This document shows, piece after piece, positions 1 through 64,000 of a DNA stretch of 64,000 bases. How positions within the stretch are numbered: the stretch's first letter is position 1; each line of letters opens with the position of its first letter. The notes under the pieces are model-generated. The model saw only the letters and a program-made list of their open reading frames with translations. It was not told the origin of the DNA and made no database searches. Source of the stretch: Chloranthus sessilifolius (Eukaryota > Streptophyta > Magnoliopsida > Chloranthales > Chloranthaceae); assembly GCA_021018995.1 (NCBI GenBank), contig CM037593.1, positions 34,919,810-34,983,809 of the forward strand, given 5' to 3'. Both the position numbers and the translations under genes were made by a program.

Positions 1-207
1 GTTTAGTTGTGCAGATATCCAGAGAAAATAAATTGAACAAGAAATATATAGAGAAACAACAAGTGAAATGAACAAAATATTTTATTATAAATAATCGGAA
101 AACAGACATGTGGACAACATCCCCCCTGGCTCAGGGGTATCCTCAACCCGTGTCGAGTGGAAGAGGAACTACAAGCCAGGGGGGGAAGAAAAGGGAAAAG
201 AGTGGGA

Positions 208-453
208 TCAAGGGGCTGGGGGTGGGGTGGTGGATGATGATGAGGATGACGGGGGGGAAGTAGCCGGTGACTCGGTCTTTTGCCTCTTCTTCTCCCTCCT
301 TAGGTTTTTCTTTTTCTCCTTGGCGAGGATTTTCTGGACCTCATCGTATTCATCCCGGAGAAATTGAAGAGGATAGGGCTCGATCGGTGGAGGTGGTGGT
401 GGCCAGACTGGGAAGAACTTTATAGGCAACTCGTGAGGTTTGTCGTCTGCCAT
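208..453 (-). CDS. Small proline-rich/basic post-pol ORF of element D (81 aa)
   Basis: The ORF begins at ATG 453-451 (MADDKPHELP...). It has a run of prolines (about residues 18-23), a charged Lys/Arg-rich middle that could form a helix, and a Ser/Pro/Thr-rich tail. It is not a recognised domain. It sits where Athila elements usually carry an envelope-like ORF, but it is far shorter and has no membrane segment or signal peptide. An upstream in-frame ATG would extend it to 534; I prefer 453 because the extension has no charged, ordered character. It lies downstream of the CGATAGG array, the same arrangement as ORF3 in elements A and B, but shows no clear sequence similarity to those proteins. 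Function unknown; it may be a remnant. Confidence 0.45.
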   Translation of the reverse strand: MADDKPHELPIKFFPVWPPPPPPIEPYPLQFLRDEYDEVQKILAKEKKKNLRREKKRQKTESPATSPPSSSSSSTTPPPAP

Positions 454-608
454 GAGTGGGGGCTTGGAAGAGCTGGGCAGGGTAGGGTGGAATGGATGTG
501 TAAGGACTGGACGAAGCGAATATTTAAGGTGCATGGGCGTTGGAATATGAAACGATGCAATAAAAGTGGCGGAGTCTTCGGGGCGTGGGAATTGAAAATG
601 AAGGGCGG

Positions 609-616
609 AAATATAG
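609..616 (-). promoter_or_regulatory. TATA-like box between the D internal array and its small ORF
   Basis: The minus strand reads CTATATTT about 155 bases upstream of the small ORF and about 165 bases downstream of the CGATAGG array. Being TATA-like in AT-rich DNA is weak evidence alone. It is listed because the array-TATA-ORF order recurs in element B. Confidence 0.3.
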
Positions 617-779
617 GGAGTGGCGGTCGCTGGGTGGGAATTGGAGCGTGGACTGCATGATGGGCTAAATTTAGGAGGAAAGATAAGTCAAGGAGGCATG
701 CGCCATAAATGCTGAAGCATTGAGAGAGGTTTAGGTAAGCATGAAATGCACAGGATAGGACCACCTGATCGCTACAGGT

Positions 780-1095
780 GTGAAAAATGATTTCGATAGG
801 ACGACGAGAATGGTGGCGATAGGTCAAGGTGTCCTATCGCAGACTTGGCAGTCAAAGCTTACAAAAGGTACAATTCGATAGGATCTCGACATGTGGAATC
901 TTCCATTCGATAGGTTGGAATTCGACGCAATTCGTCATTTCGATAGGTTCCGATAGGTACCCAGAACCTATCGAAAAGTTTCTGTTGCCTTATGTAATCT
1001 ATCGAGGGGTAGGTTTCACCTATCGTCAAAGCTCAGTGCCCCTCGAAAATGTCCAGAATCCTATCGAAATCATCAGCCGTCTTATCGAAGGGTTC
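780..1095. repeat. Array of TTCGATAGG motifs, internal copy (element D)
   Basis: About ten CGATAGG or CCTATCG units lie in about 300 bases, in both orientations, with irregular 10-50 base spacing and unrelated spacers. It is therefore an array of sites and not a tandem repeat. The same motif forms the array inside this element's LTR at 8325-8830. Confidence 0.85.
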
Positions 1096-1230
1096 TAAAA
1101 GCCAATAGTTGGATATTTGAGTGTAGTTCTCAGTCTCAGCATCCTGAAAATTTTCCTGCTAGGCTAGCCAGCACTTTATTGATACAAATAAATCACATAT
1201 TTTACATATGATACAAGCAAAAATCAGCTA

Positions 1231-2330
1231 TTAATCTGGAGGGTCTTGAAGATCAATGTTCTCCTCAAGCTCACAAATCTTGTCCACACACAGTTTGAGC
1301 CTCTGGCCATTGACCTTCATGACTCTACCATCTATAGGGTCCCTGACTTCAAGAGCTCCAAATGGGGAAACATGTACAACTATGAAGGGTCCATCCCATC
1401 TGGACTACAACTTTTCAGGAAAGAATTTTAATCTAAGATTGAACATCCACACCTTATCATTGGGTTTGAATTCCTTCCGTAGCAAATGTCTGTCATGGAA
1501 AGCTTTGGTCTTCTCTTTGTAAGTCTGAGCATTGGCGTATACTTCCAATCTAAGCTCCTCCAGCTCAGCTAACTGCAGTTTCCTATGTATACCAGCAGAG
1601 TTGAAATCAGAATTTATTGCTTTAATGGCCCAGTATGCTTTGTGTTCCAATTCAACAGGCAAATGGCATGCCTTGCCATAAACTAGTCTGAATGGGGGCA
1701 TACCGATGGGGGTCTTATAGGCAGTCCTATAAGCCCATAAGGCATCTGTCAATTTCATGGACCAGTCCCTCCTATCACTTCTCATAGTCTTCTCTAGAAT
1801 GCGTTTGATTTCTCTGTTGGAAATCTCTACTTGCCCACTGGTTTGTGGGTGGTAGGGAGTGGCTACCCTGTGGGTCACAGAGTACTTTTCCAGCAGCTTA
1901 TCAAAAGGTTTATTACAGAAGTGGCTTCCCCCATCACTAATGATGGCTTTGGGGATGCCAAACCTGGAGAATATGTTGTCTTTGAGGAATTTAATGACAA
2001 CTTTGTGATCGTTTGTCCTTGTAGCTATGGCTTCTACCCATTTAAACACGTAGTCCACAGCTATAAGGATGAAATTATATCCACAGGAGGGGGGAAATGG
2101 TCCCATAAAGTCAATACCCCAGACATCAAACAATTCGACCACAAGTATGGGCTGCAAAGGCATGAAATTCCTCTTAGTAATACTTTCCATCTACTGGCAT
2201 CGAGGACAAGATTTGCAATGTTGTCGGGCATCTTTGAACAGAGTAGGCCAATAGAAACCACTCTGAAGCACCTTCGCAGCAGTCTTATTACCACTGAAGT
2301 GGCCCCCATAAGCCTGTTCATGACTCATTG
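1231..2330 (-). pseudogene. Integrase of element D (Athila)
   Basis: Integrase would insert the cDNA into the genome. The minus strand shows the H-H-C-C zinc region (around 2330-2190, ending CKSCPRCQ then a stop), then the catalytic core: Asp in GIDFMG, Asp in ISDGGSHF, and Glu in [10 protein letters not shown]. The core ORF ends in a TAG at 1405 in the context EKL*SRWDGPF. The same frame reads on through a normal C-terminus (SRWDGPFIVVHV, later ENIDLQDPPD) to a TAA at 1231. The stop at 1405 is therefore a premature nonsense change in an otherwise complete reading frame. At least two other stops fall between RNase H and the zinc region. Confidence 0.87.
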
Positions 2331-2430
2331 TTAAAATGTGGTGGAACTCTGTTTCCGGTACACATCTTCGAATTACTTGGTCTGAACAATGCTTAAAAAG
2401 ATAAGGATCCTCTCATATATAGTGTCTGAT

Positions 2431-2946
2431 CTAGGAGAAAAACAAGTTTCTATCATTCTTGTTCCAATGTTGAGGGATCCTTTTCACAGCAAGGTAGTTC
2501 ACGATATTGGCAAACCAGGGCATACTGATCTCCACAGCAAACAGATGCTCATCTGGAAAAGAATCATTGATGGGCAGGCTCTCTGTTTCTACAACTTGGA
2601 TCCTTGACAGATGATCAGCAACTACATTTTCCACTCCCTTGTCTTTAATCTCCAAATGAAATTCCTGCAAAAGGAGAATCCATCTGATCAATCTTGCTTT
2701 GGCATCCTTCTTAGACAAGAGGTATTTCAAGGCTGAGTGGTCAGTGAACACAATGATTTTGGAACCCAACACATAAGATCTGAATTTTTCTAAAGCAAAG
2801 ACAATGGCTAACAGCTCCTTCTCAGTCATGGTATAATTCAATTGAGCATCAACCATTGATTTACTAGCATACGCCACCACACATGGTGCCTTGTCTCTTC
2901 TTTGTTCCAAAACAGCCCCTATAGCAAAGTCTGATGCATCACACAT
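2431..2946 (-). pseudogene. RNase H of element D
   Basis: RNase H degrades the RNA strand of the RNA-DNA hybrid during reverse transcription. Visible acidic motifs are [12 protein letters not shown], the Glu in [25 protein letters not shown] and VADHLSR, in the normal order for gypsy RNase H. The frame is shared with the RT fragment upstream, separated by a TAA at about 2978 in the context PIL*APDF, and with integrase downstream. This segment is intact, but it belongs to a broken polyprotein. Confidence 0.88.
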
Positions 2947-2976
2947 CAGCTCAAATGGTAAAGAGAAATCAGGGGC

Positions 2977-5426
2977 TTATAGAATAGGAGCTGTAGTGAA
3001 GGAAGTTTTTAGCTGCTCAAAAGCAGCCAAGCAGTCATCATTGAACTCAAAGGATACCTTTTGGCACAACAGGTGGCACAGAGGTTTGGTGATTTTGCTG
3101 AAGTCCTTAATGAATCGCCTATAAAACCCAGCATGGCCCAGAAAAGACCTGACTTGTTTGAAAGTTTTGGGAGGGGGCAGATGGGAAATTAAGTCAATCT
3201 TAGCCTGATCAACCTCTATTCCCTTGTGAGAGACCACATGTCCAAGGACAGTGCCTTGAGTCACCATAAAATGACTATTTTCCCAACTTAGGACCAGGTT
3301 GGTCTCCTCACACCTCTGCAACACAGAACTGAGATGGTGCAGGCATTGGCTAAAATCATCTCCGTAAATAGAGAAATCATCCATAAAGATCTCCAAAAAC
3401 TTGTCAATCATATCAGAAAAAATGGCATACATGCATCTTTGGAAAGTGGCAGGTGCATTGCACAGCCCAAATGGCATCCTCTTGTATGCAAAGGTCCCAA
3501 ATGGGCAAGTGAATGTGATTTTTCCTGGTCTTGGGGGTAGACAGGGATCTGATTGTACCCTGAATATCCATCAAGGAAACAGTAATATACCTTGTCTGCC
3601 AGATTGTCCAAAATTTGGTCTATGAAGGGCAATGAGAAGTGGTCCTTGCTGATTTTTTCATTGAGCTTTCTGTAATCGATGCATACTCTCCAACCAGTGG
3701 TCTGTCTGGTTGGAATCAGCTCTCCTGAATCTGCTTTCACAACTGTGATGCCAGATTTCTTGGATACTACCTGGGTAGGTGCCACCCATTGAGAATCCGA
3801 GATAGGGTATATGATGCCAGCATCGAGGAGTTTGACTACCTCCTTCATCACAACTTCCTGCATGTGAGGGTTGAGTTTTCTCTGCATCTCTCGAGAAGGT
3901 TTAGCACCTTCCTCAACATGAATCTTATGCAAGCACACAGCAAGATTAATCCCTCCTAAGTCTGCAATGGTCCATCCTATTTCCCTTCTATGCCTTTTTA
4001 GCACACCAAGTAGTTCTCTTTCTTGCTCAATGGTGAGGGAAGATGAGATTATCACAGGTAATTTGTTGTTATCACCTAAAAAGGCATATTTCAAAGCTTT
4101 CGAAAGTTGCTTTAACTCCACCTCTAGGGGGCTGATGAGGGAGGGCAATAGGGGTGTTTTGGAGGGGGGTGGAAGAGCCAACAGAGCAGGCTTCCATGGA
4201 TGGAGCTTTGCTAGTTCTGCTCTGGAAGAGACAAGTTGTACATGCTCAATTTCAGAGGTGAGAGCCTTTTCTACCTCTGGTTCCTTCCATACTTCAGCTA
4301 GCTCATTAGACCATTCCTTACCATGCAACAGCATATTTACATTTTCTTGTACAACCTCATCTATTATATCTAAAGAAAAACAACCCTCATTAGGATGAGG
4401 TTGATTGGCTGCATTATAGACATTCAACTTGACCTTCATATTTCTAAATGACATTTCCATTATTTCAGACCTGCATTGAATACAATCATTAACTATGGCC
4501 AAAAAGGGTCTGCCTAGGATCACAGGTATGGAGGTGGCATTCTTACCTGGTTCCATATCCAGCACCAAAAAGTCAGTAGGATAAAAGAATTTATTAACTC
4601 CCACCAAAACATCCTCGATTATTCCCACAGGTTTCCTTTCAGATCTGTCAGCCAGCGATAGAACAACATGTGTGGACTGTAATTTGCCTAAACCCAGCTT
4701 CTCATATACTGAATATGGAAGCAAATTTACATTGGGTCCTAGATCTAATAAGATTTTATCAATGGTATGATCCCTAATGATACAGGAGATGGTGGGGAGT
4801 CCAGGGTCTTGAAGTTTGGGGGGAGTTGCAATGGACAGGACATGCTTAACTTTTTCTGCTGAAAAGACTTTCTTTGATAGGTGTGTCCTAGACTGTCTTT
4901 TATGGGTGCACAGGTCTTTTAAGAATTTGGCATAGGCTGGGACTTGTTTAATGGCATCAAGTAAAGGCAGATTGATCTTTACTTGTTTGAAAGTCTCTAT
5001 TATTTCCTCAATTTTACCTTGCCATTTGTCAAAAGGGGAAGGTGCCTGTAGTGCCTTAAGAAATGGCAAGTGTGGGGGTGCTACCTCACTTGCAGCCTTA
5101 GCCAATGGGGTCTCTTTCTTTCTTATTTTTTCTTTTCTTTGAGGATCCATATCATCCTCTTTATTGACAATTGGTTGCTCCTGCAGGTCCACCACTGGTG
5201 GCCTTTGTTGTGTTTTAAAAGAAATCACTCCATTCTCATCCTCCAAGGGTCTCACAGGCTCACAGCCCACTTGATTGTCCACTAGCCTACCACTTCTCAA
5301 AGTTGTCACAGATTTGGCTTCCTCATAGGTGGAGGAAACTTCACCCACTACAAACTGTCTTCGTGGATTATCCTGTGGTTGGCTAGGTAGCATTTCTCCC
5401 TCTCTCCTAGTCAGAGCATCAGACAA
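2977..5426 (-). pseudogene. Protease and reverse transcriptase of element D
   Basis: The 672-residue minus-strand ORF starting at 5426 covers the gag/protease linker, an aspartic protease (DLGPNVNLLPYSVYEKLGLG, followed by a conserved ILGRPFLA) and the N-terminal half of RT (VCIDYRKLNEK). A frameshift near 3410-3480 moves the rest of RT into the next frame, which begins MPFGLCNAPATFQRCM and holds the catalytic FMDDFSIYG. The protease motif reads DLG where D-S/T-G is usual, a change often seen in Athila copies. The upstream junction with gag is one in-frame stop at 5436. The domain order PR-RT-RH-INT is that of Ty3/gypsy. Confidence 0.9.
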
Positions 5427-5435
5427 CTGGCCAAG

Positions 5436-6676
5436 TTAGTCCTCTATCTTTTTTATGCTTTGGTTGTGAGAGTACACAATTTGGGTTAAGGTGTTCAAGT
5501 TCTGCAATGAAGATAGAACTTGTTCCTCAAAAGATGGTGTTCTCACGGGTGGAGGAGGTGCAGCTTGCTGCACAGGAGGAACTACAGGTTGGGACATGGT
5601 TTGCTGATATTGAGGTCTTGGGGCATAACCTTCTCGATAGGGCTGAGTATTTCTGTAGGGTATGGGTCTTTGGGCTATCGCTTCGGCCGGGTATCCATCT
5701 TGTCTCCACCTCAGATTCGGGTGGTTTCTCCATTGATACCCAGCAGCAGGCTGCTGTCCATAAGACTGAGCTGCAACCACATGCTTTGTTATAAAATCAG
5801 GAAATTAGTCAACAGATGGGCATTCTTCCAAGGGATGAGCAGGGGACTTACATATGGCACATGCCTCCTCCACTCTAGCAGCCACAGGTGACTGCATTGC
5901 TCCCATCAGCCTATCAAATTTCAGAGTTAAGCTGTCCACTTTCCTTTCCAACTCACTTGGCACACTCACTTCATATATCTTTCCTCTTAAGGTGTTCTCT
6001 TTCATCAATTTAGGAGGCTCTAGATCTCTTGCTAAGGTTTTCCTTTGCATAGAGTTCTCACTGATGATGTCAAAGAGCTCCCATGCCTCTTCAGCAGTTT
6101 TATGGAGATAGGTGCCACCACAGGAGGCATCTATCATATCTCTGCTTTTAACATCAATCCTCTGGTAAAAGCTTTGAACTAATTGTCATTCAGAGATTTG
6201 ATGGTGGGGCATTTCTTGAGGAGTTCCTTAAATCTCTCCCATGATTGATGAAAGTCTTCAGTTAGATCTTGGGTAAAAGAGATGATACCCTTCCTCAACT
6301 GACTGATTTTTGACATAGGAAAGAATTTGACCAAAAACTGACATTGGAGATCACTCAAGGACTGAATACTGTTAGGTGGAAGCATGGACAACCAGGTCCT
6401 GGCTCTGTCCTTTAATGAAAAGGGAAAGAGTCTCATCCTGGTGGCCTCCTCCCCCAAACCTATGATGTTGAAGGTGGTGCACAGTCCTAAGAATTTGTCT
6501 ATATGCTTATAAGGATCCTCCTTGGTCAGGCCATGAAATGAGGGCAACATCTGAATGATGGAAGATTTAATTTCATAGTTTCCTTGAGTAGCAGGGTACT
6601 GAATGCAGAAGGGAGAATTGTAAATCTCTGGTGCGTTAAATTTCTTGAGAGTTCGAGGCTGTTGTTGCTCACCCAT
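5436..6676 (-). pseudogene. Gag of element D (Athila)
   Basis: Capsid-type protein that would form the virus-like particle. The core reads around YEIKSSIIQMLPSFHGLTKE, then DPYKHIDKFL, WLSMLPPNSI and QLRKGIISFTQ. A single zinc-knuckle-like cluster CAICKSPAHPLEECP lies near 5840-5880. I took ATG 6676-6674 (MGEQQQP) as the start; the open frame reaches 6850 without a convincing earlier ATG. There is a frameshift near 6140-6179, and stops at 5805 and 5436. Downstream the frame passes into the protease ORF, so gag and pol were one polyprotein. Confidence 0.85.
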
Positions 6677-7090
6677 TTCAATAGATTCAATTTCAACAGC
6701 TATGGATGTAGTTGGTCTGGATCTGAGAAGTCTTTCAACCTCTGGATTTAATGGAATAATCTGAGGTTGCAGAGTTCTTCTACCAAACATACAACACCCA
6801 GGTTCCGAATGCAGAACAGATCCAAACACACAACAAAATGAATCAACCAAAAAAAATTTTTAACTATTCTAACAAAAATTATCAACAGATCTGAAAAATA
6901 ACAGGGGAGTAGAGGGATGCAAACAACAGAGCAATCTCCAGCACGATTCTCCTCTCACTGGTAGCCTTAGATCTGATGAACTGCACACAAACTACTGAAA
7001 AACAATACAACTTACAAATGCAGTTAGTAAAATCAAACAAAAACTACAAATCTATGATCAAAACTTAGATCTATTAATTTCTAAACTGCC

Positions 7091-7108
7091 TCCCCGATAG
7101 CGGCGCCA
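7091..7108 (-). other. Primer binding site of element D (Asp-tRNA type)
   Basis: The minus strand reads TGGCGCCGCTATCGGGGA, six bases from the end of the LTR. It matches the 3' end of plant tRNA-Asp except for about three positions, as is usual for Athila. Confidence 0.85.
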
Positions 7109-8105
7109 AAAACTTGTTGGGGTGTTTGCCTACCCTCAAATGAGGGTCTAAAATCATCAATAAAACTAGGTAGACACACTCATACAGACCTGCAAGTACT
7201 CAGGATCTGTTGTAGTAAGCTTTAAAAGAATGGTAAGGGAATGTCCACAGGGAGGCTGATTAGAAATATGATAAATCTCTATATCCATAAGAGATCTGGC
7301 ACTCTAGCTATCACTAATTTAGTTAAAAGACAGGGGAGAGGTTTGAAATGAGTTGTCACTTAAACTAAACTACAATTAAAATGCAGATTGTCTTAGATCG
7401 AATCTGGAGCCTCAGATCTTGGAGATCCCAGGGTATAAATTCCACTCCAAATCATAAGATCCACCTGGTCTTAAGGCTATAATCTGTCCACTTTAATAGT
7501 TACAGACCATCCTAGAGACTTTATCGAATCCATAGATTGCAATGGATGAATCCAATTGAGGCCTGAGCTTAGATTTACCTTAATGTTATGATCTGTCCAC
7601 TTTAATGGTCCCAAACCATCCTATAGATCTCCTACAAAACCAGAGCCTCAATAAGAACAATTAAAACCACTACAGATGCTGCAATTTTTAGGTCACAGAT
7701 ATAGGAAATTACAGGGATATCAGATCCAGAGAATTCAGATGATATCCAAGAGGTCTACCAGTTAAGTGGGTAAGCTGATCAAGCAACTCCTCTACACAAA
7801 TCCGATCGAGCACCAAAAGGAATCAAAAGAGCTTTAGATCTAATTAAAACTTTGAAAATAACATTTACATTGCAAACAAGGTCACTCTTACAATGGAATG
7901 CTCTCAGATCTGTAGTCTGTGCAGCAATTACCCCAGCAACACTCTTAACCTTACCCAATTACAGATCTAACTCACTCCTTGCTGCTCCTAGGGGTTTAAC
8001 CAACCATGGTTGGGCTAAAGGAGGGAAAATGGAATCTCGCTGCAAGCTCTGATCTCTGAAAAATTACTCAGAATTTCGATCCTCCCCAATGGCAATTGGG
8101 AATCT

Positions 8106-8115
8106 CTATATATAG
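8106..8115 (-). promoter_or_regulatory. LTR TATA box, element D
   Basis: CTATATATAG lies on the transcribed side of the CGATAGG array, about 200 bases downstream of its last motif when read on the minus strand. This is a plausible U3 promoter. Confidence 0.5.
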
Positions 8116-8324
8116 CTTTCCCTCTTATTTTTCCTGCCAAAAATCCCTTCTAGAAGGTCGTCAGAGTTTGTTAGGATTCTGTTAGAGCACGTGAGTCGGT
8201 TAGGGCTTTCTAGGGCATCTTCTAGAACCTCGCACCGGTCACCAAAGTGCCTCGGGTTGCCTGCAGCAGGTCATTGAATCACCACGTGTGCACAGCTGAA
8301 TTTCTGAGAAGTTCTACACACGAT

Positions 8325-8830
8325 TTCGACAGGTTGGAGAAGCTTCCAATAGGTTGAAAAGAGCTTTTTGGTCCTTTCTCTAGGTTCTCAGAACTGTTCG
8401 ATAGGTTCAAATAGGATAAGCCTTCACTTAGAGTTCCAGCCTTCTCAGCCTTTGGTTTGGAGTATTCGACAGGTTGGAGAACCATTTCGATAGGTTCCTT
8501 TCTGCATGCTATCCCTTCGATAGGATTGCTCTTACTCCTATCGAAAGACTCAATCACCATTCGATAGGTTCTGTTCCAGCACTCTCATCTCGATAGGTTC
8601 AAGCATCATTCGATAGGTTCCTTTTACGCTTCAGGTAGGCTTTCGATAGGATGGTTTCTTCATTCTTTTCAGCTGCTCGATAGGTTCTTGGATCCTATCG
8701 AACTGTTCTATCCGCACGAATTCATCCTTCTTCTGCCTTCTGATCCTATCAAATCCTTCTCAATTGCACGAATCATTCCTTTCTTTGCTTTCAGCTCATA
8801 TTGAACTCTTCAGGTGACCCATCGATAGGA
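8325..8830. repeat. Array of TTCGATAGG motifs in the LTR of element D
   Basis: About eleven exact CGATAGG/CCTATCG units plus variants (CGACAGG, CAATAGG) are spread over 500 bases in both orientations, mostly as TTCGATAGGTT. Spacers are unrelated. It lies upstream of the TATA box on the coding strand. Confidence 0.85.
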
Positions 8831-9200
8831 CGTTTTCAACCTATTCTCACTTTCTTCACTTTGTCCTGTTGTAGCCACGCGCTCCAAGGGTTCAATGATG
8901 TGCTACCCTTGGCTGCTGAGTTCGTCCTGTGCTGAGAGATGGCTCCTTGTTGAGTATTCTTGAGTGTTTTTCTTCATTAGTATCTTCTTTTATTGTTGTC
9001 TACAAAATACACTTGACAAGGGCTTATTAGTGTACTCACAGGTCTATCAATGGTCAGGTTATAGGGTGAAAAGTGGCATTTTTCACCACTTAACAACCAT
9101 CTGATTTAAAGTTCATCATCTATAGACCCTTAATCGATAAGATTGGCACGAAATAAAATCTTTAGCACATGTCATGGGCATGAATTAGAGAGATCTAAGG

Positions 9201-9643
9201 TAGGATTGGTATTGTGTGTTGGGCAGCTATCAGCACATGTCTATTTACAAATACACACACTGTATATTTATTTATTTATATAATTTTAGAATGACAGTGA
9301 CAGAAATTGTCTTTGGTCAAATAAAGTCTTGGGTCCGGGTTTGGAGTCGCCCATGCTCGGCCACAAGTTTGATTGAATCAAGTTAAGATTTCAGCACAGA
9401 TTTTGGTACAGGCTCGAGTTCAATTTTGCGTTTAGGTGCACCAACCCACTTAATTAATAATGTAGTATTTATTATTTATTTACTATAAATACACACAAAG
9501 AATATATATATATATGTTGAATGAGAAAGTAGGATCTTAAGCCATACTACTGGCAAGGTCTGACCAAGGTCAAAATGATCAAAGTAGTTGCTTCTTCATC
9601 AAATGTCAACGATTCAACGTTAACAAAAGTCAGGATTGTTACA
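9201..9643 (+). repeat. Dispersed repeat 'H', copy 1
   Basis: Direct copy of 14709-15136, starting TAGGATTGGTATTGTGTG and including GCTCGGCCACAAGTTT and a short TA run. Colinear, with indels. No coding capacity; probably the remains of a retroelement. Confidence 0.75.
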
Positions 9644-10615
9644 TTCTTCCCTCCTTATAAGATTTTCATCATTGAAAATTAGTCATATGACTATAGTCAA
9701 ATGCTACCTTTTGATTCAAATTGACAAAACAGGTGATGGATATCATGTTTCGTGTTTATGATGGATATCATGTTTCGTGTTAAATTTTTTTTATTTTTTA
9801 TTTTTTATTTTTTATTTTTTGACTTTAAAGATATTTATGTCTTGGTCTTCAAATCAGACGGCTAAGATGGTATTTCACATGACACAGATCCCAAAATTAG
9901 AAAAAATATTCTTTTTAACTATGTGCCATGACACAAATCTTGTGTGCAAGTTTTAGTCCCACCTCTAGTCACATTGAGATTAGATTACCTAAAACTCAAG
10001 TTATTATTTTTATTTATTTATTTACTTAATCTACCTTAAATAATTAATTTAATTATTTTTGCATCATGACATGATTCTCTCTTAATAATAATAGAAGTCG
10101 ACTTAAATTCATCCATCCATATAACAGTCTCAACTTTTTATCGAATATTCACTTGATTTTTTAATTCTTTGAATTTATTATTGAATCTTTCTCAAATTTC
10201 TCGAATTAAACCAAACTATCACCCACATTGAATGATTACCAAGTCGAAATTTGGTTACTGTGGTCTCAACTACCTTCAAATGCTAGTCAACATGTAGATC
10301 GTGGTTCAGGAGTTCAATAAAGGGGCACGTTGGAATTAAAATCAATATATGTGTTTTCAAAGGTTTTCTACATTGTCATTAGTTATAAATTTTTCTCAAC
10401 TCTTTAAATTTCTCTTGTATAAACTTTTAGCTCTAAGAACTATAAGTCCTCGATTCTCAAGTATCTAATTAACCTATGATCTTCAGGAGTCAGTTCTATT
10501 ATAAACATCTAAGTTCTTCGTCCGTATTACTCTTCTTAATCATACTCTATAATCCTCACAATAGGATTTTACTTAATTGAACTACATAGTCCTCAGGTGA
10601 ATTCGAGTCTAGAGT
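9644..10615. other. AT-rich stretch without recognisable genes
   Basis: Low-complexity T-rich DNA. A tandem duplication containing GATGGATATCATGTTTCG lies at 9734-9781 and TTTTATTTT runs lie near 9787-9820. By position it would be the internal region of degraded element G, but no gag or pol motif could be read. Confidence 0.5.
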
Positions 10616-13060
10616 CTCTAATACCATTCTATCACGACCCGATATCTTATCCTTTTTCGAGGGCACTAAATTCCGTGTTATGGCTCGCACACATCCCAAT
10701 GCAGTAAGCAAAATGCAAAATTCTTGCAAGTTTCAAATAAATCAGAGTGCTTACAAAAAATTGTGAACCAATTTTTTTTAAAAAAACTTACAACTCAGTT
10801 GTTACAAAAATGTTTATTTAAGTTATTCAAAGATGGACTAAACGTCTCTTATCCATTGATAATAAATAAAATCTATTTCAATTTAAATGGAACCGAATAT
10901 GACATTTCTACCCTCTAATAAAATCACACCATTTCAATCTCAATGTCAGCTTTAGGTTTGATAATAGTCAATAGTATCTAAAAATTCCTCTGGATCCACC
11001 TCTATGGTACCATATATTTGCATCTCCACCGTGATCACCTAAAGTATAATTGTCAAACATGGGCTAAGTCATAGAACAACAGGTGACCAAGTGGAATGCA
11101 CAATCAATCCACCCTAACCTATCCAGGTGAACTGTGTGTGCAACTAGTGAGTTTTAAAATAATCATAGCAATTATAAAGAATTGGTCAACCATAATAAAA
11201 GGGCAGTGAATATCAATTGGAAATAAAGATCACATGAATGAAAAAAAGTAACACAGGTTGAAATGCATATGATGCTTCTAATAATAATTCTTCGTCATAA
11301 ATATTATATCAACTTAACTTACGTGGCATATCTTAAGTCTTATTATAACTCCATACGCATATACAATGTACTTTACGTCATATATTTCTTACGTATTGCT
11401 GCTTGAGCTTATCACGCGAAATTCACGTATAAAGAACCACCTAACTTCTGTATTATATCGTATCATAAACCACCATCCAGTCCGATGAGATTGCACACAT
11501 CCCTTAAATCAAAACTTCCAGTGTCCCCTAAGTTTGAGACAAAGCTAAACATATTATCCTTAAAACCCGTATTGACTGCAGACGTTGTATCCTTACGGTG
11601 ACTTGTAAGGTATATCAGTGTAGAAATTAATTCGTATTCAGTTGACCTTCATAGTATGTCTTATCATATCATTGTTCTTTTTTGGGCTTAGGTCCCCACC
11701 TCGGTTTCATTATTGATATGTGCTTAAGTCCTCACTTTCTTATTGTACGTAACGTTCATATAGCTTCTTAGATTAAAACGAGTCATAGTGAGATAGGCTT
11801 CGCAAATCACGCCTCCCGATGGATGAGTTTCATAGTAACCTAAATATACGTCATGTGACAGTCCATACTCTTATTGAGGTGTTGCATCCGTATATGAACG
11901 CTTGCATTTCAAGTTTCACGTGACCGTGAAAAAAACTCCGCCATAGCTAAGACATATGTCATGTGTCATATCTTATTCTTAACTTATCATGCATATGCTT
12001 TATCTTAATTTTCTACGTGATAAATGTCGTATGATGAAGATGAAACATATATGAGAAAAAAAAACTATTGTATACACACTAAACATTGTGTGAACATAAC
12101 TTATTTACTAAAAATAAATCTTTTTAAAAATTTAAAGCATTGTATAAATCAATAGACAAATCGAACAAACACTAAAAGAATGATAAAACTTAAGTAAACT
12201 ACTTTTGGGTTAACATTATGAACACATTTAATGATGAGTTAAAGCTTTGAATTACCTAAATTGGATTAAAGAATGAAGATCTAATAGAAGTAGGGTAAGG
12301 TTGGAGGTCCTTAGAAGGCACATTACTCATTCCTAGGAGAGAGGGAGGAATCTCATGAGAAAATATGGAGAAGTCCTATAATCCACCTCAAGGATCAAAA
12401 TTTCGGCCGAAATGGCTGAAATTTTGGTCTAAATTATCGGTTTTGGTCTTCACTGAAACGATAATTTGGACTGAAACGATAATTTGGACCGAAATTTCAG
12501 TCATATTTTGTATAGGATTGAAATTATCGGCCAAAATTTCGGCCAAATTATCGGTTTTCGGCCGAAATTTTGATCCTTGATCCACCCCACGCAGTGAGGA
12601 TAATCTGATCTCATCAAATGAATCGTCTCATTCTGATGAAAATGGATTGGCCATTCGAATGATTCCAAAACGAATTGGTACAGGTATAACTTAAACATGT
12701 GAAGGGTCGAATCTTCGATACACAATTCTCAAGACAAATATGATTAGGTTTATACCGATCCAACCTTAATAATATCATCAGAGTAAAAGGTGTTAGGGTC
12801 TTCATTAGTTTCAACCCTTAATTTAATCGTTTGGGTATTAACTGAATGTTCAACAATGTAGGTCAAAATCGTGTCTTCACACGTTCGTCAAAGTGTGCCT
12901 ACCTCCATAGCATAGCCGGAAGGCATATCTAATGAGCCTTCCAAGACTTAGAAGTTAGATTGGAGAGACCCATAAATATTTATGACAATCGGGGGTCTTG
13001 AAAGACCCATACCGTCAATGGTTTGGCTCTCATGAGCCCCGGTTATATATCTGTTGGAGT
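10616..13060 (-). mobile_element. Degraded gypsy LTR 'G' with PBS-like site, related to element C
   Basis: On the minus strand, 11050-12060 is colinear with 47030-48130 of element C (for example the GTGTCCCCTAAGTTTGAG, CCACCATCCAGTCCGATGA and GGATGCAA blocks). The LTR end appears at 10630 (GGGTCGTGATA). A TGGTATTAGAG, near the Met-tRNA PBS, follows at 10626-10616. The outer limit near 13060 is vague. A foldback element is inserted at 12390-12579. Confidence 0.55.
12390..12579. mobile_element. 190-bp foldback MITE with 9-bp target duplication
   Basis: Ends are inverted copies: AAGGATCAAAATTTCGGCCG at the left and CGGCCGAAATTTTGATCCTT at the right. The interior is built of further TCGGCC/AATTATCGG words. 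Flanks are ATCCACCTC (12381-12389) and ATCCACCCC (12580-12588), a 9-bp duplication with one mismatch. That length suggests Mutator-like mobilisation (8 bp would suggest hAT). Non-coding. Confidence 0.75.
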
Positions 13061-13163
13061 AAAATAGCCTTAATTCTAGTTTTTATTAATGGCACCCATC
13101 GGCCATAAATCTAACATTTCATGCATCTTGAGATACATGTAAGATTTTTAATCCATTAAATGG

Positions 13164-13316
13164 CACTATAAAAATAAGGTGTTTCAACGGCAACCAAAAT
13201 TGTCGCTATTAACAAAAAAATTGCCGCTACTAGTCCTGTCGCTACTTGAACAATAAAGTTTTTTTTGTTAATAGCAGTAGTCAAAACTGCCACTAATGGT
13301 CTTATTTTTTGTAGTG
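13164..13316. mobile_element. 153-bp CACTA (En/Spm-like) MITE
   Basis: Terminal inverted repeats are CACTATAAAAATAAG at the left and CTTATTTTTTGTAGTG at the right. The flanking trinucleotide TGG (13161-13163 and 13317-13319) is the 3-bp duplication expected of CACTA elements. Subterminal GTCGCTA/TAGCGAC words are also inverted. It needs a transposase from elsewhere. Confidence 0.88.
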
Positions 13317-13319
13317 TGG

Positions 13320-14708
13320 AAAGATCCTATGATTTTACAGGGATTTCATCTTGAACTTCCCAGATTTAGATCATACGTCATTCGATTGATCAAGCGTATT
13401 TATTACTAATCTAACGGCTTATTGGCACTCCCTTAAAATCTTAATAATCGAGTCAGTGTTACATGATTTGGACCGTCAGATTTGAAGATCATCATATTTT
13501 ATTGGGGTTCTATTTCTAAAATTTTCTGACAAAGGGCTACAGATCCCCCAGATGTTAAGGAGGGGCTGCTGTAAGCTATTATTGCATCCCTCAACACCAT
13601 ATAGGCACACAATTGCTCTGGCCACAGTAATCTGCACCGGAGTAGACCGTCAGGCGAGTCTCGGACGTTCTACCAGTGTCGATGTGGTCACCAATAGGTC
13701 AGAAGAAGAGTGTGGGAGGGGTGGGATTTGGTTCAGGTATAACCCACACACATATATTTATATCTATAAATAATAGGTATATATTTATGTATATAAATTA
13801 ATAAATATATTTCTATATTATTGCTATAATTATTATTTTCAATCTTCTTCTTCTTCTTCACTTGTGCTCCATTAATGGAGTTTCAACAAAAACAACATTA
13901 ATATTCTTTTTAAATAAACTGGGCAGGTTACAATTGATTGGAGGACACCCACCCAATGGTTCGGGTGGTCCGCATCACTGGAGTTCGGGTATGAAGCGTC
14001 GATTTGACACCGATCTGGGATCCTTTCTTCTTGTTTCTGGAACAGCAACTCTTGATTGTTACTACTCAATTTGCATTTTAAACAACAATCAAAGATGGTG
14101 ATTTGGTGGTGGTGTTTTCTCACCAGTGCAACCCAATGGAGATCCGGTGTGGGAGGTGTAGATGATGGTGCAAGAGGGTCGTAGCTTATGAGTTTTAAGA
14201 GAAGAAGAATAACAACAATGGTGGTGCTGGAGTTTTCTCTAAGAGAAGAAAGGAGTGAACGAGAATAGTAGTCTGATGTCTTTAGGGTTTGGCCAGAGTT
14301 TAAAAGAAATTGGCGAGAGAGATTTTGGGGCTCTCATGCGGTTTTGGGAAGGTTACAAACCACTGGGAGTTACCAAATCGATGGGCCTTTGTGTAAGAGG
14401 TACATAGAAGAAACGAGGGTGTTGTGGCCTTTTAGGTAGCCAGTAGCCAGTAGCCAGCGAGCTGGGGCTAATAGTAGTCTTTCAACTTTTTTACTTAGTT
14501 CAAGAATACCAAAAGTATGGATGCTTGGTTGGGCTACTTTGTCGAACGCATAAGATAAGATTTCATTATGTTAGATTGTAGAGTGAGAGAGAAACCGATT
14601 GGGCATCAATTTGAATTGAAAAGCAAGAGACCCAAAGGATTCTAATTAGCTTATTAATTAAATAGGGAGTCCCATCTTGGCCACAATTGTGGGCTTGGAT
14701 TAGGGACG
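13320..14708. other. Intergenic stretch without recognisable genes
   Basis: Short ORFs on both strands near 13550-14120 have no recognisable domain, and they overlap one another. AT-rich run at 13740-13830; TTC repeats near 13848. I see no exon structure. Confidence 0.5.
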
Positions 14709-15004
14709 TAGGATTGGTATTGTGTGTAGGGCACCTAGCACCCCATGTCTATTTACATATAGATACACTGTATATTTATTTATTTTTATATTTTTATAAT
14801 GACACAAATAGTCTCTGGTCAAGTAAAGTCTTGGGTCTAAGTTTGGAGTCGCTCATGCTCGGCCACAAGTTTTATTGAATCAGGTTAAGATTTGGCTCAC
14901 AGATTTTGGTACAAGCTCGAGTTCAGTTTTGTGCTTAGGTGCACCGACCCACTTAATTAATAATGCAATATTTATTATTTATTTGCTATAAATACACACA
15001 CAAA

Positions 15005-15067
<63 letters not shown>

Positions 15068-15136
15068 GAATGGGAAAGTAATCGATTCGTCATCAAAGGT
15101 CAACGTGCAACTTTAGCAAAAATCATGGTCGTTATA
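14709..15136 (+). repeat. Dispersed repeat 'H', copy 2
   Basis: Direct copy of 9201-9643. It differs mainly by expansion of the internal TA run at 15008-15064 and by a deletion just after it. Confidence 0.75.
15008..15064. repeat. (TA)n microsatellite
   Basis: About 28 uninterrupted TA units inside repeat H copy 2; copy 1 has only about six at the equivalent site. Confidence 0.95.
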
Positions 15137-15249
15137 GTACTAGAGTATTGGTACCCGTTTTCAAGAACCCTTTCGGATCCCTGAAAATGATTCCAAATAG
15201 GTTACAAGTGGACTCTGTTTGCGAAGGGATGGGTGGAAAGTATAATGAC

Positions 15250-16190
15250 AATAATAGTAAAAGTATTTAGGTGCACCTACAAGGAATGAGCGAATTTAAA
15301 TAGAATATACCTAGGCTGATGCGATCATCATCTACAGATATTTATCGACGTTGTAGAACATCATTGATCACACGAGGATAAGTGGGGAGGTTAGGGATTG
15401 AGACTCCTATGCTAAACGTCGGTCTACCGACTTTAACAGCTAAAGTTGCCTAGGGTTTTAACTAATTCGGGTTTTCCTATCCTAATTGGTCTAATCTAAA
15501 AGGCTGATGTTGGCCCGTTATGCTCAGGAGGATTGGCCTCATTCTCGGGCACCCTTCGTTGGCTCCCTTGGGCAAATCAGTTGAGGCACTGGCAGTTTCG
15601 CAAATATGGAGAAAGATTAAGGACCTAATTTTTCCCTATTTATAGTATTCGGCTGATTATGTGCCATGTTTCCGACGCATAATTCTGAATTATATATTGT
15701 AAGAGCAGCGTGTAATCCGAAATATGCGCACAACAGATAGCGCATAACAAATTATACGTCGCGGTTTAGGCATATAATTCAGGCGACAAACCAGTCGCCT
15801 CGGTCAAGTGACCGAGTGAAAGGATGGATTCCAAGTTAGAGTCCGAGTAGGAATTCCTATAATTAACCCTTGTCATAGCACATAATCGAGAAATTTGAGA
15901 AGGTTAAAGAAGAGAATCCCAATCGAAATTGGGCTAATTATACATTGAAAATCCGGCGCATAATCGAATTATGCGTTGAGAATCCAGCGTATAATCCGAG
16001 GGAGTTGGTCATTGAGAGGGAGAGTCTCGGTGGGTCACTCACCTGATTATGTGCATGATCTCGTGTGCATAATCGATTATACGCCTTGAAACTAGCATAT
16101 AATCCGAGAGTCATGGGTTTTTTGGGATTTTTGAAGAGGGTTGGCCTTCCCAAAAATCATGGGCAAGGTCAATGGTTGACAGAACATGTT
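15250..16190 (-). mobile_element. LTR-like fragment 'F' with GCATAATC motif array
   Basis: No coding content. A motif array at 15650-16115 abuts a TATA-like box (TATAAATA on the minus strand, 15644-15637), the same organisation as the U3 of LTRs D and E. The limits are uncertain and no TSD was found, so calling it a solo or truncated LTR is inference. Confidence 0.4.
15650..16115. repeat. Array of GCATAATCGATTATGCG-type motifs
   Basis: At least ten units of GCATAATC or its complement occur, several fused back-to-back as CATAATCGAATTATGCG or GCATAATCGATTATACGCC, often next to ATCCGAG. The consensus is self-complementary and spacing is irregular. Confidence 0.75.
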
Positions 16191-16230
16191 TGAATATTCC
16201 GAGAAGGCAAAAACGGGGTTTCTACACAAA

Positions 16231-16345
16231 ACCGACCCACTTAAAATCGGATCGGGTTCGGGTCAGGGGTGTATCAGACCCGACCCACTTAAAATCGTGT
16301 CGGGTTCGGGTCAGGGTGTATCAGACCCAACCCACATAAAATCGG
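16231..16345. repeat. 48-bp tandem repeat of CGGGTC-rich units (about 2.4 copies)
   Basis: ACCCAC marks begin at 16235, 16283 and 16330, a period of 47-48 bases. Each unit holds ACCCGACCCACTTAAAATCG and CGGGTTCGGGTCAGG, which are partly inverted to each other. Similar words recur at 16398-16470 and 16878-16912, where they interrupt the LINE. Confidence 0.75.
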
Positions 16346-16912
16346 GTCAAGTCCAGGGCGGCAATGAAAAATTATGGAAACATTTTGGTTACGGATCCGG
16401 GTCCAGGCAAAGCTATATCCAAACCCGACCCAACAAAAAGTAGGTCGGGTCCTAATCGGGTTTGCGACCAGATCCAATCGCTTATATGTTGTTCTTGTTG
16501 TCATAAGAATGTACCCATTTCAAGAAAATATTAACCCAATGAACCAATGAACAATGAGTCTCTTATAACTCATAAGCTTCTTTAGCCATTGAGTCCAACA
16601 TAAGCTAATTTTCAATGAGTTTAGAGATGTGAAGGATGTGAAAGTCAACTTTCAACAAAATTCAATAACTAATTAATTGACTATTAAGTTTTGATGAAAA
16701 AGTTTCCCTCAAACTTGCTTATTTTAAATTCAATTACATCTGGGCAGAGGCTTCATGAATCGATTATTTATCACTTGTTAATTATATACTTATTCATATT
16801 GTTTCCTATTTTAAGTGTATATTATGTATTCCAAAAAAATCAGCACCAAAATATAAGAAAAGAAATATTATATTTATATCGGGTCTTGACCGGGTTTGGG
16901 TCCAGGTTGGGT

Positions 16913-18850
16913 CTAACTTCGAAATCTACAGCCTTCAGTTCAACTTCGTTGTTCGTGCACACGTCCAAGAAGATGCGAAAAGAGTCGAGCATTATACCTT
17001 TATGGTCCTTGATGGAACCACCACCACCACCAATCTCAGGATTCCCCAATGCACAATCATCAATATTTAGTTTTAGAGAGTTTTCCTCCCGGGATTCCAG
17101 GCGACTTTTATACTTTCCTTTTTTCTTTCCAAACAGAAGTTTGGCGCCAATTGGAGGAAATGGTGTATACAAAATTCCAAAAAGTACAGTCCAATAAGCT
17201 CAAAGAGATCCTAACCATCGAAGATCCTCGTGTTTCTTTCCTTCCATATGGCCCAAAATATTGCCAAGGGCCACCTTGTTCCAAGGGATTTTCCCACCTT
17301 TTTCGAAGGGGAGAGATTCCTCCAACCTGATAGGAGATTGGCAACAGAAAATGGGAGAACCCAGTAGACCCGAAAATGATTCCAAAAGTTGTCCTAGTTT
17401 TTATTCTAGCGTAATCGCAGTGAAGGAAGATGTGAGGAACATTTTCTTCATGTTGAAGGCATAGATTATAACACATCTAGCAAGCTGATAACCCCGGTTT
17501 TTTTAAGATGATTCGCTGTGATGATTTTATCCATGGACCCGAAAGCACATTTGGAATCTTCCAATCCGGTTCCAATCCAAATTTGGGGTGACAATAGTCA
17601 GACCAAAAAGATGTCTCCCTCCCATCACCAGCAATAATTCATGCATGGATGAAAAAATCTGATTTGAATTTTGAGACTGATTTCCAGAAAGCCGAGCCTC
17701 CCGATGGAGGAGAAACCCGAATTGACCAATCTCATAGCACCTCCACTTCCATAATTCTGAGCGAGAATAGTGCGCCAAAGCGTAGTATCCTTTTCGCAAC
17801 CTATGCGCCACCACCGTTTTTCCAAGAGCGCTTTATTGCAAATTTTGAGATCTAAAATGCCAACACCACCTATGTTTTTGGGTCTAGATAGCTGTTTCCA
17901 ATGTAGGAGATGATTTTTTTTTCTTGTCATTGCTTTCTCTCAAAGAAAGTCACTTTGAAAACTTTCTAACCTTTTTCTCACCCAAGTTGAACCATTTGGT
18001 AAATAAGAAACCCCCAGTCGACACAATTGAATGCTTTTTTCATCAACTTTTAGGATTAAGCCCGCTGGTTTCTTCAATACCTAGAGTCGACACACTCATG
18101 AGCGATTAAGATGGAGTCTAAGATGTTCCTCTGGGGGAGAAATGCTGATTGATTCAGCGAAATGATAGAGGGCATGCCTTTTTTCAGCCGATTCACTAAA
18201 ACTTTCACCAAAATCTTGTAGGTACTGCCAATTAGATTAATAAGCCTGTAATGAGAGACTTCAGATGCTCCTTCCACCTTTAGTATGAGGCAGATGAAGC
18301 TACCAATCAACTCCCTGCTAATAACACCTCTTTAAAAAACTGTTCAAAAACGTTCATAAGATCTGCTTCGATGAGGTTCCGAAAAATTCCAAAGAACACA
18401 ATGGAGAAGCCATCAGGGCCTACCGTTGTTTTCCCTTCCAATTGAGTGATAGCTTCGAGGACATTGTCTTCAACAAGGGGCGCCTCAAGAATGGCATTCT
18501 GATCGGATGATATATAGCTTCTGGTCAAACCGTCCAGCTTTGGCTGAGTCCAGTTGGAGCTTGTAAATTTTCTGTATAATGATCAACGAGAATTTTATAT
18601 ATTTCTTAGTTTATTGATGGTATTTCACCTATTCCAGTTTTCAGATGTAACCTGACAGTAGCAGGTGTTCTAGTCACCACATTTGACCCATTGGTCCCTG
18701 GATCATTGTTTCCAATATCTCTCTTCCTTCCTTAGAACAACCTTAAGCTCTTCTTTTGCATTTTTCCTTTCGAGTTTGTCCTCTTGAGACACAATGGTCT
18801 ATTTGATCCCATAACATATATCTGCTTAAGAATGTAGTTTTGATTTCATT
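16913..18850 (-). pseudogene. L1-type LINE remnant, internally deleted
   Basis: Read from 18850 downwards: the linker before RT (KEELKVVLRKEERYWKQ), RT N-terminus (KTTVGPDGFSIVFF; KILVKVLVNRLKK; NQSAFLPQRNILDSILIAHE), then AFNCVDWGFL. It then jumps directly to the late region HLLHWKQLSRPKNIGGVGIL, a zinc-type segment (CLQHEENVPHIFLHC) and an RNase H segment (DDCALGNPEIGGGGG). The catalytic FADD block between AFNCVDW and the late region is absent, so about 17940-18000 marks an internal deletion. Several frameshifts and stops add to this. The 3' end breaks off where CGGGTC repeat sequence starts. No endonuclease domain is seen. Confidence 0.85.
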
Positions 18851-19099
18851 ATTCACCCAAAAGCTTGTACGATTTTTGTATTTGTAGTATTCAAAAATTT
18901 ATGAACTTCCTATATTTTTTGGGAACCGACCGATCCCAAGCAAGATTAAGAAAGGGACACTCATTTTGTACTCTTAACACTATTTTTCAGAGCGCGCCTC
19001 GAGATGAAAAGGACACGCTAAAAAGATTTGATAGGTCGGATTAAAATCAAAAGCCATAAATAAATGGTCAACATTTCTAAATCGAACCGGACAATGGCA

Positions 19100-20000
19100 T
19101 GACGCAGTACAAATGCTAAAATCCTAATATGCGAATTTGGGATTAACTTTTAGAATGATTTGAATAGCGGAAATATCCAAAATCAAGCAACACATGAAAT
19201 TAGTTCAATGAAATTAATAAAAACAATTAGATTAATCCGTTTTAGCGTCTGAATGCGTGAAAATTTTTCCGATCTAGAAAAACGGCTCCGATAAAGGAAC
19301 TCGGGATTCGTTCTAGTGTAGGGCATCAAGCGATAATTGCAAATATCGGATTTGATTCCTCGGGGATTTTAAAGGAGATGAAACTTGAATTATCAGTGAA
19401 AAAAGGGAAGCTTAATGACATCATGGGGTACGGTTCTTTTGGGATTTTGTTCTTTTATCAATAGAAAGAAAGAAAATTAATACCTGATAACTAGAGAAAA
19501 GACAAAATAAAAAAGATAGATCCCAAGGCTTCACACTAAGGGTTTTTCGAAGCTTCACACCACGGCTGTACGTTGGCTTCGCACCAAGTCGCATGAGAAA
19601 CGAATGCTCACTCCTCAAGGTTTGAAGGATTCACTCCCTCAATTGAAAACTTTTCACAAGCTCTCTAGGGTTTGCACAAAAGAAACTTTCTTTCATTCAA
19701 TTAAAAAAACTCCTCAATTACATTGTTTAAAGACCATATATAGGAGGTCTTACAATAAAAGAAACCCTAAAACGAATATTAATAAAAGACAAATAAGTCT
19801 CTAAAACTTAAGTTCGAAATATAAAAATTTTTATATATGAAATTTCGCAGTCGACATTCGATCGATCGAATTTATCACGTGTTCGATCCATTCTCTAGAA
19901 TTTTCGCCTTTACGCATAGTTCTAGTTTTCGCTCCGCTTCTTCTTGGCTGGAAAATTTGTTGCAGCTCGAAACTACGACTCTTGCTCTTGGCGTCCAGCA
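19100..20000 (-). repeat. 3' LTR of element E (901 bp)
   Basis: TGACGCAGTAC...AGCA ends. Colinear with 21787-22807 but about 120 bases shorter, mostly because it has one TTCGATCGATCGAA unit where the partner has about six. TATA-like box at 19735-19745 (minus strand TATATGG side). Confidence 0.88.
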
Positions 20001-20811
20001 TCAATCTACCCAGGTGGGAAAAACTCATTTCCGATGAGTTAGGGAATCCATGGATGGCACACTCCGGAAGCTTCATTCATGGCTTACCTTTCCACGCTAT
20101 GAGATACTCATGATGTTTACCTCCATTGGCATAGAGGCTTGAAAATTCTATAACCACCTCATTCGACCTTTTCTCATGTTGCACAGGTATGATACGAGAT
20201 AGAAAATGGGACAATGAGGGTGATTCGATTGGATGCTCAAGAAGGAATTGATCAAAGGGCGGGGTAGTGGGATTAAGAATAGGTGTAAGATCCGTTATGA
20301 CAACTACCGGATGATTGCCTTTGTCTAGAAGAAGATCTAGATCTTCACTCTTACCTCTTTCGAAGATTGGGAAAGATTCCACATGCTTAGAACCATCAGG
20401 AATTAACACAAAACTATTAGTATCAAATTCATTAAATATATTCAATGTGTTAGTCCGATCGTGTATATTTACAGTGCTCAATAAATTCATATTGTTAATC
20501 CCATGCAAATCAGAATGATGATGTGATCCTACCAACTCTAATGACTGACTTGAGATGGACACATTATCAACACCGTCCTCAGCAATGGGAATTGTCCTAA
20601 TGCAACCTATAGCTCTGACCGGAACCTCACCTTCATCATCACTTGGAGTGTTACATGGTCCATACACTTCTTCGAGTATCTCGTTGCTCTCTTTCTTAGT
20701 ATGATCCTGAATGATCAAAGTTTGACCCCTACTAGGACATTGGGATGCAAAGTGACTAAAACCTTGACACTTATAACATTGTTGCGGGGCACGCTTAGAA
20801 CTCTCGACCAT
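19835..20811 (-). pseudogene. Zinc knuckle and chromodomain tail of element E
   Basis: The ORF from 20811 carries a CCHC knuckle (CYKCQGFSHFASQC), then a stretch starting VRAIGCIRTIP like the run-in to protease in chromoviruses, then about 170 residues of unassigned sequence. It ends HHEYLIAWKGKP and a TGA at 20077. HEYL-WKG is the hallmark of a chromodomain, which targets integration to marked chromatin. A shift of frame just after the stop restores NEAS, which normally follows. The next ORF (20076-19831, beginning MKLPECAIHGFPNSSEMSF) continues a typical chromovirus C-terminus, running across the LTR edge. Everything from protease to integrase is missing between knuckle and chromodomain. 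Confidence 0.75.
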
Positions 20812-21687
20812 TGGTCCCTTGCCTTTGTCAACTTGGGAAATTATGGATTTTGCGGATTGACTAAAGGCATTACTTCCCTTTTCGATAGGGTTAGATTGAG
20901 GCTCAAATTTGGAAGACTTAGATCGGCCATGACTGGGGGTGTTGAGATACCGTTCTAATTCTTCAACCCTAGCAAAACATTCCTCGAGATCCGCAACGGG
21001 ATAAGGAATTAGTTCCCTCTATAACTCTGGGCGAAGACCCATTAGGAATCGGGAGAGGGTAACTTTTGTTGGTTCATTAACATCGGCCTGGGTCATCAGG
21101 TCTTCAAACCGATCGATATACACTGAGACTGGAGAGTCTCTTTGATGCAATGACTGCCACTGATCAAGAATACGTCCATCATATGATACGGGAACGTATT
21201 TTTCGTGCAGTTGGACTTTCATTTCAGCCCACGTGGATATAGCATGAAGACCCTGGATTTGCCTACGACACTCCACTCCCAACCAATAAAGTCTGGCTTG
21301 ACCCATAAGCTTGACTTTGGCAAATTTGACATTGCGGTCTTCGGACATGACATACCACTCAAAGTAGTTTTCCATGCTAGCGACCCATTCGAGAAAGACT
21401 TTAGGTTGCCTTTTCCCGTCAAAAGTAGGGCGTCCATTTTCACAGATTTCATGACCTTATCGTCCAAATTGGTTTGGACCTCACATCGAGGAGGAACATC
21501 TCCTACGGTCACGGTTGTTGACTCTATTGTGATTCTCAGCGATTAGCTCATTGATCTCTTCGAAACGAGTCTCTAAAGCCTCATATCAGGCTTGTTGATC
21601 AGCGATGTGCTCATCCATCTGGGTTTGACTAGCGGTCACCTTAGATGCAAGATCTCTAATCAGGGCCTCTAAGGTACTGGTATCCAT
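20812..21687 (-). pseudogene. Gag of element E
   Basis: Starts at ATG 21687-21685 (MDTSTLEALIRDLASKVTAS), with a helical N-terminus. The retrotransposon gag core follows at 21400-21019: FLEWVASMENYFEWY, VKLMGQARLYWLG, WAEMKVQLHEKYVP, SVSVYIDRFEDL-like, LSRFLMGLRPEL. Stops occur after DQQA (TGA), near SSSM, and at PEL*REL, where CAG would be expected, with a frame change between the N-terminal helix and the core. It continues into the zinc-knuckle ORF. Capsid function, if this copy or a relative is translated, would allow packaging by a helper element. Confidence 0.8.
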
Positions 21688-21770
21688 GACGGAATTATGC
21701 AAGACAACATATACTAAAATCAAGTGAACCCTAAAATTATATGACACGGACAACCCTAAACTAAAACTGT

Positions 21771-21782
21771 GCTCTGATACCA
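21771..21782 (-). other. Primer binding site of element E (initiator Met-tRNA)
   Basis: The minus strand reads TGGTATCAGAGC, four bases from the LTR edge at 21787. Confidence 0.9.
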
Positions 21783-21786
21783 AAAC

Positions 21787-22807
21787 TAACGCAATACAAA
21801 CGCTAAAATCCTAATATGCGAATTTGGGATTAACTTTTAGAATGATTTGAATAGCGGAAATATCCAAAATCAAGCAACACATGAAATTAGTTCAATGAAA
21901 TTAATAAAAACAATTAGATTAATCTGTTTGTATCTGAATGCGTGAAAATTTTTCCGATCTAGAAAAACGGCTCCAATGAAGGAACTCGGAATTCGTTCTA
22001 GTTTAGGGCATCAAGCGATAATTGCAATATCGGATTTGATTCTTCGGGGATTTTGAAGGAGATGAAACTTGAATAATCAGTGAAAAAAGGAAAGCTTAAT
22101 GACGTCATGGAGTACGGTTTTTTTGGGATTTTGTTCTTTTATCAAGGGAAAGAAAGAAAATTAATACCTGATAACTAGAGAAAAGACAAAATAAAAATGA
22201 TAGATCCCAAGGCTTCACACCAAGGGTTTTCCGAAGCTTCACACCACGGCTGTACGTCGGCTTCGCACAAAGTCGCACGAAAAACGATTGCTCACTCCTC
22301 AAGGTTTGAAGGATTCACTCCCTCGATTGAAAACTTTTCACAAGCTCTCTAGGGTTTGCACAAAAGCAACTCTCTTTCATTCAATAAAAAAAACTCCTCA
22401 ATTACATTGTTTAAAGACCTTATATAAGAGGTCTTACAATAAAAAAAACCCTAAAACGAATATTAATAAAAGACAAATAAGTCCCTAAAACTTAAGTTCG
22501 AAATAGAAAAATTTTAACTAACTCGACGCGATTTCAATCGATCGATTTTCACATTCGATCGATTAGAATTGAAATTCGATCGATCGAAATTCATATATAT
22601 GAAATTTCGTCGTCAACATTCGATCGATCGAAATAGGACTTCGATCGATCGAAATTTAAATTCGATCGATCAAATTTGCCATATGTTCGATCCGTTCTCT
22701 AGAATTTTCGCCTTTACGCATAGTTCTAATTTTCGCTCCGCTTCTTCTTGGCTGAAAAATTTGTTGCGGCTCGAAACTACGGCTCTTGCTCTTGGCGTCC
22801 CGTAGCA
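21787..22807 (-). repeat. 5' LTR of element E (1021 bp)
   Basis: Partner of 19100-20000. Ends TAACGC...AGCA (the first TG is mutated to TA). Includes the longer motif array at 22520-22680 and a TATATAAG-type box at 22420-22430 just downstream of it on the minus strand. Confidence 0.88.
22520..22680. repeat. Array of TTCGATCGATCGAA motifs (element E 5' LTR)
   Basis: About six or seven units (ATCGATCGATTTT, TTCGATCGATTAG, TTCGATCGATCGAAAT and variants) lie in 160 bases with short AT spacers. The motif is self-complementary. The 3' LTR retains one unit at 19857-19870. Confidence 0.88.
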
Positions 22808-24893
22808 TGGCAGGTCAGGATTTTGGACCTGAACCCAACCCATGGCAGGTAAGGTAACTCAATTTGTCAAGGGCCTTGAAAAAGACAGGTGACCAAGTCA
22901 AGAATAAATCGGCTTGGGATAAATCCAGCAAATTTGACAGAAAATAGTAAAAATTCAGGAAACTACAAACAAAAATTTTAAAAATTATAACAAAAAAAGA
23001 GAGAGTCATTACTTAAAAGAAAGACTTGGTATTTTGGGTACTTGTGCAATTTGGAAAAACCACTAAACCGTCTATTTGAAAGCCATGATTAAAAATCTTA
23101 GATGCAAACGATTGGAACAATACATGATCTTTTATCATATGATTCAATGCAATCAAAGGCCATCATCTGATTCAGCAATTGACTACATTGAATCATATGA
23201 TAGAGATCAGGTTTCGTGTGAATCTTTTGCACCAAATATCCTATCTTAGATCATCACCTTCAAATCAGATCTTAGATGGTGTTTCCACATAGCACAAGTC
23301 CGTAAAATATCAAGTCTTTCTTCAAATTGTGTGCTTGCGTCTGCAAGTAAGGCTCCCTTAAAAAAATTGGAAAAAATAAAAAAAGTGAGAAAAAGTCAGA
23401 AATTTGCATTTTATTTGCGAAATTCGCAATTTTACAAAAATATAGCAATTTAAATAGGATTTAATCGTCAACTGAAAAAGTCACAATTAAAACGCAATTT
23501 TTTCAACCATTCAAAGTATTTGGTCACACCGGTACTAAAAACAATTTATTGTTTAAGTGCCGACACAATAGTTACATGTTCGAGAATCAGAGAGAACAAG
23601 ATGCAAAAATGGAGGTAAGGAATGACTCATTTTACAACATTTATTGCAGTAATCACCCAAAAACATGAGGAATACGAGGAGATAGAAAGTGAGAAATGTA
23701 GTTATTCACGAGGAAAAATAGGTTTGCTAATAATTATGACAGATCCCCACTCAATCTCCCTCCTCTACTATGCTGTTCATAAGTACCAAGGAATCAATAG
23801 GTTGGAGAAACATTCAGATCCTTGATTTGTGGTCAGTAGAATACTAAGAAACAGAAAATAATTTCTTGTGGATATTTTTCTTTTTATTATTGATAAATAG
23901 TAATTTTATTAAGTAGATAAAATTACAAAGCAAAGCCACGAATGGTCCAACCAACCAAAGGAAAATTTCTTGTGGATGAATTGAAGTAGAGATATTTCTT
24001 GTGCATTTTCAGAACAAGAACAACATTCAACCCATTAACCCATAGAAGTTGATAAACTACACAAAGAAGTTCATCAAAGTAGGTGGAATCAATTGTGCAT
24101 CAACTGAATTACCATTCTTGCTGTGACATGTCAAAGTTTATTATTAAGTATATAGTTATAAAACAAGGACACAGCTCTATAAAATTTTAATAATTATATA
24201 ATTCAATAATCTAAGTTTGTACCTTTTTCTACATATGTGAGGAGGTTCCATCACTTTTTAAGTCAGATGATATGATTACAGACTGCTCGATGGCACTTCA
24301 CGCTAGAGACTAGAGCCTGAATGTAATCAGAGTATCTGTCGACAGAAGGATCGTCAAATGGCTATTTATGTTCTTTCAGGGATTTGTGCTTTGATTGCAG
24401 ATCACCATCAGGAGTTAAAGCATCTCCTATGTGAGTCTTATTGGAATCAACGGCTCCAATAAGGTGGAATCCCGGGTTCTTTTGGAAGGCCTCAAGCTAT
24501 TTCGGACTCTTTTTTTTTCTTAGTTCTCCTACAGCAGAACACAACTCGCTTAACGTCACCAAATGGTGGTACTAGGGTTTGCCTCTACACAAACTAAAGT
24601 TTCTTGCTTTCCAAGGAATTTTGTTCTCAACCACCCCTTTTCTTTCTACAAATGATTCACTAAAGAGGAGGAAGTTATCACCATCAGATTACACAGAAAA
24701 TTTCCTCCCATTTCCAAGCTATTTCTGCCCTATGGTACTGCCCATTTCCAAGCTATTCCTGCCCTATTCGCAATTCGCTCTATTCCAAATCAAATTCGTA
24801 ATTCGCAATTTGGTACTTCCATGCGAACCCGATTCACTAGGTTAGGATGAGTTTTATTTTTTATTCTTTTACTTTTTTTCTTAATGGTAAGAG

Positions 24894-24897
<4 letters not shown>
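22808..24897. other. Intergenic AT-rich stretch
   Basis: No recognisable gene, RNA or element end. Short ORFs (22815-23009, 23622-23825, 24579-24845) lack domains. Confidence 0.5.

Positions 24898-24944
<47 letters not shown>
24898..24944. repeat. (TA)n microsatellite
   Basis: About 23 TA units directly at the left end of the large foldback element. Confidence 0.95.
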
Positions 24945-24948
<4 letters not shown>

Positions 24949-25207
24949 GGCCGATTTCCAGGAAAAATCCCCTTCTACCTTGAATTATCTCTTACAGACC
25001 CCCTTAGTTAAAAATACCACAAGAGGGTCCTTTTTCTTCACATGTGTAGTTTTGGACGAAAATACCCTTCATATAAAAGGGGTTTAAACCTCATTCTAAT
25101 TCCTTTTCCTCTCTTTCTTTCCATCTCTCCCTCACATTCTCCTTCTTCCTTGAGCACCCGTCGCCGAGACTCCTCACCTTCGTAATCGACCCTCCTATCA
25201 GGTAGCC

Positions 25208-25272
<65 letters not shown>

Positions 25273-26569
25273 CACTACGGGTTTAGGAAGATGAGCCCTA
25301 GGGATTAGGATGAGTTTAAATTTTCTTCGACAGTGAGGAATAAAAAGGTACTGCAGGTTGCAGCCTCTATGGAGCTGGAAAGTGAAATCTCTGTGTTACA
25401 CTGCACTTCAAGCACCTAAAACTGCACTTAGAGGATCTGGAAGTGCAATCTATGGTAGAATACTATACGAGGTTCATTCAAACTGCAGTTTGAGTGTTCC
25501 AAAGTGTCAAATGAGGTATTTAAATGTACTATGATTACTCGCAGTCCAGTTTGAGATCACCCAGTGCAGTCTGCACTAATAATAACACTAGAGTGACGCA
25601 AACTGCAGTCTGTGTCATTCTAAATCTAATTGAATGTTGTCTGTTCTACCGTGCATTGTTAAAAAATTGGACTATGGAGACCCAAATCGCAATTGGAGAT
25701 CTCACAGTGCAGTCTTAGTTAAAATAACCCCGCTTTGAGATCACCCAATGCAATATGAATTAAAACAATTGCACTTTGGAGTCTGAAATTAACATTTGAA
25801 AACACACTATGCACTATGGGTTAAAAACTCAACTAGGGAGACCCAAACTGGACTTGGAGATCACACATTGCAGTGTAAGTTAAAAATATTGTACTACGCG
25901 CTTCCGCAGAGGTAAAGAGTTAAAAATACTGCACTTGCCAGTGTCGGAAGCGAACCTCTAAAGTACACTTCTATGGAGGTAAGATATGTCGCGTAATATC
26001 CCTCCTTGCGTCTTATAGTGATGAATACTTATTTGTTTTTAAGACCACATTTTTCTGTCATCGCGTTCTGTATTGGTATGCAGGACTTGCAGTGAGGCCA
26101 TGTTTGCTACATCAGCTGATTGGAGAAATCAGTTTTTATTTTTGGCGACACCAAGTATAGAGATGGCCGTAAAGTGGGGTGTTGAGGGTTGTAAATAATG
26201 TTATTAATTAATTAAGTGTTGTATCCGAAGTCGTCAAGTATTGGCTATTGATGTCAGCTGTTGTATTCATGTGTATTATGTTTGATATTCTAACACAATG
26301 GTAAACAGGTGCAGTCTAGACAACATGATAATTGTGTGATTGGTGATATGTGAGAGGCCAATCTTTTTATATAGTATTTGACAGGTGCATTGTAAAATTC
26401 TAAGTTCGGTATGTTGAGATAGTGAGTATAGTATTTATGAAGCAACAAGTTCAGTTTTTATAATCTCAGTTCCGTCTCCATTCTATATTTTCAGATTTTT
26501 ATGTTCTTTGGTGGACTTTATTTTGCATTGATGAACCTATCTTACAGTACTAAAGGCGTGGTGACAGTT

Positions 26570-26860
26570 TTGATAAGCAAACCCACTACAATCACTGAAC
26601 ACTATGTGCAATTGCAGTGATTATTGTGCAGTTTTCTTCACAGATAGCGCACTTTGTGTTAAAAAGAAGTGTACTTTGAGCAACCTCCTGAAGTTTTGAT
26701 TGGCCCCTGCAATAATTGCTTCACTAAGAGTGAGCATAGTGCACCTAAAAGCACACGGGCATCCCTACAACTGAGTGTAATTTTTTTAACAAGGTTTGAA
26801 ATATTCATTTTGGTTGTTATATTATTGACGTGGTCCGTACCAATAGCAGTGCATTGACAA
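26570..26860 (+). repeat. Direct duplication inside the foldback element, copy 1
   Basis: Matches 27030-27305 (CACTACA-TCACTG, GTGCAGTTTTCTTCA, AAGTTTTGATT, AAATATTCATT-TGGTTGTT in the same order). Confidence 0.8.
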
Positions 26861-27029
26861 ACCTATTGTTACACTATTAACGGTCCAATCTGTTGGTAAC
26901 CGTCTCTTTTAAATTGTTAAATAACCACGTGTAATCCCCTAATGGAACACATGGCGTAGTCACGATCACTCAAAAGTATAATTTATGATATGCAAACTAT
27001 ACTACACATATTGAAGCCGCAGTTGCCTT

Positions 27030-27305
27030 CCTAGTAAGCAAGCCCACTACAGTCACTGGACACTGTGCAATTGTAATGATCGTAGTGCAGTTTTCTTCAT
27101 TGAATGGTGCACTCTATGTTAAAAAAAAAATACACTTTTAGCAACCCTTTTGAAGTTTTGATTAGCCTATGTAATATTTTTATTCACTGAGAGTAAGCAT
27201 ATTGCGCCTAAAAGCACATAGACACCCCTACAAATGAGTGAATTCTTTTTAAAAAGGTTTGAAATATTCATTCTGGTTGTTATATTATTGACCTGGTCCA
27301 TGCCA
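27030..27305 (+). repeat. Direct duplication inside the foldback element, copy 2
   Basis: Partner of 26570-26860. The two lie between the inverted arms and are diverged by scattered substitutions. Confidence 0.8.
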
Positions 27306-27984
27306 AGTTGAGTTCTTTTAAACCACAATGCATTGAATGTTCTCAAATGTTAGTTTCAGACTCCCTATTTGAGTTCTTTTAAACCACAATGCATTGTATG
27401 TTCTCAAATGTTAGTTTCAAACTCCAACGTGCAGTTGTTTTAACTCATACTGTACTAGTGATCTCAAAGTGCAGTTATTTTGACTCAAACTGCATCGTGT
27501 GATCTCCAATTGCATTTTGGGTCTCCATAATCCAATTTTGAAACTCACAATACATTGTGGAACACTCAACATTCAGTTAGAATGACCCTAATGCAGTTTG
27601 CATCCCCATAGTATTGTTATTAGTGAAGATTGCACTAAGTGATCTCAAATTGCATTGCGAGTAATCCTAGTACATTTTAATACTTCATTCTGCACTTTGA
27701 AACACTCAAAGTGTAGTTAGAATGAACCTCATATACTATTTTATCACAGATTGCATTTCCGGATCCTTAAAGTGCAATTTTAGGCGCAAGAAGTGCAGTG
27801 TACATAGAAACTGCACTTTTCAGCTCCAAAGGGGGGGTGAAATCAAGACTGCAACCTGCAATGTCTTTTTAGTCCTCAGTGCCAAAGTAAATGTAAACCC
27901 ATCCTAATCCCTGGGACTCATCTTCTTAAACTTCAAACCCTAGTTTTACCTTAAAGTGTAATTTTACCTAGTGTGTGAAGAGAG

Positions 27985-28026
<42 letters not shown>

Positions 28027-28277
28027 TGGCCACCTAACAAGAGGATCAATTGTGCACGTGAGGGGTCCCAGCGATGGGCATTCCAAGAAGAAGAAGGGGA
28101 GGAGAGAAGGAAAGAGAGGAAAAAGAGTTGGAATGAGGCTTTAAACCCCTTTTATATGAAGGATATTTTCATCCAAAACTACACGTAAAAAAAAGGGATC
28201 CTTTTGTGTTATTTTTAACTAAGGGGATCCGTAAGAGATAATTCAAGGTATAAGGGGATTTTTCCCGGAAATCAGCC

Positions 28278-29204
28278 TATAAATATAATTATTGAAGTTA
28301 ATATATCTTACAACAACAGCCATTTAGTTACTTGGTTAACATACTAAGAAACAGTTGCACTAGATAGTGGAGGTCGTCGGTTCAAGTCTCTCCACACCCT
28401 AATATATTTAAACCTTAACTAAAATTTGCTAAATTCGCCCAATTGGACCCAATGGCGAACTGGTTTGCTCCAAACCAGTTCACCATCCGCCCGGTGAGAC
28501 AGAGAATTAAGTATCATAGATCCAGCCCACTATTTGATTTACCAAATTTGCAGTTTCTTCAAATTTATTCGTAAACTCTTTGCTAACATTTCTTGTTTTC
28601 TGTAGAATTTTGTTTCTCTTGAGGACACGATTAATCATCATCGGAGAATGAGGTTCCAACCAAACCTCATCTTTCCCATTTCAAAACACAGATTAAGATA
28701 ATAGGTTATACGACATAAATCAGTCTACAAAATTTTACCTAAGGTCATTGTTGAACACAATTCAACTAGTGAACTTTCATGTGCTCATGGACTAACCCCC
28801 CAAATATTCATTTTCTTCATTCTTGGAAGCTTTCTCGTTAATCTTCCAAATTTCTAAGCTTTCTACATTATCTCCCCCAATTCAAAAGCTATAAGATTCG
28901 CTTATTTTGGCCATGCATCAACACTTGTATCATTCAGCATCAACTCCTTATGGCTTCTTCAGCTTAATGCCTATTCCACTGAATGCAAAGATGCCGACCT
29001 AATTTGTTAGAAGTCCAAATGATGAATTCAATAAGCTCTTGGCAATAACCACAAAACATTAAATTAAAAGCCCAGAAAAAATTAGCATCTAGGAAGAATA
29101 TTCCAAATGCGGATACTGAAGAACCACGAGACGGAATTACCTGAGATGCCGTGGACAATGTCTTAGAAGTTGTCACTCGAACGAAAGGATATAACATATA
29201 ATTT
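28278..29204. other. Intergenic stretch, one tRNA-like box
   Basis: AT-rich with no convincing exon. A CGGTTCAAGTCTCTCCA at about 28378-28394 resembles a Pol III B box, but no A box or tail was found with confidence. Confidence 0.4.
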
Positions 29205-29297
29205 TATTTATTTTTAATGGGTAGGCTGGGATTGAACTTGTGACACCCGGGAAACCTTAGCTTTGGTGATTTCATAGGTGCTTTTAACCAAAGAGCA
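29205..29297 (-). mobile_element. tRNA-derived SINE head (partial)
   Basis: The minus strand has an A-box-like TTTGGTTAAAAGCACC, then a B-box-like ACAAGTTCAATCCCAGC about 45 bases on, then an A-rich tail TAAAAATAAATAAAA. No target duplication was identified. Confidence 0.5.
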
Positions 29298-30172
29298 ATT
29301 CCTGCAATAGCCGCCACTTTTCCGTTCTATTTATAAAACTAGCCTCCAAAATTAAGGCTACAAGTTTTCCTCTTAACTCCAGGTCTTCAAAGTTCTTATC
29401 TCCAAACCCAAAATGAATAGGCACACCTGAAGTTGGAGAGTGGTGGCTTTTCAAATCTCCCAACATAGCACTCATCTTGATGTAAATTGCATCCAAATTT
29501 CTAGATTTATCTTTTCTCCTACGGAGTTTCTTCTTAATAGAAGGTTACGAAAACAAAATATTGTATTGGAAATTTGGTGTAGCAACAGATGACATAGGAC
29601 TATTCCATAGGCTTTGAAGCCTCTTGAATAGATTTCCAAGCAAATCCAAGAGTGAACCTTTCATTCAATCACATGGACCATCTCATCATATCACTCTTCA
29701 GGGTAGGCATAAATTCTTTGCTTTTCCCATGCATCACTCATCCTAGAGGAATTCTAATTTGGAAGGTTTCAAGCCCCATAAACTTGTAGATCAACAACTC
29801 TAGTTCTTCACCTGTTCTCAATAGGTATATGGTTCAATAACCATGCAGATCCACCAAATGGCCCTTATATAATACATTGTAGGAATTCTCTTCATTCCAA
29901 TAGTCCTCTCCACAGGCAAGAGCAATCTTTATGGAACATACTATGCCATAGGAATTCTCTTCTGAAATATTTGTTATTACCTATCATAAGTAGTAAGTAT
30001 GAGTGGATCTTTTATGGACACAATATCCTTATAAATTATAATAACAGCAGCCAAATTCCAGTTTTTTTTTACCTTCAAGGATTGAGACCTCCTTCAATGG
30101 GAAATGTATAAGAGACAATTTGAAACCTAGTTCAGGCTCTTAAGTTTCTTTGCCAACAATCTACAACCCAAC
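29298..30172. other. Intergenic stretch without recognised genes
   Basis: A minus-strand ORF (29496-29284) reads like a possible exon scrap but has no recognisable domain or clear splice context. Confidence 0.4.
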
Positions 30173-30182
30173 TGCTGCCTAT

Positions 30183-30316
30183 GCGCAGTGGCCAGGACCA
30201 TGCCTCAAGAAGCGGAGGTCCGGAGTTCGAATCCCACCCCTCGTTGGCCACTCGCAGGGATTTATCCTTATTGGTACATGTGATGTGTGGGTATTGCGAA
30301 AAAAAAAAAAAAAAAA
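30183..30316 (+). mobile_element. tRNA-derived SINE with poly-A tail and target duplication
   Basis: 134-bp body: tRNA-like head GCGCAGTGGCC, B box GGAGTTCGAATCCCACC at about 30224-30240, an unrelated 3' region, and an 18-base A run ending at 30316. Flanked by TGCTGCCTAT (30173-30182) and TGCTGCCCAT (30317-30326), a 10-bp target duplication with one change. Mobilised in trans by a LINE. Confidence 0.88.
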
Positions 30317-30498
30317 TGCTGCCCATATATGGCATAGACGCTTTAAACTTATTACTGAAGTATCATATATGAGTTTGACACTAAAACCAGTTTAATTAGT
30401 ATCTAGCTACCCAAACAAGAATGCATATGATAATCAACATAAGTGAAAGACATAGTATAGAGAAAACACGAAGTTCAACGTCCAATTTCTATTGACTT

Positions 30499-30552
30499 GT
30501 TTTATCATCATCATCATCATAGCCTTATCCCATCTATTTGGGTATCGACTTG
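30499..30552 (-). mobile_element. RTE-type LINE (or derived SINE) 3' tail fragment
   Basis: The minus strand reads ACCCAAATAGATGGGATAAG followed by GGCTATGATGATGATGATG. A stem-like CCAAATAG-TGGGATAAGGC ahead of an (ATG)n tail is the known 3' signature of plant RTE LINEs. Confidence 0.65.
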
Positions 30553-31516
30553 TTTGCTATTTAAAAACAAAACTTGGAGGAGATTAGATATGAACAGTGT
30601 GGATTCATCAAATTTGAGTGGTTATTTATATAATTAACAAAAAGAAAATTTAATCTTTTAACGATTACCAAAAACGTCCAACTATATTATGTGAGGCTGC
30701 ATTTCAAATAGGAGCTGAGCATAAAATGCTTCACAGGTTTTCTTTCTTTTTTGATCAAACAAATGAACTACAAGAGGGAAATATAATCCCCTATATATAA
30801 GAGTATTTGAAGCATAATTTGGTACTTTACCAGTAAATTAGCATCATTATTTTCTTCAAAATAGATTCACAACATATTTGGCTGAAGTTTACCTCAGTTT
30901 TTTGCCAAGGGATCAACCCACTTTTCACCTTGAATTGGTCAAGTTACATAGAATTCTTTGTTTTCGTGGAGGATTAGATCCAGCAATAGAGATCTCTGGC
31001 ACCGGTCAAATGATATCCCATCAGATGCTTATATAACGAAAATGGTAGGTTATAGAGAAGAACGAGTGGAAAAACACGAAAATTCAATAAGATTCTTGAT
31101 TGGATATAAGATTTACACAACAAAATTTCCTAAAATTTTCAATACAAATATGTCTATTAGCAGAGTGTTGCTATTACAACATCTCATAGAGTGTTTCAGG
31201 ATGTATTAAGGTTTATGGAGTAATAGATGCATATTTAGCCCTCAGTTAATTCGGAGATTTCTTATACTCCACCTCATGGTGTTCCCTTTCCGACAAACCC
31301 AAATTTTCACACCCAATTCTATCCAATCCTTAACAAATGGTTATAATAACCCAAAATTCGCCAAATTTAAATGCTTTTATAAAAACAAGATAAATCCAAC
31401 AATATAATAATAAAATAAAAAGGTAGATTAATCAACAAACCAATTAAATCAATCACATTTTCGAGAATTCAAAACAAACAGGTAAGAAATCAATGATATA
31501 GCTTTGAACACAACAG
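30553..31516. other. Intergenic AT-rich stretch downstream of the host gene
   Basis: No domain-bearing ORF. The 3' untranslated region of the minus-strand gene should extend into its right end. Confidence 0.4.
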
Positions 31517-33193
31517 TTAGCTTCTCTTTTTGTTAAAAGGGGAACAAAATGCCTCAAACCTTCTTCCAAGAAATTCCCAAAACCCGCTTTCACTCTTCCA
31601 GGACTTATCCTGATCAGGTTTCTTCTCCGGTACTACAGCTTGCACGAGGGCCTCGATCTCTTCCTTTGCTCGTTCAAATATGTTAGGACCTTTAACTTGG
31701 TTGATCGGGGTGTTCTCGTCAAAGTCATCTCTCAACCCATTAGTTTCCTCGTGGTGCATAATTGCTTCGAACTCTTCCTTTGCTCTTTCAAATAGATTGG
31801 GTGCTTTTACATCTTTCCACCAAAAAAGAGATCCAGTTATTGATTGTAGAGATCTCTAACCAGGCAATTGTTTTTCAAAAACCATAAAATATGAAAAGAT
31901 TTTCCCCCAAAAATTGGTTTCCCACTAGCCATCAATAAGAAAAAAAGAAAAAGAACTAAAATTCATTAGTCTGATGGCTCCTTCGTAAAAAAGAACAAAA
32001 AAGAAATCCTTATAAATCAAAGAACTTTGAAGCAGGGGGACTAAAATATCGGCCATATTCGATACACATCGGCCGATATGTATCGGGTTAGGCCTCATCC
32101 GATACGATATACACCCCAGATTTTTTAAGGGGTAAATATCGGGTCAAACAAGTCAAATATCGACCCTTATCAGGTCATTATGGCCCATATGTATCAGATA
32201 CAACTGAGAAAAAATACCAAAAATGCCCTTTCTACAATTCTTTATATATTTTTACATTTTTGAAGACTTTAAAATAAAAAAAGTTGCTTAAATATTGGCT
32301 GGTCTGGCAGATATGTATCCTATATAACGGATAGAATCCGCCTGGGACCCAGCCGCTATGCCGATATATATCGGACTTTAACTCGCTGCTTTGAAGAAAA
32401 ACTGTATGATTGTTCTATAGATTACAGAATAAAAAATAAATAAATTATAAATTCTATTCCTCCTACCAAGTACCAAGAAAAAGAATTCCCTATAAATGCT
32501 TGTAGATACTATAATATGGCAATCTTTTTCAAAACCCCCACTAAATAATAGATTTTCTGCTAAAAAAATGGTTTCCAATTAACCCAATAATTTTATTTAT
32601 TTTTTATTGTTTACATGAATCCGATTAACCAGATAATAAGAATTTATTTTATCTTTTTGCTATTGATTCATTATTATATGATGACTCCTTATGAGAAAAC
32701 AATGTTTTTCTGTTAATAAAAAATGAAATAAAAATTTTAAAAAAAAATCCTATGAAACCAAAGAACTTTGAAGAACAACTGTGTGATTATTTTACAAATT
32801 CCAGAATAATAGAGATAAATGATAATTCATTGTCTCCTACCAAATACCAAGAAAAGAGAACCCATCAATTACAATACATAAAAATTATAAAAAGAAAATC
32901 ACCTGCTTATAAGTTTACTTGATATATTAATAAAGAAATCAAGTTTGGTCAGTTAATTACACATAGTTTACAAAACCCATCAATCATATAATTTAAAAAA
33001 TCGCTCATCTGGATGATTTTATCTTACATATCTCTTAAAACTCCCAAAATCAAGAAATAACCACACGGAACAAATATTAGCATAAAAAAGTGCATCACCC
33101 AAAAGGGTTGCTTATAAATGAATGATAGAATACATAAACCATGAAATCAATACCTTTTTTCGCTTCCTCCATTAATGGTTTCTGATTCTGCTT
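31517..33193 (-). CDS. Small host protein with two FERAKEE repeats (two exons)
   Basis: Exon at 33193-33154 (acceptor TTTGCAG before it, donor G|GTATTG after it) and exon at 31812-31517 (acceptor TGGAAAG|AT). The splice is phase 1, restores GAT (Asp), and keeps one open frame. From ATG 33172 the product is about 104 residues: MEEAKKDVKAPNLFERAKEE, then a helix ending EAIMHHEE, an acidic DENTPINQVKGPN, a second FERAKEEIEALVQ, and a Ser/Trp/Phe-rich end with a basic tail. The paired PN-(L/I)-FERAKEE-(F/I)-EA units look like an internal duplication under constraint. I half recognise a plant family of small uncharacterised proteins but will not name it. The frame is open upstream of the ATG (KQNQKPL), so a further 5' exon may exist. 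The intron holds repeats. Confidence 0.65.
32046..32385. repeat. TATCGGCCGATA-type repeat in the host gene intron
   Basis: Palindromic words (ATCGGCCGATATGTATCGG, CATCCGATACGATATAC, CCGATATATATCGG) cluster at both edges of this interval, in inverted relation. Probably a small foldback element; ends and TSD not resolved. Confidence 0.5.
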
Positions 33194-34146
33194 CTGCAAA
33201 TTAATGGGTAAAGAGCCCAAAATTATTGGTAAAGAGCCAAAGACAGAGTGGAGATTCGCATAAAACTGTAATTTTTATTTTTTTTTCTGATGGGTAGCAT
33301 AAAACTGTAATTAAATAAGTAAGCAGAGTGGAAATTAACATTAAAAACTGTAATTCAAAGAGAAATAAATTTGTAAAATTCTGTTACCCTTTAGTAAATG
33401 GTATCAATTAGTATAAACTGTTAGATTAAAGTTCTCAATGACGAATGTAATCGTCTAATCAATCATACAATTCTTTAAAAAATCAATATTTAAAATGAAA
33501 TTGATCAAAGTTGTGTACCCATTTGATCCATCTCTGAAAATCTTGAATCATCATATTATAATTATGGATGCTATTCTAAGATGGTTTATTGATCTGATGG
33601 TCAAAAAGGACAGATTGATATGGATTTTCTAAATGTAGATTATCCATGAGATTTTATAAATTTTGGACGGCTTGGATCTTAATTGTGGAACAATATTAGA
33701 ATACCTAGAATTGATATCAAATATTAAATGGTAGCAGAAGTTCAGTGGATATAAACTGCTTTAACATTTAAAAGTAAACTCACTAACTCGGACGAGTTCT
33801 GTGAGTTTTGAGTCTGGTTAGCTGAAAATTAAGATAGGAAAAAAGAAGGGTATGCTATCCAACCCCGATTTCACATGCTTAAACACTTGACTGCTTTGAA
33901 TCAGATGATGGAAATTTCTTTTCATGCCAATCTTCGACATGTTAGATCTTGATATCATGCTCTTACTATCAGATGGTTATATTTTAATTCCATGTGATAC
34001 ACATAAAAAAGTAATTCAAGAACTTGTCCATATACATTTATGATATGTTCATCTTTTTGAGATGTTCCGTATAGAATTAAATAAAGGTACCCAAAAAGGA
34101 GAAGAAAGAAGGGTTAGCACTAGCTAAAGGAAAAAAAAAAAATTTC
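33194..34146. other. AT-rich stretch upstream of the host gene
   Basis: No coding signal. A near-duplicate containing CATAAAACTGTAATT at 33257-33320. The promoter and possible first exon of the minus-strand gene should lie here, but I could not place them. Confidence 0.4.
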
Positions 34147-34525
34147 AGTAAGACTCCTCTGTCAAACTAATTAGTGATGAAAGGCACTCCATAGAATAAT
34201 AATAAGGGATGGAGAGTTCTGTCTCTCCTAAACTCATTTAAATGTCAAAAATACCCTTAAAAGATATCAGACATACGTCCAATATATCATACGGTCATAC
34301 AATATTTAACTTCCACTAAGTATATTCGTCTAATATTTAACTTCCACTAATAATATCAAACAGCCAATATTTAACTTCTACTACTACTACGAATATCGGA
34401 CAATCATCCAATATCAATTTATAAGGGCAATTTGTCTTTCCCATAGAAAGAACTCTCCTCAGTCCACACTAATTAATTTCAGGAGAGCCCTCTATCACTA
34501 ATTAGTTTGATGGAGGACTCTCACT
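34147..34525. mobile_element. About 380-bp inverted-repeat MITE
   Basis: The left end AGTAAGACTCCTCTGTCAAA and the right end (minus strand AGTGAGAGTCCTCCATCAAA) continue as inverted copies through CTAATTAGTGAT and a GGCTCTCC/GGCACTCC block. The interior has three copies of CAATATTTAACTTC(C/T)ACTA at 34302-34385. Target duplication not clear. Non-coding. Confidence 0.7.
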
Positions 34526-34688
34526 CACTAAATAACTCCTTAGCTAAATGATTGGAGGGGCAGCTGATTCGGCACCCAGGTCACTTTTTAGGATGTCACA
34601 TATGGAATCATTATGTGTCTCGGCTGCTAATGGGTATGTCATGATCTGAAACACAGTCTCCATTCTCTAGTTCAAAGCAGACACCTTC

Positions 34689-35909
34689 TAAAATTAGAGT
34701 ACTTTTATTTCCACTCACCTAGATGTGCCAAGGGAAAATGAGGTAATTTGTGGGTGCCCTCAAAAATTCAATTGGTGATGAGTGAATCTTGAAGCTCAAC
34801 CTCTTATTTGGGTATTATTTTTCATCTTCTTCCTCTTCCTCCATCGTTCTGGTGAGTGGTCCATTTCGGTGAGTCTTACACCCACATGAAACCTCTTTGA
34901 AACCCACTTCTTCTCTATACGTTCCGGTGAATCCTTTAGTCTGGGGAGTTGTATACCCCATGAAACCATTTTGAATACCACTTCTCATTTCATTCTGACG
35001 AGTTCTTTGTTCCAGCGAGTCATATATCCTTGTGAAAGGAGAAGAAACTCACTTCATCATCTTCTCCTTCCTCTTTAAATTGACACAAATTCCTTGAAAA
35101 CCTTGAAAAGAAAGAGAAATTTAAGAAGAAAAAGAAGAACAAAAATTTGTCTGTGTGTGTGACCATGGGTACCCACTGTCAATAGTTTAAAATTGACGGT
35201 GGGTACCCACTGTCAGTTATTTAATTTTGACAGTGGGTACTCACTATCGGTGGGTACCCACTGTCAATTATTTAATTTTGACAGTGGGCAGTCACTGTCA
35301 GCTTTAAACTAGGATGGGTACCCATTGACGGTGGGTACCCACTGCCAGATTTAAAAAACTGGCAGTAGGTACCCACTGTCAGTCGTTTAGTAGGCACCCA
35401 CCGCCACACACACAGACACTTTTTTTCCTTCTTTTTCTTCTTACGTATCTCCTTTTTTCAGAGATTTTTCAAGAGGAGTACATGAATTTTGAAGTTTTCT
35501 TTCTCTTCTTCTCCTCCTTGTTCTTTTTTGTTAGAGTTTTAAGAGAGTTTTATAGTTTCTTCTTCTTAGAGTTTCAAAAGGGTTTCATGGCTTCTTCTTC
35601 TTAGGGTTCCAAAAGTTTATGACTTCTTAGGGTTTCAAGAGGTTCGTAGGCTTCCTCTTCCTCAGCATTGCTAATGTAAACATTTACATCACTAATATCG
35701 ACATCGTCATCACCAACATCGTCGTCGGCGTCGTCGAGCAGGGAAGAAGATGTGGGTGTTCCGAAAGAATTCGCGTGGGTGAATCCTTTAGAAATTATTT
35801 TCCCGAATAAGTGGGTGAACTTAAAGATTTGATTTTTTAAAGTTATACACTCACATAAGTGGGTGAACTCAAAGTTCAGTAGATGGAAATAAAGGTACTC
35901 CTAAAATTA
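34689..35909. mobile_element. 1.2-kb foldback element with GGGTACCCACTGTCA core
   Basis: Outer inverted ends TAAAATTAGAGTACTTTTAT and (minus strand) TAATTTTAGGAGTACCTTTA. Purine/pyrimidine-rich inner arms face each other (AGAAGAAAAAGAAGAAC against CTTCTTTTTCTTCTT). The centre (35158-35400) is a cluster of short palindromes. No transposase. Family uncertain. Confidence 0.65.
35158..35400. repeat. Cluster of GGGTACCCACTGTCA palindromic units
   Basis: About eight units of GGGTACCCACTGTCA or its complement, separated by (T)TTAAATT(A) words, in alternating orientation, so neighbouring units can pair as stacked hairpins. GGTACC occurs repeatedly. Confidence 0.85.
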
Positions 35910-36314
35910 ATGGCTTATTACATTACATTTGATTTCTTTTAATCGGACAATGATGATAGTTTCTCATCCCAATCTTTTAAATCATGGATCTTTGAATCAT
36001 AGCCCACCTATCGAAGACACACTTGCTGATTCAAGGACACATATGTAAAAGGGTACTTTGCAAGATCTCTCATCCACGCTTCTAAATCATGATTTCCCTC
36101 ATAAGATTTTAAAATTCACAAGATCCCTCATCCAAGTATAAAAACCTATTTTAACTACCATTTTAAAAAGGGAGCCATTAATTGCGCACGTGTTTCAAGT
36201 GATTGCATCGAAATAACTAAAATTTGTCCTTACACATGTTTCCTATTATTGCACCTAAAATTAAGAAAAAATTTCACCTTAAATAAAAGTCTCTCTCACC
36301 TCACCGTCTCTTTC
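35910..36314. other. Short intergenic stretch before element A
   Basis: No gene seen. It ends in a CTCTC-rich run. CTTTC (36310-36314) would be the left target duplication of element A; the partner lies outside the window. Confidence 0.4.
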
Positions 36315-36501
36315 TGTAACGACCCTAAAATTTTGATAACACCTGATTGCTTTGGTATACGTGTCAGGCACGGAAACTAAGATAAATTTAAAATTTAATA
36401 AAAATAATATTTATATATTAAGATTATTAATCCGTTAGTGTGTGAAACCATGTGTCAAGTGTGGCACAAATCTGAGGCTTGATTAGACCTCCTATTGAAT
36501 G

Positions 36502-36526
36502 ATACATACCTAGGTGTGGTATGTAT
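36502..36526. promoter_or_regulatory. Inverted repeat in U3 of LTR A
   Basis: ATACATACC and GGTATGTAT, nine paired bases around a 7-base loop, followed by GCTCAACAC. It is equivalent in position to 40535-40558 in LTR B with three compensated changes. Confidence 0.7.
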
Positions 36527-37059
36527 GCTCAACACCTGAATGGAAACTTAGAGAGGAAAAAATCAGAGATATATCTCTATTTTAGCTTATAAGAAAAGGA
36601 AGAGATTGGAACTTCACCTCTCTTCATCTCCTTCCTCTGATCTGGTCTGGTTTCTGCTTGCAAAAATCACAAGGTGTACGTGATTCGAGTTCTAGAGAAA
36701 CTCCTTCTGTGAAACTTGCATAAGAGAGAACCTTATTTTCATGATAGTCTGACTTAGAGCTTGAAGGAGTCGACATCTATGAGTGAACACCTCTGTGTAT
36801 TAGCGTAGAGTTGTACCTTTGGTTCTTCAGAGAGCTCAAAGCGACAAACCCTTCGATTCGATCCAAGAACCCACAGGGGATCACAATGCCGTGAACTAAG
36901 AAGCAACCTTCAAAAGAGGTGAGTTATTATGGGTTTTATATGGGTTTGATGTCATAATTATGTGTTTAATGAGGGCTTGAGTGATTCATGAAGAATCATA
37001 ATGAGTTAGGGTTGAAATGGGTTTAAATCAACGAACCCCATTAATGACAGATGTTGTCA

Positions 37060-37680
37060 TTTTCGATCGATCAAATTGGATATTTGATCGATCAAATCAT
37101 AATCCGATCGATCAAATTGTATAAACCCCCTTTGAAATAGAAGGGTGAAATTTTTAGAAGTTTAGGCCTGATATGATTGATCGATCAAATTGGTGATTTG
37201 ATCGATCAAATTTGAAGCTGATCGATCAAAATATGAAGTGATCGATCAAGTGTGAACTGATCGATCAAATAAGAATTGATCGATCGAACTGTGAGATCCT
37301 ATTTGATCGATAGAATTTTATAAATAATGTATAGAACAGGAGGTATGTTTTTCTGAAACTTTTAACTTTTGAAAATCCGATCGATCAAACATAAGGATTG
37401 ATCGATCAAATTAAGGATCTGATAGATCAAATATGGAATTAATTGATGATATTTCCTCTGTTTTGTATGGGTGAAATATTGGCTTCCGATCCATCAAACA
37501 TAGGAATTGATCGATCAACTTGAGAATCCGATCGATCAAATGGGAACTGATCGATCAGATGTTCTTTGTTCTGTCTGTATAAGTGTAAGGTATCTGATCG
37601 ATCAAATGATGAGATTGATCGATCAGATGTGGATTCGATCGATCAAATAGGGAGTTGATCAATCGAATTCCCTGTTTTTG
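37060..37680. repeat. Array of TGATCGATCAAA motifs in LTR A
   Basis: About twenty units of GATCGATC (mostly TGATCGATCAAAT or CGATCGATCAAA) are spread over 600 bases with irregular spacers. The core GATCGATC is self-complementary. The same motif recurs at 60875-61195 in the interior of this element. Confidence 0.9.
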
Positions 37681-38982
37681 CCTGTTTTAGTTTTTCTGAG
37701 AAAAACACTACTAGGCAGTGTACCATTTACTGTTTCGACACTTCTGACACGTAGTATAGTATACGTATAGTCTAGGTCAAGACCAGGACACTTTAAAAAG
37801 CTTTGGATTTACTTAAAAAGACCTTAACTGAGTTTGGAAAATTTAACTTAACTTGTATCTGATTTTGACTGCATGGTATCATAACATCTGTATCTGACTT
37901 ATGTCGTTTTAAAAGCATGTCATGCATATGATAAAGGTCGGCTATCTCTGTTTTCTGCATCTCTGCTCTGCTCTGATCTGATTCCTATATATGCTCTTAT
38001 TTAAAGTTCATGTGACGAATCCTCCTAACGTGGCAGGATATCCACGACCGGCATGGCAAAATATCTGTGTATCTGATTTGTAAATCTCCTGACACAAGTT
38101 GCTCTCCTTTGAAGAGGCTTGATGCAATTATCTGTAATTGTTCATTGAACGACGATAGTCGGAGTTACCTATCGGCACACATCTGGCTATCGCGTGCTAT
38201 ATTCACGGGAATTATTTAAGTATAGAATTTAAGTCATTAAATACTGTATGCATGCATCTGAAAAACTTTGGGGACATAGTCAGTTTCTGACAATTCTACA
38301 TCTATTATCTGATTCATCCGTCTGCATCTTTCTATTCTATCTGTACTATCTGATTTAATTATCTGTTCTGAGTTATGTTCTGTAAACCATGTTTTACTGT
38401 TAGATGCAATTTACTTGAGTTTCTTCTACTGAGCTTAGATGGTTAGTTCACCCTGATTTCTATATAATAGGCTCTGAGGCTAGGGCTCCCGGCATGGAGA
38501 GTGATCCTGATTATTAGCCAGAGCCAGAGGCTAAGGAAGAGGAGGACACTAACACCCCTGCTGATGAGTTCTATTAGCAGCTTGGGTACTTGTCTTGGGT
38601 ATTAGTTCTATTTTGGGTCCTGCACTTGTATTTGGATTATCTGTGTGCCTGGTGGCCACCTTTTTGTATTATTTATTGTAGATGTTACTTATAACTCTAT
38701 ACATTCTGTAGGAACCATTGTTTTGAGTGATTGATGTCCGTCACTAGTGGTACTTCTTGGTTCCTTTTTGAGGATATATATTCTTTTAATTTCATATATA
38801 TACTAGTTTTGTTTCCTTCTTTCACTTTAGAGCCTTATATGATTACTCGATCTGCCACATGGACAGTGTCTGCTCTGATTTTCGCTAGACGGGCATACAC
38901 TATTTGATTTGTTCTGGGGATCATCCAGAGTATGATCCTAATGGCACGGGTTTTTTGGTGTAGAAATCTGGGCTGTCATAGT

Positions 38983-38994
38983 TGGTATCAGAGC
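38983..38994 (+). other. Primer binding site of element A (initiator Met-tRNA)
   Basis: TGGTATCAGAGC two bases after the LTR end. Confidence 0.92.
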
Positions 38995-39090
38995 CCTAGG
39001 CTTTAGGTTGAACCATGGGCTTAGGTTTGATTATTTTTACAATCTATGCACTGATCAATGTTATTATTTTCACAATGACAGACCAGTATT

Positions 39091-40369
39091 ATGGGCCCAC
39101 GATTCAGAGGCAGACGTGATAGAGGAAGAGAGGGACCGAGATTAGTTCCGATGCGAGAGATCCCTGAGATTCCTGGTACATCTTAGGGATTAGGGTTCCT
39201 ATCTGGTGAGAATGCTATTCCGATAGGATAAAGAGGAGGAAGAGGAGGTGGTGATAGTAGAATGGAGCAGGTGTTGGAAGCTTTGGCTGCCAATGTAGCT
39301 CAATAGACGGCTACGATGAATCAACAAGCAGCTAGATCACCTCACCAACCCGACGGTTTTGCCGAGTTTAGGAGAATGAGACCTCCTAATTTCTCCGATC
39401 AAATAGACCCTATTGAGGTTGAGGGATGGATAGAGGAAATGGAGAAGGTTTTTGAAGTGCTTTAATGCACTGATGTTGAGAAGGTGCATTGCACAACCTT
39501 CAAACTCGATGGGGAAGCGGGGCCTTGGTGGAAATCAATATCAAGACACCAAGAGCAAGAACATCCCAATACCCCTTGGACGTGGGCTAAGTTCGTTGAA
39601 ACTTTCAACGACAAGTACTTTCTCAAGATAGTGAGGCATTTGTGGGAAGTGAAGTTTATCAAGTTGGAACAAGGTGCTATGACAGTGCGCGAGTATAGTG
39701 CGGAGTTTGATAGATTATCGAGGTTTGGTCCACAACATATAGCCACCGAGTCGATGCGAGCTCGAAAGTTTCAACTTGGGTTGAGGCCCAACCTACAGAA
39801 AAAAGTGGCCCTATGGGAGTTAGAGACATATGCAACAATTATGTCTAAGGCTCTCATTTATGAAGAGGAGAACTAGAAACAGTTTGCTTTGAGGGATAGG
39901 TAAAACAAAGAGAGGTCATTTCAGGGCAATCTTAGGACCCTGAACAGAACAAGAGGGCTAGGTTTTTCAGACCTCCTAGATACCCTACTCACTCTAGGCC
40001 AGCTATATCTTCAGGACCAAGTTCTTATCAGAGGCTGGAGGCACCTATATCATCCTAACCATTCAGATCATCTAGTTCTTCTGTTAGTGGAGCTTCTATC
40101 GCACATGGATCTTTACGGGTCTCTTCATTCACTCTAGCTCTAACATGTGCCAAGTGTGGGAAACCACACAATACAGAGGACTGCAGGAGAGATATAGGAG
40201 CTTGCTTCAGGCGTGGCAAGATGGGCCATATGGTTAGAAATTGCCCTAAGGAGAGCAAGGAAAGCAAGGAGTAGGCTGGATCGATATCTACTCAGAGATC
40301 ATCTCAACCTATTATTCAAGGTCGAGCATATGCCGTCACAGCAACGGATGTCCTGACCTCAAATGATGA
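39091..40369 (+). pseudogene. Gag of element A
   Basis: Starts at ATG 39091 (MGPRFRGRRDRGREGPRLVP). The core includes FAEFRRMRPPNFSDQIDP, then TFKLDGEAGPWWKSISR, WTWAKFVETFNDKYF and REYSAEFDRLSRFGP, then a zinc knuckle CAKCGKPHNTEDC. A second knuckle has Cys changed to Arg (ACFRRGKMGHMVRNCP). At least seven in-frame stops occur, mostly TAG, the first after PGTS near 39184. The frame runs into TATDVLTSNDD, where element B is inserted. The reading frame resumes as DVIQG after B at 57097. Confidence 0.85.
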
Positions 40370-40534
40370 TGTAATAACCCAAAAAAAATTGCGTTAAACG
40401 GTGACCTCGGGATCCGTGGCCGACTGGTCATAAGTTTAACCAAGTAGGAGTTCACTAGTTGACTCGAGGAGTGATGAACGAATGCGATGTAAAATTAAAG
40501 CAAACATGTGGAGTGTGAGGTGAGATCTAGAACC

Positions 40535-40558
40535 ACATACACCATCTGGGGTGTATGT
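40535..40558. promoter_or_regulatory. Inverted repeat in U3 of LTR B
   Basis: ACATACACC and GGTGTATGT with a 6-base loop, then GCTCAACAC. It sits about 22 bases before the TATA box. Confidence 0.7.
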
Positions 40559-40579
40559 GCTCAACACATAGAAAATGAG

Positions 40580-40589
40580 TATAAAAGGG
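40580..40589 (+). promoter_or_regulatory. LTR TATA box, element B
   Basis: TATAAAAGGG in both LTRs (54691 in the 3' copy), followed by a GA-rich leader-like stretch. Probable start of the genomic transcript. Confidence 0.6.
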
Positions 40590-40966
40590 TTAAAAAACTC
40601 TAACTTACTCTTGTTTGGTTGTTGAAAGAGTTAAGAAGAGAGAGAGAGGGAGAGAAGTAAAGAGGGGTTGTTGTGCAAGGAGTGAATGCAAGCCAAGAGG
40701 GGATTCGAGTATTTAAAGTCGAATTCAACGCGAAGGATCCTTTGGAGCTAAAGCTGGAACCTTAGCCATTCCAACTTTTAGATCCAATCAAATTGGGATT
40801 TGATTGAGGTAAATTTTATTGAATTAAATGCATAGATTGTAGGAGTTTAAATGGTGGTCAAGAACATTTAAAATCATAGGAAGAAGGCTTAGAAAAAGAA
40901 GGAAAAATTGTTTAAGAATGATTTGGAAGATCAGCCCGAAAGGGGGCTGAATCTGGTCAAATCGAT

Positions 40967-41340
40967 TAATCGAAATTGGATTTCGATTAATCGATTTTGG
41001 CCCAGAAGTTGAAAAGTCATGGAAGCCCGATTTCGATTAGTCGATTTGGAAATCGACTAATCGACTGAGAAGCTCTAGCCACTGGAGAAATGAAACCTGG
41101 GGAAATCGACTAATCGAATTAGGATTTTGAGTAATCGATTTGGGATTTCGATTAATCGATTTTGAGATCTCGACTACTCGATTTAAGAATCGACTGCTTT
41201 ATGTAGGAGACCTCGATTAATCAATTTGGGATCGATTAATCGAATTTGAATCTCGATTAATCGATTTTGAGAATCGATTAATCGATTTTGGGTTTCGATT
41301 AATCGATTTTGGGAATCGATTAATCGACTTTGACAGTTTT
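40967..41340. repeat. Array of TCGATTAATCGA motifs in 5' LTR B
   Basis: About fourteen full or one-off copies, such as TTTCGATTAATCGATTTTG. The 12-base core is a perfect palindrome. Spacers are short and irregular. Confidence 0.92.
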
Positions 41341-41855
41341 TCTTAAACTTTATAGTTAACTTTGAGATTCAGGGAGGGTCTTGGACCTTCTTTGTTACAT
41401 CTTTAGTGATGAGTTACATGTGTAATATGGTATCATAGGTGGTACGTATGAGCATGAGCACAAGGAGCCGCGTGGGACCTTGATGCTTGGAATTTCAAAG
41501 ACTTAAGGTAGGGAACACCTTGAACATGTACTTTAATTTCAAGAGCATGTATGTAGTGATATAATCATTAAATTAAAGTTGTTTTAAGTGTGACACCACG
41601 AATATAATAAGGGCATCTGTGTGATGCAAGTGATTAAGAACCAATAATCTAATGAGATTGAGACATCCCCAGAGGATGAGAAAGTAATAAAGGCATCAGG
41701 TGTGATGCAGGTATGTATACATCCTAGGGATGTATACATAGGATTGAATAATTACTATTGAGGCCTAACTGATATAAGATAGCACACTTACACGATGAAT
41801 AACTATATGTAAAGCACATGTTATTTTGTTATTTGGGGTTTGGAGGATACCCCAT

Positions 41856-41953
41856 CGACGTGGCGGGATACCCACGACTGACGCAGCAGGATATCCGTGA
41901 CCGGTACGGCGGCGAATTCGTACACTAGCACGGAGGTTTATCCGTGACCGTAA
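41856..41953. repeat. Tandem block of small hairpins in LTR B
   Basis: Four degenerate units of about 23 bases: GACGTGGCGGGATACCCACG, GCAGGATATCCGTGACCGG, a GGCGGCGAATTCGTAC unit, and CACGGAGGTTTATCCGTGAC. Each can fold (for example CACGGA with TCCGTG). Repeated at 56117-56213; one similar unit is in LTR A. Confidence 0.65.
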
Positions 41954-42835
41954 GTACATCCCAGGGATGTTGTGTAATATTTAACCCCGCCGCCTAGTGA
42001 GAAAGGGGCTTGGGTCGTATTCCCAGGGAATACATGTTTTTACAACTATCTAATTAGATGACGATGAAGGGTATCTCATCGGGGCTCGATGCTATATTGC
42101 TCGGGGATTACTTAAGTTGAAGATTTAAGTTTTGCTTTAGGCTTGTTCACTGTCATTCATGATTAAATCAACAGTAATGTAATACATGCAACTTACCAGT
42201 AAATTGAGTATAAATCACCTGTTTTTAATTGATTTTCTAGCAAGTGCATAGATTCATCATGCTTTGAATATCATGGAATATATGTGAGTTTTGACTTATA
42301 TGTTCACTGTGTTGTTCCCTATTGAGCTAGGATGTAGCTCATCCTTTTGACTATACGTCGCAGGTCCATTGATAGCAGCATCAGAGGCTTTGGGGGACGT
42401 GGATCCGAGGAATTCGGATTACGTACCTGGAGACGAGTTAGAGCCTCCTCCCGAAGACTTCTTCTAGGTGACTCTGCTGAGCACTTTGATAGGAAGTCAG
42501 TTTTGTGAGCAGTTTAGTGCGGCTTGGTATGTCAAGCCTTTATTTTTGAAACAATGTAATTAAACTAGATATTCTTTTGGCGAACCATCTGGGGTGATCT
42601 GTGTATCATCGATGGTTCGGGTCGGTTTTCTATTCATGCAGTGGCATGAGGGTAGAACTGTCTTTTGAATATGCCAGTTGGGCATATTAATATTTTCCGC
42701 TTTAATGAGGTTAATTGCTTTATTTATTATGTGGTGCTTGTTATACCAATGTTTCGTGCTAAGCTTTGGGGCACGGTTTGGATGATCGTGCTGATGGCAC
42801 GGGTTTTGGGGTATCAAAATCCGGGCTGTCACAGT

Positions 42836-42847
42836 TGGTATCAGAGC
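42836..42847 (+). other. Primer binding site of element B (initiator Met-tRNA)
   Basis: TGGTATCAGAGC two bases after the LTR end at 42833. Confidence 0.93.
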
Positions 42848-42936
42848 ATTTTCTTTTTAAAACTTTGATAATCATTCTTTTGTCAGAGCATAAGGACTTC
42901 TGCTAATGAAAACTTTATTTCCACGTGCAGACCGTG

Positions 42937-44335
42937 ATGTTACCTAGAGGAAGGGGCCGACCCAGGGGCAGCCATAATAGGAGTTTACGTAGTGGAGATG
43001 GGTACATCTCTCCTACAAATAGAGTACCTATAGGAGAAGGAGGGGCTTCTGGCAGTGGTGGCCAAGGAAGTCAAGACCAGGACGAGAGCCGTGATCGAGA
43101 TCGTCAGGATCAAGATCAAAGAGAGCAAGAAAGAGTTAGAGAAAGAAATAAAGATAGAGAGGAGCGTTAGAGGATGATGCACACCATGGAGACCATGGCA
43201 GCTGCTATGGCTCAATAGGCAGCATCTTTGGCAGCTCACACGGCTCATGAGCAACATCAGCCACCGACACCTCCAGTAGCTCCGACACCGCCACCATCAT
43301 CTGCTTTTACTGAGTTTAGGAGGATGAGACCTTCTAGCTTTTCTGGACAGGGAGAGCCCATAGTGGCAGAGCACTGGTTGAGTGAGATGGAGAAGGTGTT
43401 CAGTGTGCTCACATGTACTGAGGACGAGAGCGTCCGTTGGGTAGCCTATATGTTGGACGGAGAGGCTGGGCCTTGGTGGAAGTCTGTTTCTAGGACTAGG
43501 GCTCAGGAGACCCCAGACATGCCATGGACTTGGGATGAATTCGTTGAGGAATTCAATAAATAGTATTTCCCCGAGGTAGTAAGGAACCAAATGAAAATCT
43601 AATTTCTATAGCTTACTCAGGGGAAGATGACAGTGAGAGATTATGGAGTGGAGTTCATGCGACTCGCTCGCTTTGCGCCTGACTACGTCATCACGGAGAT
43701 GATGAGTGCAAAACGATTTCAGCAAGGGTTGAGATCAGACGTGAGGGGAGGAGTAGCACCATTCCAGCTGAGGACCTATGGAGAGGTCATGAGTAAGGCC
43801 TTGGTGGTAGAGGAAGAAAATAATAATAAATACCGCCAGAGGGAGCAACAGGGAAGGTGGAACATAGATCATAGCAGAACAAGGAATTATGAACCAGTGA
43901 ACAAAAAGCCGATGTTCATGCCAAATAATCAGAAGCCACCATTTCAAGGAGACTATGGAAGACCGACGCAGCAGAACAACCAGCAGAGATTTCCATTGCT
44001 TGCGTAAGGGAGACCGATACGCTACGAGAGCCCTGCGATTACTACAGGTGCTACAGTCACACAGGGGGCTTCTCGAGCAGCTTCTTCCACGCCACGTGAG
44101 ACGTGTGCCAAGTGTGGCAAGCCTCACAAGACATCGGACTGTAGGGTAGGCACTCGGGATTGCTTTCGATGTGGCAAGGTGGGCCACTTGATCAGAGAAT
44201 GCCCCGAGGTGAACAAAGGGAAGACGACTTTAGTACCTATTCCGCGACCGATTCAAGCAAAGAAGCCGATCGTCCAAGGAAGAGCCTACGCAGTCACAGC
44301 TCAGGAGGCTCAGAATACAAACGATGTCATTCAAG
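42937..44335 (+). pseudogene. Gag of element B
   Basis: ATG at 42937 (MLPRGRGRPRGSHNRSLRSG), an Arg/Asp/Glu/Gln-rich linker, then the gag core: FTEFRRMRPSSFSGQGEP, YMLDGEAGPWWKSVSR, WTWDEFVEEFNK, MTVRDYGVEFMRLARFAP. Two zinc knuckles follow (CAKCGKPHKTSDC and CFRCGKVGHLIREC), both intact. In-frame stops lie near 43168, 43216, 43561, 43600, 43612 and 44006; one is MAQ*AASLA. The last codons (TNDVIQG) run into the intron-like insert at 44336. Gag would form the particle and bind RNA. Confidence 0.88.
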
Positions 44336-44485
44336 GTGAGCTTTCTTTTAAATAAAGAATTTCAATTCTTGAAATTTTTAGATAGAAAAGTTGCATCTAT
44401 ATTTAGAACAATATAAGAGGAACTTGCATGTGATAAATCTAGTATAATGATAATAAACAATATATATATGTGTATGTATAATTAG
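44336..44485 (+). other. Putative intron at the gag-protease junction of B (150 bp)
   Basis: CAAG|GTGAGC ... ATAATTAG|GTGG. The insert is AT-rich with stops in the frame, and removing it joins VIQG to GLHIYKKGSD in frame (phase 1). Element A has an unrelated-looking insert at the same codon. Confidence 0.65.
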
Positions 44486-47400
44486 GTGGATTACACATCT
44501 ATAAGAAGGGAAGCGACGTGTCATACGAAGCTTGAGTGTTGATAGACCCGGGGTCTACCCACTCATTTGTTACACCTCGCTTCACAAAGAAGATGAAGGT
44601 CGACCCAGAGGAGTTAGACTTCATTTTAACTGTGACAGTTCCTACTGGGAAAGCGGTCGATACCGAGAAGGGTTGCAACTCCGTGATCGTGAGGGTCATG
44701 GATGGGAGCGATTTTGAGCTACCCGCGAACCTAATTCTGTTAGATATGCAAGGATTCGACGTGATCCTTGGCATGGATTGGCTATCGACTCACTGTGCGA
44801 TGGTAGATTGCAAGAACAAAATTGTCACTTTTAGACCGAATACAAGGAGATCTGTTATGACTCGGATTTTTAAAACCCAAATCTTGTGGCCTTAGATGGG
44901 GTGGACTACCAAAAATGGTGTGCAAGCTTTATACCCTATCACTAACTCAAGACCGAACTAAAAGAGAAACAACTTAATTTAAATTAGTGCAATCTGGCAC
45001 CCGAATCCACTCTAAGGCAACTTTCTATATTTTAAAATAGTAAAGTTAAATTGGACTCTTTCTTTTTATAACATTTGTTGACTTACTAAGTTGGTCTCCC
45101 TCTCCTTCCATATACAATAGCCTCACTCTTTCTCCCTCGCTCTATCGTCCTCCTCTCCCAAAAATCCATCAAGACCCAAGCAGTTTTCTCTCTCCTTCGT
45201 CTATACTGTAGCCACACATTGCAAGCAGCCAAGCCTCCCTTCCTCTCTTTCTCTCTCTCTCTCTTGAAGCCCCACACTAGCCTGAGTACCCAATTTGAAA
45301 CCCCTCTCTCTCGTCTACCCAAGCAGCCAATAGCAAGCCCCAATTAATCACCTCCTCTCAAAATCTCTCTCCCTTTCTCAAATGAAAAGCCCATCACTCC
45401 ACCAACCTTTTGGCTATGCTTGGAACCGAAATCTCTCACATACAAGGCTTGGATTATGAGATCATTGAACATGATCTGTTTAGGCATGACTAGAGGTGTA
45501 GATCTAAAGTTGAAGTGTTACAGTAGGTAGCGCTCAAATGGTCGTTGGCCTTCCTTGTTGAGATCCTAATTGGGGTCATTGCTTCTCTCATCAACCTTGC
45601 TGTCAAAAATATCGCAGGCATGAAGCTGCTTGCTGTAATGGGCTTAATCAATCAAGAAAGGTATCTTGCCGGCTTCATTACTTCAGCGGCATAAGTCTAG
45701 CTCTGCCCACAGTTGCTGCTAGCCTCTATGTTTTAATTTCAGCCACACAACAGCCCACCTTCATCTTCTTCTTCTCCTTTTTAGGCCAACCACAACCATG
45801 CCTCTTTCTCATCTTCCCTGGTGCAGCTACCAAACTCCACTACTTCTTCAATGAGATCGACGTCCGAGCAACACCACGGGTTGGACCACCATCATAATAG
45901 CAACTCTCTATCCGAGTCTAAACACGCAACAACAAGGAACCCAATTGTTTTTACGGATTCAATCATAAGGAAAGTTTTTAATTTTGAGATGGCTCGAGTA
46001 AATCGACGCTCCGATCGTCAATCGACACCAACCTGAACTGTCACAAAACCAATCGTTCACGCTTCAACAAGTGGGTGCCCTTCTATCCATCCAAATCTAC
46101 ACATTTACATTTTTTTTTAAATGTGATGAATATATATATGATGAATTTAGAAAAACTAAAAATTTTTGTTGATTTTGTGTGGATTCACAAAACGGTTATG
46201 GTCAAAGGGTTGACCTTATGGTTGAACCCATCGGCCGAGAACTATAATGCACATTTCCCTTCCACATGGCACCCAAGTGTGCCGATAAATAGATCCCACA
46301 TCAAGAATGGACTGCTGCCCTATTTTATTTTGTTGTGCACTCGATGTGGAGGATTAAGTTTGACCGTTTCAATCTTGAGGATCCGATCAGTTTCTGACCT
46401 TGGTCAAACCATAGACTCCCTATATAATTATATGCTTTATATATTTAATGGCTCACATTGATATACTTGTCCTTATTTTTATAAATTTTAGTACTCCAAA
46501 AACTTGTGAATATATTAATTTTACACTTAGAATATTTCCTGCACTTGTTTTGAAAATTTGCACATACTTTGGTCAAAGGGTCCAGTTTGACCTATTAAAT
46601 TAAACGAACCACATACCCATGAGTTAAAGCCATAAAATTAAATAAAGATCATTTGGCCATCTGTTAAATCGATGGTTAAATTGTGATTAAAACGAACACA
46701 CCTCGATAATTGTGTTTAACATGATCTTGACTCGAATCGATGACTTTCTAAATAAGGGTCCAAAGGACCAAATCAAAGGTCGAAACTTTGAGAGACCCAA
46801 ATAGCCTATATCCTGTTTATATCTATAGGTTTAGATCAATCTAAATTGGATTATATATACCATGAAAACCGTGTAATAAGGATCCAACGATCAAAACTTG
46901 TGTGAATCACACGAGAGTCAATCCTTAGCCAAATTTCACAAATGACCAGTTGGTTTTCATCAGATCGACAAGATCTATCTGATGAGACTAGTCTAACATC
47001 ACTTTGTGATATGTATTATAATACGCACGTATCATCATTATAGGTCACCTTCTTCTCTCTCTTAATGATGAGCGAGGCGACCGATTTATGCATAATATTA
47101 GCTTCCCTTATGGTTAAATGCTTTCATATTACATATTTCATTTGCTTTATGTGACATTCATCAGTTAGAAGTACGATAGGGCATATGTATGTTAAGAAAA
47201 AGAAATAAGATACGACACATGACTTTTAAGCCTTCGTCACGGTGGAGTTTCTTTCACGGTCACGTGGAACTTGGAATGTAGGCATCCATGTACGGATGCA
47301 ACACCTCTATGGGAGTATGGGCTACCACACGAAGTACATCTAGGTTACTATAGAACTCGTTCCTTAGAAAGTGTGGTTAGTGAAGTCTATCGCGCCGTGA

Positions 47401-48560
47401 CCCATTCTAATTAGTTTAAGAAAAGATGAAATATGAATATAATAAGCTACAAGATGTTAAGAAAGTGGGGACTTAAGCCCACACAAATATGAAATCGGGG
47501 CGGGGAGACCTAAGCCCAGAACCGAATAATATTATGATATATTAAGATACGCTGTGGAGGCCAGCTAAACATGAATTAAGTTTCTACACGTGTCATGTCT
47601 TGCGTGCCACCGCAAAATTCAACGTCTGCAGCCAAGGCGGGTCTTAAGGACAATATGATACGACAGTGTCTCGATTTAAGGGGACACTGATTTTTATGCG
47701 CGCAACGTCATCGGGCTTGATGGTGGTTTATGTTATGATATGGAGGTTAGGTGGTTATCGACACGTGGACCTCGCGTGATAGGCTCGAGCAGCGATTCTG
47801 GTACAGATCGTTTAAAATAAGATAAGTAAGATACGAAGTATGTTGTGTAGACGTATGAAATAATAATAAGATTTTTGATATGCCACGTAAGTTAAGTTGA
47901 CAAGACAAGTAAGAAAAGTATAAGCATTAGAAGCATCGTATGCACTGAAATCTGTTATGCTACTTCAGTTTTATTAGTTTTATAGTTATACAATGATTAT
48001 GAGAACTTTTATTATATTATTTATATGAATTTTTAAAGGTTTTATCTTCACTCACAAGGTTGCGCCCACGATCACCTGGGTAGATTGTGGTGGATCAGTT
48101 GTGCAACCCACTGAGTTTACATAATTGAGTAAACTCACCCCACCAAAAACTAACAGCTGCAGGTAAAGATATGGACTATATTGCCCAATGGACTTGATGC
48201 ATTGGAAGATGATACTGATTATAAGGGTGACGACTTGGATGATCAGCTAGACGACGTCAGGTATATATTAATTGTTTAGAAGGATCTTCTAGTAGTTGAC
48301 CGAACCTCTATTTTTGGTCAGTTTGTTTATTGGACTCAAAATTCAATGTAAGCTTATTGAAAACAATTTATAGTGTAGAAGAATTTTTGGTTCACGATTT
48401 TTGGAAGCCCAATTTTATATAAGATCTTAGAAGATATGTATGTCCGCTTATTGCCTTAACAAGCGTGCGGGGTCATGACACGGGATTCTAGGCCCTCGAG
48501 GTTGGGTAGGATTCTGGGTTGTGACAAGATCGTTCTGATTTAGAGGAGAAAGAACGACGC
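44486..48560 (+). pseudogene. Protease of element B, split by element C
   Basis: Aspartic protease: VLIDPGSTHSFVTPRF (active site region), [20 protein letters not shown], then FRPNTRRS, where element C begins. Removing C and one AGATC copy restores the frame into the protease-RT linker ([20 protein letters not shown]). The codon before VLID is TGA where Arg (CGA) is expected; another TGA follows RRSF. The coding parts are 44486-44852 and 48532-48560. Confidence 0.85.
44853..48526 (+). mobile_element. Element 'C': 3.67-kb LTR-type insertion, probable solo LTR
   Basis: TGTTATGACTCGG ... GGGTTGTGACA, flanked by the 5-bp duplication AGATC (44848-44852, 48527-48531). No internal pair of long repeats, PBS or gag/pol motif was seen, so a very long solo LTR left by recombination is the simplest reading. 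A CT-rich leader-like stretch lies at 45100-45330. Its 47030-48130 part is homologous to degraded LTR G. The short ORFs inside (45821-46036, 46075-46461) have no domain. Confidence 0.8.
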
Positions 48561-49500
48561 ACCTACCACTTATCTCGGTAGTCAGGGCCGAGCGATTGAT
48601 CAGAAAGGGGTGTAACGGATACTTAGCATTTTCTAAGGAGCAAAAAGAGGAGAAGAATGTGATCTCTGAAATAGCAGTTGTGCGAGACTTCGCCAATGTA
48701 TTTCCAGAGGAGTTACCTGGATTACCTCGAGAGAGAGAAATAGAATTCGCCATCAACTTAGCACCAGGAACGGAGCCTGTGTCTAAAGCACCATACAGAA
48801 TGGCTCCTGCTAAGTTGAAGGAGTTGAAAGAACAGCTACAAGAGTTAATGGATAAGGGGTTTGTTAGACCGAGCGTGTCTCCATGGGGAGCACCAGTCTT
48901 GTTTGTAAAGAAGAAGGATGGGTCAATGCATCTGTGCATTGACTATAGATAGTTGAACAAACTCACTATTAAAAATCGATACCCTTTGCCTAGGATAGAT
49001 GACTTATTCGATCAACTGCAAGGAGCGAAGTACTTCTCCAAGATCGATTTGAGATCTGGATACCATCAGTTGCGAGTCAAGGCAAAGGATATTTAGAAGA
49101 CTGCATTCAGGACTCGATACGGACACTATGAGTTCCTAGTGATGCCGTTTGGGTTGACAAATGCCCCGGCGTCATTCATGGATCTGATGAATAGGGTGTT
49201 TAAACCACACCTAGATACTTGCGTCATAGTGTTTGTTGACGACATCCTGATCTATTCAAAGTCAGAAGAAGAACATGAGAAACACTTAAGAGTAGCCCTA
49301 CAGACTCTACGTGAACACTAGTTATATGCCAAGCTCAGCAAATGTGAGTTTTGGTTAGAAGAAGTTAGCTTTTTGGGACATGTCGTCTCAAAGCTTGGTG
49401 TCACTGTAGATCCAGCGAAGATCGAAGCAGTAGTGAATTGGGAGCAACCAAAGACAGTGACCGACATCCGCAGTTTCCTAGGATTGGCGAGTTACTACCG
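48561..49500 (+). pseudogene. Reverse transcriptase of element B
   Basis: The linker [18 protein letters not shown] leads into [71 protein letters not shown] and the intact catalytic [11 protein letters not shown]. The connection domain starts with [11 protein letters not shown]. In-frame stops: IDYR*LNK, DI*KTAF and REH*LYAKL. The first and third read Gln in element A. RT would copy the genomic RNA into cDNA. Apart from stops, the domain is complete and colinear with A. Confidence 0.93.
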
Positions 49501-50023
49501 ACGTTTCGTTGAGGGTTTTTCAAAGATATCAGGACCACTCACAAGACTCACACGGAAGGATGCAAGGTTTGAATGGAGTGAGGCATGCGAGAAGAGTTTT
49601 CAAGAACTCAAGACGAGACTCACTTCAGCTCCAGTGTTAGCTATTCCTTCAGGCAGTGGAAGATTTGCAGTGTATAGCGATGCTTCGTATACTGGTTTGG
49701 GCTGTGTGCTTAATCAGCACAAATAGGTGATAGCATATGGGTCGAGACAGTTGAAAGAGCATGAGAAGAATTATCTGACACATGACCTGGAATTAGCAGC
49801 GGTCATTTTCGCGCTCAAGATTTAGAGACATTACTTGTACGGTGAGACGTTTGAGATTTTCACCGATCACAAGAGCCTCAGATATCTGTTTACACAGAAG
49901 GAACTAAATATGAGGCAGCGCAGATGGATGGAGTTTCTCAAGGACTATGACTGTTCCATACAGTACCATCCAGGCAAGGCTAATGTAGTAGCTGATGTCT
50001 TCAGTCGGAAGAGTTAAGCTCAA
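49501..50023 (+). pseudogene. RNase H of element B
   Basis: [15 protein letters not shown], the Glu in [35 protein letters not shown] and [18 protein letters not shown] replaces the usual ADALSR; the catalytic Asp is kept. Stops at HK*VIAYGS, ALKI*RHYL (Trp in A) and RKS*AQLA. Confidence 0.9.
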
Positions 50024-51560
50024 TTGGCTAGTTTAATTTTGGGTATGCACAGATGGAAACTGTTTAAAGATCTGGCCCTATACGATGCAAACGTTGAGTC
50101 TCAAGCTATAGGAGCCTTCTTGGCAGTGAGACTGATGATATTTGAGCATATCCATGAGCTACAGATGAAAGATCCAGCGCTAACAAAGATTCGTCAAGAT
50201 GTGACTGAAGGCATTACATTTGAGTTTTCAATCAAGGAGGATGGTTCCTTATTATTCAAGGGACACTTCTGTATTTCGGATAACGCCGATCTACGACGAA
50301 CCATTCTTGATGAATCACACAAGTCAAGCTTTGCTATCTACCCGGGAAGCACAAAGATGTATCAAGATTTGAAAAAGAACTATTGGTGGAGAGGCTTGAA
50401 ACAGGATGTGGCAGAGTACGTGTCGTGGTGTTTGACGTGCCAACAACTGAAGATTGATCATAGACATCCCGCAGGTCTATTGCAACCTCTACCTATACCG
50501 GAATGGAAGTGGGAATCGATCTCTATGGACTTCATCGTTGGATTACCACGTACTGCGAAGAAGTACAATGCCATCTGGGTAGTGGTCGACCGATTGACCA
50601 AGTTAGCGCACTTCTTGCCATATAACACGATGTACACGGTGGGAAGACTGGCAGAGCTCTATATGAAAGAGATTGCCCGTTTGCATGAGATTTCGAGTAG
50701 CATTGTTTCAGACTGTGACCCATTGTATACATCAAAGTTTTGGAAGAAATTTCAAGAAGGAATGGGAACGCGACTAGATTTCAGTACGGCATTCCATCCG
50801 CAAACTGACGGACAAACTGAGAGGGTCAATCAGATCATTGAGGACATGCTTAGGGCATGTATGTTAGAGTTACAAGGATCATGGGATCAGCATCTACCCT
50901 TAATTGAGTTTGCATACAACAACAGTTTTCAAACGAGCATTGGGATGGCACCGTATGAAGTACTTTACGAACGGCGATGTAGATCGCCCATCAATTGGGA
51001 AGAAACGGGTGAGAAATTTGTTTTGGGACCCGAAATACTTGAAGACAATGCCACCTATGTTCATATGATAAGGGCAAAACTCAAAGTGGCTCAGAGCAGA
51101 CAGAAAAGCTATGCCGATATCAAGCGGACGAGTGTAGACTTCAAGGTGGGTGAATACGTGTTTGTGAAAGTGTCACCTATGAAGGGAGTCATGAGATTAG
51201 GAAAGAGAGGGAAGCTAAGTCCCCGCTATCTTGGACCATTTGAAGTTTTGGGACGAGTAGGGAAGTTGCTTACCGCATTGGATTGCCACCGTTATTCGAT
51301 CCAGTACACAATGTCTTCCACGTATCTATGCTCAGGAAGTACCTTAATGACCCTGACCATGTGTTGAGCGGTCAAGCTTTTGAGATGCATGAGGACATGA
51401 CCATGATCGAAGAGCCGGTGGAGATTTTGGATCGAAAAGAACAAGTGTTGCGAACGAAAGTGATTCCATTAGTACTTGCTCGATGGAAGCATCATCCGGC
51501 CGAGGAAGCTACCTGGGAACGAGAGGCCGATGTGAAAGAATAATATCCGGCCTTGTTTCC
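50024..51560 (+). pseudogene. Integrase of element B with chromodomain-like tail
   Basis: A spacer follows RNase H, then the zinc region: the second His is replaced (AIYPGSTKMY; A has AIHPG), a single C-to-T change. The cysteines are in CLTCQQLK. The DDE core has Asp in MDFIVGLP, Asp in VSDCDP and Glu in TERVNQIIEDML. The C-terminus FVKVSPMKGVMRLGKRGKLS runs to GRVGKL. A frameshift near 51275 moves the rest to another frame: NVFHVSMLRKYL, VIPLVLARWKHH, EEATWEREADV. The last segment is the reduced chromodomain of Tekay-type elements. A stop precedes YPALF. There is no intron here, unlike A. Confidence 0.9.
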
Positions 51561-51842
51561 TACAACTTGAGAATCAATTGTACCCCGCAAGCATGTTGTG
51601 GATTTAAGCCATGTGTTGTAATTTAATATCGATCTTATGATCAATTTACTTAAGAGAACGGTTTATTCCACATAGGGTCTAAATTTACATAGTTGTATAC
51701 GAAATTGAAAATCCATCAGGGCCACGACATGGCCGTGATGATGTGTTTTGTAGAACCAAGGATCAGTTGGTATCATGGTTTACCAAGAAGGAAAATCAAA
51801 TAGACATGAAAACTTTTGAATATGGAAAAAATATGATCAAAA

Positions 51843-52432
51843 CCGATTAATTGATTTCAAATTGATTAGTCGATTTGGAAATTCAATTAATCGATTTTGT
51901 TCGATTAGTCAACTAGCATGTGCCAGTGACTGGAAATTTGATGAGGATTCAGGAAATGAAAGAAGGGAAATTTCGATTAATCGATTTGGGTTTCGATTAA
52001 TCGATTTTGGATTTCGATTAATCGATCTGGAGGTTCGATTAATCGAACAGCTTAGGAAATTTTGAAGAATTTGAAGAATTTAGTGTGATTTCAATTAATC
52101 GAAGAAAAATTCGATTAATCGATTTGAAATTTCGATTAATCGAACTGGAGTTCGACTAATCGAGTAACTTAAAGAATTTTGAAAATTTTGGAAGGAATGC
52201 ACGATTTCGATTAATCGATTTTGGCATTTCGATTAATCGATTTTGGCATTTCGATTAATCGACTGGCTCACGCCAGTGAGCTTTAAAACTTGAAATTTTT
52301 AACGGATACGATTTCGATTAATCGAAATGGTTTCGATTAATTGATTTTTAGTTTCGACTAATCGATTAATCCATTTTGCGCGGCTTAACCCAATTTTGAA
52401 ACTCGATTAATCGAATTTGAATTTCGATTAAT
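51843..52432. repeat. Array of TCGATTAATCGA motifs upstream of ORF3 in B
   Basis: About sixteen full or near copies over 590 bases after integrase, the same motif as in the LTRs of this element. The last copies end about a dozen bases before the TATA-like run at 52444. Confidence 0.92.
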
Positions 52433-52443
52433 TGAAGCCAGTC

Positions 52444-52608
52444 TATATATATATAAGTTGGGGTTTTGGTGCCCATTCGAAAACTTCAAGCTTTGGGCGC
52501 CATTTCTTCTTCTTCTCCAACCGGCCGAAGAGCTAGGGTTTTGGGCATTCTTCGTCGATTTCCGATCGAGATCACCTATTTTCGCATCGAAACCTAAGGT
52601 AAACCCTA
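52444..52608 (+). promoter_or_regulatory. Probable internal promoter of ORF3 in B
   Basis: TATATATATATAAG at 52444-52457, then a CT-rich TTCTTCTTCTTCTCC stretch (52505-52519). Two telo-box words follow, TAGGGTTT (52534-52541) and AAACCCTA (52601-52608), which are common in 5' regions of plant housekeeping genes. A GGTAAAC at about 52599 could be a 5' leader splice donor, but no clear acceptor was found. Confidence 0.5.
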
Positions 52609-52666
52609 GATTTGTGCCTTTTCTTTCAATTTGAGCTAACCCTCGTTTGAGCTATTTTCACCGACA

Positions 52667-54016
52667 ATGCCGCCCAAAACTCAATTGTCTTCAAAGAAGG
52701 CAACCTCTAAGCTCCTGGTTCGGCGTAAGAACGCCGCACCGCCACCACCTACCCCATCACCAGTGAGGACTCCATCACCGTCGGCATCGGAGACCACCTC
52801 CAGTTCGACGAGCACATCTTCGCGCGAGTCTTCACGCGAATTGACACCCATGCCGCCACCACCCACCAATGTGCTTCAACCCAATGAGTGGTGGGAGGCT
52901 AAAACCTTCGAGACCGACTACATCATTGACCAAACCCTATTCACCAACCCCGAGGTACCGGGCGAGACCCAATGGGCTCGCAATTACCTTCAAAATGTCG
53001 GCCTCAGCAACCTTCTGAAACCAATCCGGGGTTCCTACTACCCTAGGTTGGTTAGACTCTTCTACCAAGGGCTCGTTGATGGCCCTACCGACATTGAGGG
53101 TTGGGCATACACCATCACCCGTCGCCACATACACGAGGTACTCGAGTGTTACCTCGATTTTACACCCGAGACCACCCTCTTTCCACCCGTCGAGGAAGAG
53201 GTTAAGTTTGAGGAGATCGTCGCCCGTATGACCAACGGAAAGACGGGGTCGGGATCCTCCATTAGGAGGGTCGACCTTCCCCACTATATGTGGATGCTTG
53301 ATTCAATAATCAAGTGCAACCTTTACCCAATGCACCACGACACTGAGCGCGTAGAGAAAGTGCAACAGGCACTTTACGCGGCCTTCTGTGGCCGTTGGTT
53401 TGACGCGACCATGCTCATCCTAGAGGGGATGAGGTACATTAAGGGAAAATTGATGAAGGGCAACCTAAGGCCCAAGGAGAGGATGCCGTATGCTCGGCTC
53501 ATATCGAGCATGTTGGAGTGTTACTCCGATGCCCCCGAGTATACCATATCATCTCACGAGGTGAGGGCTACGGATTACGTGAAGCAATTCTCCATTGCTT
53601 CATGGCGCCGTAGCTACAATTTACTGAAGCGGACCATACCGGCTCCAGGTCCAGTTCCAGCGACAGCAGCAGCAGCAGTAGCACCACCACCACCCCCACC
53701 ACCACATCAGGACCCACCCGTGGGTGGGGTACACCCAGTGGAGCCTCCAGTGGAGGGGGCACCCTCCCATACCACCGCTTCACCTACGCTGCCAGCACAG
53801 TCCGCGACAGCTACGCCTACTTCATCGTACCGCCGCCGAGCACCTCATTCCGGTCCTACCATTGAGGACGTGTTGGTACGCATGGTGGCCAACAACGAAC
53901 GGATGAATCGAAGGATGGACTTCCTTATATTTCATACGCTCTGCTACATCTATCCATTAGACTACCAGTGGCGCCTGGCTCAGGAGGAGGAGGGACGAGG
54001 CGGACCGCTTCCATAG
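52667..54016 (+). CDS. Intact post-pol ORF3 of element B (449 aa, function unknown)
   Basis: ATG 52667 (MPPKTQLSSKKATSKLLVRR): basic N-terminus, Pro/Ser/Thr-rich linker (about 24-75), then a folded-looking region of about 260 residues with NEWWEAKTF, YYPRLVRLFYQGLV, RRHIHEVLECYLDF, GSGSSIRRVDLPHYMWMLDS, MPYARLISSMLE and WRRSYNLLKR. An Ala/Pro-rich stretch (about 326-390) and a helical tail (IEDVLVRMVANNERMNRRMD) follow. No signal peptide or membrane span, so it is not envelope-like. The region recalls the 'putative plant transposon protein' domain as I remember it; unverified. Element A has a broken colinear homologue. No stop in 1350 bases, unlike gag-pol. Codon use is visibly GC-richer. Confidence 0.8.
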   Translation: MPPKTQLSSKKATSKLLVRRKNAAPPPPTPSPVRTPSPSASETTSSSTSTSSRESSRELTPMPPPPTNVLQPNEWWEAKTFETDYIIDQTLFTNPEVPGETQWARNYLQNVGLSNLLKPIRGSYYPRLVRLFYQGLVDGPTDIEGWAYTITRRHIHEVLECYLDFTPETTLFPPVEEEVKFEEIVARMTNGKTGSGSSIRRVDLPHYMWMLDSIIKCNLYPMHHDTERVEKVQQALYAAFCGRWFDATMLILEGMRYIKGKLMKGNLRPKERMPYARLISSMLECYSDAPEYTISSHEVRATDYVKQFSIASWRRSYNLLKRTIPAPGPVPATAAAAVAPPPPPPPHQDPPVGGVHPVEPPVEGAPSHTTASPTLPAQSATATPTSSYRRRAPHSGPTIEDVLVRMVANNERMNRRMDFLIFHTLCYIYPLDYQWRLAQEEEGRGGPLP

Positions 54017-54467
54017 GGGTCCGATCTTCCATCCACCATCATGCTACCAACGCATCCGCGGCTTAGCACCACACGGCCAGAGCGGAGCCTAGACTTCATA
54101 GCGCCGCCACCAGACCAACAAATACCCGGCCAACTCAAGCAACCCCCAGCCCATACCTCGGCCGGTTGAGCAACCCTTATTAGACCAGCCAGGGGAGGGG
54201 ACGACGTGAGACCACGACGAGGATGTTTTTGTATGACAGACTTTGAGAGTTTTCATGTAATTAAAAAGATGTAAATAAACAAGTTATAAATTTTAGAAAT
54301 TTATGAAATATAGATCCGTTTTCTTTAGCATCTGATGTGTATGTCATTTGTTTGCTTGTATAATTGTGAAATGTGTTCGTCCTTATTGTGTGTGGGTACA
54401 CAACACCCAGGGTGCGGGGTTACCCAAACCGAACACCCTTGGGTTATTTTCGAGGATGAAAATTCCC
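54017..54467 (+). other. 3' untranslated stretch of element B
   Basis: Between the ORF3 stop and the polypurine tract. Contains a Pro-rich-like continuation with stops (54020-54180), which may be former coding sequence, then AT-rich DNA. No other feature. Confidence 0.5.
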
Positions 54468-54480
54468 AAGGTGGGGAGGA
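54468..54480 (+). other. Polypurine tract of element B
   Basis: AAGGTGGGGAGGA directly before the 3' LTR; primes plus-strand DNA synthesis. Confidence 0.85.
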
Positions 54481-57096
54481 TGTAATAACCCAAAAAAAAT
54501 CACGTTAAACGATGACCTCGGGATCCATGCCCGACTGGTCATAAGTTTGACCAAGTAGGAGTCCACTAGTTGACCCGAGGAGTAATGAACGGATGCGATG
54601 TGAAATTAAAGCAAACGTGTGGAGTGTGAGGTGAGATCTGGAACCACATACACCATCTGGGGTGTATGTGCTCAACACATAGAAAATGAGTATAAAAGGG
54701 TTAAAGAACCCTAACTTACTCTTGTTTGGTTGTTGAAAGAGTTAAGAAGAGAGAGAGAGGGAGAGAAGTAAAGAGGGGTTGTTGTGCAAGGAGTGAATGC
54801 AAGCCAAGAGGGGATTCGAGTATTTAAAGCCGAATTCAATGAGAAGGATCCTTTGGAGCTAAAGCTGAAACCCTAGCCATTCCAACTTTGAGATCCAATC
54901 AAATTGGGATTTGATTGAGGTAAATTTTGTTGAATTAAATGCATAGATTGTAGGAGTTTAAATGGAGGTCAAGAACATTTAAAATCATAGGAAGAAGGCT
55001 TAGAAAAAGAAGGAAAAATTGTTTGAGAATGATTTGGAAGATCAGCCCGAAAGGGGGCTGAATCTGGCCAAATCGATTAATCAAAATTGGATTTCGATTA
55101 ATCGATTTTAGCCCAGAGATTGAAAAGTCATGGAAGCCCGATTTCGATTAATCAAAATGAATTTCGATTAATCGATTTGGATTTCGATTAGTCGATTTGG
55201 AAATCGACTAATCGACTAAGAAGCTCCAGCCACTGGAGAAATGAAACCTGGGGAAATTGACTAATCGAATTGGGATTTCGATTAATCGATTTGGGATTTC
55301 AATTAATCGATTTGGAATCGATTAATCGATTTTGAGATCTCGACTACTCGATTTAAGAATCGACTGCTTTATGTAGGAGACCTCGATTAATCAATTTAGG
55401 ATCGATTAATCGAATTTGAATCTCGATTAATCAATTTTGAGAATCGATTAATCGATTTTGAGAATCGATTAATCGATTTTGGGTTTCGATTAATCTATTT
55501 TGGGAATCGATTAATCGAATTGCATTTCAATTAATCGATTTTGGGAATTGATTAATCGACTTTGACAATTTTGCTTAAACTTTATAGTTAACTTTGAGAT
55601 TCAGGGAGGGTCTTGGACCTTCTTTGTTACATCTTTAGTGATGAGTTACATGTGTTATGTGGTACCATAGGTGGTACGTATGAGCATGAGCACAAGGATC
55701 CGCGTGGGACCTTGATGCTTAGAATTTCAAAGACTTGAGGTAGGGAACACCTTGAACATGTACTTTAATTTCAAGAACATGTATGTAGTGATATAATCAT
55801 TAAATTGAAATTGTTTTAAATCATAAAAAACTTTGTGAAAATGGGTGTGTGTGTGACACCACGAATATGATAAGGGCATCTGTGTGATGCAAGTGATTAA
55901 GAACTAATAATCTAATAAGATTGAGATATCCCCAGGGGATGAGAAAGTAATAAAGGCAGTAGGTGTGATGCGGGTATGTATACATCCCAGGGATGTATAC
56001 ATAGGATTGAATAATTACTGTTGAGGCCTAACTTATATAAGATAACACACTTACACGGTGAATAACTATATGTAAAGTACATGTTATTTTTATTATTTGA
56101 GGTTTGGAGGATACCCCACCGACGTGGCGGGATACCCACGATTGACGCGGCAGGATATCCGTGACCGGTACGGCAGCGAATCCGTACACCAGCACAGAGG
56201 TTTATCCGTGACCGTAAGTACATCCCAGGGATGTTGTGTAATATTTAACCCCGCAACCTAGTGAGAAAGGGGCTTGGGTCGTATTCCCAGGGAATACATA
56301 TTTTTACAACTATCTAATTAGATGACGATGAAGGGTATCTCATCGGGGCTCGATGCTATATTGCTCGGGGATTACTTAAGTTGAAGATTTAAGTTTTGCT
56401 TTAGGCCTGTTCAGTGTCATTCATGATTAAATCAATAGTAATGTAATACATGCAACTTACCAGTAAATTGAGTATAAATCACCTGTTTTTAATTGGTTTT
56501 CTAGCAAGTGCATAGATTCATCATGCTTTGAATATCATGGAATATATGTGAGTTTTGACTTATATGTTCATTGTGTTGTTCCCTATTGAGCTAGGATGTA
56601 GCTCATCCTTTTGACTTATGTCGCAGGTCCATTGATAGCAGCAGCGGAGGCTTCAAGGGACGTGGATCCGGGGGATTCGGATTACATACTTGGAGACGAG
56701 TTGGAGCCTCCTCCCGAAGACTTCTTCTAGGTGACTTTGCTGAGCACTTTGATAGAAAGTCAGTTTTGTGAGCAGTTCAGTGCGGCTTAGTATGTCAAGC
56801 CTTTATTTTTGAAACAATATAATTAAACTAGATATTCTTTTGGCAAACCATCTGGGGTGATCTGTGTACCATTGATGGTTAGGGTCGGTTCTCTATTCAT
56901 GCAGTGGCATGAGGGTAGAACTGTCTTTTGAATATGTCAGTTGGGCATATTAATGTTTTCCGCTTTAATAAGGTTAATTGCTTTATTTATTATGTGGTGC
57001 TTGTTATACCAATGTTCCGTGCTAAGCTTTGGGGCACGGTCTGGAGGATCGTGCTGATGGCACGGGTTTTGGGGTGCCGAAATTTGGGCTGTCACA
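54481..57096 (+). repeat. 3' LTR of element B (2.62 kb)
   Basis: Same TGTAATAACCC...TGTCACA ends as the 5' LTR. Contains the longer motif array (55071-55563), the hairpin block (56117-56213) and TATATAAG at about 56034-56041, which is mutated in the 5' copy. Confidence 0.93.
55071..55563. repeat. Array of TCGATTAATCGA motifs in 3' LTR B
   Basis: About eighteen units. Extra units relative to the 5' LTR lie at about 55149-55185 and 55440-55555, each bounded by the motif itself. Confidence 0.92.
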
Positions 57097-57109
57097 GACG
57101 TCATCCAAG

Positions 57110-57243
57110 GTATCTTTACGCTTTGAGAGTTAAATTAATTAGTTGATATTCATATACTATAGTCTGTTTTGACGATTTTATGCATATGGATATTCAAAAT
57201 TGTTGTACACTTAACTCTATATGTTTAATATATCAATAAAAAG
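57110..57243 (+). other. Putative intron at the gag-protease junction of A (134 bp)
   Basis: CAAG|GTATCT ... ATAAAAAG|GTACCC. Removal joins DVIQ-G to TLVMRRKGDE in frame, phase 1, at the same codon as in element B. The 3' end lacks a good pyrimidine tract, so splicing is plausible but not assured. Confidence 0.6.
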
Positions 57244-57662
57244 GTACCCTTGTTATGCGTCGTAAAGGCGACGAGAGTCAAGTGAACGCTCGAGTATTGA
57301 TAGACCATGGGTCTAGTCATTCTTTTATTTCTCCGTCGTTCTCTGAGAAGTTAGGCATCGTGCCTAAAATCCTTGATTTCATTTTGGTTGTATCAGTCCC
57401 TACTAGAAGCTCAGTCAGCATGGATACAGCATGTCAATCAATTATCGTGATGATTGAGGATCACAAGACGATGACGGATATGATCACGTTGGATATGGAA
57501 GGATTTGATGTGATCCTTGGAATGGATTGGTTGTCAGCATACCATGCGAGTGTGGATTGTCTTCGAAAGGTTGTAACCTTTCGAAGACAATCCACACTCG
57601 CTTCTGTGGAATCAAATCCAAAGTCGCACCGTTCATTTCAGCTATTCGAGCGGAGCGCATGA
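57244..57662 (+). pseudogene. Protease of element A
   Basis: ARVLIDHGSSHSFISPSF (active-site region), [32 protein letters not shown]. The frame is then disturbed by a perfect 27-bp inverted duplication (57546-57601). Downstream protein similarity continues in a different frame ([20 protein letters not shown]). The catalytic Asp is present. The first codons come from the far side of the intron-like insert. Confidence 0.87.
57546..57601. repeat. Perfect 27-bp inverted repeat within pol of A
   Basis: Left arm 57546-57572 and right arm 57575-57601 are exact complements around a 2-base spacer (GT). It starts GCGAGTGTGGATTG and contains TTCGAAAGG. The left arm is ordinary protease-linker coding sequence; the right arm is extra and shifts the frame. 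Confidence 0.95.
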
Positions 57663-58518
57663 TGAAGAATGGATGTTATAGATATCTTGCTTACTTGCAA
57701 GATCATCAGGTGAAGAAGAGGGACATCGCTCTTGTCACTGTTGCATTTGAATACCCCGATGTCTTTCCAGAGGAATTACCCGGATTGGCACCTGATCGGG
57801 AGATTGAGTTTGCAATTGATTTAGTACCGAGTACTGAACTGTTGTCAAAGGATTCGTACAGAATGGCACCTGCTGAGCTAAAGGAACTGAAGGAGCAGCT
57901 TCAGGAGCTCTTGGACAAAGGTTTTATTAGACCGAGTGTATCTCCTTGGGGAGCACCGGTACTGTTTGTGAAGAAGAAGGATGGTTCGATGCGACTGTGC
58001 ATCGATTACTGTCAGTTGAATAAAATGACTATTAAGAATCGTTACCCACTGTCGTGGATTGACGACCTCTTTGATCAGTTGTAAGGTGCAAGGTTCTTTT
58101 CAAAGATTGATCTAAGGTCGGGTTTCCACCAATTGAAGATTAAGGTGGACGACATTTCCAAGACCGCATTTCGCACGAGGTATGGTCATTACGAGTTCAT
58201 GGTTATGCCGTTAAGGCTAATGAACACACCGGCACCGTTCATGGACTTGATGAACTGGGTATTCAAGCCACACCTCAATATATCAGTGGTGGTTTTTGTT
58301 AACGATATCCTCATATCTTCAAACACAAGAGAGGAATATGTTCAGCATTTGCAAGTTGCTCTGCAAACACTTAGGGACAACCAACTACATGCCAAGCTTA
58401 ACAAGTGTGAGTTTTGGCTTGATCGGGTCAGTTTTTTAGGCCACGTTGTTTCTGAGACGGTATCATAGTCGATCCTACAAAGATCGAATCTATAGTGAAT
58501 TAGGAGCAACCGAAGACG
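57663..58518 (+). pseudogene. Reverse transcriptase of element A
   Basis: [69 protein letters not shown], then [17 protein letters not shown], where B has [12 protein letters not shown]. The catalytic box reads VFVNDIL: the first Asp of the DD pair is Asn (a G-to-A change). Stops follow FDQL and SETVS, the second with a frameshift. The enzyme would be inactive even with the frame intact. Confidence 0.92.
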
Positions 58519-59369
58519 GTGACAGAAGTTCGTAGTTTCCTTGGCTTGGCAGGGTACTATAGACGGTTTGTGGAAGGATTCTCTAAACTCTCAGGTCCGC
58601 TTACTCAGCTTACAAAGAAGAATGTTAAGTTTGATTGGACAGAGCAGTGTGAGAAGAGTTTTCAAGAACTCAAGACTTGTCTGACTACAGCACCAGTGCT
58701 AGCTATACCTTCTGGAGGAGGAGGTTTTGCTATATATAGTGACGCATCTTACAGTGGAATGGGTTATGTTCTCAATCAACACAAGAAGGTTATCGCTTAC
58801 GGCTCTAAACAACTCAAGGACCACGAGAAGAATTATCCCACTCATGATCTGGAGTTAGCTGTGGTAATTTTTGCTTTGAAGATCTGGAGATACTACTTGT
58901 ACGGTGAGACGTTTGATATCTTCACCGACCACATGAGCCTTAAGTATCTGTTCACCTAGAAGATCTGAACATGCGACAGCGAAGATGGATGGAATTCTTG
59001 AAAGATGATGATTGTTCCATCCAGTATCACCTTCGGAAGGCCAACATAGTGGTGGATGCATTGAGTCGAAAGTCTTCAGTTCAGTTAGCGCATCTCATTA
59101 CGAGAGTTCATCGGTGGTACTTGCTTGAGGACATGGCCTTGTGTGACGCTAGGTTTGATGTGAAAGGTTCGGGTGCTTTAATGGCCACCCTGTTTATCAG
59201 GCCAACCTTGTTTGAAAACATTCACAAACTTCAAATGGTCGATGATGAGCTTATGACCATTAGACAAGGTGTGATCAGCGGGACCAGAGCAGATTTCTTC
59301 ATCAGGGAGGTTGGTACCTTATTATTTCGGGATCGGGTGTGCATACCTACCAATGTTGATCTCTGAGAT
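58519..59369 (+). pseudogene. RNase H and linker of element A
   Basis: [46 protein letters not shown] (stop), then [20 protein letters not shown] and VVDALSRKS, followed by the integrase spacer ending PTNVDL (TGA at 59366). [14 protein letters not shown] replaces the usual [14 protein letters not shown]. Confidence 0.88.
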
Positions 59370-60694
59370 ACTATTTTAGAGGAGGCTCATAAATCGATGT
59401 ATGCTATACATCCTGGGAGTACCAAGATGTATCAGGACTTGAAGAAAAACTTCTGGTGGAGAGGCTTGAAGAAGGATGTAGCTAAGTACGTGTCGAGATG
59501 ATTGGTCTGCCAGCAAGTAAAGGTAGATCATCAGAATCCAGCGGGATTATTGTATCCTTTGTCTATACCTGAGTGGAAATATGAAGTCATTTCTATAGAT
59601 TTTATATTAGGGTTGCCCAATATAAAATCTGGGTCATTGTGGATAGACTGACCAAGTCTGCACATTTTCTACCGTATCGTACGACGTATACCGCAAGTAA
59701 GCTTGCAGAGCTATACCTTAAAGAGATAGTTAGACTTCATGGTATACCAGCCAGTATTGTGTGTGATCGTGATCCACGTTATACATCACAGTTATGGCAA
59801 AGATTTCAAGAAGGAATGGGATCTAGACTTGATTTTAGCTCGGCGTTTCATCCTCAAACTGATGGACAGACTGAAAGAGTGAACCATATCATAGAGGATA
59901 TGTTGTATGCGTGTATGCTAGACTTTCACGGGTCATGGGATCAATATTTGCCTCTGATTGAGTTCGCGTACAACCATAGCTATCAGTCTAGTATTGGCAT
60001 GGCTCCATATGAAGCTTTATACAGACGACGATACAAATCTTCGTTGAATTGGGAGGAAGTCGGTGAGAAACTTATTTGAGGACCAGATATCATGGACAGT
60101 GCCACCGAGACGGTTCGGTTGATCCGCGAGAGATTGAGAGTTGCTCAAAGTCGCCAAAAGAGTTATGCCGATCTTCATAGGACGCAGGTCGAGTTTCAGG
60201 TGAACTTGATTACGATAAATACAATAAATCTTTTGTTATCAGTTCATTGGTATGGAATTAACACCTATTTTCAGATAGGGGACAAGGTCTTTGTCAAGAT
60301 CTCGCCAACCAAGGGCGTGATGCATTTTGGGAAATGTGAGAAGCTAAGTCCACGTTATATTGGACCTTTTAAAGTGCTAGGTCGAGCTGGAAAAGTCACG
60401 TATCAGATTGCGTTGCCACCACAGTTGGCAAGCATGCATAATGTATTTCATGTCTCCATGCTGAAGAGATACGTGAAAGATCCAACACACGTCTTGGATT
60501 TTCAACCGATTGAACTTTAAGAGGATTTGACCCTAGTAGACGAACCTATGTAGATTCTAGACTGTAAGGATCAGGTGTTACGGATTAAGATGATCCCACT
60601 TGTGCTAGTAAAGTGGAGGAATCATTCTTCTGCAGAGGCTACCTGGGAGCGCGAAGCCGAAATTCGCGAGCAATACCCGCATCTGTTTGACTGA
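59370..60694 (+). pseudogene. Integrase of element A with chromodomain-like tail, intron-split
   Basis: Zinc region AHKSMYAIHPGSTKMYQ; the first zinc Cys has become a stop (YVSR*LVCQQV). The DDE core has Asp in IDFILGLP (frameshift just after), Asp in VCDRDPRYTS and Glu in TERVNHIIEDML. A stop follows GEKLI. The coding frame is split after VEFQ by 60200-60274. It resumes IGDKVFVKISPTKGVM, PRYIGPFKVLGRAGK and HNVFHVSMLKRYVK. Two more stops precede VLVKWRNH, EATWEREAEI and YPHLFD, ending in TGA at about 60694. This is the same reduced chromodomain tail as in B. Confidence 0.88.
60200..60274 (+). other. Putative 75-bp intron in integrase of A
   Basis: TTTCAG|GTGAAC ... ACCTATTTTCAG|ATAGGG. Good donor, and an acceptor with a pyrimidine tract; phase 0. 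B reads straight through the same place (DFKVGEYVF). The length is a multiple of three with no in-frame stop, so the unspliced form would add 25 residues. Confidence 0.7.
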
Positions 60695-60874
60695 TATGCG
60701 AGGTAATTTTGATGCTTGGATTTAATTCTATAATGTGTTGTACCTTTATTAAATCTTTGAGCATGTTTTAGGGCTATACACATTGCTTAACATGTTAGTA
60801 TACCATTGAAATATAACCGTTGGGCAATGACGATGCCTACAGGTCTGTTACACCTGTGATCTAGGAGGACAACT

Positions 60875-61195
60875 TTGTTGTTAAGTTTGATTGATCAAAG
60901 TGGTGATTGCTCGATCAACCTTACATTCTATTTTTCAGACCTATTCGATTGATAAAAGGGAGTATTTGATCAATCAAATGTGAATCTAATCGATCAAAAT
61001 GAGAGTTGATCGATCAACTGACTTTGAATAATGTGTTGCTTTTAAACCTGTCTAATCGATCAATTGGACAAATTGATCGATCAAATTTGGAATCCGATCG
61101 ATCAACCTAAAGGATTGATCGATCAAACCTATCTGGTTAGGGCTTTTTGCTTTTGAAATCCGATCGATCAATTTAGCATTGATCGATCGAATCTA
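60875..61195. repeat. Array of TGATCGATCAAA motifs upstream of ORF3 in A
   Basis: About twelve GATCGATC-type or near units (for example TTGATCGATCAAATTTG, CCGATCGATCAACC), the same motif as in the LTR of A. Confidence 0.88.
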
Positions 61196-61417
61196 TCAAT
61201 TTACGCTACGTTGGATTTTGAAATACCCATTTGAACAATCAAAGAAACCTAATCGTGCGAGAGCCTTTTGCATCCTTTGAGTTCGAAGGTCATTTCCGAC
61301 TACTTTCGGCTATCGGAGCTCCGTGCTCTTGGTTCCTTGGATCGCGTATTTCTTCCTTATCATGATAAACCTTAAAACTTTCCATTCCTTTGGGGTTTTT
61401 GTGTATTTTATCTTTTT

Positions 61418-62809
61418 TTGAACCATGGGACCGCGCATGAAGAACGCTTCACACAAAGTTCCTACGTGGCACCACCACGGGTTCAACAACCCCAACCACC
61501 ATTCATCGAGCGTGAATTACCAAAAGAGTGGTGGAATGCCAAGACCTTCTTACCTGAGCATGAGTTTACCCCGACCCTTTTTGAAAATCATCCCGAAATG
61601 ACGTGGGTGATCAACTATATCACAAAACTAGGGCTCAAACCCATGCACAACCCCTTTCATGACTTTTATTGCCCAAGAATAGTACGGCTATTCTACCAAC
61701 ACCTTCGACGGGGCGGTAACCGTCATCAAATGGTTACCAATATCGATGGGTTGGAATATAAGTTCAACCAATTCCACGTCTCCGCCGCCTTGTAATGCCC
61801 ATTCGAGTATGTGGAGACATGTTGTTTGGCGGCACCCTACGTGAAGGATGTGCCCTCTGAGGACGTCATCGCTAAGATGACGCACGGGCTTCAAGGATCG
61901 GGCCAATCGATCAAACGGGCCCAACTTCTCGACAATTTATGGATGCTTGATACCTACATCAAGTGTACCATCTACCCGTTCTTACACAAATCGGAGTGTA
62001 CGGGTATAGTGCAATAATTTCTCTTCTCAGCTTTTGAGAATCGTTGGTTCTCCGAGAAGAAGGCGAAGGTGAAGAAAGAAATGCCTTATGCGCGATTGAT
62101 CACACAGATGGTTGAGCAGTACAACTTCGTGCGTGAGGCATATAGCATGGCTCCTGGGGAGCCAAGATGGAACAATAACATCAAGGTTTTTCAGCTCAAG
62201 GATTGGACCAAGAGCTATAACCTTTTGGTAAAGCGATTACTGGATGAGGAGGAGGTTCCACCAGTTGAGGCCAGAGTCGAGGCTGCTGAGCGAGCTCCAG
62301 CTGAGGGGGAGGCATACCCTGATATTTCCCCTTAGCCTGAGGTACATGTTAGACCCACCCCCATTCCTCCATGCCGACCTACTCGTGCTGCTACCTCGCG
62401 TTGTCCTGAGCCTTCCACCATTGCCCTAGAAAGTGTGCTCGCGACGTTCAACGAGGGCAACAAGAGGGTTCATGAGAGGCTAGACGAGATGCATGAGTTT
62501 CATTGTTAGGTGCATCGACGATTAGACTTTCATGAGGGGATGCTCACACTACTGATGCAGCACGCTTATCCGACCACTGCTACCCCCATGATCGGCCATG
62601 CCCGCCTGCATACAGTGGATCCTCGTGACTGCAATGCCGAGCCATCCAAACCTAGCCGACTAGACGCACCTACGGAGTCAGGTTCATCATTTGCTCCACC
62701 GACAGGTGATCACTATACCTTTTACGTTGCTTTTATAATTATATATGTATATTTCATTCTATTTTCCATATTAAACCTTTGCTTTGCATGCACGATTACT
62801 CCTGCATGA
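61418..62809 (+). pseudogene. Broken ORF3 of element A
   Basis: Colinear with ORF3 of B: PKEWWNAKTF, W-INYITKLGL, CPRIVRLFYQHL, SIKRAQLLDNLWMLDTYIKC, MPYARLITQMVEQY, DWTKSYNLLVKRLL, a Pro/Glu-rich stretch and a helical tail (ESVLATFNEGNKRVHERLDE). Likely original start ATG 61426 (MGPRMKNASHKV), with a frameshift within the first 15 codons. Stops follow HVSAAL, GIVQ, DISP and EFHC. About 20 residues present in B before MPYARL are missing. By eye about a third of positions match B, so the two diverged well before these insertions. Function unknown. Confidence 0.8.
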
Positions 62810-62936
62810 TTTCTGTTTTGACTGTTTCTGCCTATTTTATTCGATGTCTATTTTTGCATGCTTTGTACTCTGCTTAGCTGTACTCTGCCCTGTACTCTGT
62901 CTCCGTCTGTTACCTCATTGGATGATGTATGCGTGT

Positions 62937-63125
62937 TCTGTGTGTATGGTTGTTTGAGTCACGGTGGAGTGTTCTTCCGAGCACGTGACCCTTGGGACGG
63001 ATGTATCCATGTACGGATGCAATCCTCTATGGTATTCTCGGATGTCACACATAATACATCCAGATTACTATGGATCCCGACCCTTCATACGCGTGCTTAG
63101 TGAAGACTATTGCACTGTGACCCAC
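62937..63125 (+). repeat. Block in A related to LTRs C and G
   Basis: GTCACGGTGGAGT, ATCCATGTACGGATGCAA, ATCTAG/CAG-TTACTATGGA-like and GTGACCCA words occur in the same order and spacing as 47238-47412 in element C. Confidence 0.8.
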
Positions 63126-63232
63126 TCGTAAAGATTGAGACTATTTTTTTCTGCTTTGTTCTATAAATTAGGACTAGGGAACACTGTAGGCCTGTTTAGA
63201 CCTGTCTGAGATTTTCGAGGACGAAAATTTCT

Positions 63233-63245
63233 AAGGGGGGGAGAA
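63233..63245 (+). other. Polypurine tract of element A
   Basis: AAGGGGGGGAGAA immediately before the 3' LTR. Confidence 0.85.
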
Positions 63246-64000
63246 TGTAATGACCCTAAAATTCTGAGAACACCTGACTGCTTTGGTATACATGTAAGGA
63301 ATGAAAATCGAGACAAATTTAAAATTTAATAAAAAGAATATTTATATATTAAGATTTTTAATCTGTAAGTGTGTGAAACCATGTGTCAAGTGTGGCACAA
63401 ATCTGAGGCTTGATTAGACATCCTATGGAATGATACATACCTAGGTGTGGTATGTATGCTCAACACCTGAACGGAAACTTGGAGAGGGAAATATCAAAGA
63501 TATTTCTCTGTTTTAGCTTATAAGAGAAGGAAGAGATTAGAACTTCACCTCTCTTCATCTCCTTCCTCTGATCTGGTCTGGTTTCTGCTTGCAAAAATCA
63601 CAAGGTGTACGTGATTCGAGTTCTAGAGAAACTCCTTTTGTGAAACTTACGTAAGAGAGAACCTTATTTTCATGATAGTCTGACCTAGAGCTTGAAGGAA
63701 TCGACATCTGTGAGTGAACACCTCTGTGTATTAGCGTAGAGTTGTGCCTTTGGTTCTTCGGAGAGCTCAAAGCGGCAAACCCTTTGATTCGATCCGAAAA
63801 CTCACCGGAGATCACAATGCCGTGAACCAAGAAGCAACCTTCAAAAGAGGTAAGTTATTATGGGTTTTATGTGGGTTTGATGTCATAATTATGTGTTTAA
63901 TGAGGGCTTGAGTGATTCATGAAGAATCATAATGAGTTAGGGTTGAAATGGGTTTAAAATCAACGAACCCCTTTAATGACAAATGCTATCATTTTCGATC
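63246..64000 (+). repeat. 3' LTR of element A, cut by window end
   Basis: TGTAATGACCCTAAAATTCT onward, colinear with 36315-37070. It stops at the first CGATC of the motif array. Confidence 0.92.

Follow-up and report, generated by a model that had tools for sequence, protein, structure and literature searches.

To understand why LTR retrotransposons of Chloranthus sessilifolius (Chloranthales) carry arrays of one short motif at two separate places, the LTR and the interval ahead of the open reading frame behind pol (ORF3), we analyzed a window of 64,000 nt (the whole stretch of DNA under study; GCA_021018995.1, CM037593.1:34,919,810-34,983,809, forward strand) and searched the 2.17-Gb genome for further copies of its families. 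The function of such post-pol ("env-like") frames in plants is a long-standing question. The initial annotation had reported paired arrays in elements A, B, and D, and all seven of them were found where it had placed them (bounds and site counts at ≤2 mismatches for A and B, ≤1 for D, and ≤3 for element C), lying dense and family specific in noncoding parts of the elements.

Element A, a Ty3/gypsy element with Pfam matches to rve (under the cut-off) and SH3_Tf2-1, begins with a 5' LTR at 36316..38981 (+ strand; direct repeat with the sequence from 63246), followed by a PBS at 38982 (+) that is presumably of the iMet type. Its LTR array comprises 20 sites of TTGATCGATCAA at 37063..37666, with 14 of the 19 spacings measuring 19-22 bp, and begins ~480 bp 3' of the TATA predicted for the LTR (TTATAAG, ~36587, +), in the predicted transcribed leader; here and below, the TATA boxes of LTRs and ORF3 were picked by eye. 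The second array, with 11 sites (60887..61190), occupies the interval between integrase and ORF3, which survives as one open piece (61376..61792, +) with the remainder interrupted and without a Transposase_32 match in a Pfam profile scan. Only the 5' LTR array of A is visible because the end of the window cuts the 3' LTR.

Element B is probably a chromovirus within Ty3/gypsy, a superfamily indicated by Pfam matches to gag and, behind RT, to integrase H2C2 and SH3_Tf2-1. Between its 5' LTR (40370..42833, +) and 3' LTR (54481..57096, +) lie the integrase with SH3_Tf2-1 and a weak Chromo match (50018..51540, +; PF17921, 2e-16; PF24626; PF00385, 0.001, below the cut-off) and a 449-aa ORF3 (52667..54016, +) matching Transposase_32 (PF20167) at an E value of 1e-6 and 29.2 bits, under the 45-bit cut-off. 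Sites of TCGATTAATCGA form three arrays, namely, 14 sites in the 5' LTR (40962..41327), 20 in the 3' LTR (55073..55559; 16 of the 19 spacings are 19-22 bp), and 21 internally (51843..52435). The internal array adjoins the predicted ORF3 promoter, as a TATA-like box (CTATATATATATAAG, 52443..52457, +) follows it by 8 bp and is conserved in 29 aligned copies (ORF3-upstream alignment, with locus L024 left out). The LTR array begins ~380 bp after the TATA predicted for this LTR (TATAAAAG, 40580, +), again in the predicted transcribed leader. The earlier proposal that both transcription units of an element use the same site is in part supported: the box beside the internal array of B is consistent with two units, but the A and B LTR arrays follow the predicted LTR TATA instead of preceding it.

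Element D has matches to rve and, weakly and under the cut-off, to RVT_1, and we take it to be Athila-like, as its layout also is. Reading along the - strand, 14 sites of CCTATCGAA in the LTR (8325..8829, -) lie upstream of a TATA-like TATATATAG (~8116, -) and are followed by the PBS (7108, -), the integrase (1408-2190, -), nine internal sites (792..1089, -), and a small open frame past the array (211..687, -), which has no significant Pfam family and, in the Pfam scan of the window, was not Transposase_32. The D motif, initially given as CGATAGG, was corrected to A(A/T)CCTATCGAA; it is not a palindrome, and its arrays are not phased, with 19-22 bp spacings in only 3 of 13 (LTR) and 1 of 8 (internal) cases. 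On the far side of D (L087), no match to the D 5' LTR was found within 2 kb. The gag-only element C has neither an ORF3 nor an internal array, nor any internal TTCGATCGATCGAA sites; the contrast with ORF3-less elements draws only on C and the published env-less Sireviruses. Its LTR array, missed in the initial annotation, holds six sites of TTCGATCGATCGAA (22533..22674), and one site remains in its other LTR (19857-19870). The C motif is less exclusive, matching nine sites in the A LTR array, one in the A internal array, and three in the B internal array. The genome also yielded a further family, E, apparently Ty1/copia judging by eye from its RNase H end, whose motif ACGGACGTCCGT contains no CGAT, so that "CGAT" as a common motif, the heading under which the arrays were first described, was too narrow and was rejected. 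In D and E, unlike A and B, the LTR array precedes the TATA predicted for the LTR.

The pairing recurred in further copies. Arrays were present at both sites in 29 of the 30 B copies (the best 30 of 94 listed ORF3 matches) and in 26 of the 30 E copies (the best 30 of 150 listed), top-scoring copies being biased toward well-preserved ones; these counts and the divergence values below leave out L024 (B LTR) and L039, L041, L043, and L044 (E LTR), and another B/E count omitted L024 (B internal), L039 (E internal), and L039, L041, L043, and L044 (E LTR). Among eight A copies chosen from 154 for divergence, seven carried the internal array, and the LTR array was present in four of the seven LTR pieces fetched, while five D copies (of 40 listed) had the internal array in all and the LTR array in four. 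The view that the motif is family specific and shared by the two sites therefore held in further copies of A, B, and D as well as in E, and the fear that other copies would lack one array or carry unrelated motifs was not borne out in A, B, and D. ORF3 itself contained no array: of 30 B copies, one had a lone site there, and of 30 E loci, none did. The motif of locus L085 is TCAATCGATTGA.

Chance as the source of the arrays was ruled out by shuffles and genome-wide counts. Across 200 dinucleotide shuffles per array, the own motif occurred at means of 0.14 to 0.56 and maxima of 2 to 3. In the genome, exact TCGATTAATCGA occurred 241,617 times versus 55 for its letters in reverse order, also a palindrome, with 65,226 versus 317 for TTGATCGATCAA and 9,483 versus 14 for ACGGACGTCCGT. 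The A, B, and E motifs are 12-bp palindromes, often ~20 bp apart. Each of the A, B, and D motifs was present no more than once in any array of the other two. In a blind test, the most frequent 9-mer was taken from each internal piece; it occurred at least twice in the 3'/LTR piece of the same element in 29/30 B, 24/30 E, 5/5 A, and 1/1 D cases. When one mismatch was allowed, A and B 9-mers also matched pieces of other families (means, 3.8 and 1.2; maxima, 15 and 18), and family specificity therefore rests on the 12-mers.

A and B are close relatives whose segments behind gag to the integrase are 53 to 80% identical and in which the motif has been replaced at both the LTR and the internal site. 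They have the most diverged ORF3, at 33% identity (leaving aside brief alignments of 34 to 51 residues at 43 to 56% in another frame or elsewhere). The initial annotation had suggested that the site diversifies with its binding factor, and such diversification may have occurred between A and B, in which motif and ORF3 both differ, but A-like ORF3s with 59 to 71% identity to the A piece retain the A motif. We lean slightly toward the reading that each family has one putative DNA-binding protein of its own, which acts at the LTR as well as at the ORF3 promoter. Each array would be a candidate cluster of binding sites for that protein; in A, B, and E, the palindromes suggest that it may bind as a homodimer. 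Through the LTR array, in U3 or the transcribed leader, it would control the gag-pol unit, and through the internal array an ORF3 unit with a promoter of its own. Since a motif change must occur at both places together, the element itself most likely encodes the factor, with ORF3 (Transposase_32) as the prime candidate. It would then form a self-controlled loop, in which ORF3 activates or un-silences copies of its own family.

PF20167 was matched by all 11 ORF3s scanned, from gypsy B and the apparently copia E, with the E match above the Pfam cut-off, and by eye the N terminus of ORF3 is basic and a stretch near its C terminus resembles a coiled coil. A DNA-binding fold was not detected in it, the three Pfam families besides Transposase_32 being weak (best E value, 0.019), and DUF1985 was absent among the four Pfam families seen up to an E value of 10 in the 11 ORF3s. 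A PDB sequence search with ORF3 gave just two matches (E values of 1.2 and 1.7), a single-sequence AlphaFold model was unusable (pLDDT 40.5) and too poor for a fold search, no homolog appeared among 7,995 scored candidates from a large protein database, and none of four pattern matches in viral contigs was confirmed. Moreover, the D frame in the window is small and not Transposase_32, which excludes ORF3 as a universal binder across the families as seen here. This D frame and the missing fold count in favor of a somewhat unlikely but serious alternative, that the arrays are sites of host transcription factors, a different one per family, shared by both promoters for the same expression pattern; the relevant passages of Bousios 2010 (PMC2829016) likewise discuss nuclear factors and found stress-type sites. 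However, A and B differ at both sites within one genome, which would demand a simultaneous exchange, and 65,226 and 241,617 sites would presumably cause strong titration of a host factor.

The maize Sirevirus LTR palindromes described as small-RNA hotspots in the pertinent section of PMC5311732, together with the location of the A and B LTR arrays within the predicted leader, raise the prospect that the palindromes act in RNA or host silencing, units folding back on one another to yield small RNAs or leader structure. We regard this as improbable, given that B conserves the exact sequence beyond what pairing needs, that the D motif is not a palindrome, and that the D and E LTR arrays, upstream of the predicted TATA, would be outside the main transcript.

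In B, motif divergence at both sites was lower than that of the surrounding DNA by a factor of ~2.5 to 4, and non-CpG motif sites diverged by 2.3 to 3.6% versus 9.0 to 9.8% outside the motif. Against matched decoy 12-mers (L039, E internal, additionally left out), the B values were 3.1% versus 12.1% (internal) and 3.6% versus 9.8% (LTR), with 0 of 500 decoy sets as low. D showed the same trend. Constraint on the E motif was weaker than on that of B; it failed the decoy test, with 40 and 50 of 500 sets as low, and its non-CpG LTR sites were not slower (2.2%, compared with 1.0% for spacers and 3.3% outside the motif; P = 0.55). Conservation of the B motif relative to its spacers therefore favors selected binding sites over passive tandem repeats, and simple LTR-to-internal duplication in B was rejected because the spacers evolve freely. 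Functionless tandem-repeat turnover, with LTR and internal units exchanged by recombination during reverse transcription, is very improbable and for B already disfavored, for although some spacer letters (e.g., TTTTGG) are common to B internal and LTR units, array length varies among copies (13 to 34 sites in the B internal array), and E constraint is weak in close pairs, turnover would homogenize whole 21-bp units, contrary to B spacers diverging by 9 to 10% and the motif by 2 to 4%, to the irregular D spacing, and to the little information carried by the bases flanking the D and E motifs. Between copies, CpG divergence in B was also lower in the motif (14.0% versus 19 to 25% internally; 12.3% versus 28 to 29% in the LTR), as it was internally in E (6.3% versus 10 to 14% for others), for which selection alone could suffice. 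In the B LTR pair, CpG decay after insertion, an indirect gauge of DNA methylation at the arrays, was about alike in the motif (6/54) and elsewhere (18/126), which lent no support to a durable shelter of the arrays from such decay.

A wider proposal, which we advance only tentatively, is that Transposase_32 ORF3s are self-recognizing DNA-binding regulators across Ty1/copia and Ty3/gypsy, each targeting the palindromic array of its own family in the LTR and ahead of its own gene and thereby activating or un-silencing that family, with protein and motif co-changing, as counterparts of VANC wired like foamy-virus Tas. The Tas gene is located downstream of pol and expressed from an internal promoter. 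The Tas transactivator is reported to bind the LTR and the internal promoter; the likeness lies in an element's own factor acting on both, a role that ORF3 would play by analogy, and foamy viruses are animal retroviruses, unlike the plant elements here. The relevant portion of PMC5735166 covers the anti-silencing system of the Arabidopsis VANDAL DNA transposons, for which VANC binding and demethylation are demonstrated, and which resemble our families in a family-specific short motif, dense noncoding arrays, and joint divergence of motif and family; the VANDAL motif is a direct, non-palindromic 9-bp sequence and VANC is DUF1985, whereas the ORF3s scanned match Transposase_32 and are putative binders.

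The closest precedent is the Sirevirus RM box, a palindromic motif that, in the pertinent sections of PMC2829016, varies by element, has a CGG-CCG core, and lies in the LTR, upstream of the TATA, and upstream of the post-pol env-like gene. Those sections restrict the linker boxes of copia Sireviruses to elements with an env-like gene and call RM Sirevirus specific and absent from classic Ty1/copia elements. The two-site arrangement in Ty1/copia Sireviruses is thus already published. The further copies before the env-like/ORF3 gene are common to A, B, D, and E, and the palindrome to A, B, and E but not D, while E alone has a CGG-CCG core and Ty1/copia likeness and so fits the Sirevirus pattern, with AGGGGGAG tracts near the 3' LTR in 28 of 30 loci; A, B, and D differ as Ty3/gypsy elements without that core, and A and B also in an LTR array downstream of the predicted TATA. 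Apparently new are the occurrence in Ty3/gypsy, the joint motif switch, and an ORF3 family common to both superfamilies. The corresponding part of PMC11963269 describes Retand/Grande of Ty3/gypsy, whose tandem arrays are family specific and whose accessory ORF sits between pol and the 3' LTR, TRP28 being suggested to bind DNA and the Grande protein being nuclear with its own promoter (per the title of a cited reference); they differ in an antisense Transposase_28 ORF, and that part does not mention the array as recurring in the LTR. The sunflower Athila 3'aORF, in the section of PMC11728184 concerned, is Transposase_32 with predicted nuclear localization and thus shares its Pfam family with ORF3, and no motif arrays are described there.

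Arrays that match between the two sites, change jointly from A to B, and occur in both superfamilies offer a cheap and specific test, ORF3 against its own array. If ORF3 binds it, array-bearing "env-like" genes may encode factors for transcription or anti-silencing, and the mutual independence of families within one genome would follow from a simple rule. With 241,617 occurrences of one motif, such factors could therefore also affect host regulation.

Clusters (arrays) of one family-specific short motif occurred at two sites, within the LTR and internally before the post-pol ORF, in the related Ty3/gypsy elements A and B and in the minus-strand element D, which we take to be Athila-like from its layout and PBS. 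Array counts in the window were 20 LTR and 11 internal sites for the A motif TTGATCGATCAA (≤2 mismatches), 14 and 20 in the two LTRs and 21 internally for the B motif TCGATTAATCGA (≤2 mismatches), and 14 and 9, respectively, for the D motif CCTATCGAA (≤1 mismatch), while shuffled arrays held 0.14 to 0.56 sites on average (maximum, 3) and each motif was counted 0 to 1 times per array of the other two elements. In A and B the motif is a 12-bp palindrome, unlike that of D. Spacings of 19 to 22 bp, about two helical turns in A and B, made up 14/19 (LTR) and 7/10 (internal) of those in A, 10/13 and 16/19 (LTRs) and 13/20 (internal) in B, and just 3/13 and 1/8 in D.

Element B, nested inside A, retained both LTRs (40370-42833 and 54481-57096; 4.6% diverged, 114/2463 sites), gag and integrase matches, a weak chromodomain match, and a PBS presumably of the iMet type; A has the same layout, with its 3' LTR cut by the window end. 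Between two pol segments of B, about 3.6 kb (44893-48538) had no pol match to A and included a 172-base stretch (47236-47407) 74% identical to the A region behind its post-pol ORF (ORF3), possibly an old insertion.

The claim of the initial annotation that an element bears the same motif at both sites held in other copies of A, B and D from the 2.17-Gb genome, confirming that the arrangement generalizes within this Chloranthus sessilifolius genome. A search with the B ORF3 (449 aa) gave 94 scored matches from 55,662 first-look candidates; among the best 30 of these 94 loci, placed on the right strand, 29 had at least 4 sites both upstream and on the 3'/LTR side, the sole exception (L024) being without the downstream array, and ORF3 itself contained a single site in one copy and no sites in the 29 others. 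Array length varied, with 34 internal sites in L038 and 13 to 27 in the 29 others. ORF3 length varied as well, from 449 aa in the window (52667-54016) to frames of 522 to 554 aa in several relatives, including L010, L012 and L031. For A, a search with the open ORF3 piece gave 154 matches, and seven of eight divergent ones examined (59 to 71% identity) carried the internal array, in whose place L072 had, by eye, integrase-like sequence. Four of seven pieces taken from the expected LTR place held 8 to 28 A sites; the L082 piece stopped short of the array, and L083 and L085 had other sequences there, with no match to the A LTR. L085 (G000:C5:19760507-19761557), Athila-like by eye, showed ten copies of the 8-mer TCAATCGA ahead of a gag-like frame, forming a further 12-bp palindrome, TCAATCGATTGA. 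All five D copies had 9 to 10 internal sites. Their LTR pieces had 11 to 15 sites in four cases out of five, L096 being without a match to D.

A search with the Transposase_32 profile (PF20167), the Pfam family matched by the B ORF3, gave 150 scored matches, of which the best 30 formed a new family, E. Its motif is ACGGACGTCCGT, and by eye L041 has an upstream RNase H end of the copia type. Of these best 30 of 150, 26 had three or more internal sites together with two or more LTR sites, and the ORF itself had none. Internal spacings (n = 208) were about 20 bp or double (99 at 19 to 22 bp and 46 at 39 to 43 bp), and 45/65 LTR spacings were 21 bp. With a CGG-CCG core in its motif and AGGGGGAG tracts in 28/30 loci, E looks like a member of the Sirevirus kind. 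Bousios et al. 2010 (PMC2829016) describe 13 Sireviruses with palindromic boxes in their LTRs. There, nine elements with an env-like gene have extra boxes mostly before that gene (77/79 linker copies), four without it have zero linker boxes, the boxes are termed Sirevirus specific and missing from classic Ty1/copia elements, and nuclear factors are considered as candidate binders. In the accessible text of openly licensed papers, neither such a two-site arrangement for Ty3/gypsy elements nor ORF3 as an array binder turned up.

Divergence between the closest pairs of copies, with CpG sites treated separately, was lower in B motifs (3.6% internal, 2.3% LTR) than in spacers (9.8% and 9.3%) or outside (9.0% and 9.2%). 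Against matched decoy 12-mers chosen by the same picking rule, motif divergence was 3.1% versus 12.1% (internal) and 3.6% versus 9.8% (LTR), with 0/500 decoy sets as low at either site. Divergence after insertion between the LTRs of one insertion is expected without constraint, and motif CpGs in the B insertion's LTR pair showed no clear protection (6/54 versus 18/126). Constraint was weaker in E than in B. In the E family alignment, motif columns were 93% and spacer columns 76% identical internally (0/349 circular shifts as good), and 97% and 90% in the LTR (4/69 as good). E close pairs differed by 3.1% in internal motifs, compared with 5.9% for spacers and 5.2% outside (Fisher, 0.006), but the corresponding LTR values were 2.2%, 1.0% and 3.3% (Fisher, 0.55). 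The matched-decoy test did not reach significance for E, as 40 and 50 of 500 decoy sets were equally low. The corresponding D comparison gave 0.105 versus 0.167 (LTR) and 0.040 versus 0.083 (internal) over all, nonindependent, pairs of five and six copies.

A and B are alike in layout and keep both arrays, with different motifs. Their identity was 53 to 80% in segments from behind gag to integrase, 44 to 53% in gag segments and 33% in ORF3 (380 aligned columns), and their LTRs had only two 41-base stretches in common at the threshold used. Because the motif changed at two separate places at once, a common cause is suggested, namely, one binding protein with altered specificity. This protein may be ORF3, which is the most diverged protein, lies directly behind one array, and belongs to the same Pfam family as the ORF behind the array in copia-like E. 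Two results count against ORF3: no DNA-binding fold was found in it by Pfam or PDB sequence search, and the D ORF in the window is unrelated to it. By eye, the B and E ORF3 have a basic N terminus and a coiled-coil-like stretch in the C terminus. Reading the arrays as sites of a putative family-specific factor is plausible; such a factor would have functional parallels in VANC (PMC5735166) and foamy-virus Tas.

In B, a TATA-like box, located 8 bp past the internal array with the ORF3 start codon about 220 bp further on, was conserved in 29 aligned copies, which supports a separate predicted ORF3 transcript; no clear box of this type was seen in A. The LTR arrays begin about 480 bp (A) and 380 bp (B) after the predicted LTR TATA box, and since splice-donor-like sequences precede them (A, 36916; B, 40805), they may lie in a leader intron. 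The predicted TATA box is downstream of the LTR array in D and E, as with ATATAT directly after the LTR sites in L047.

The short element C (19102-22807), with LTRs of about 1 kb flanking a gag-only interior, had six TTCGATCGATCGAA sites in one LTR and a single site in the other, with neither ORF3 nor an internal array, and may depend on another family's factor. A tandem repeat with a 47- to 48-bp unit (2.4 copies; 16232-16348) was linked to no element. Just outside the A 5' LTR, a unit of about 60 bases based on GACAGTGGGTACCCACTGTCA occurred four times in another palindromic cluster (35158-35383).
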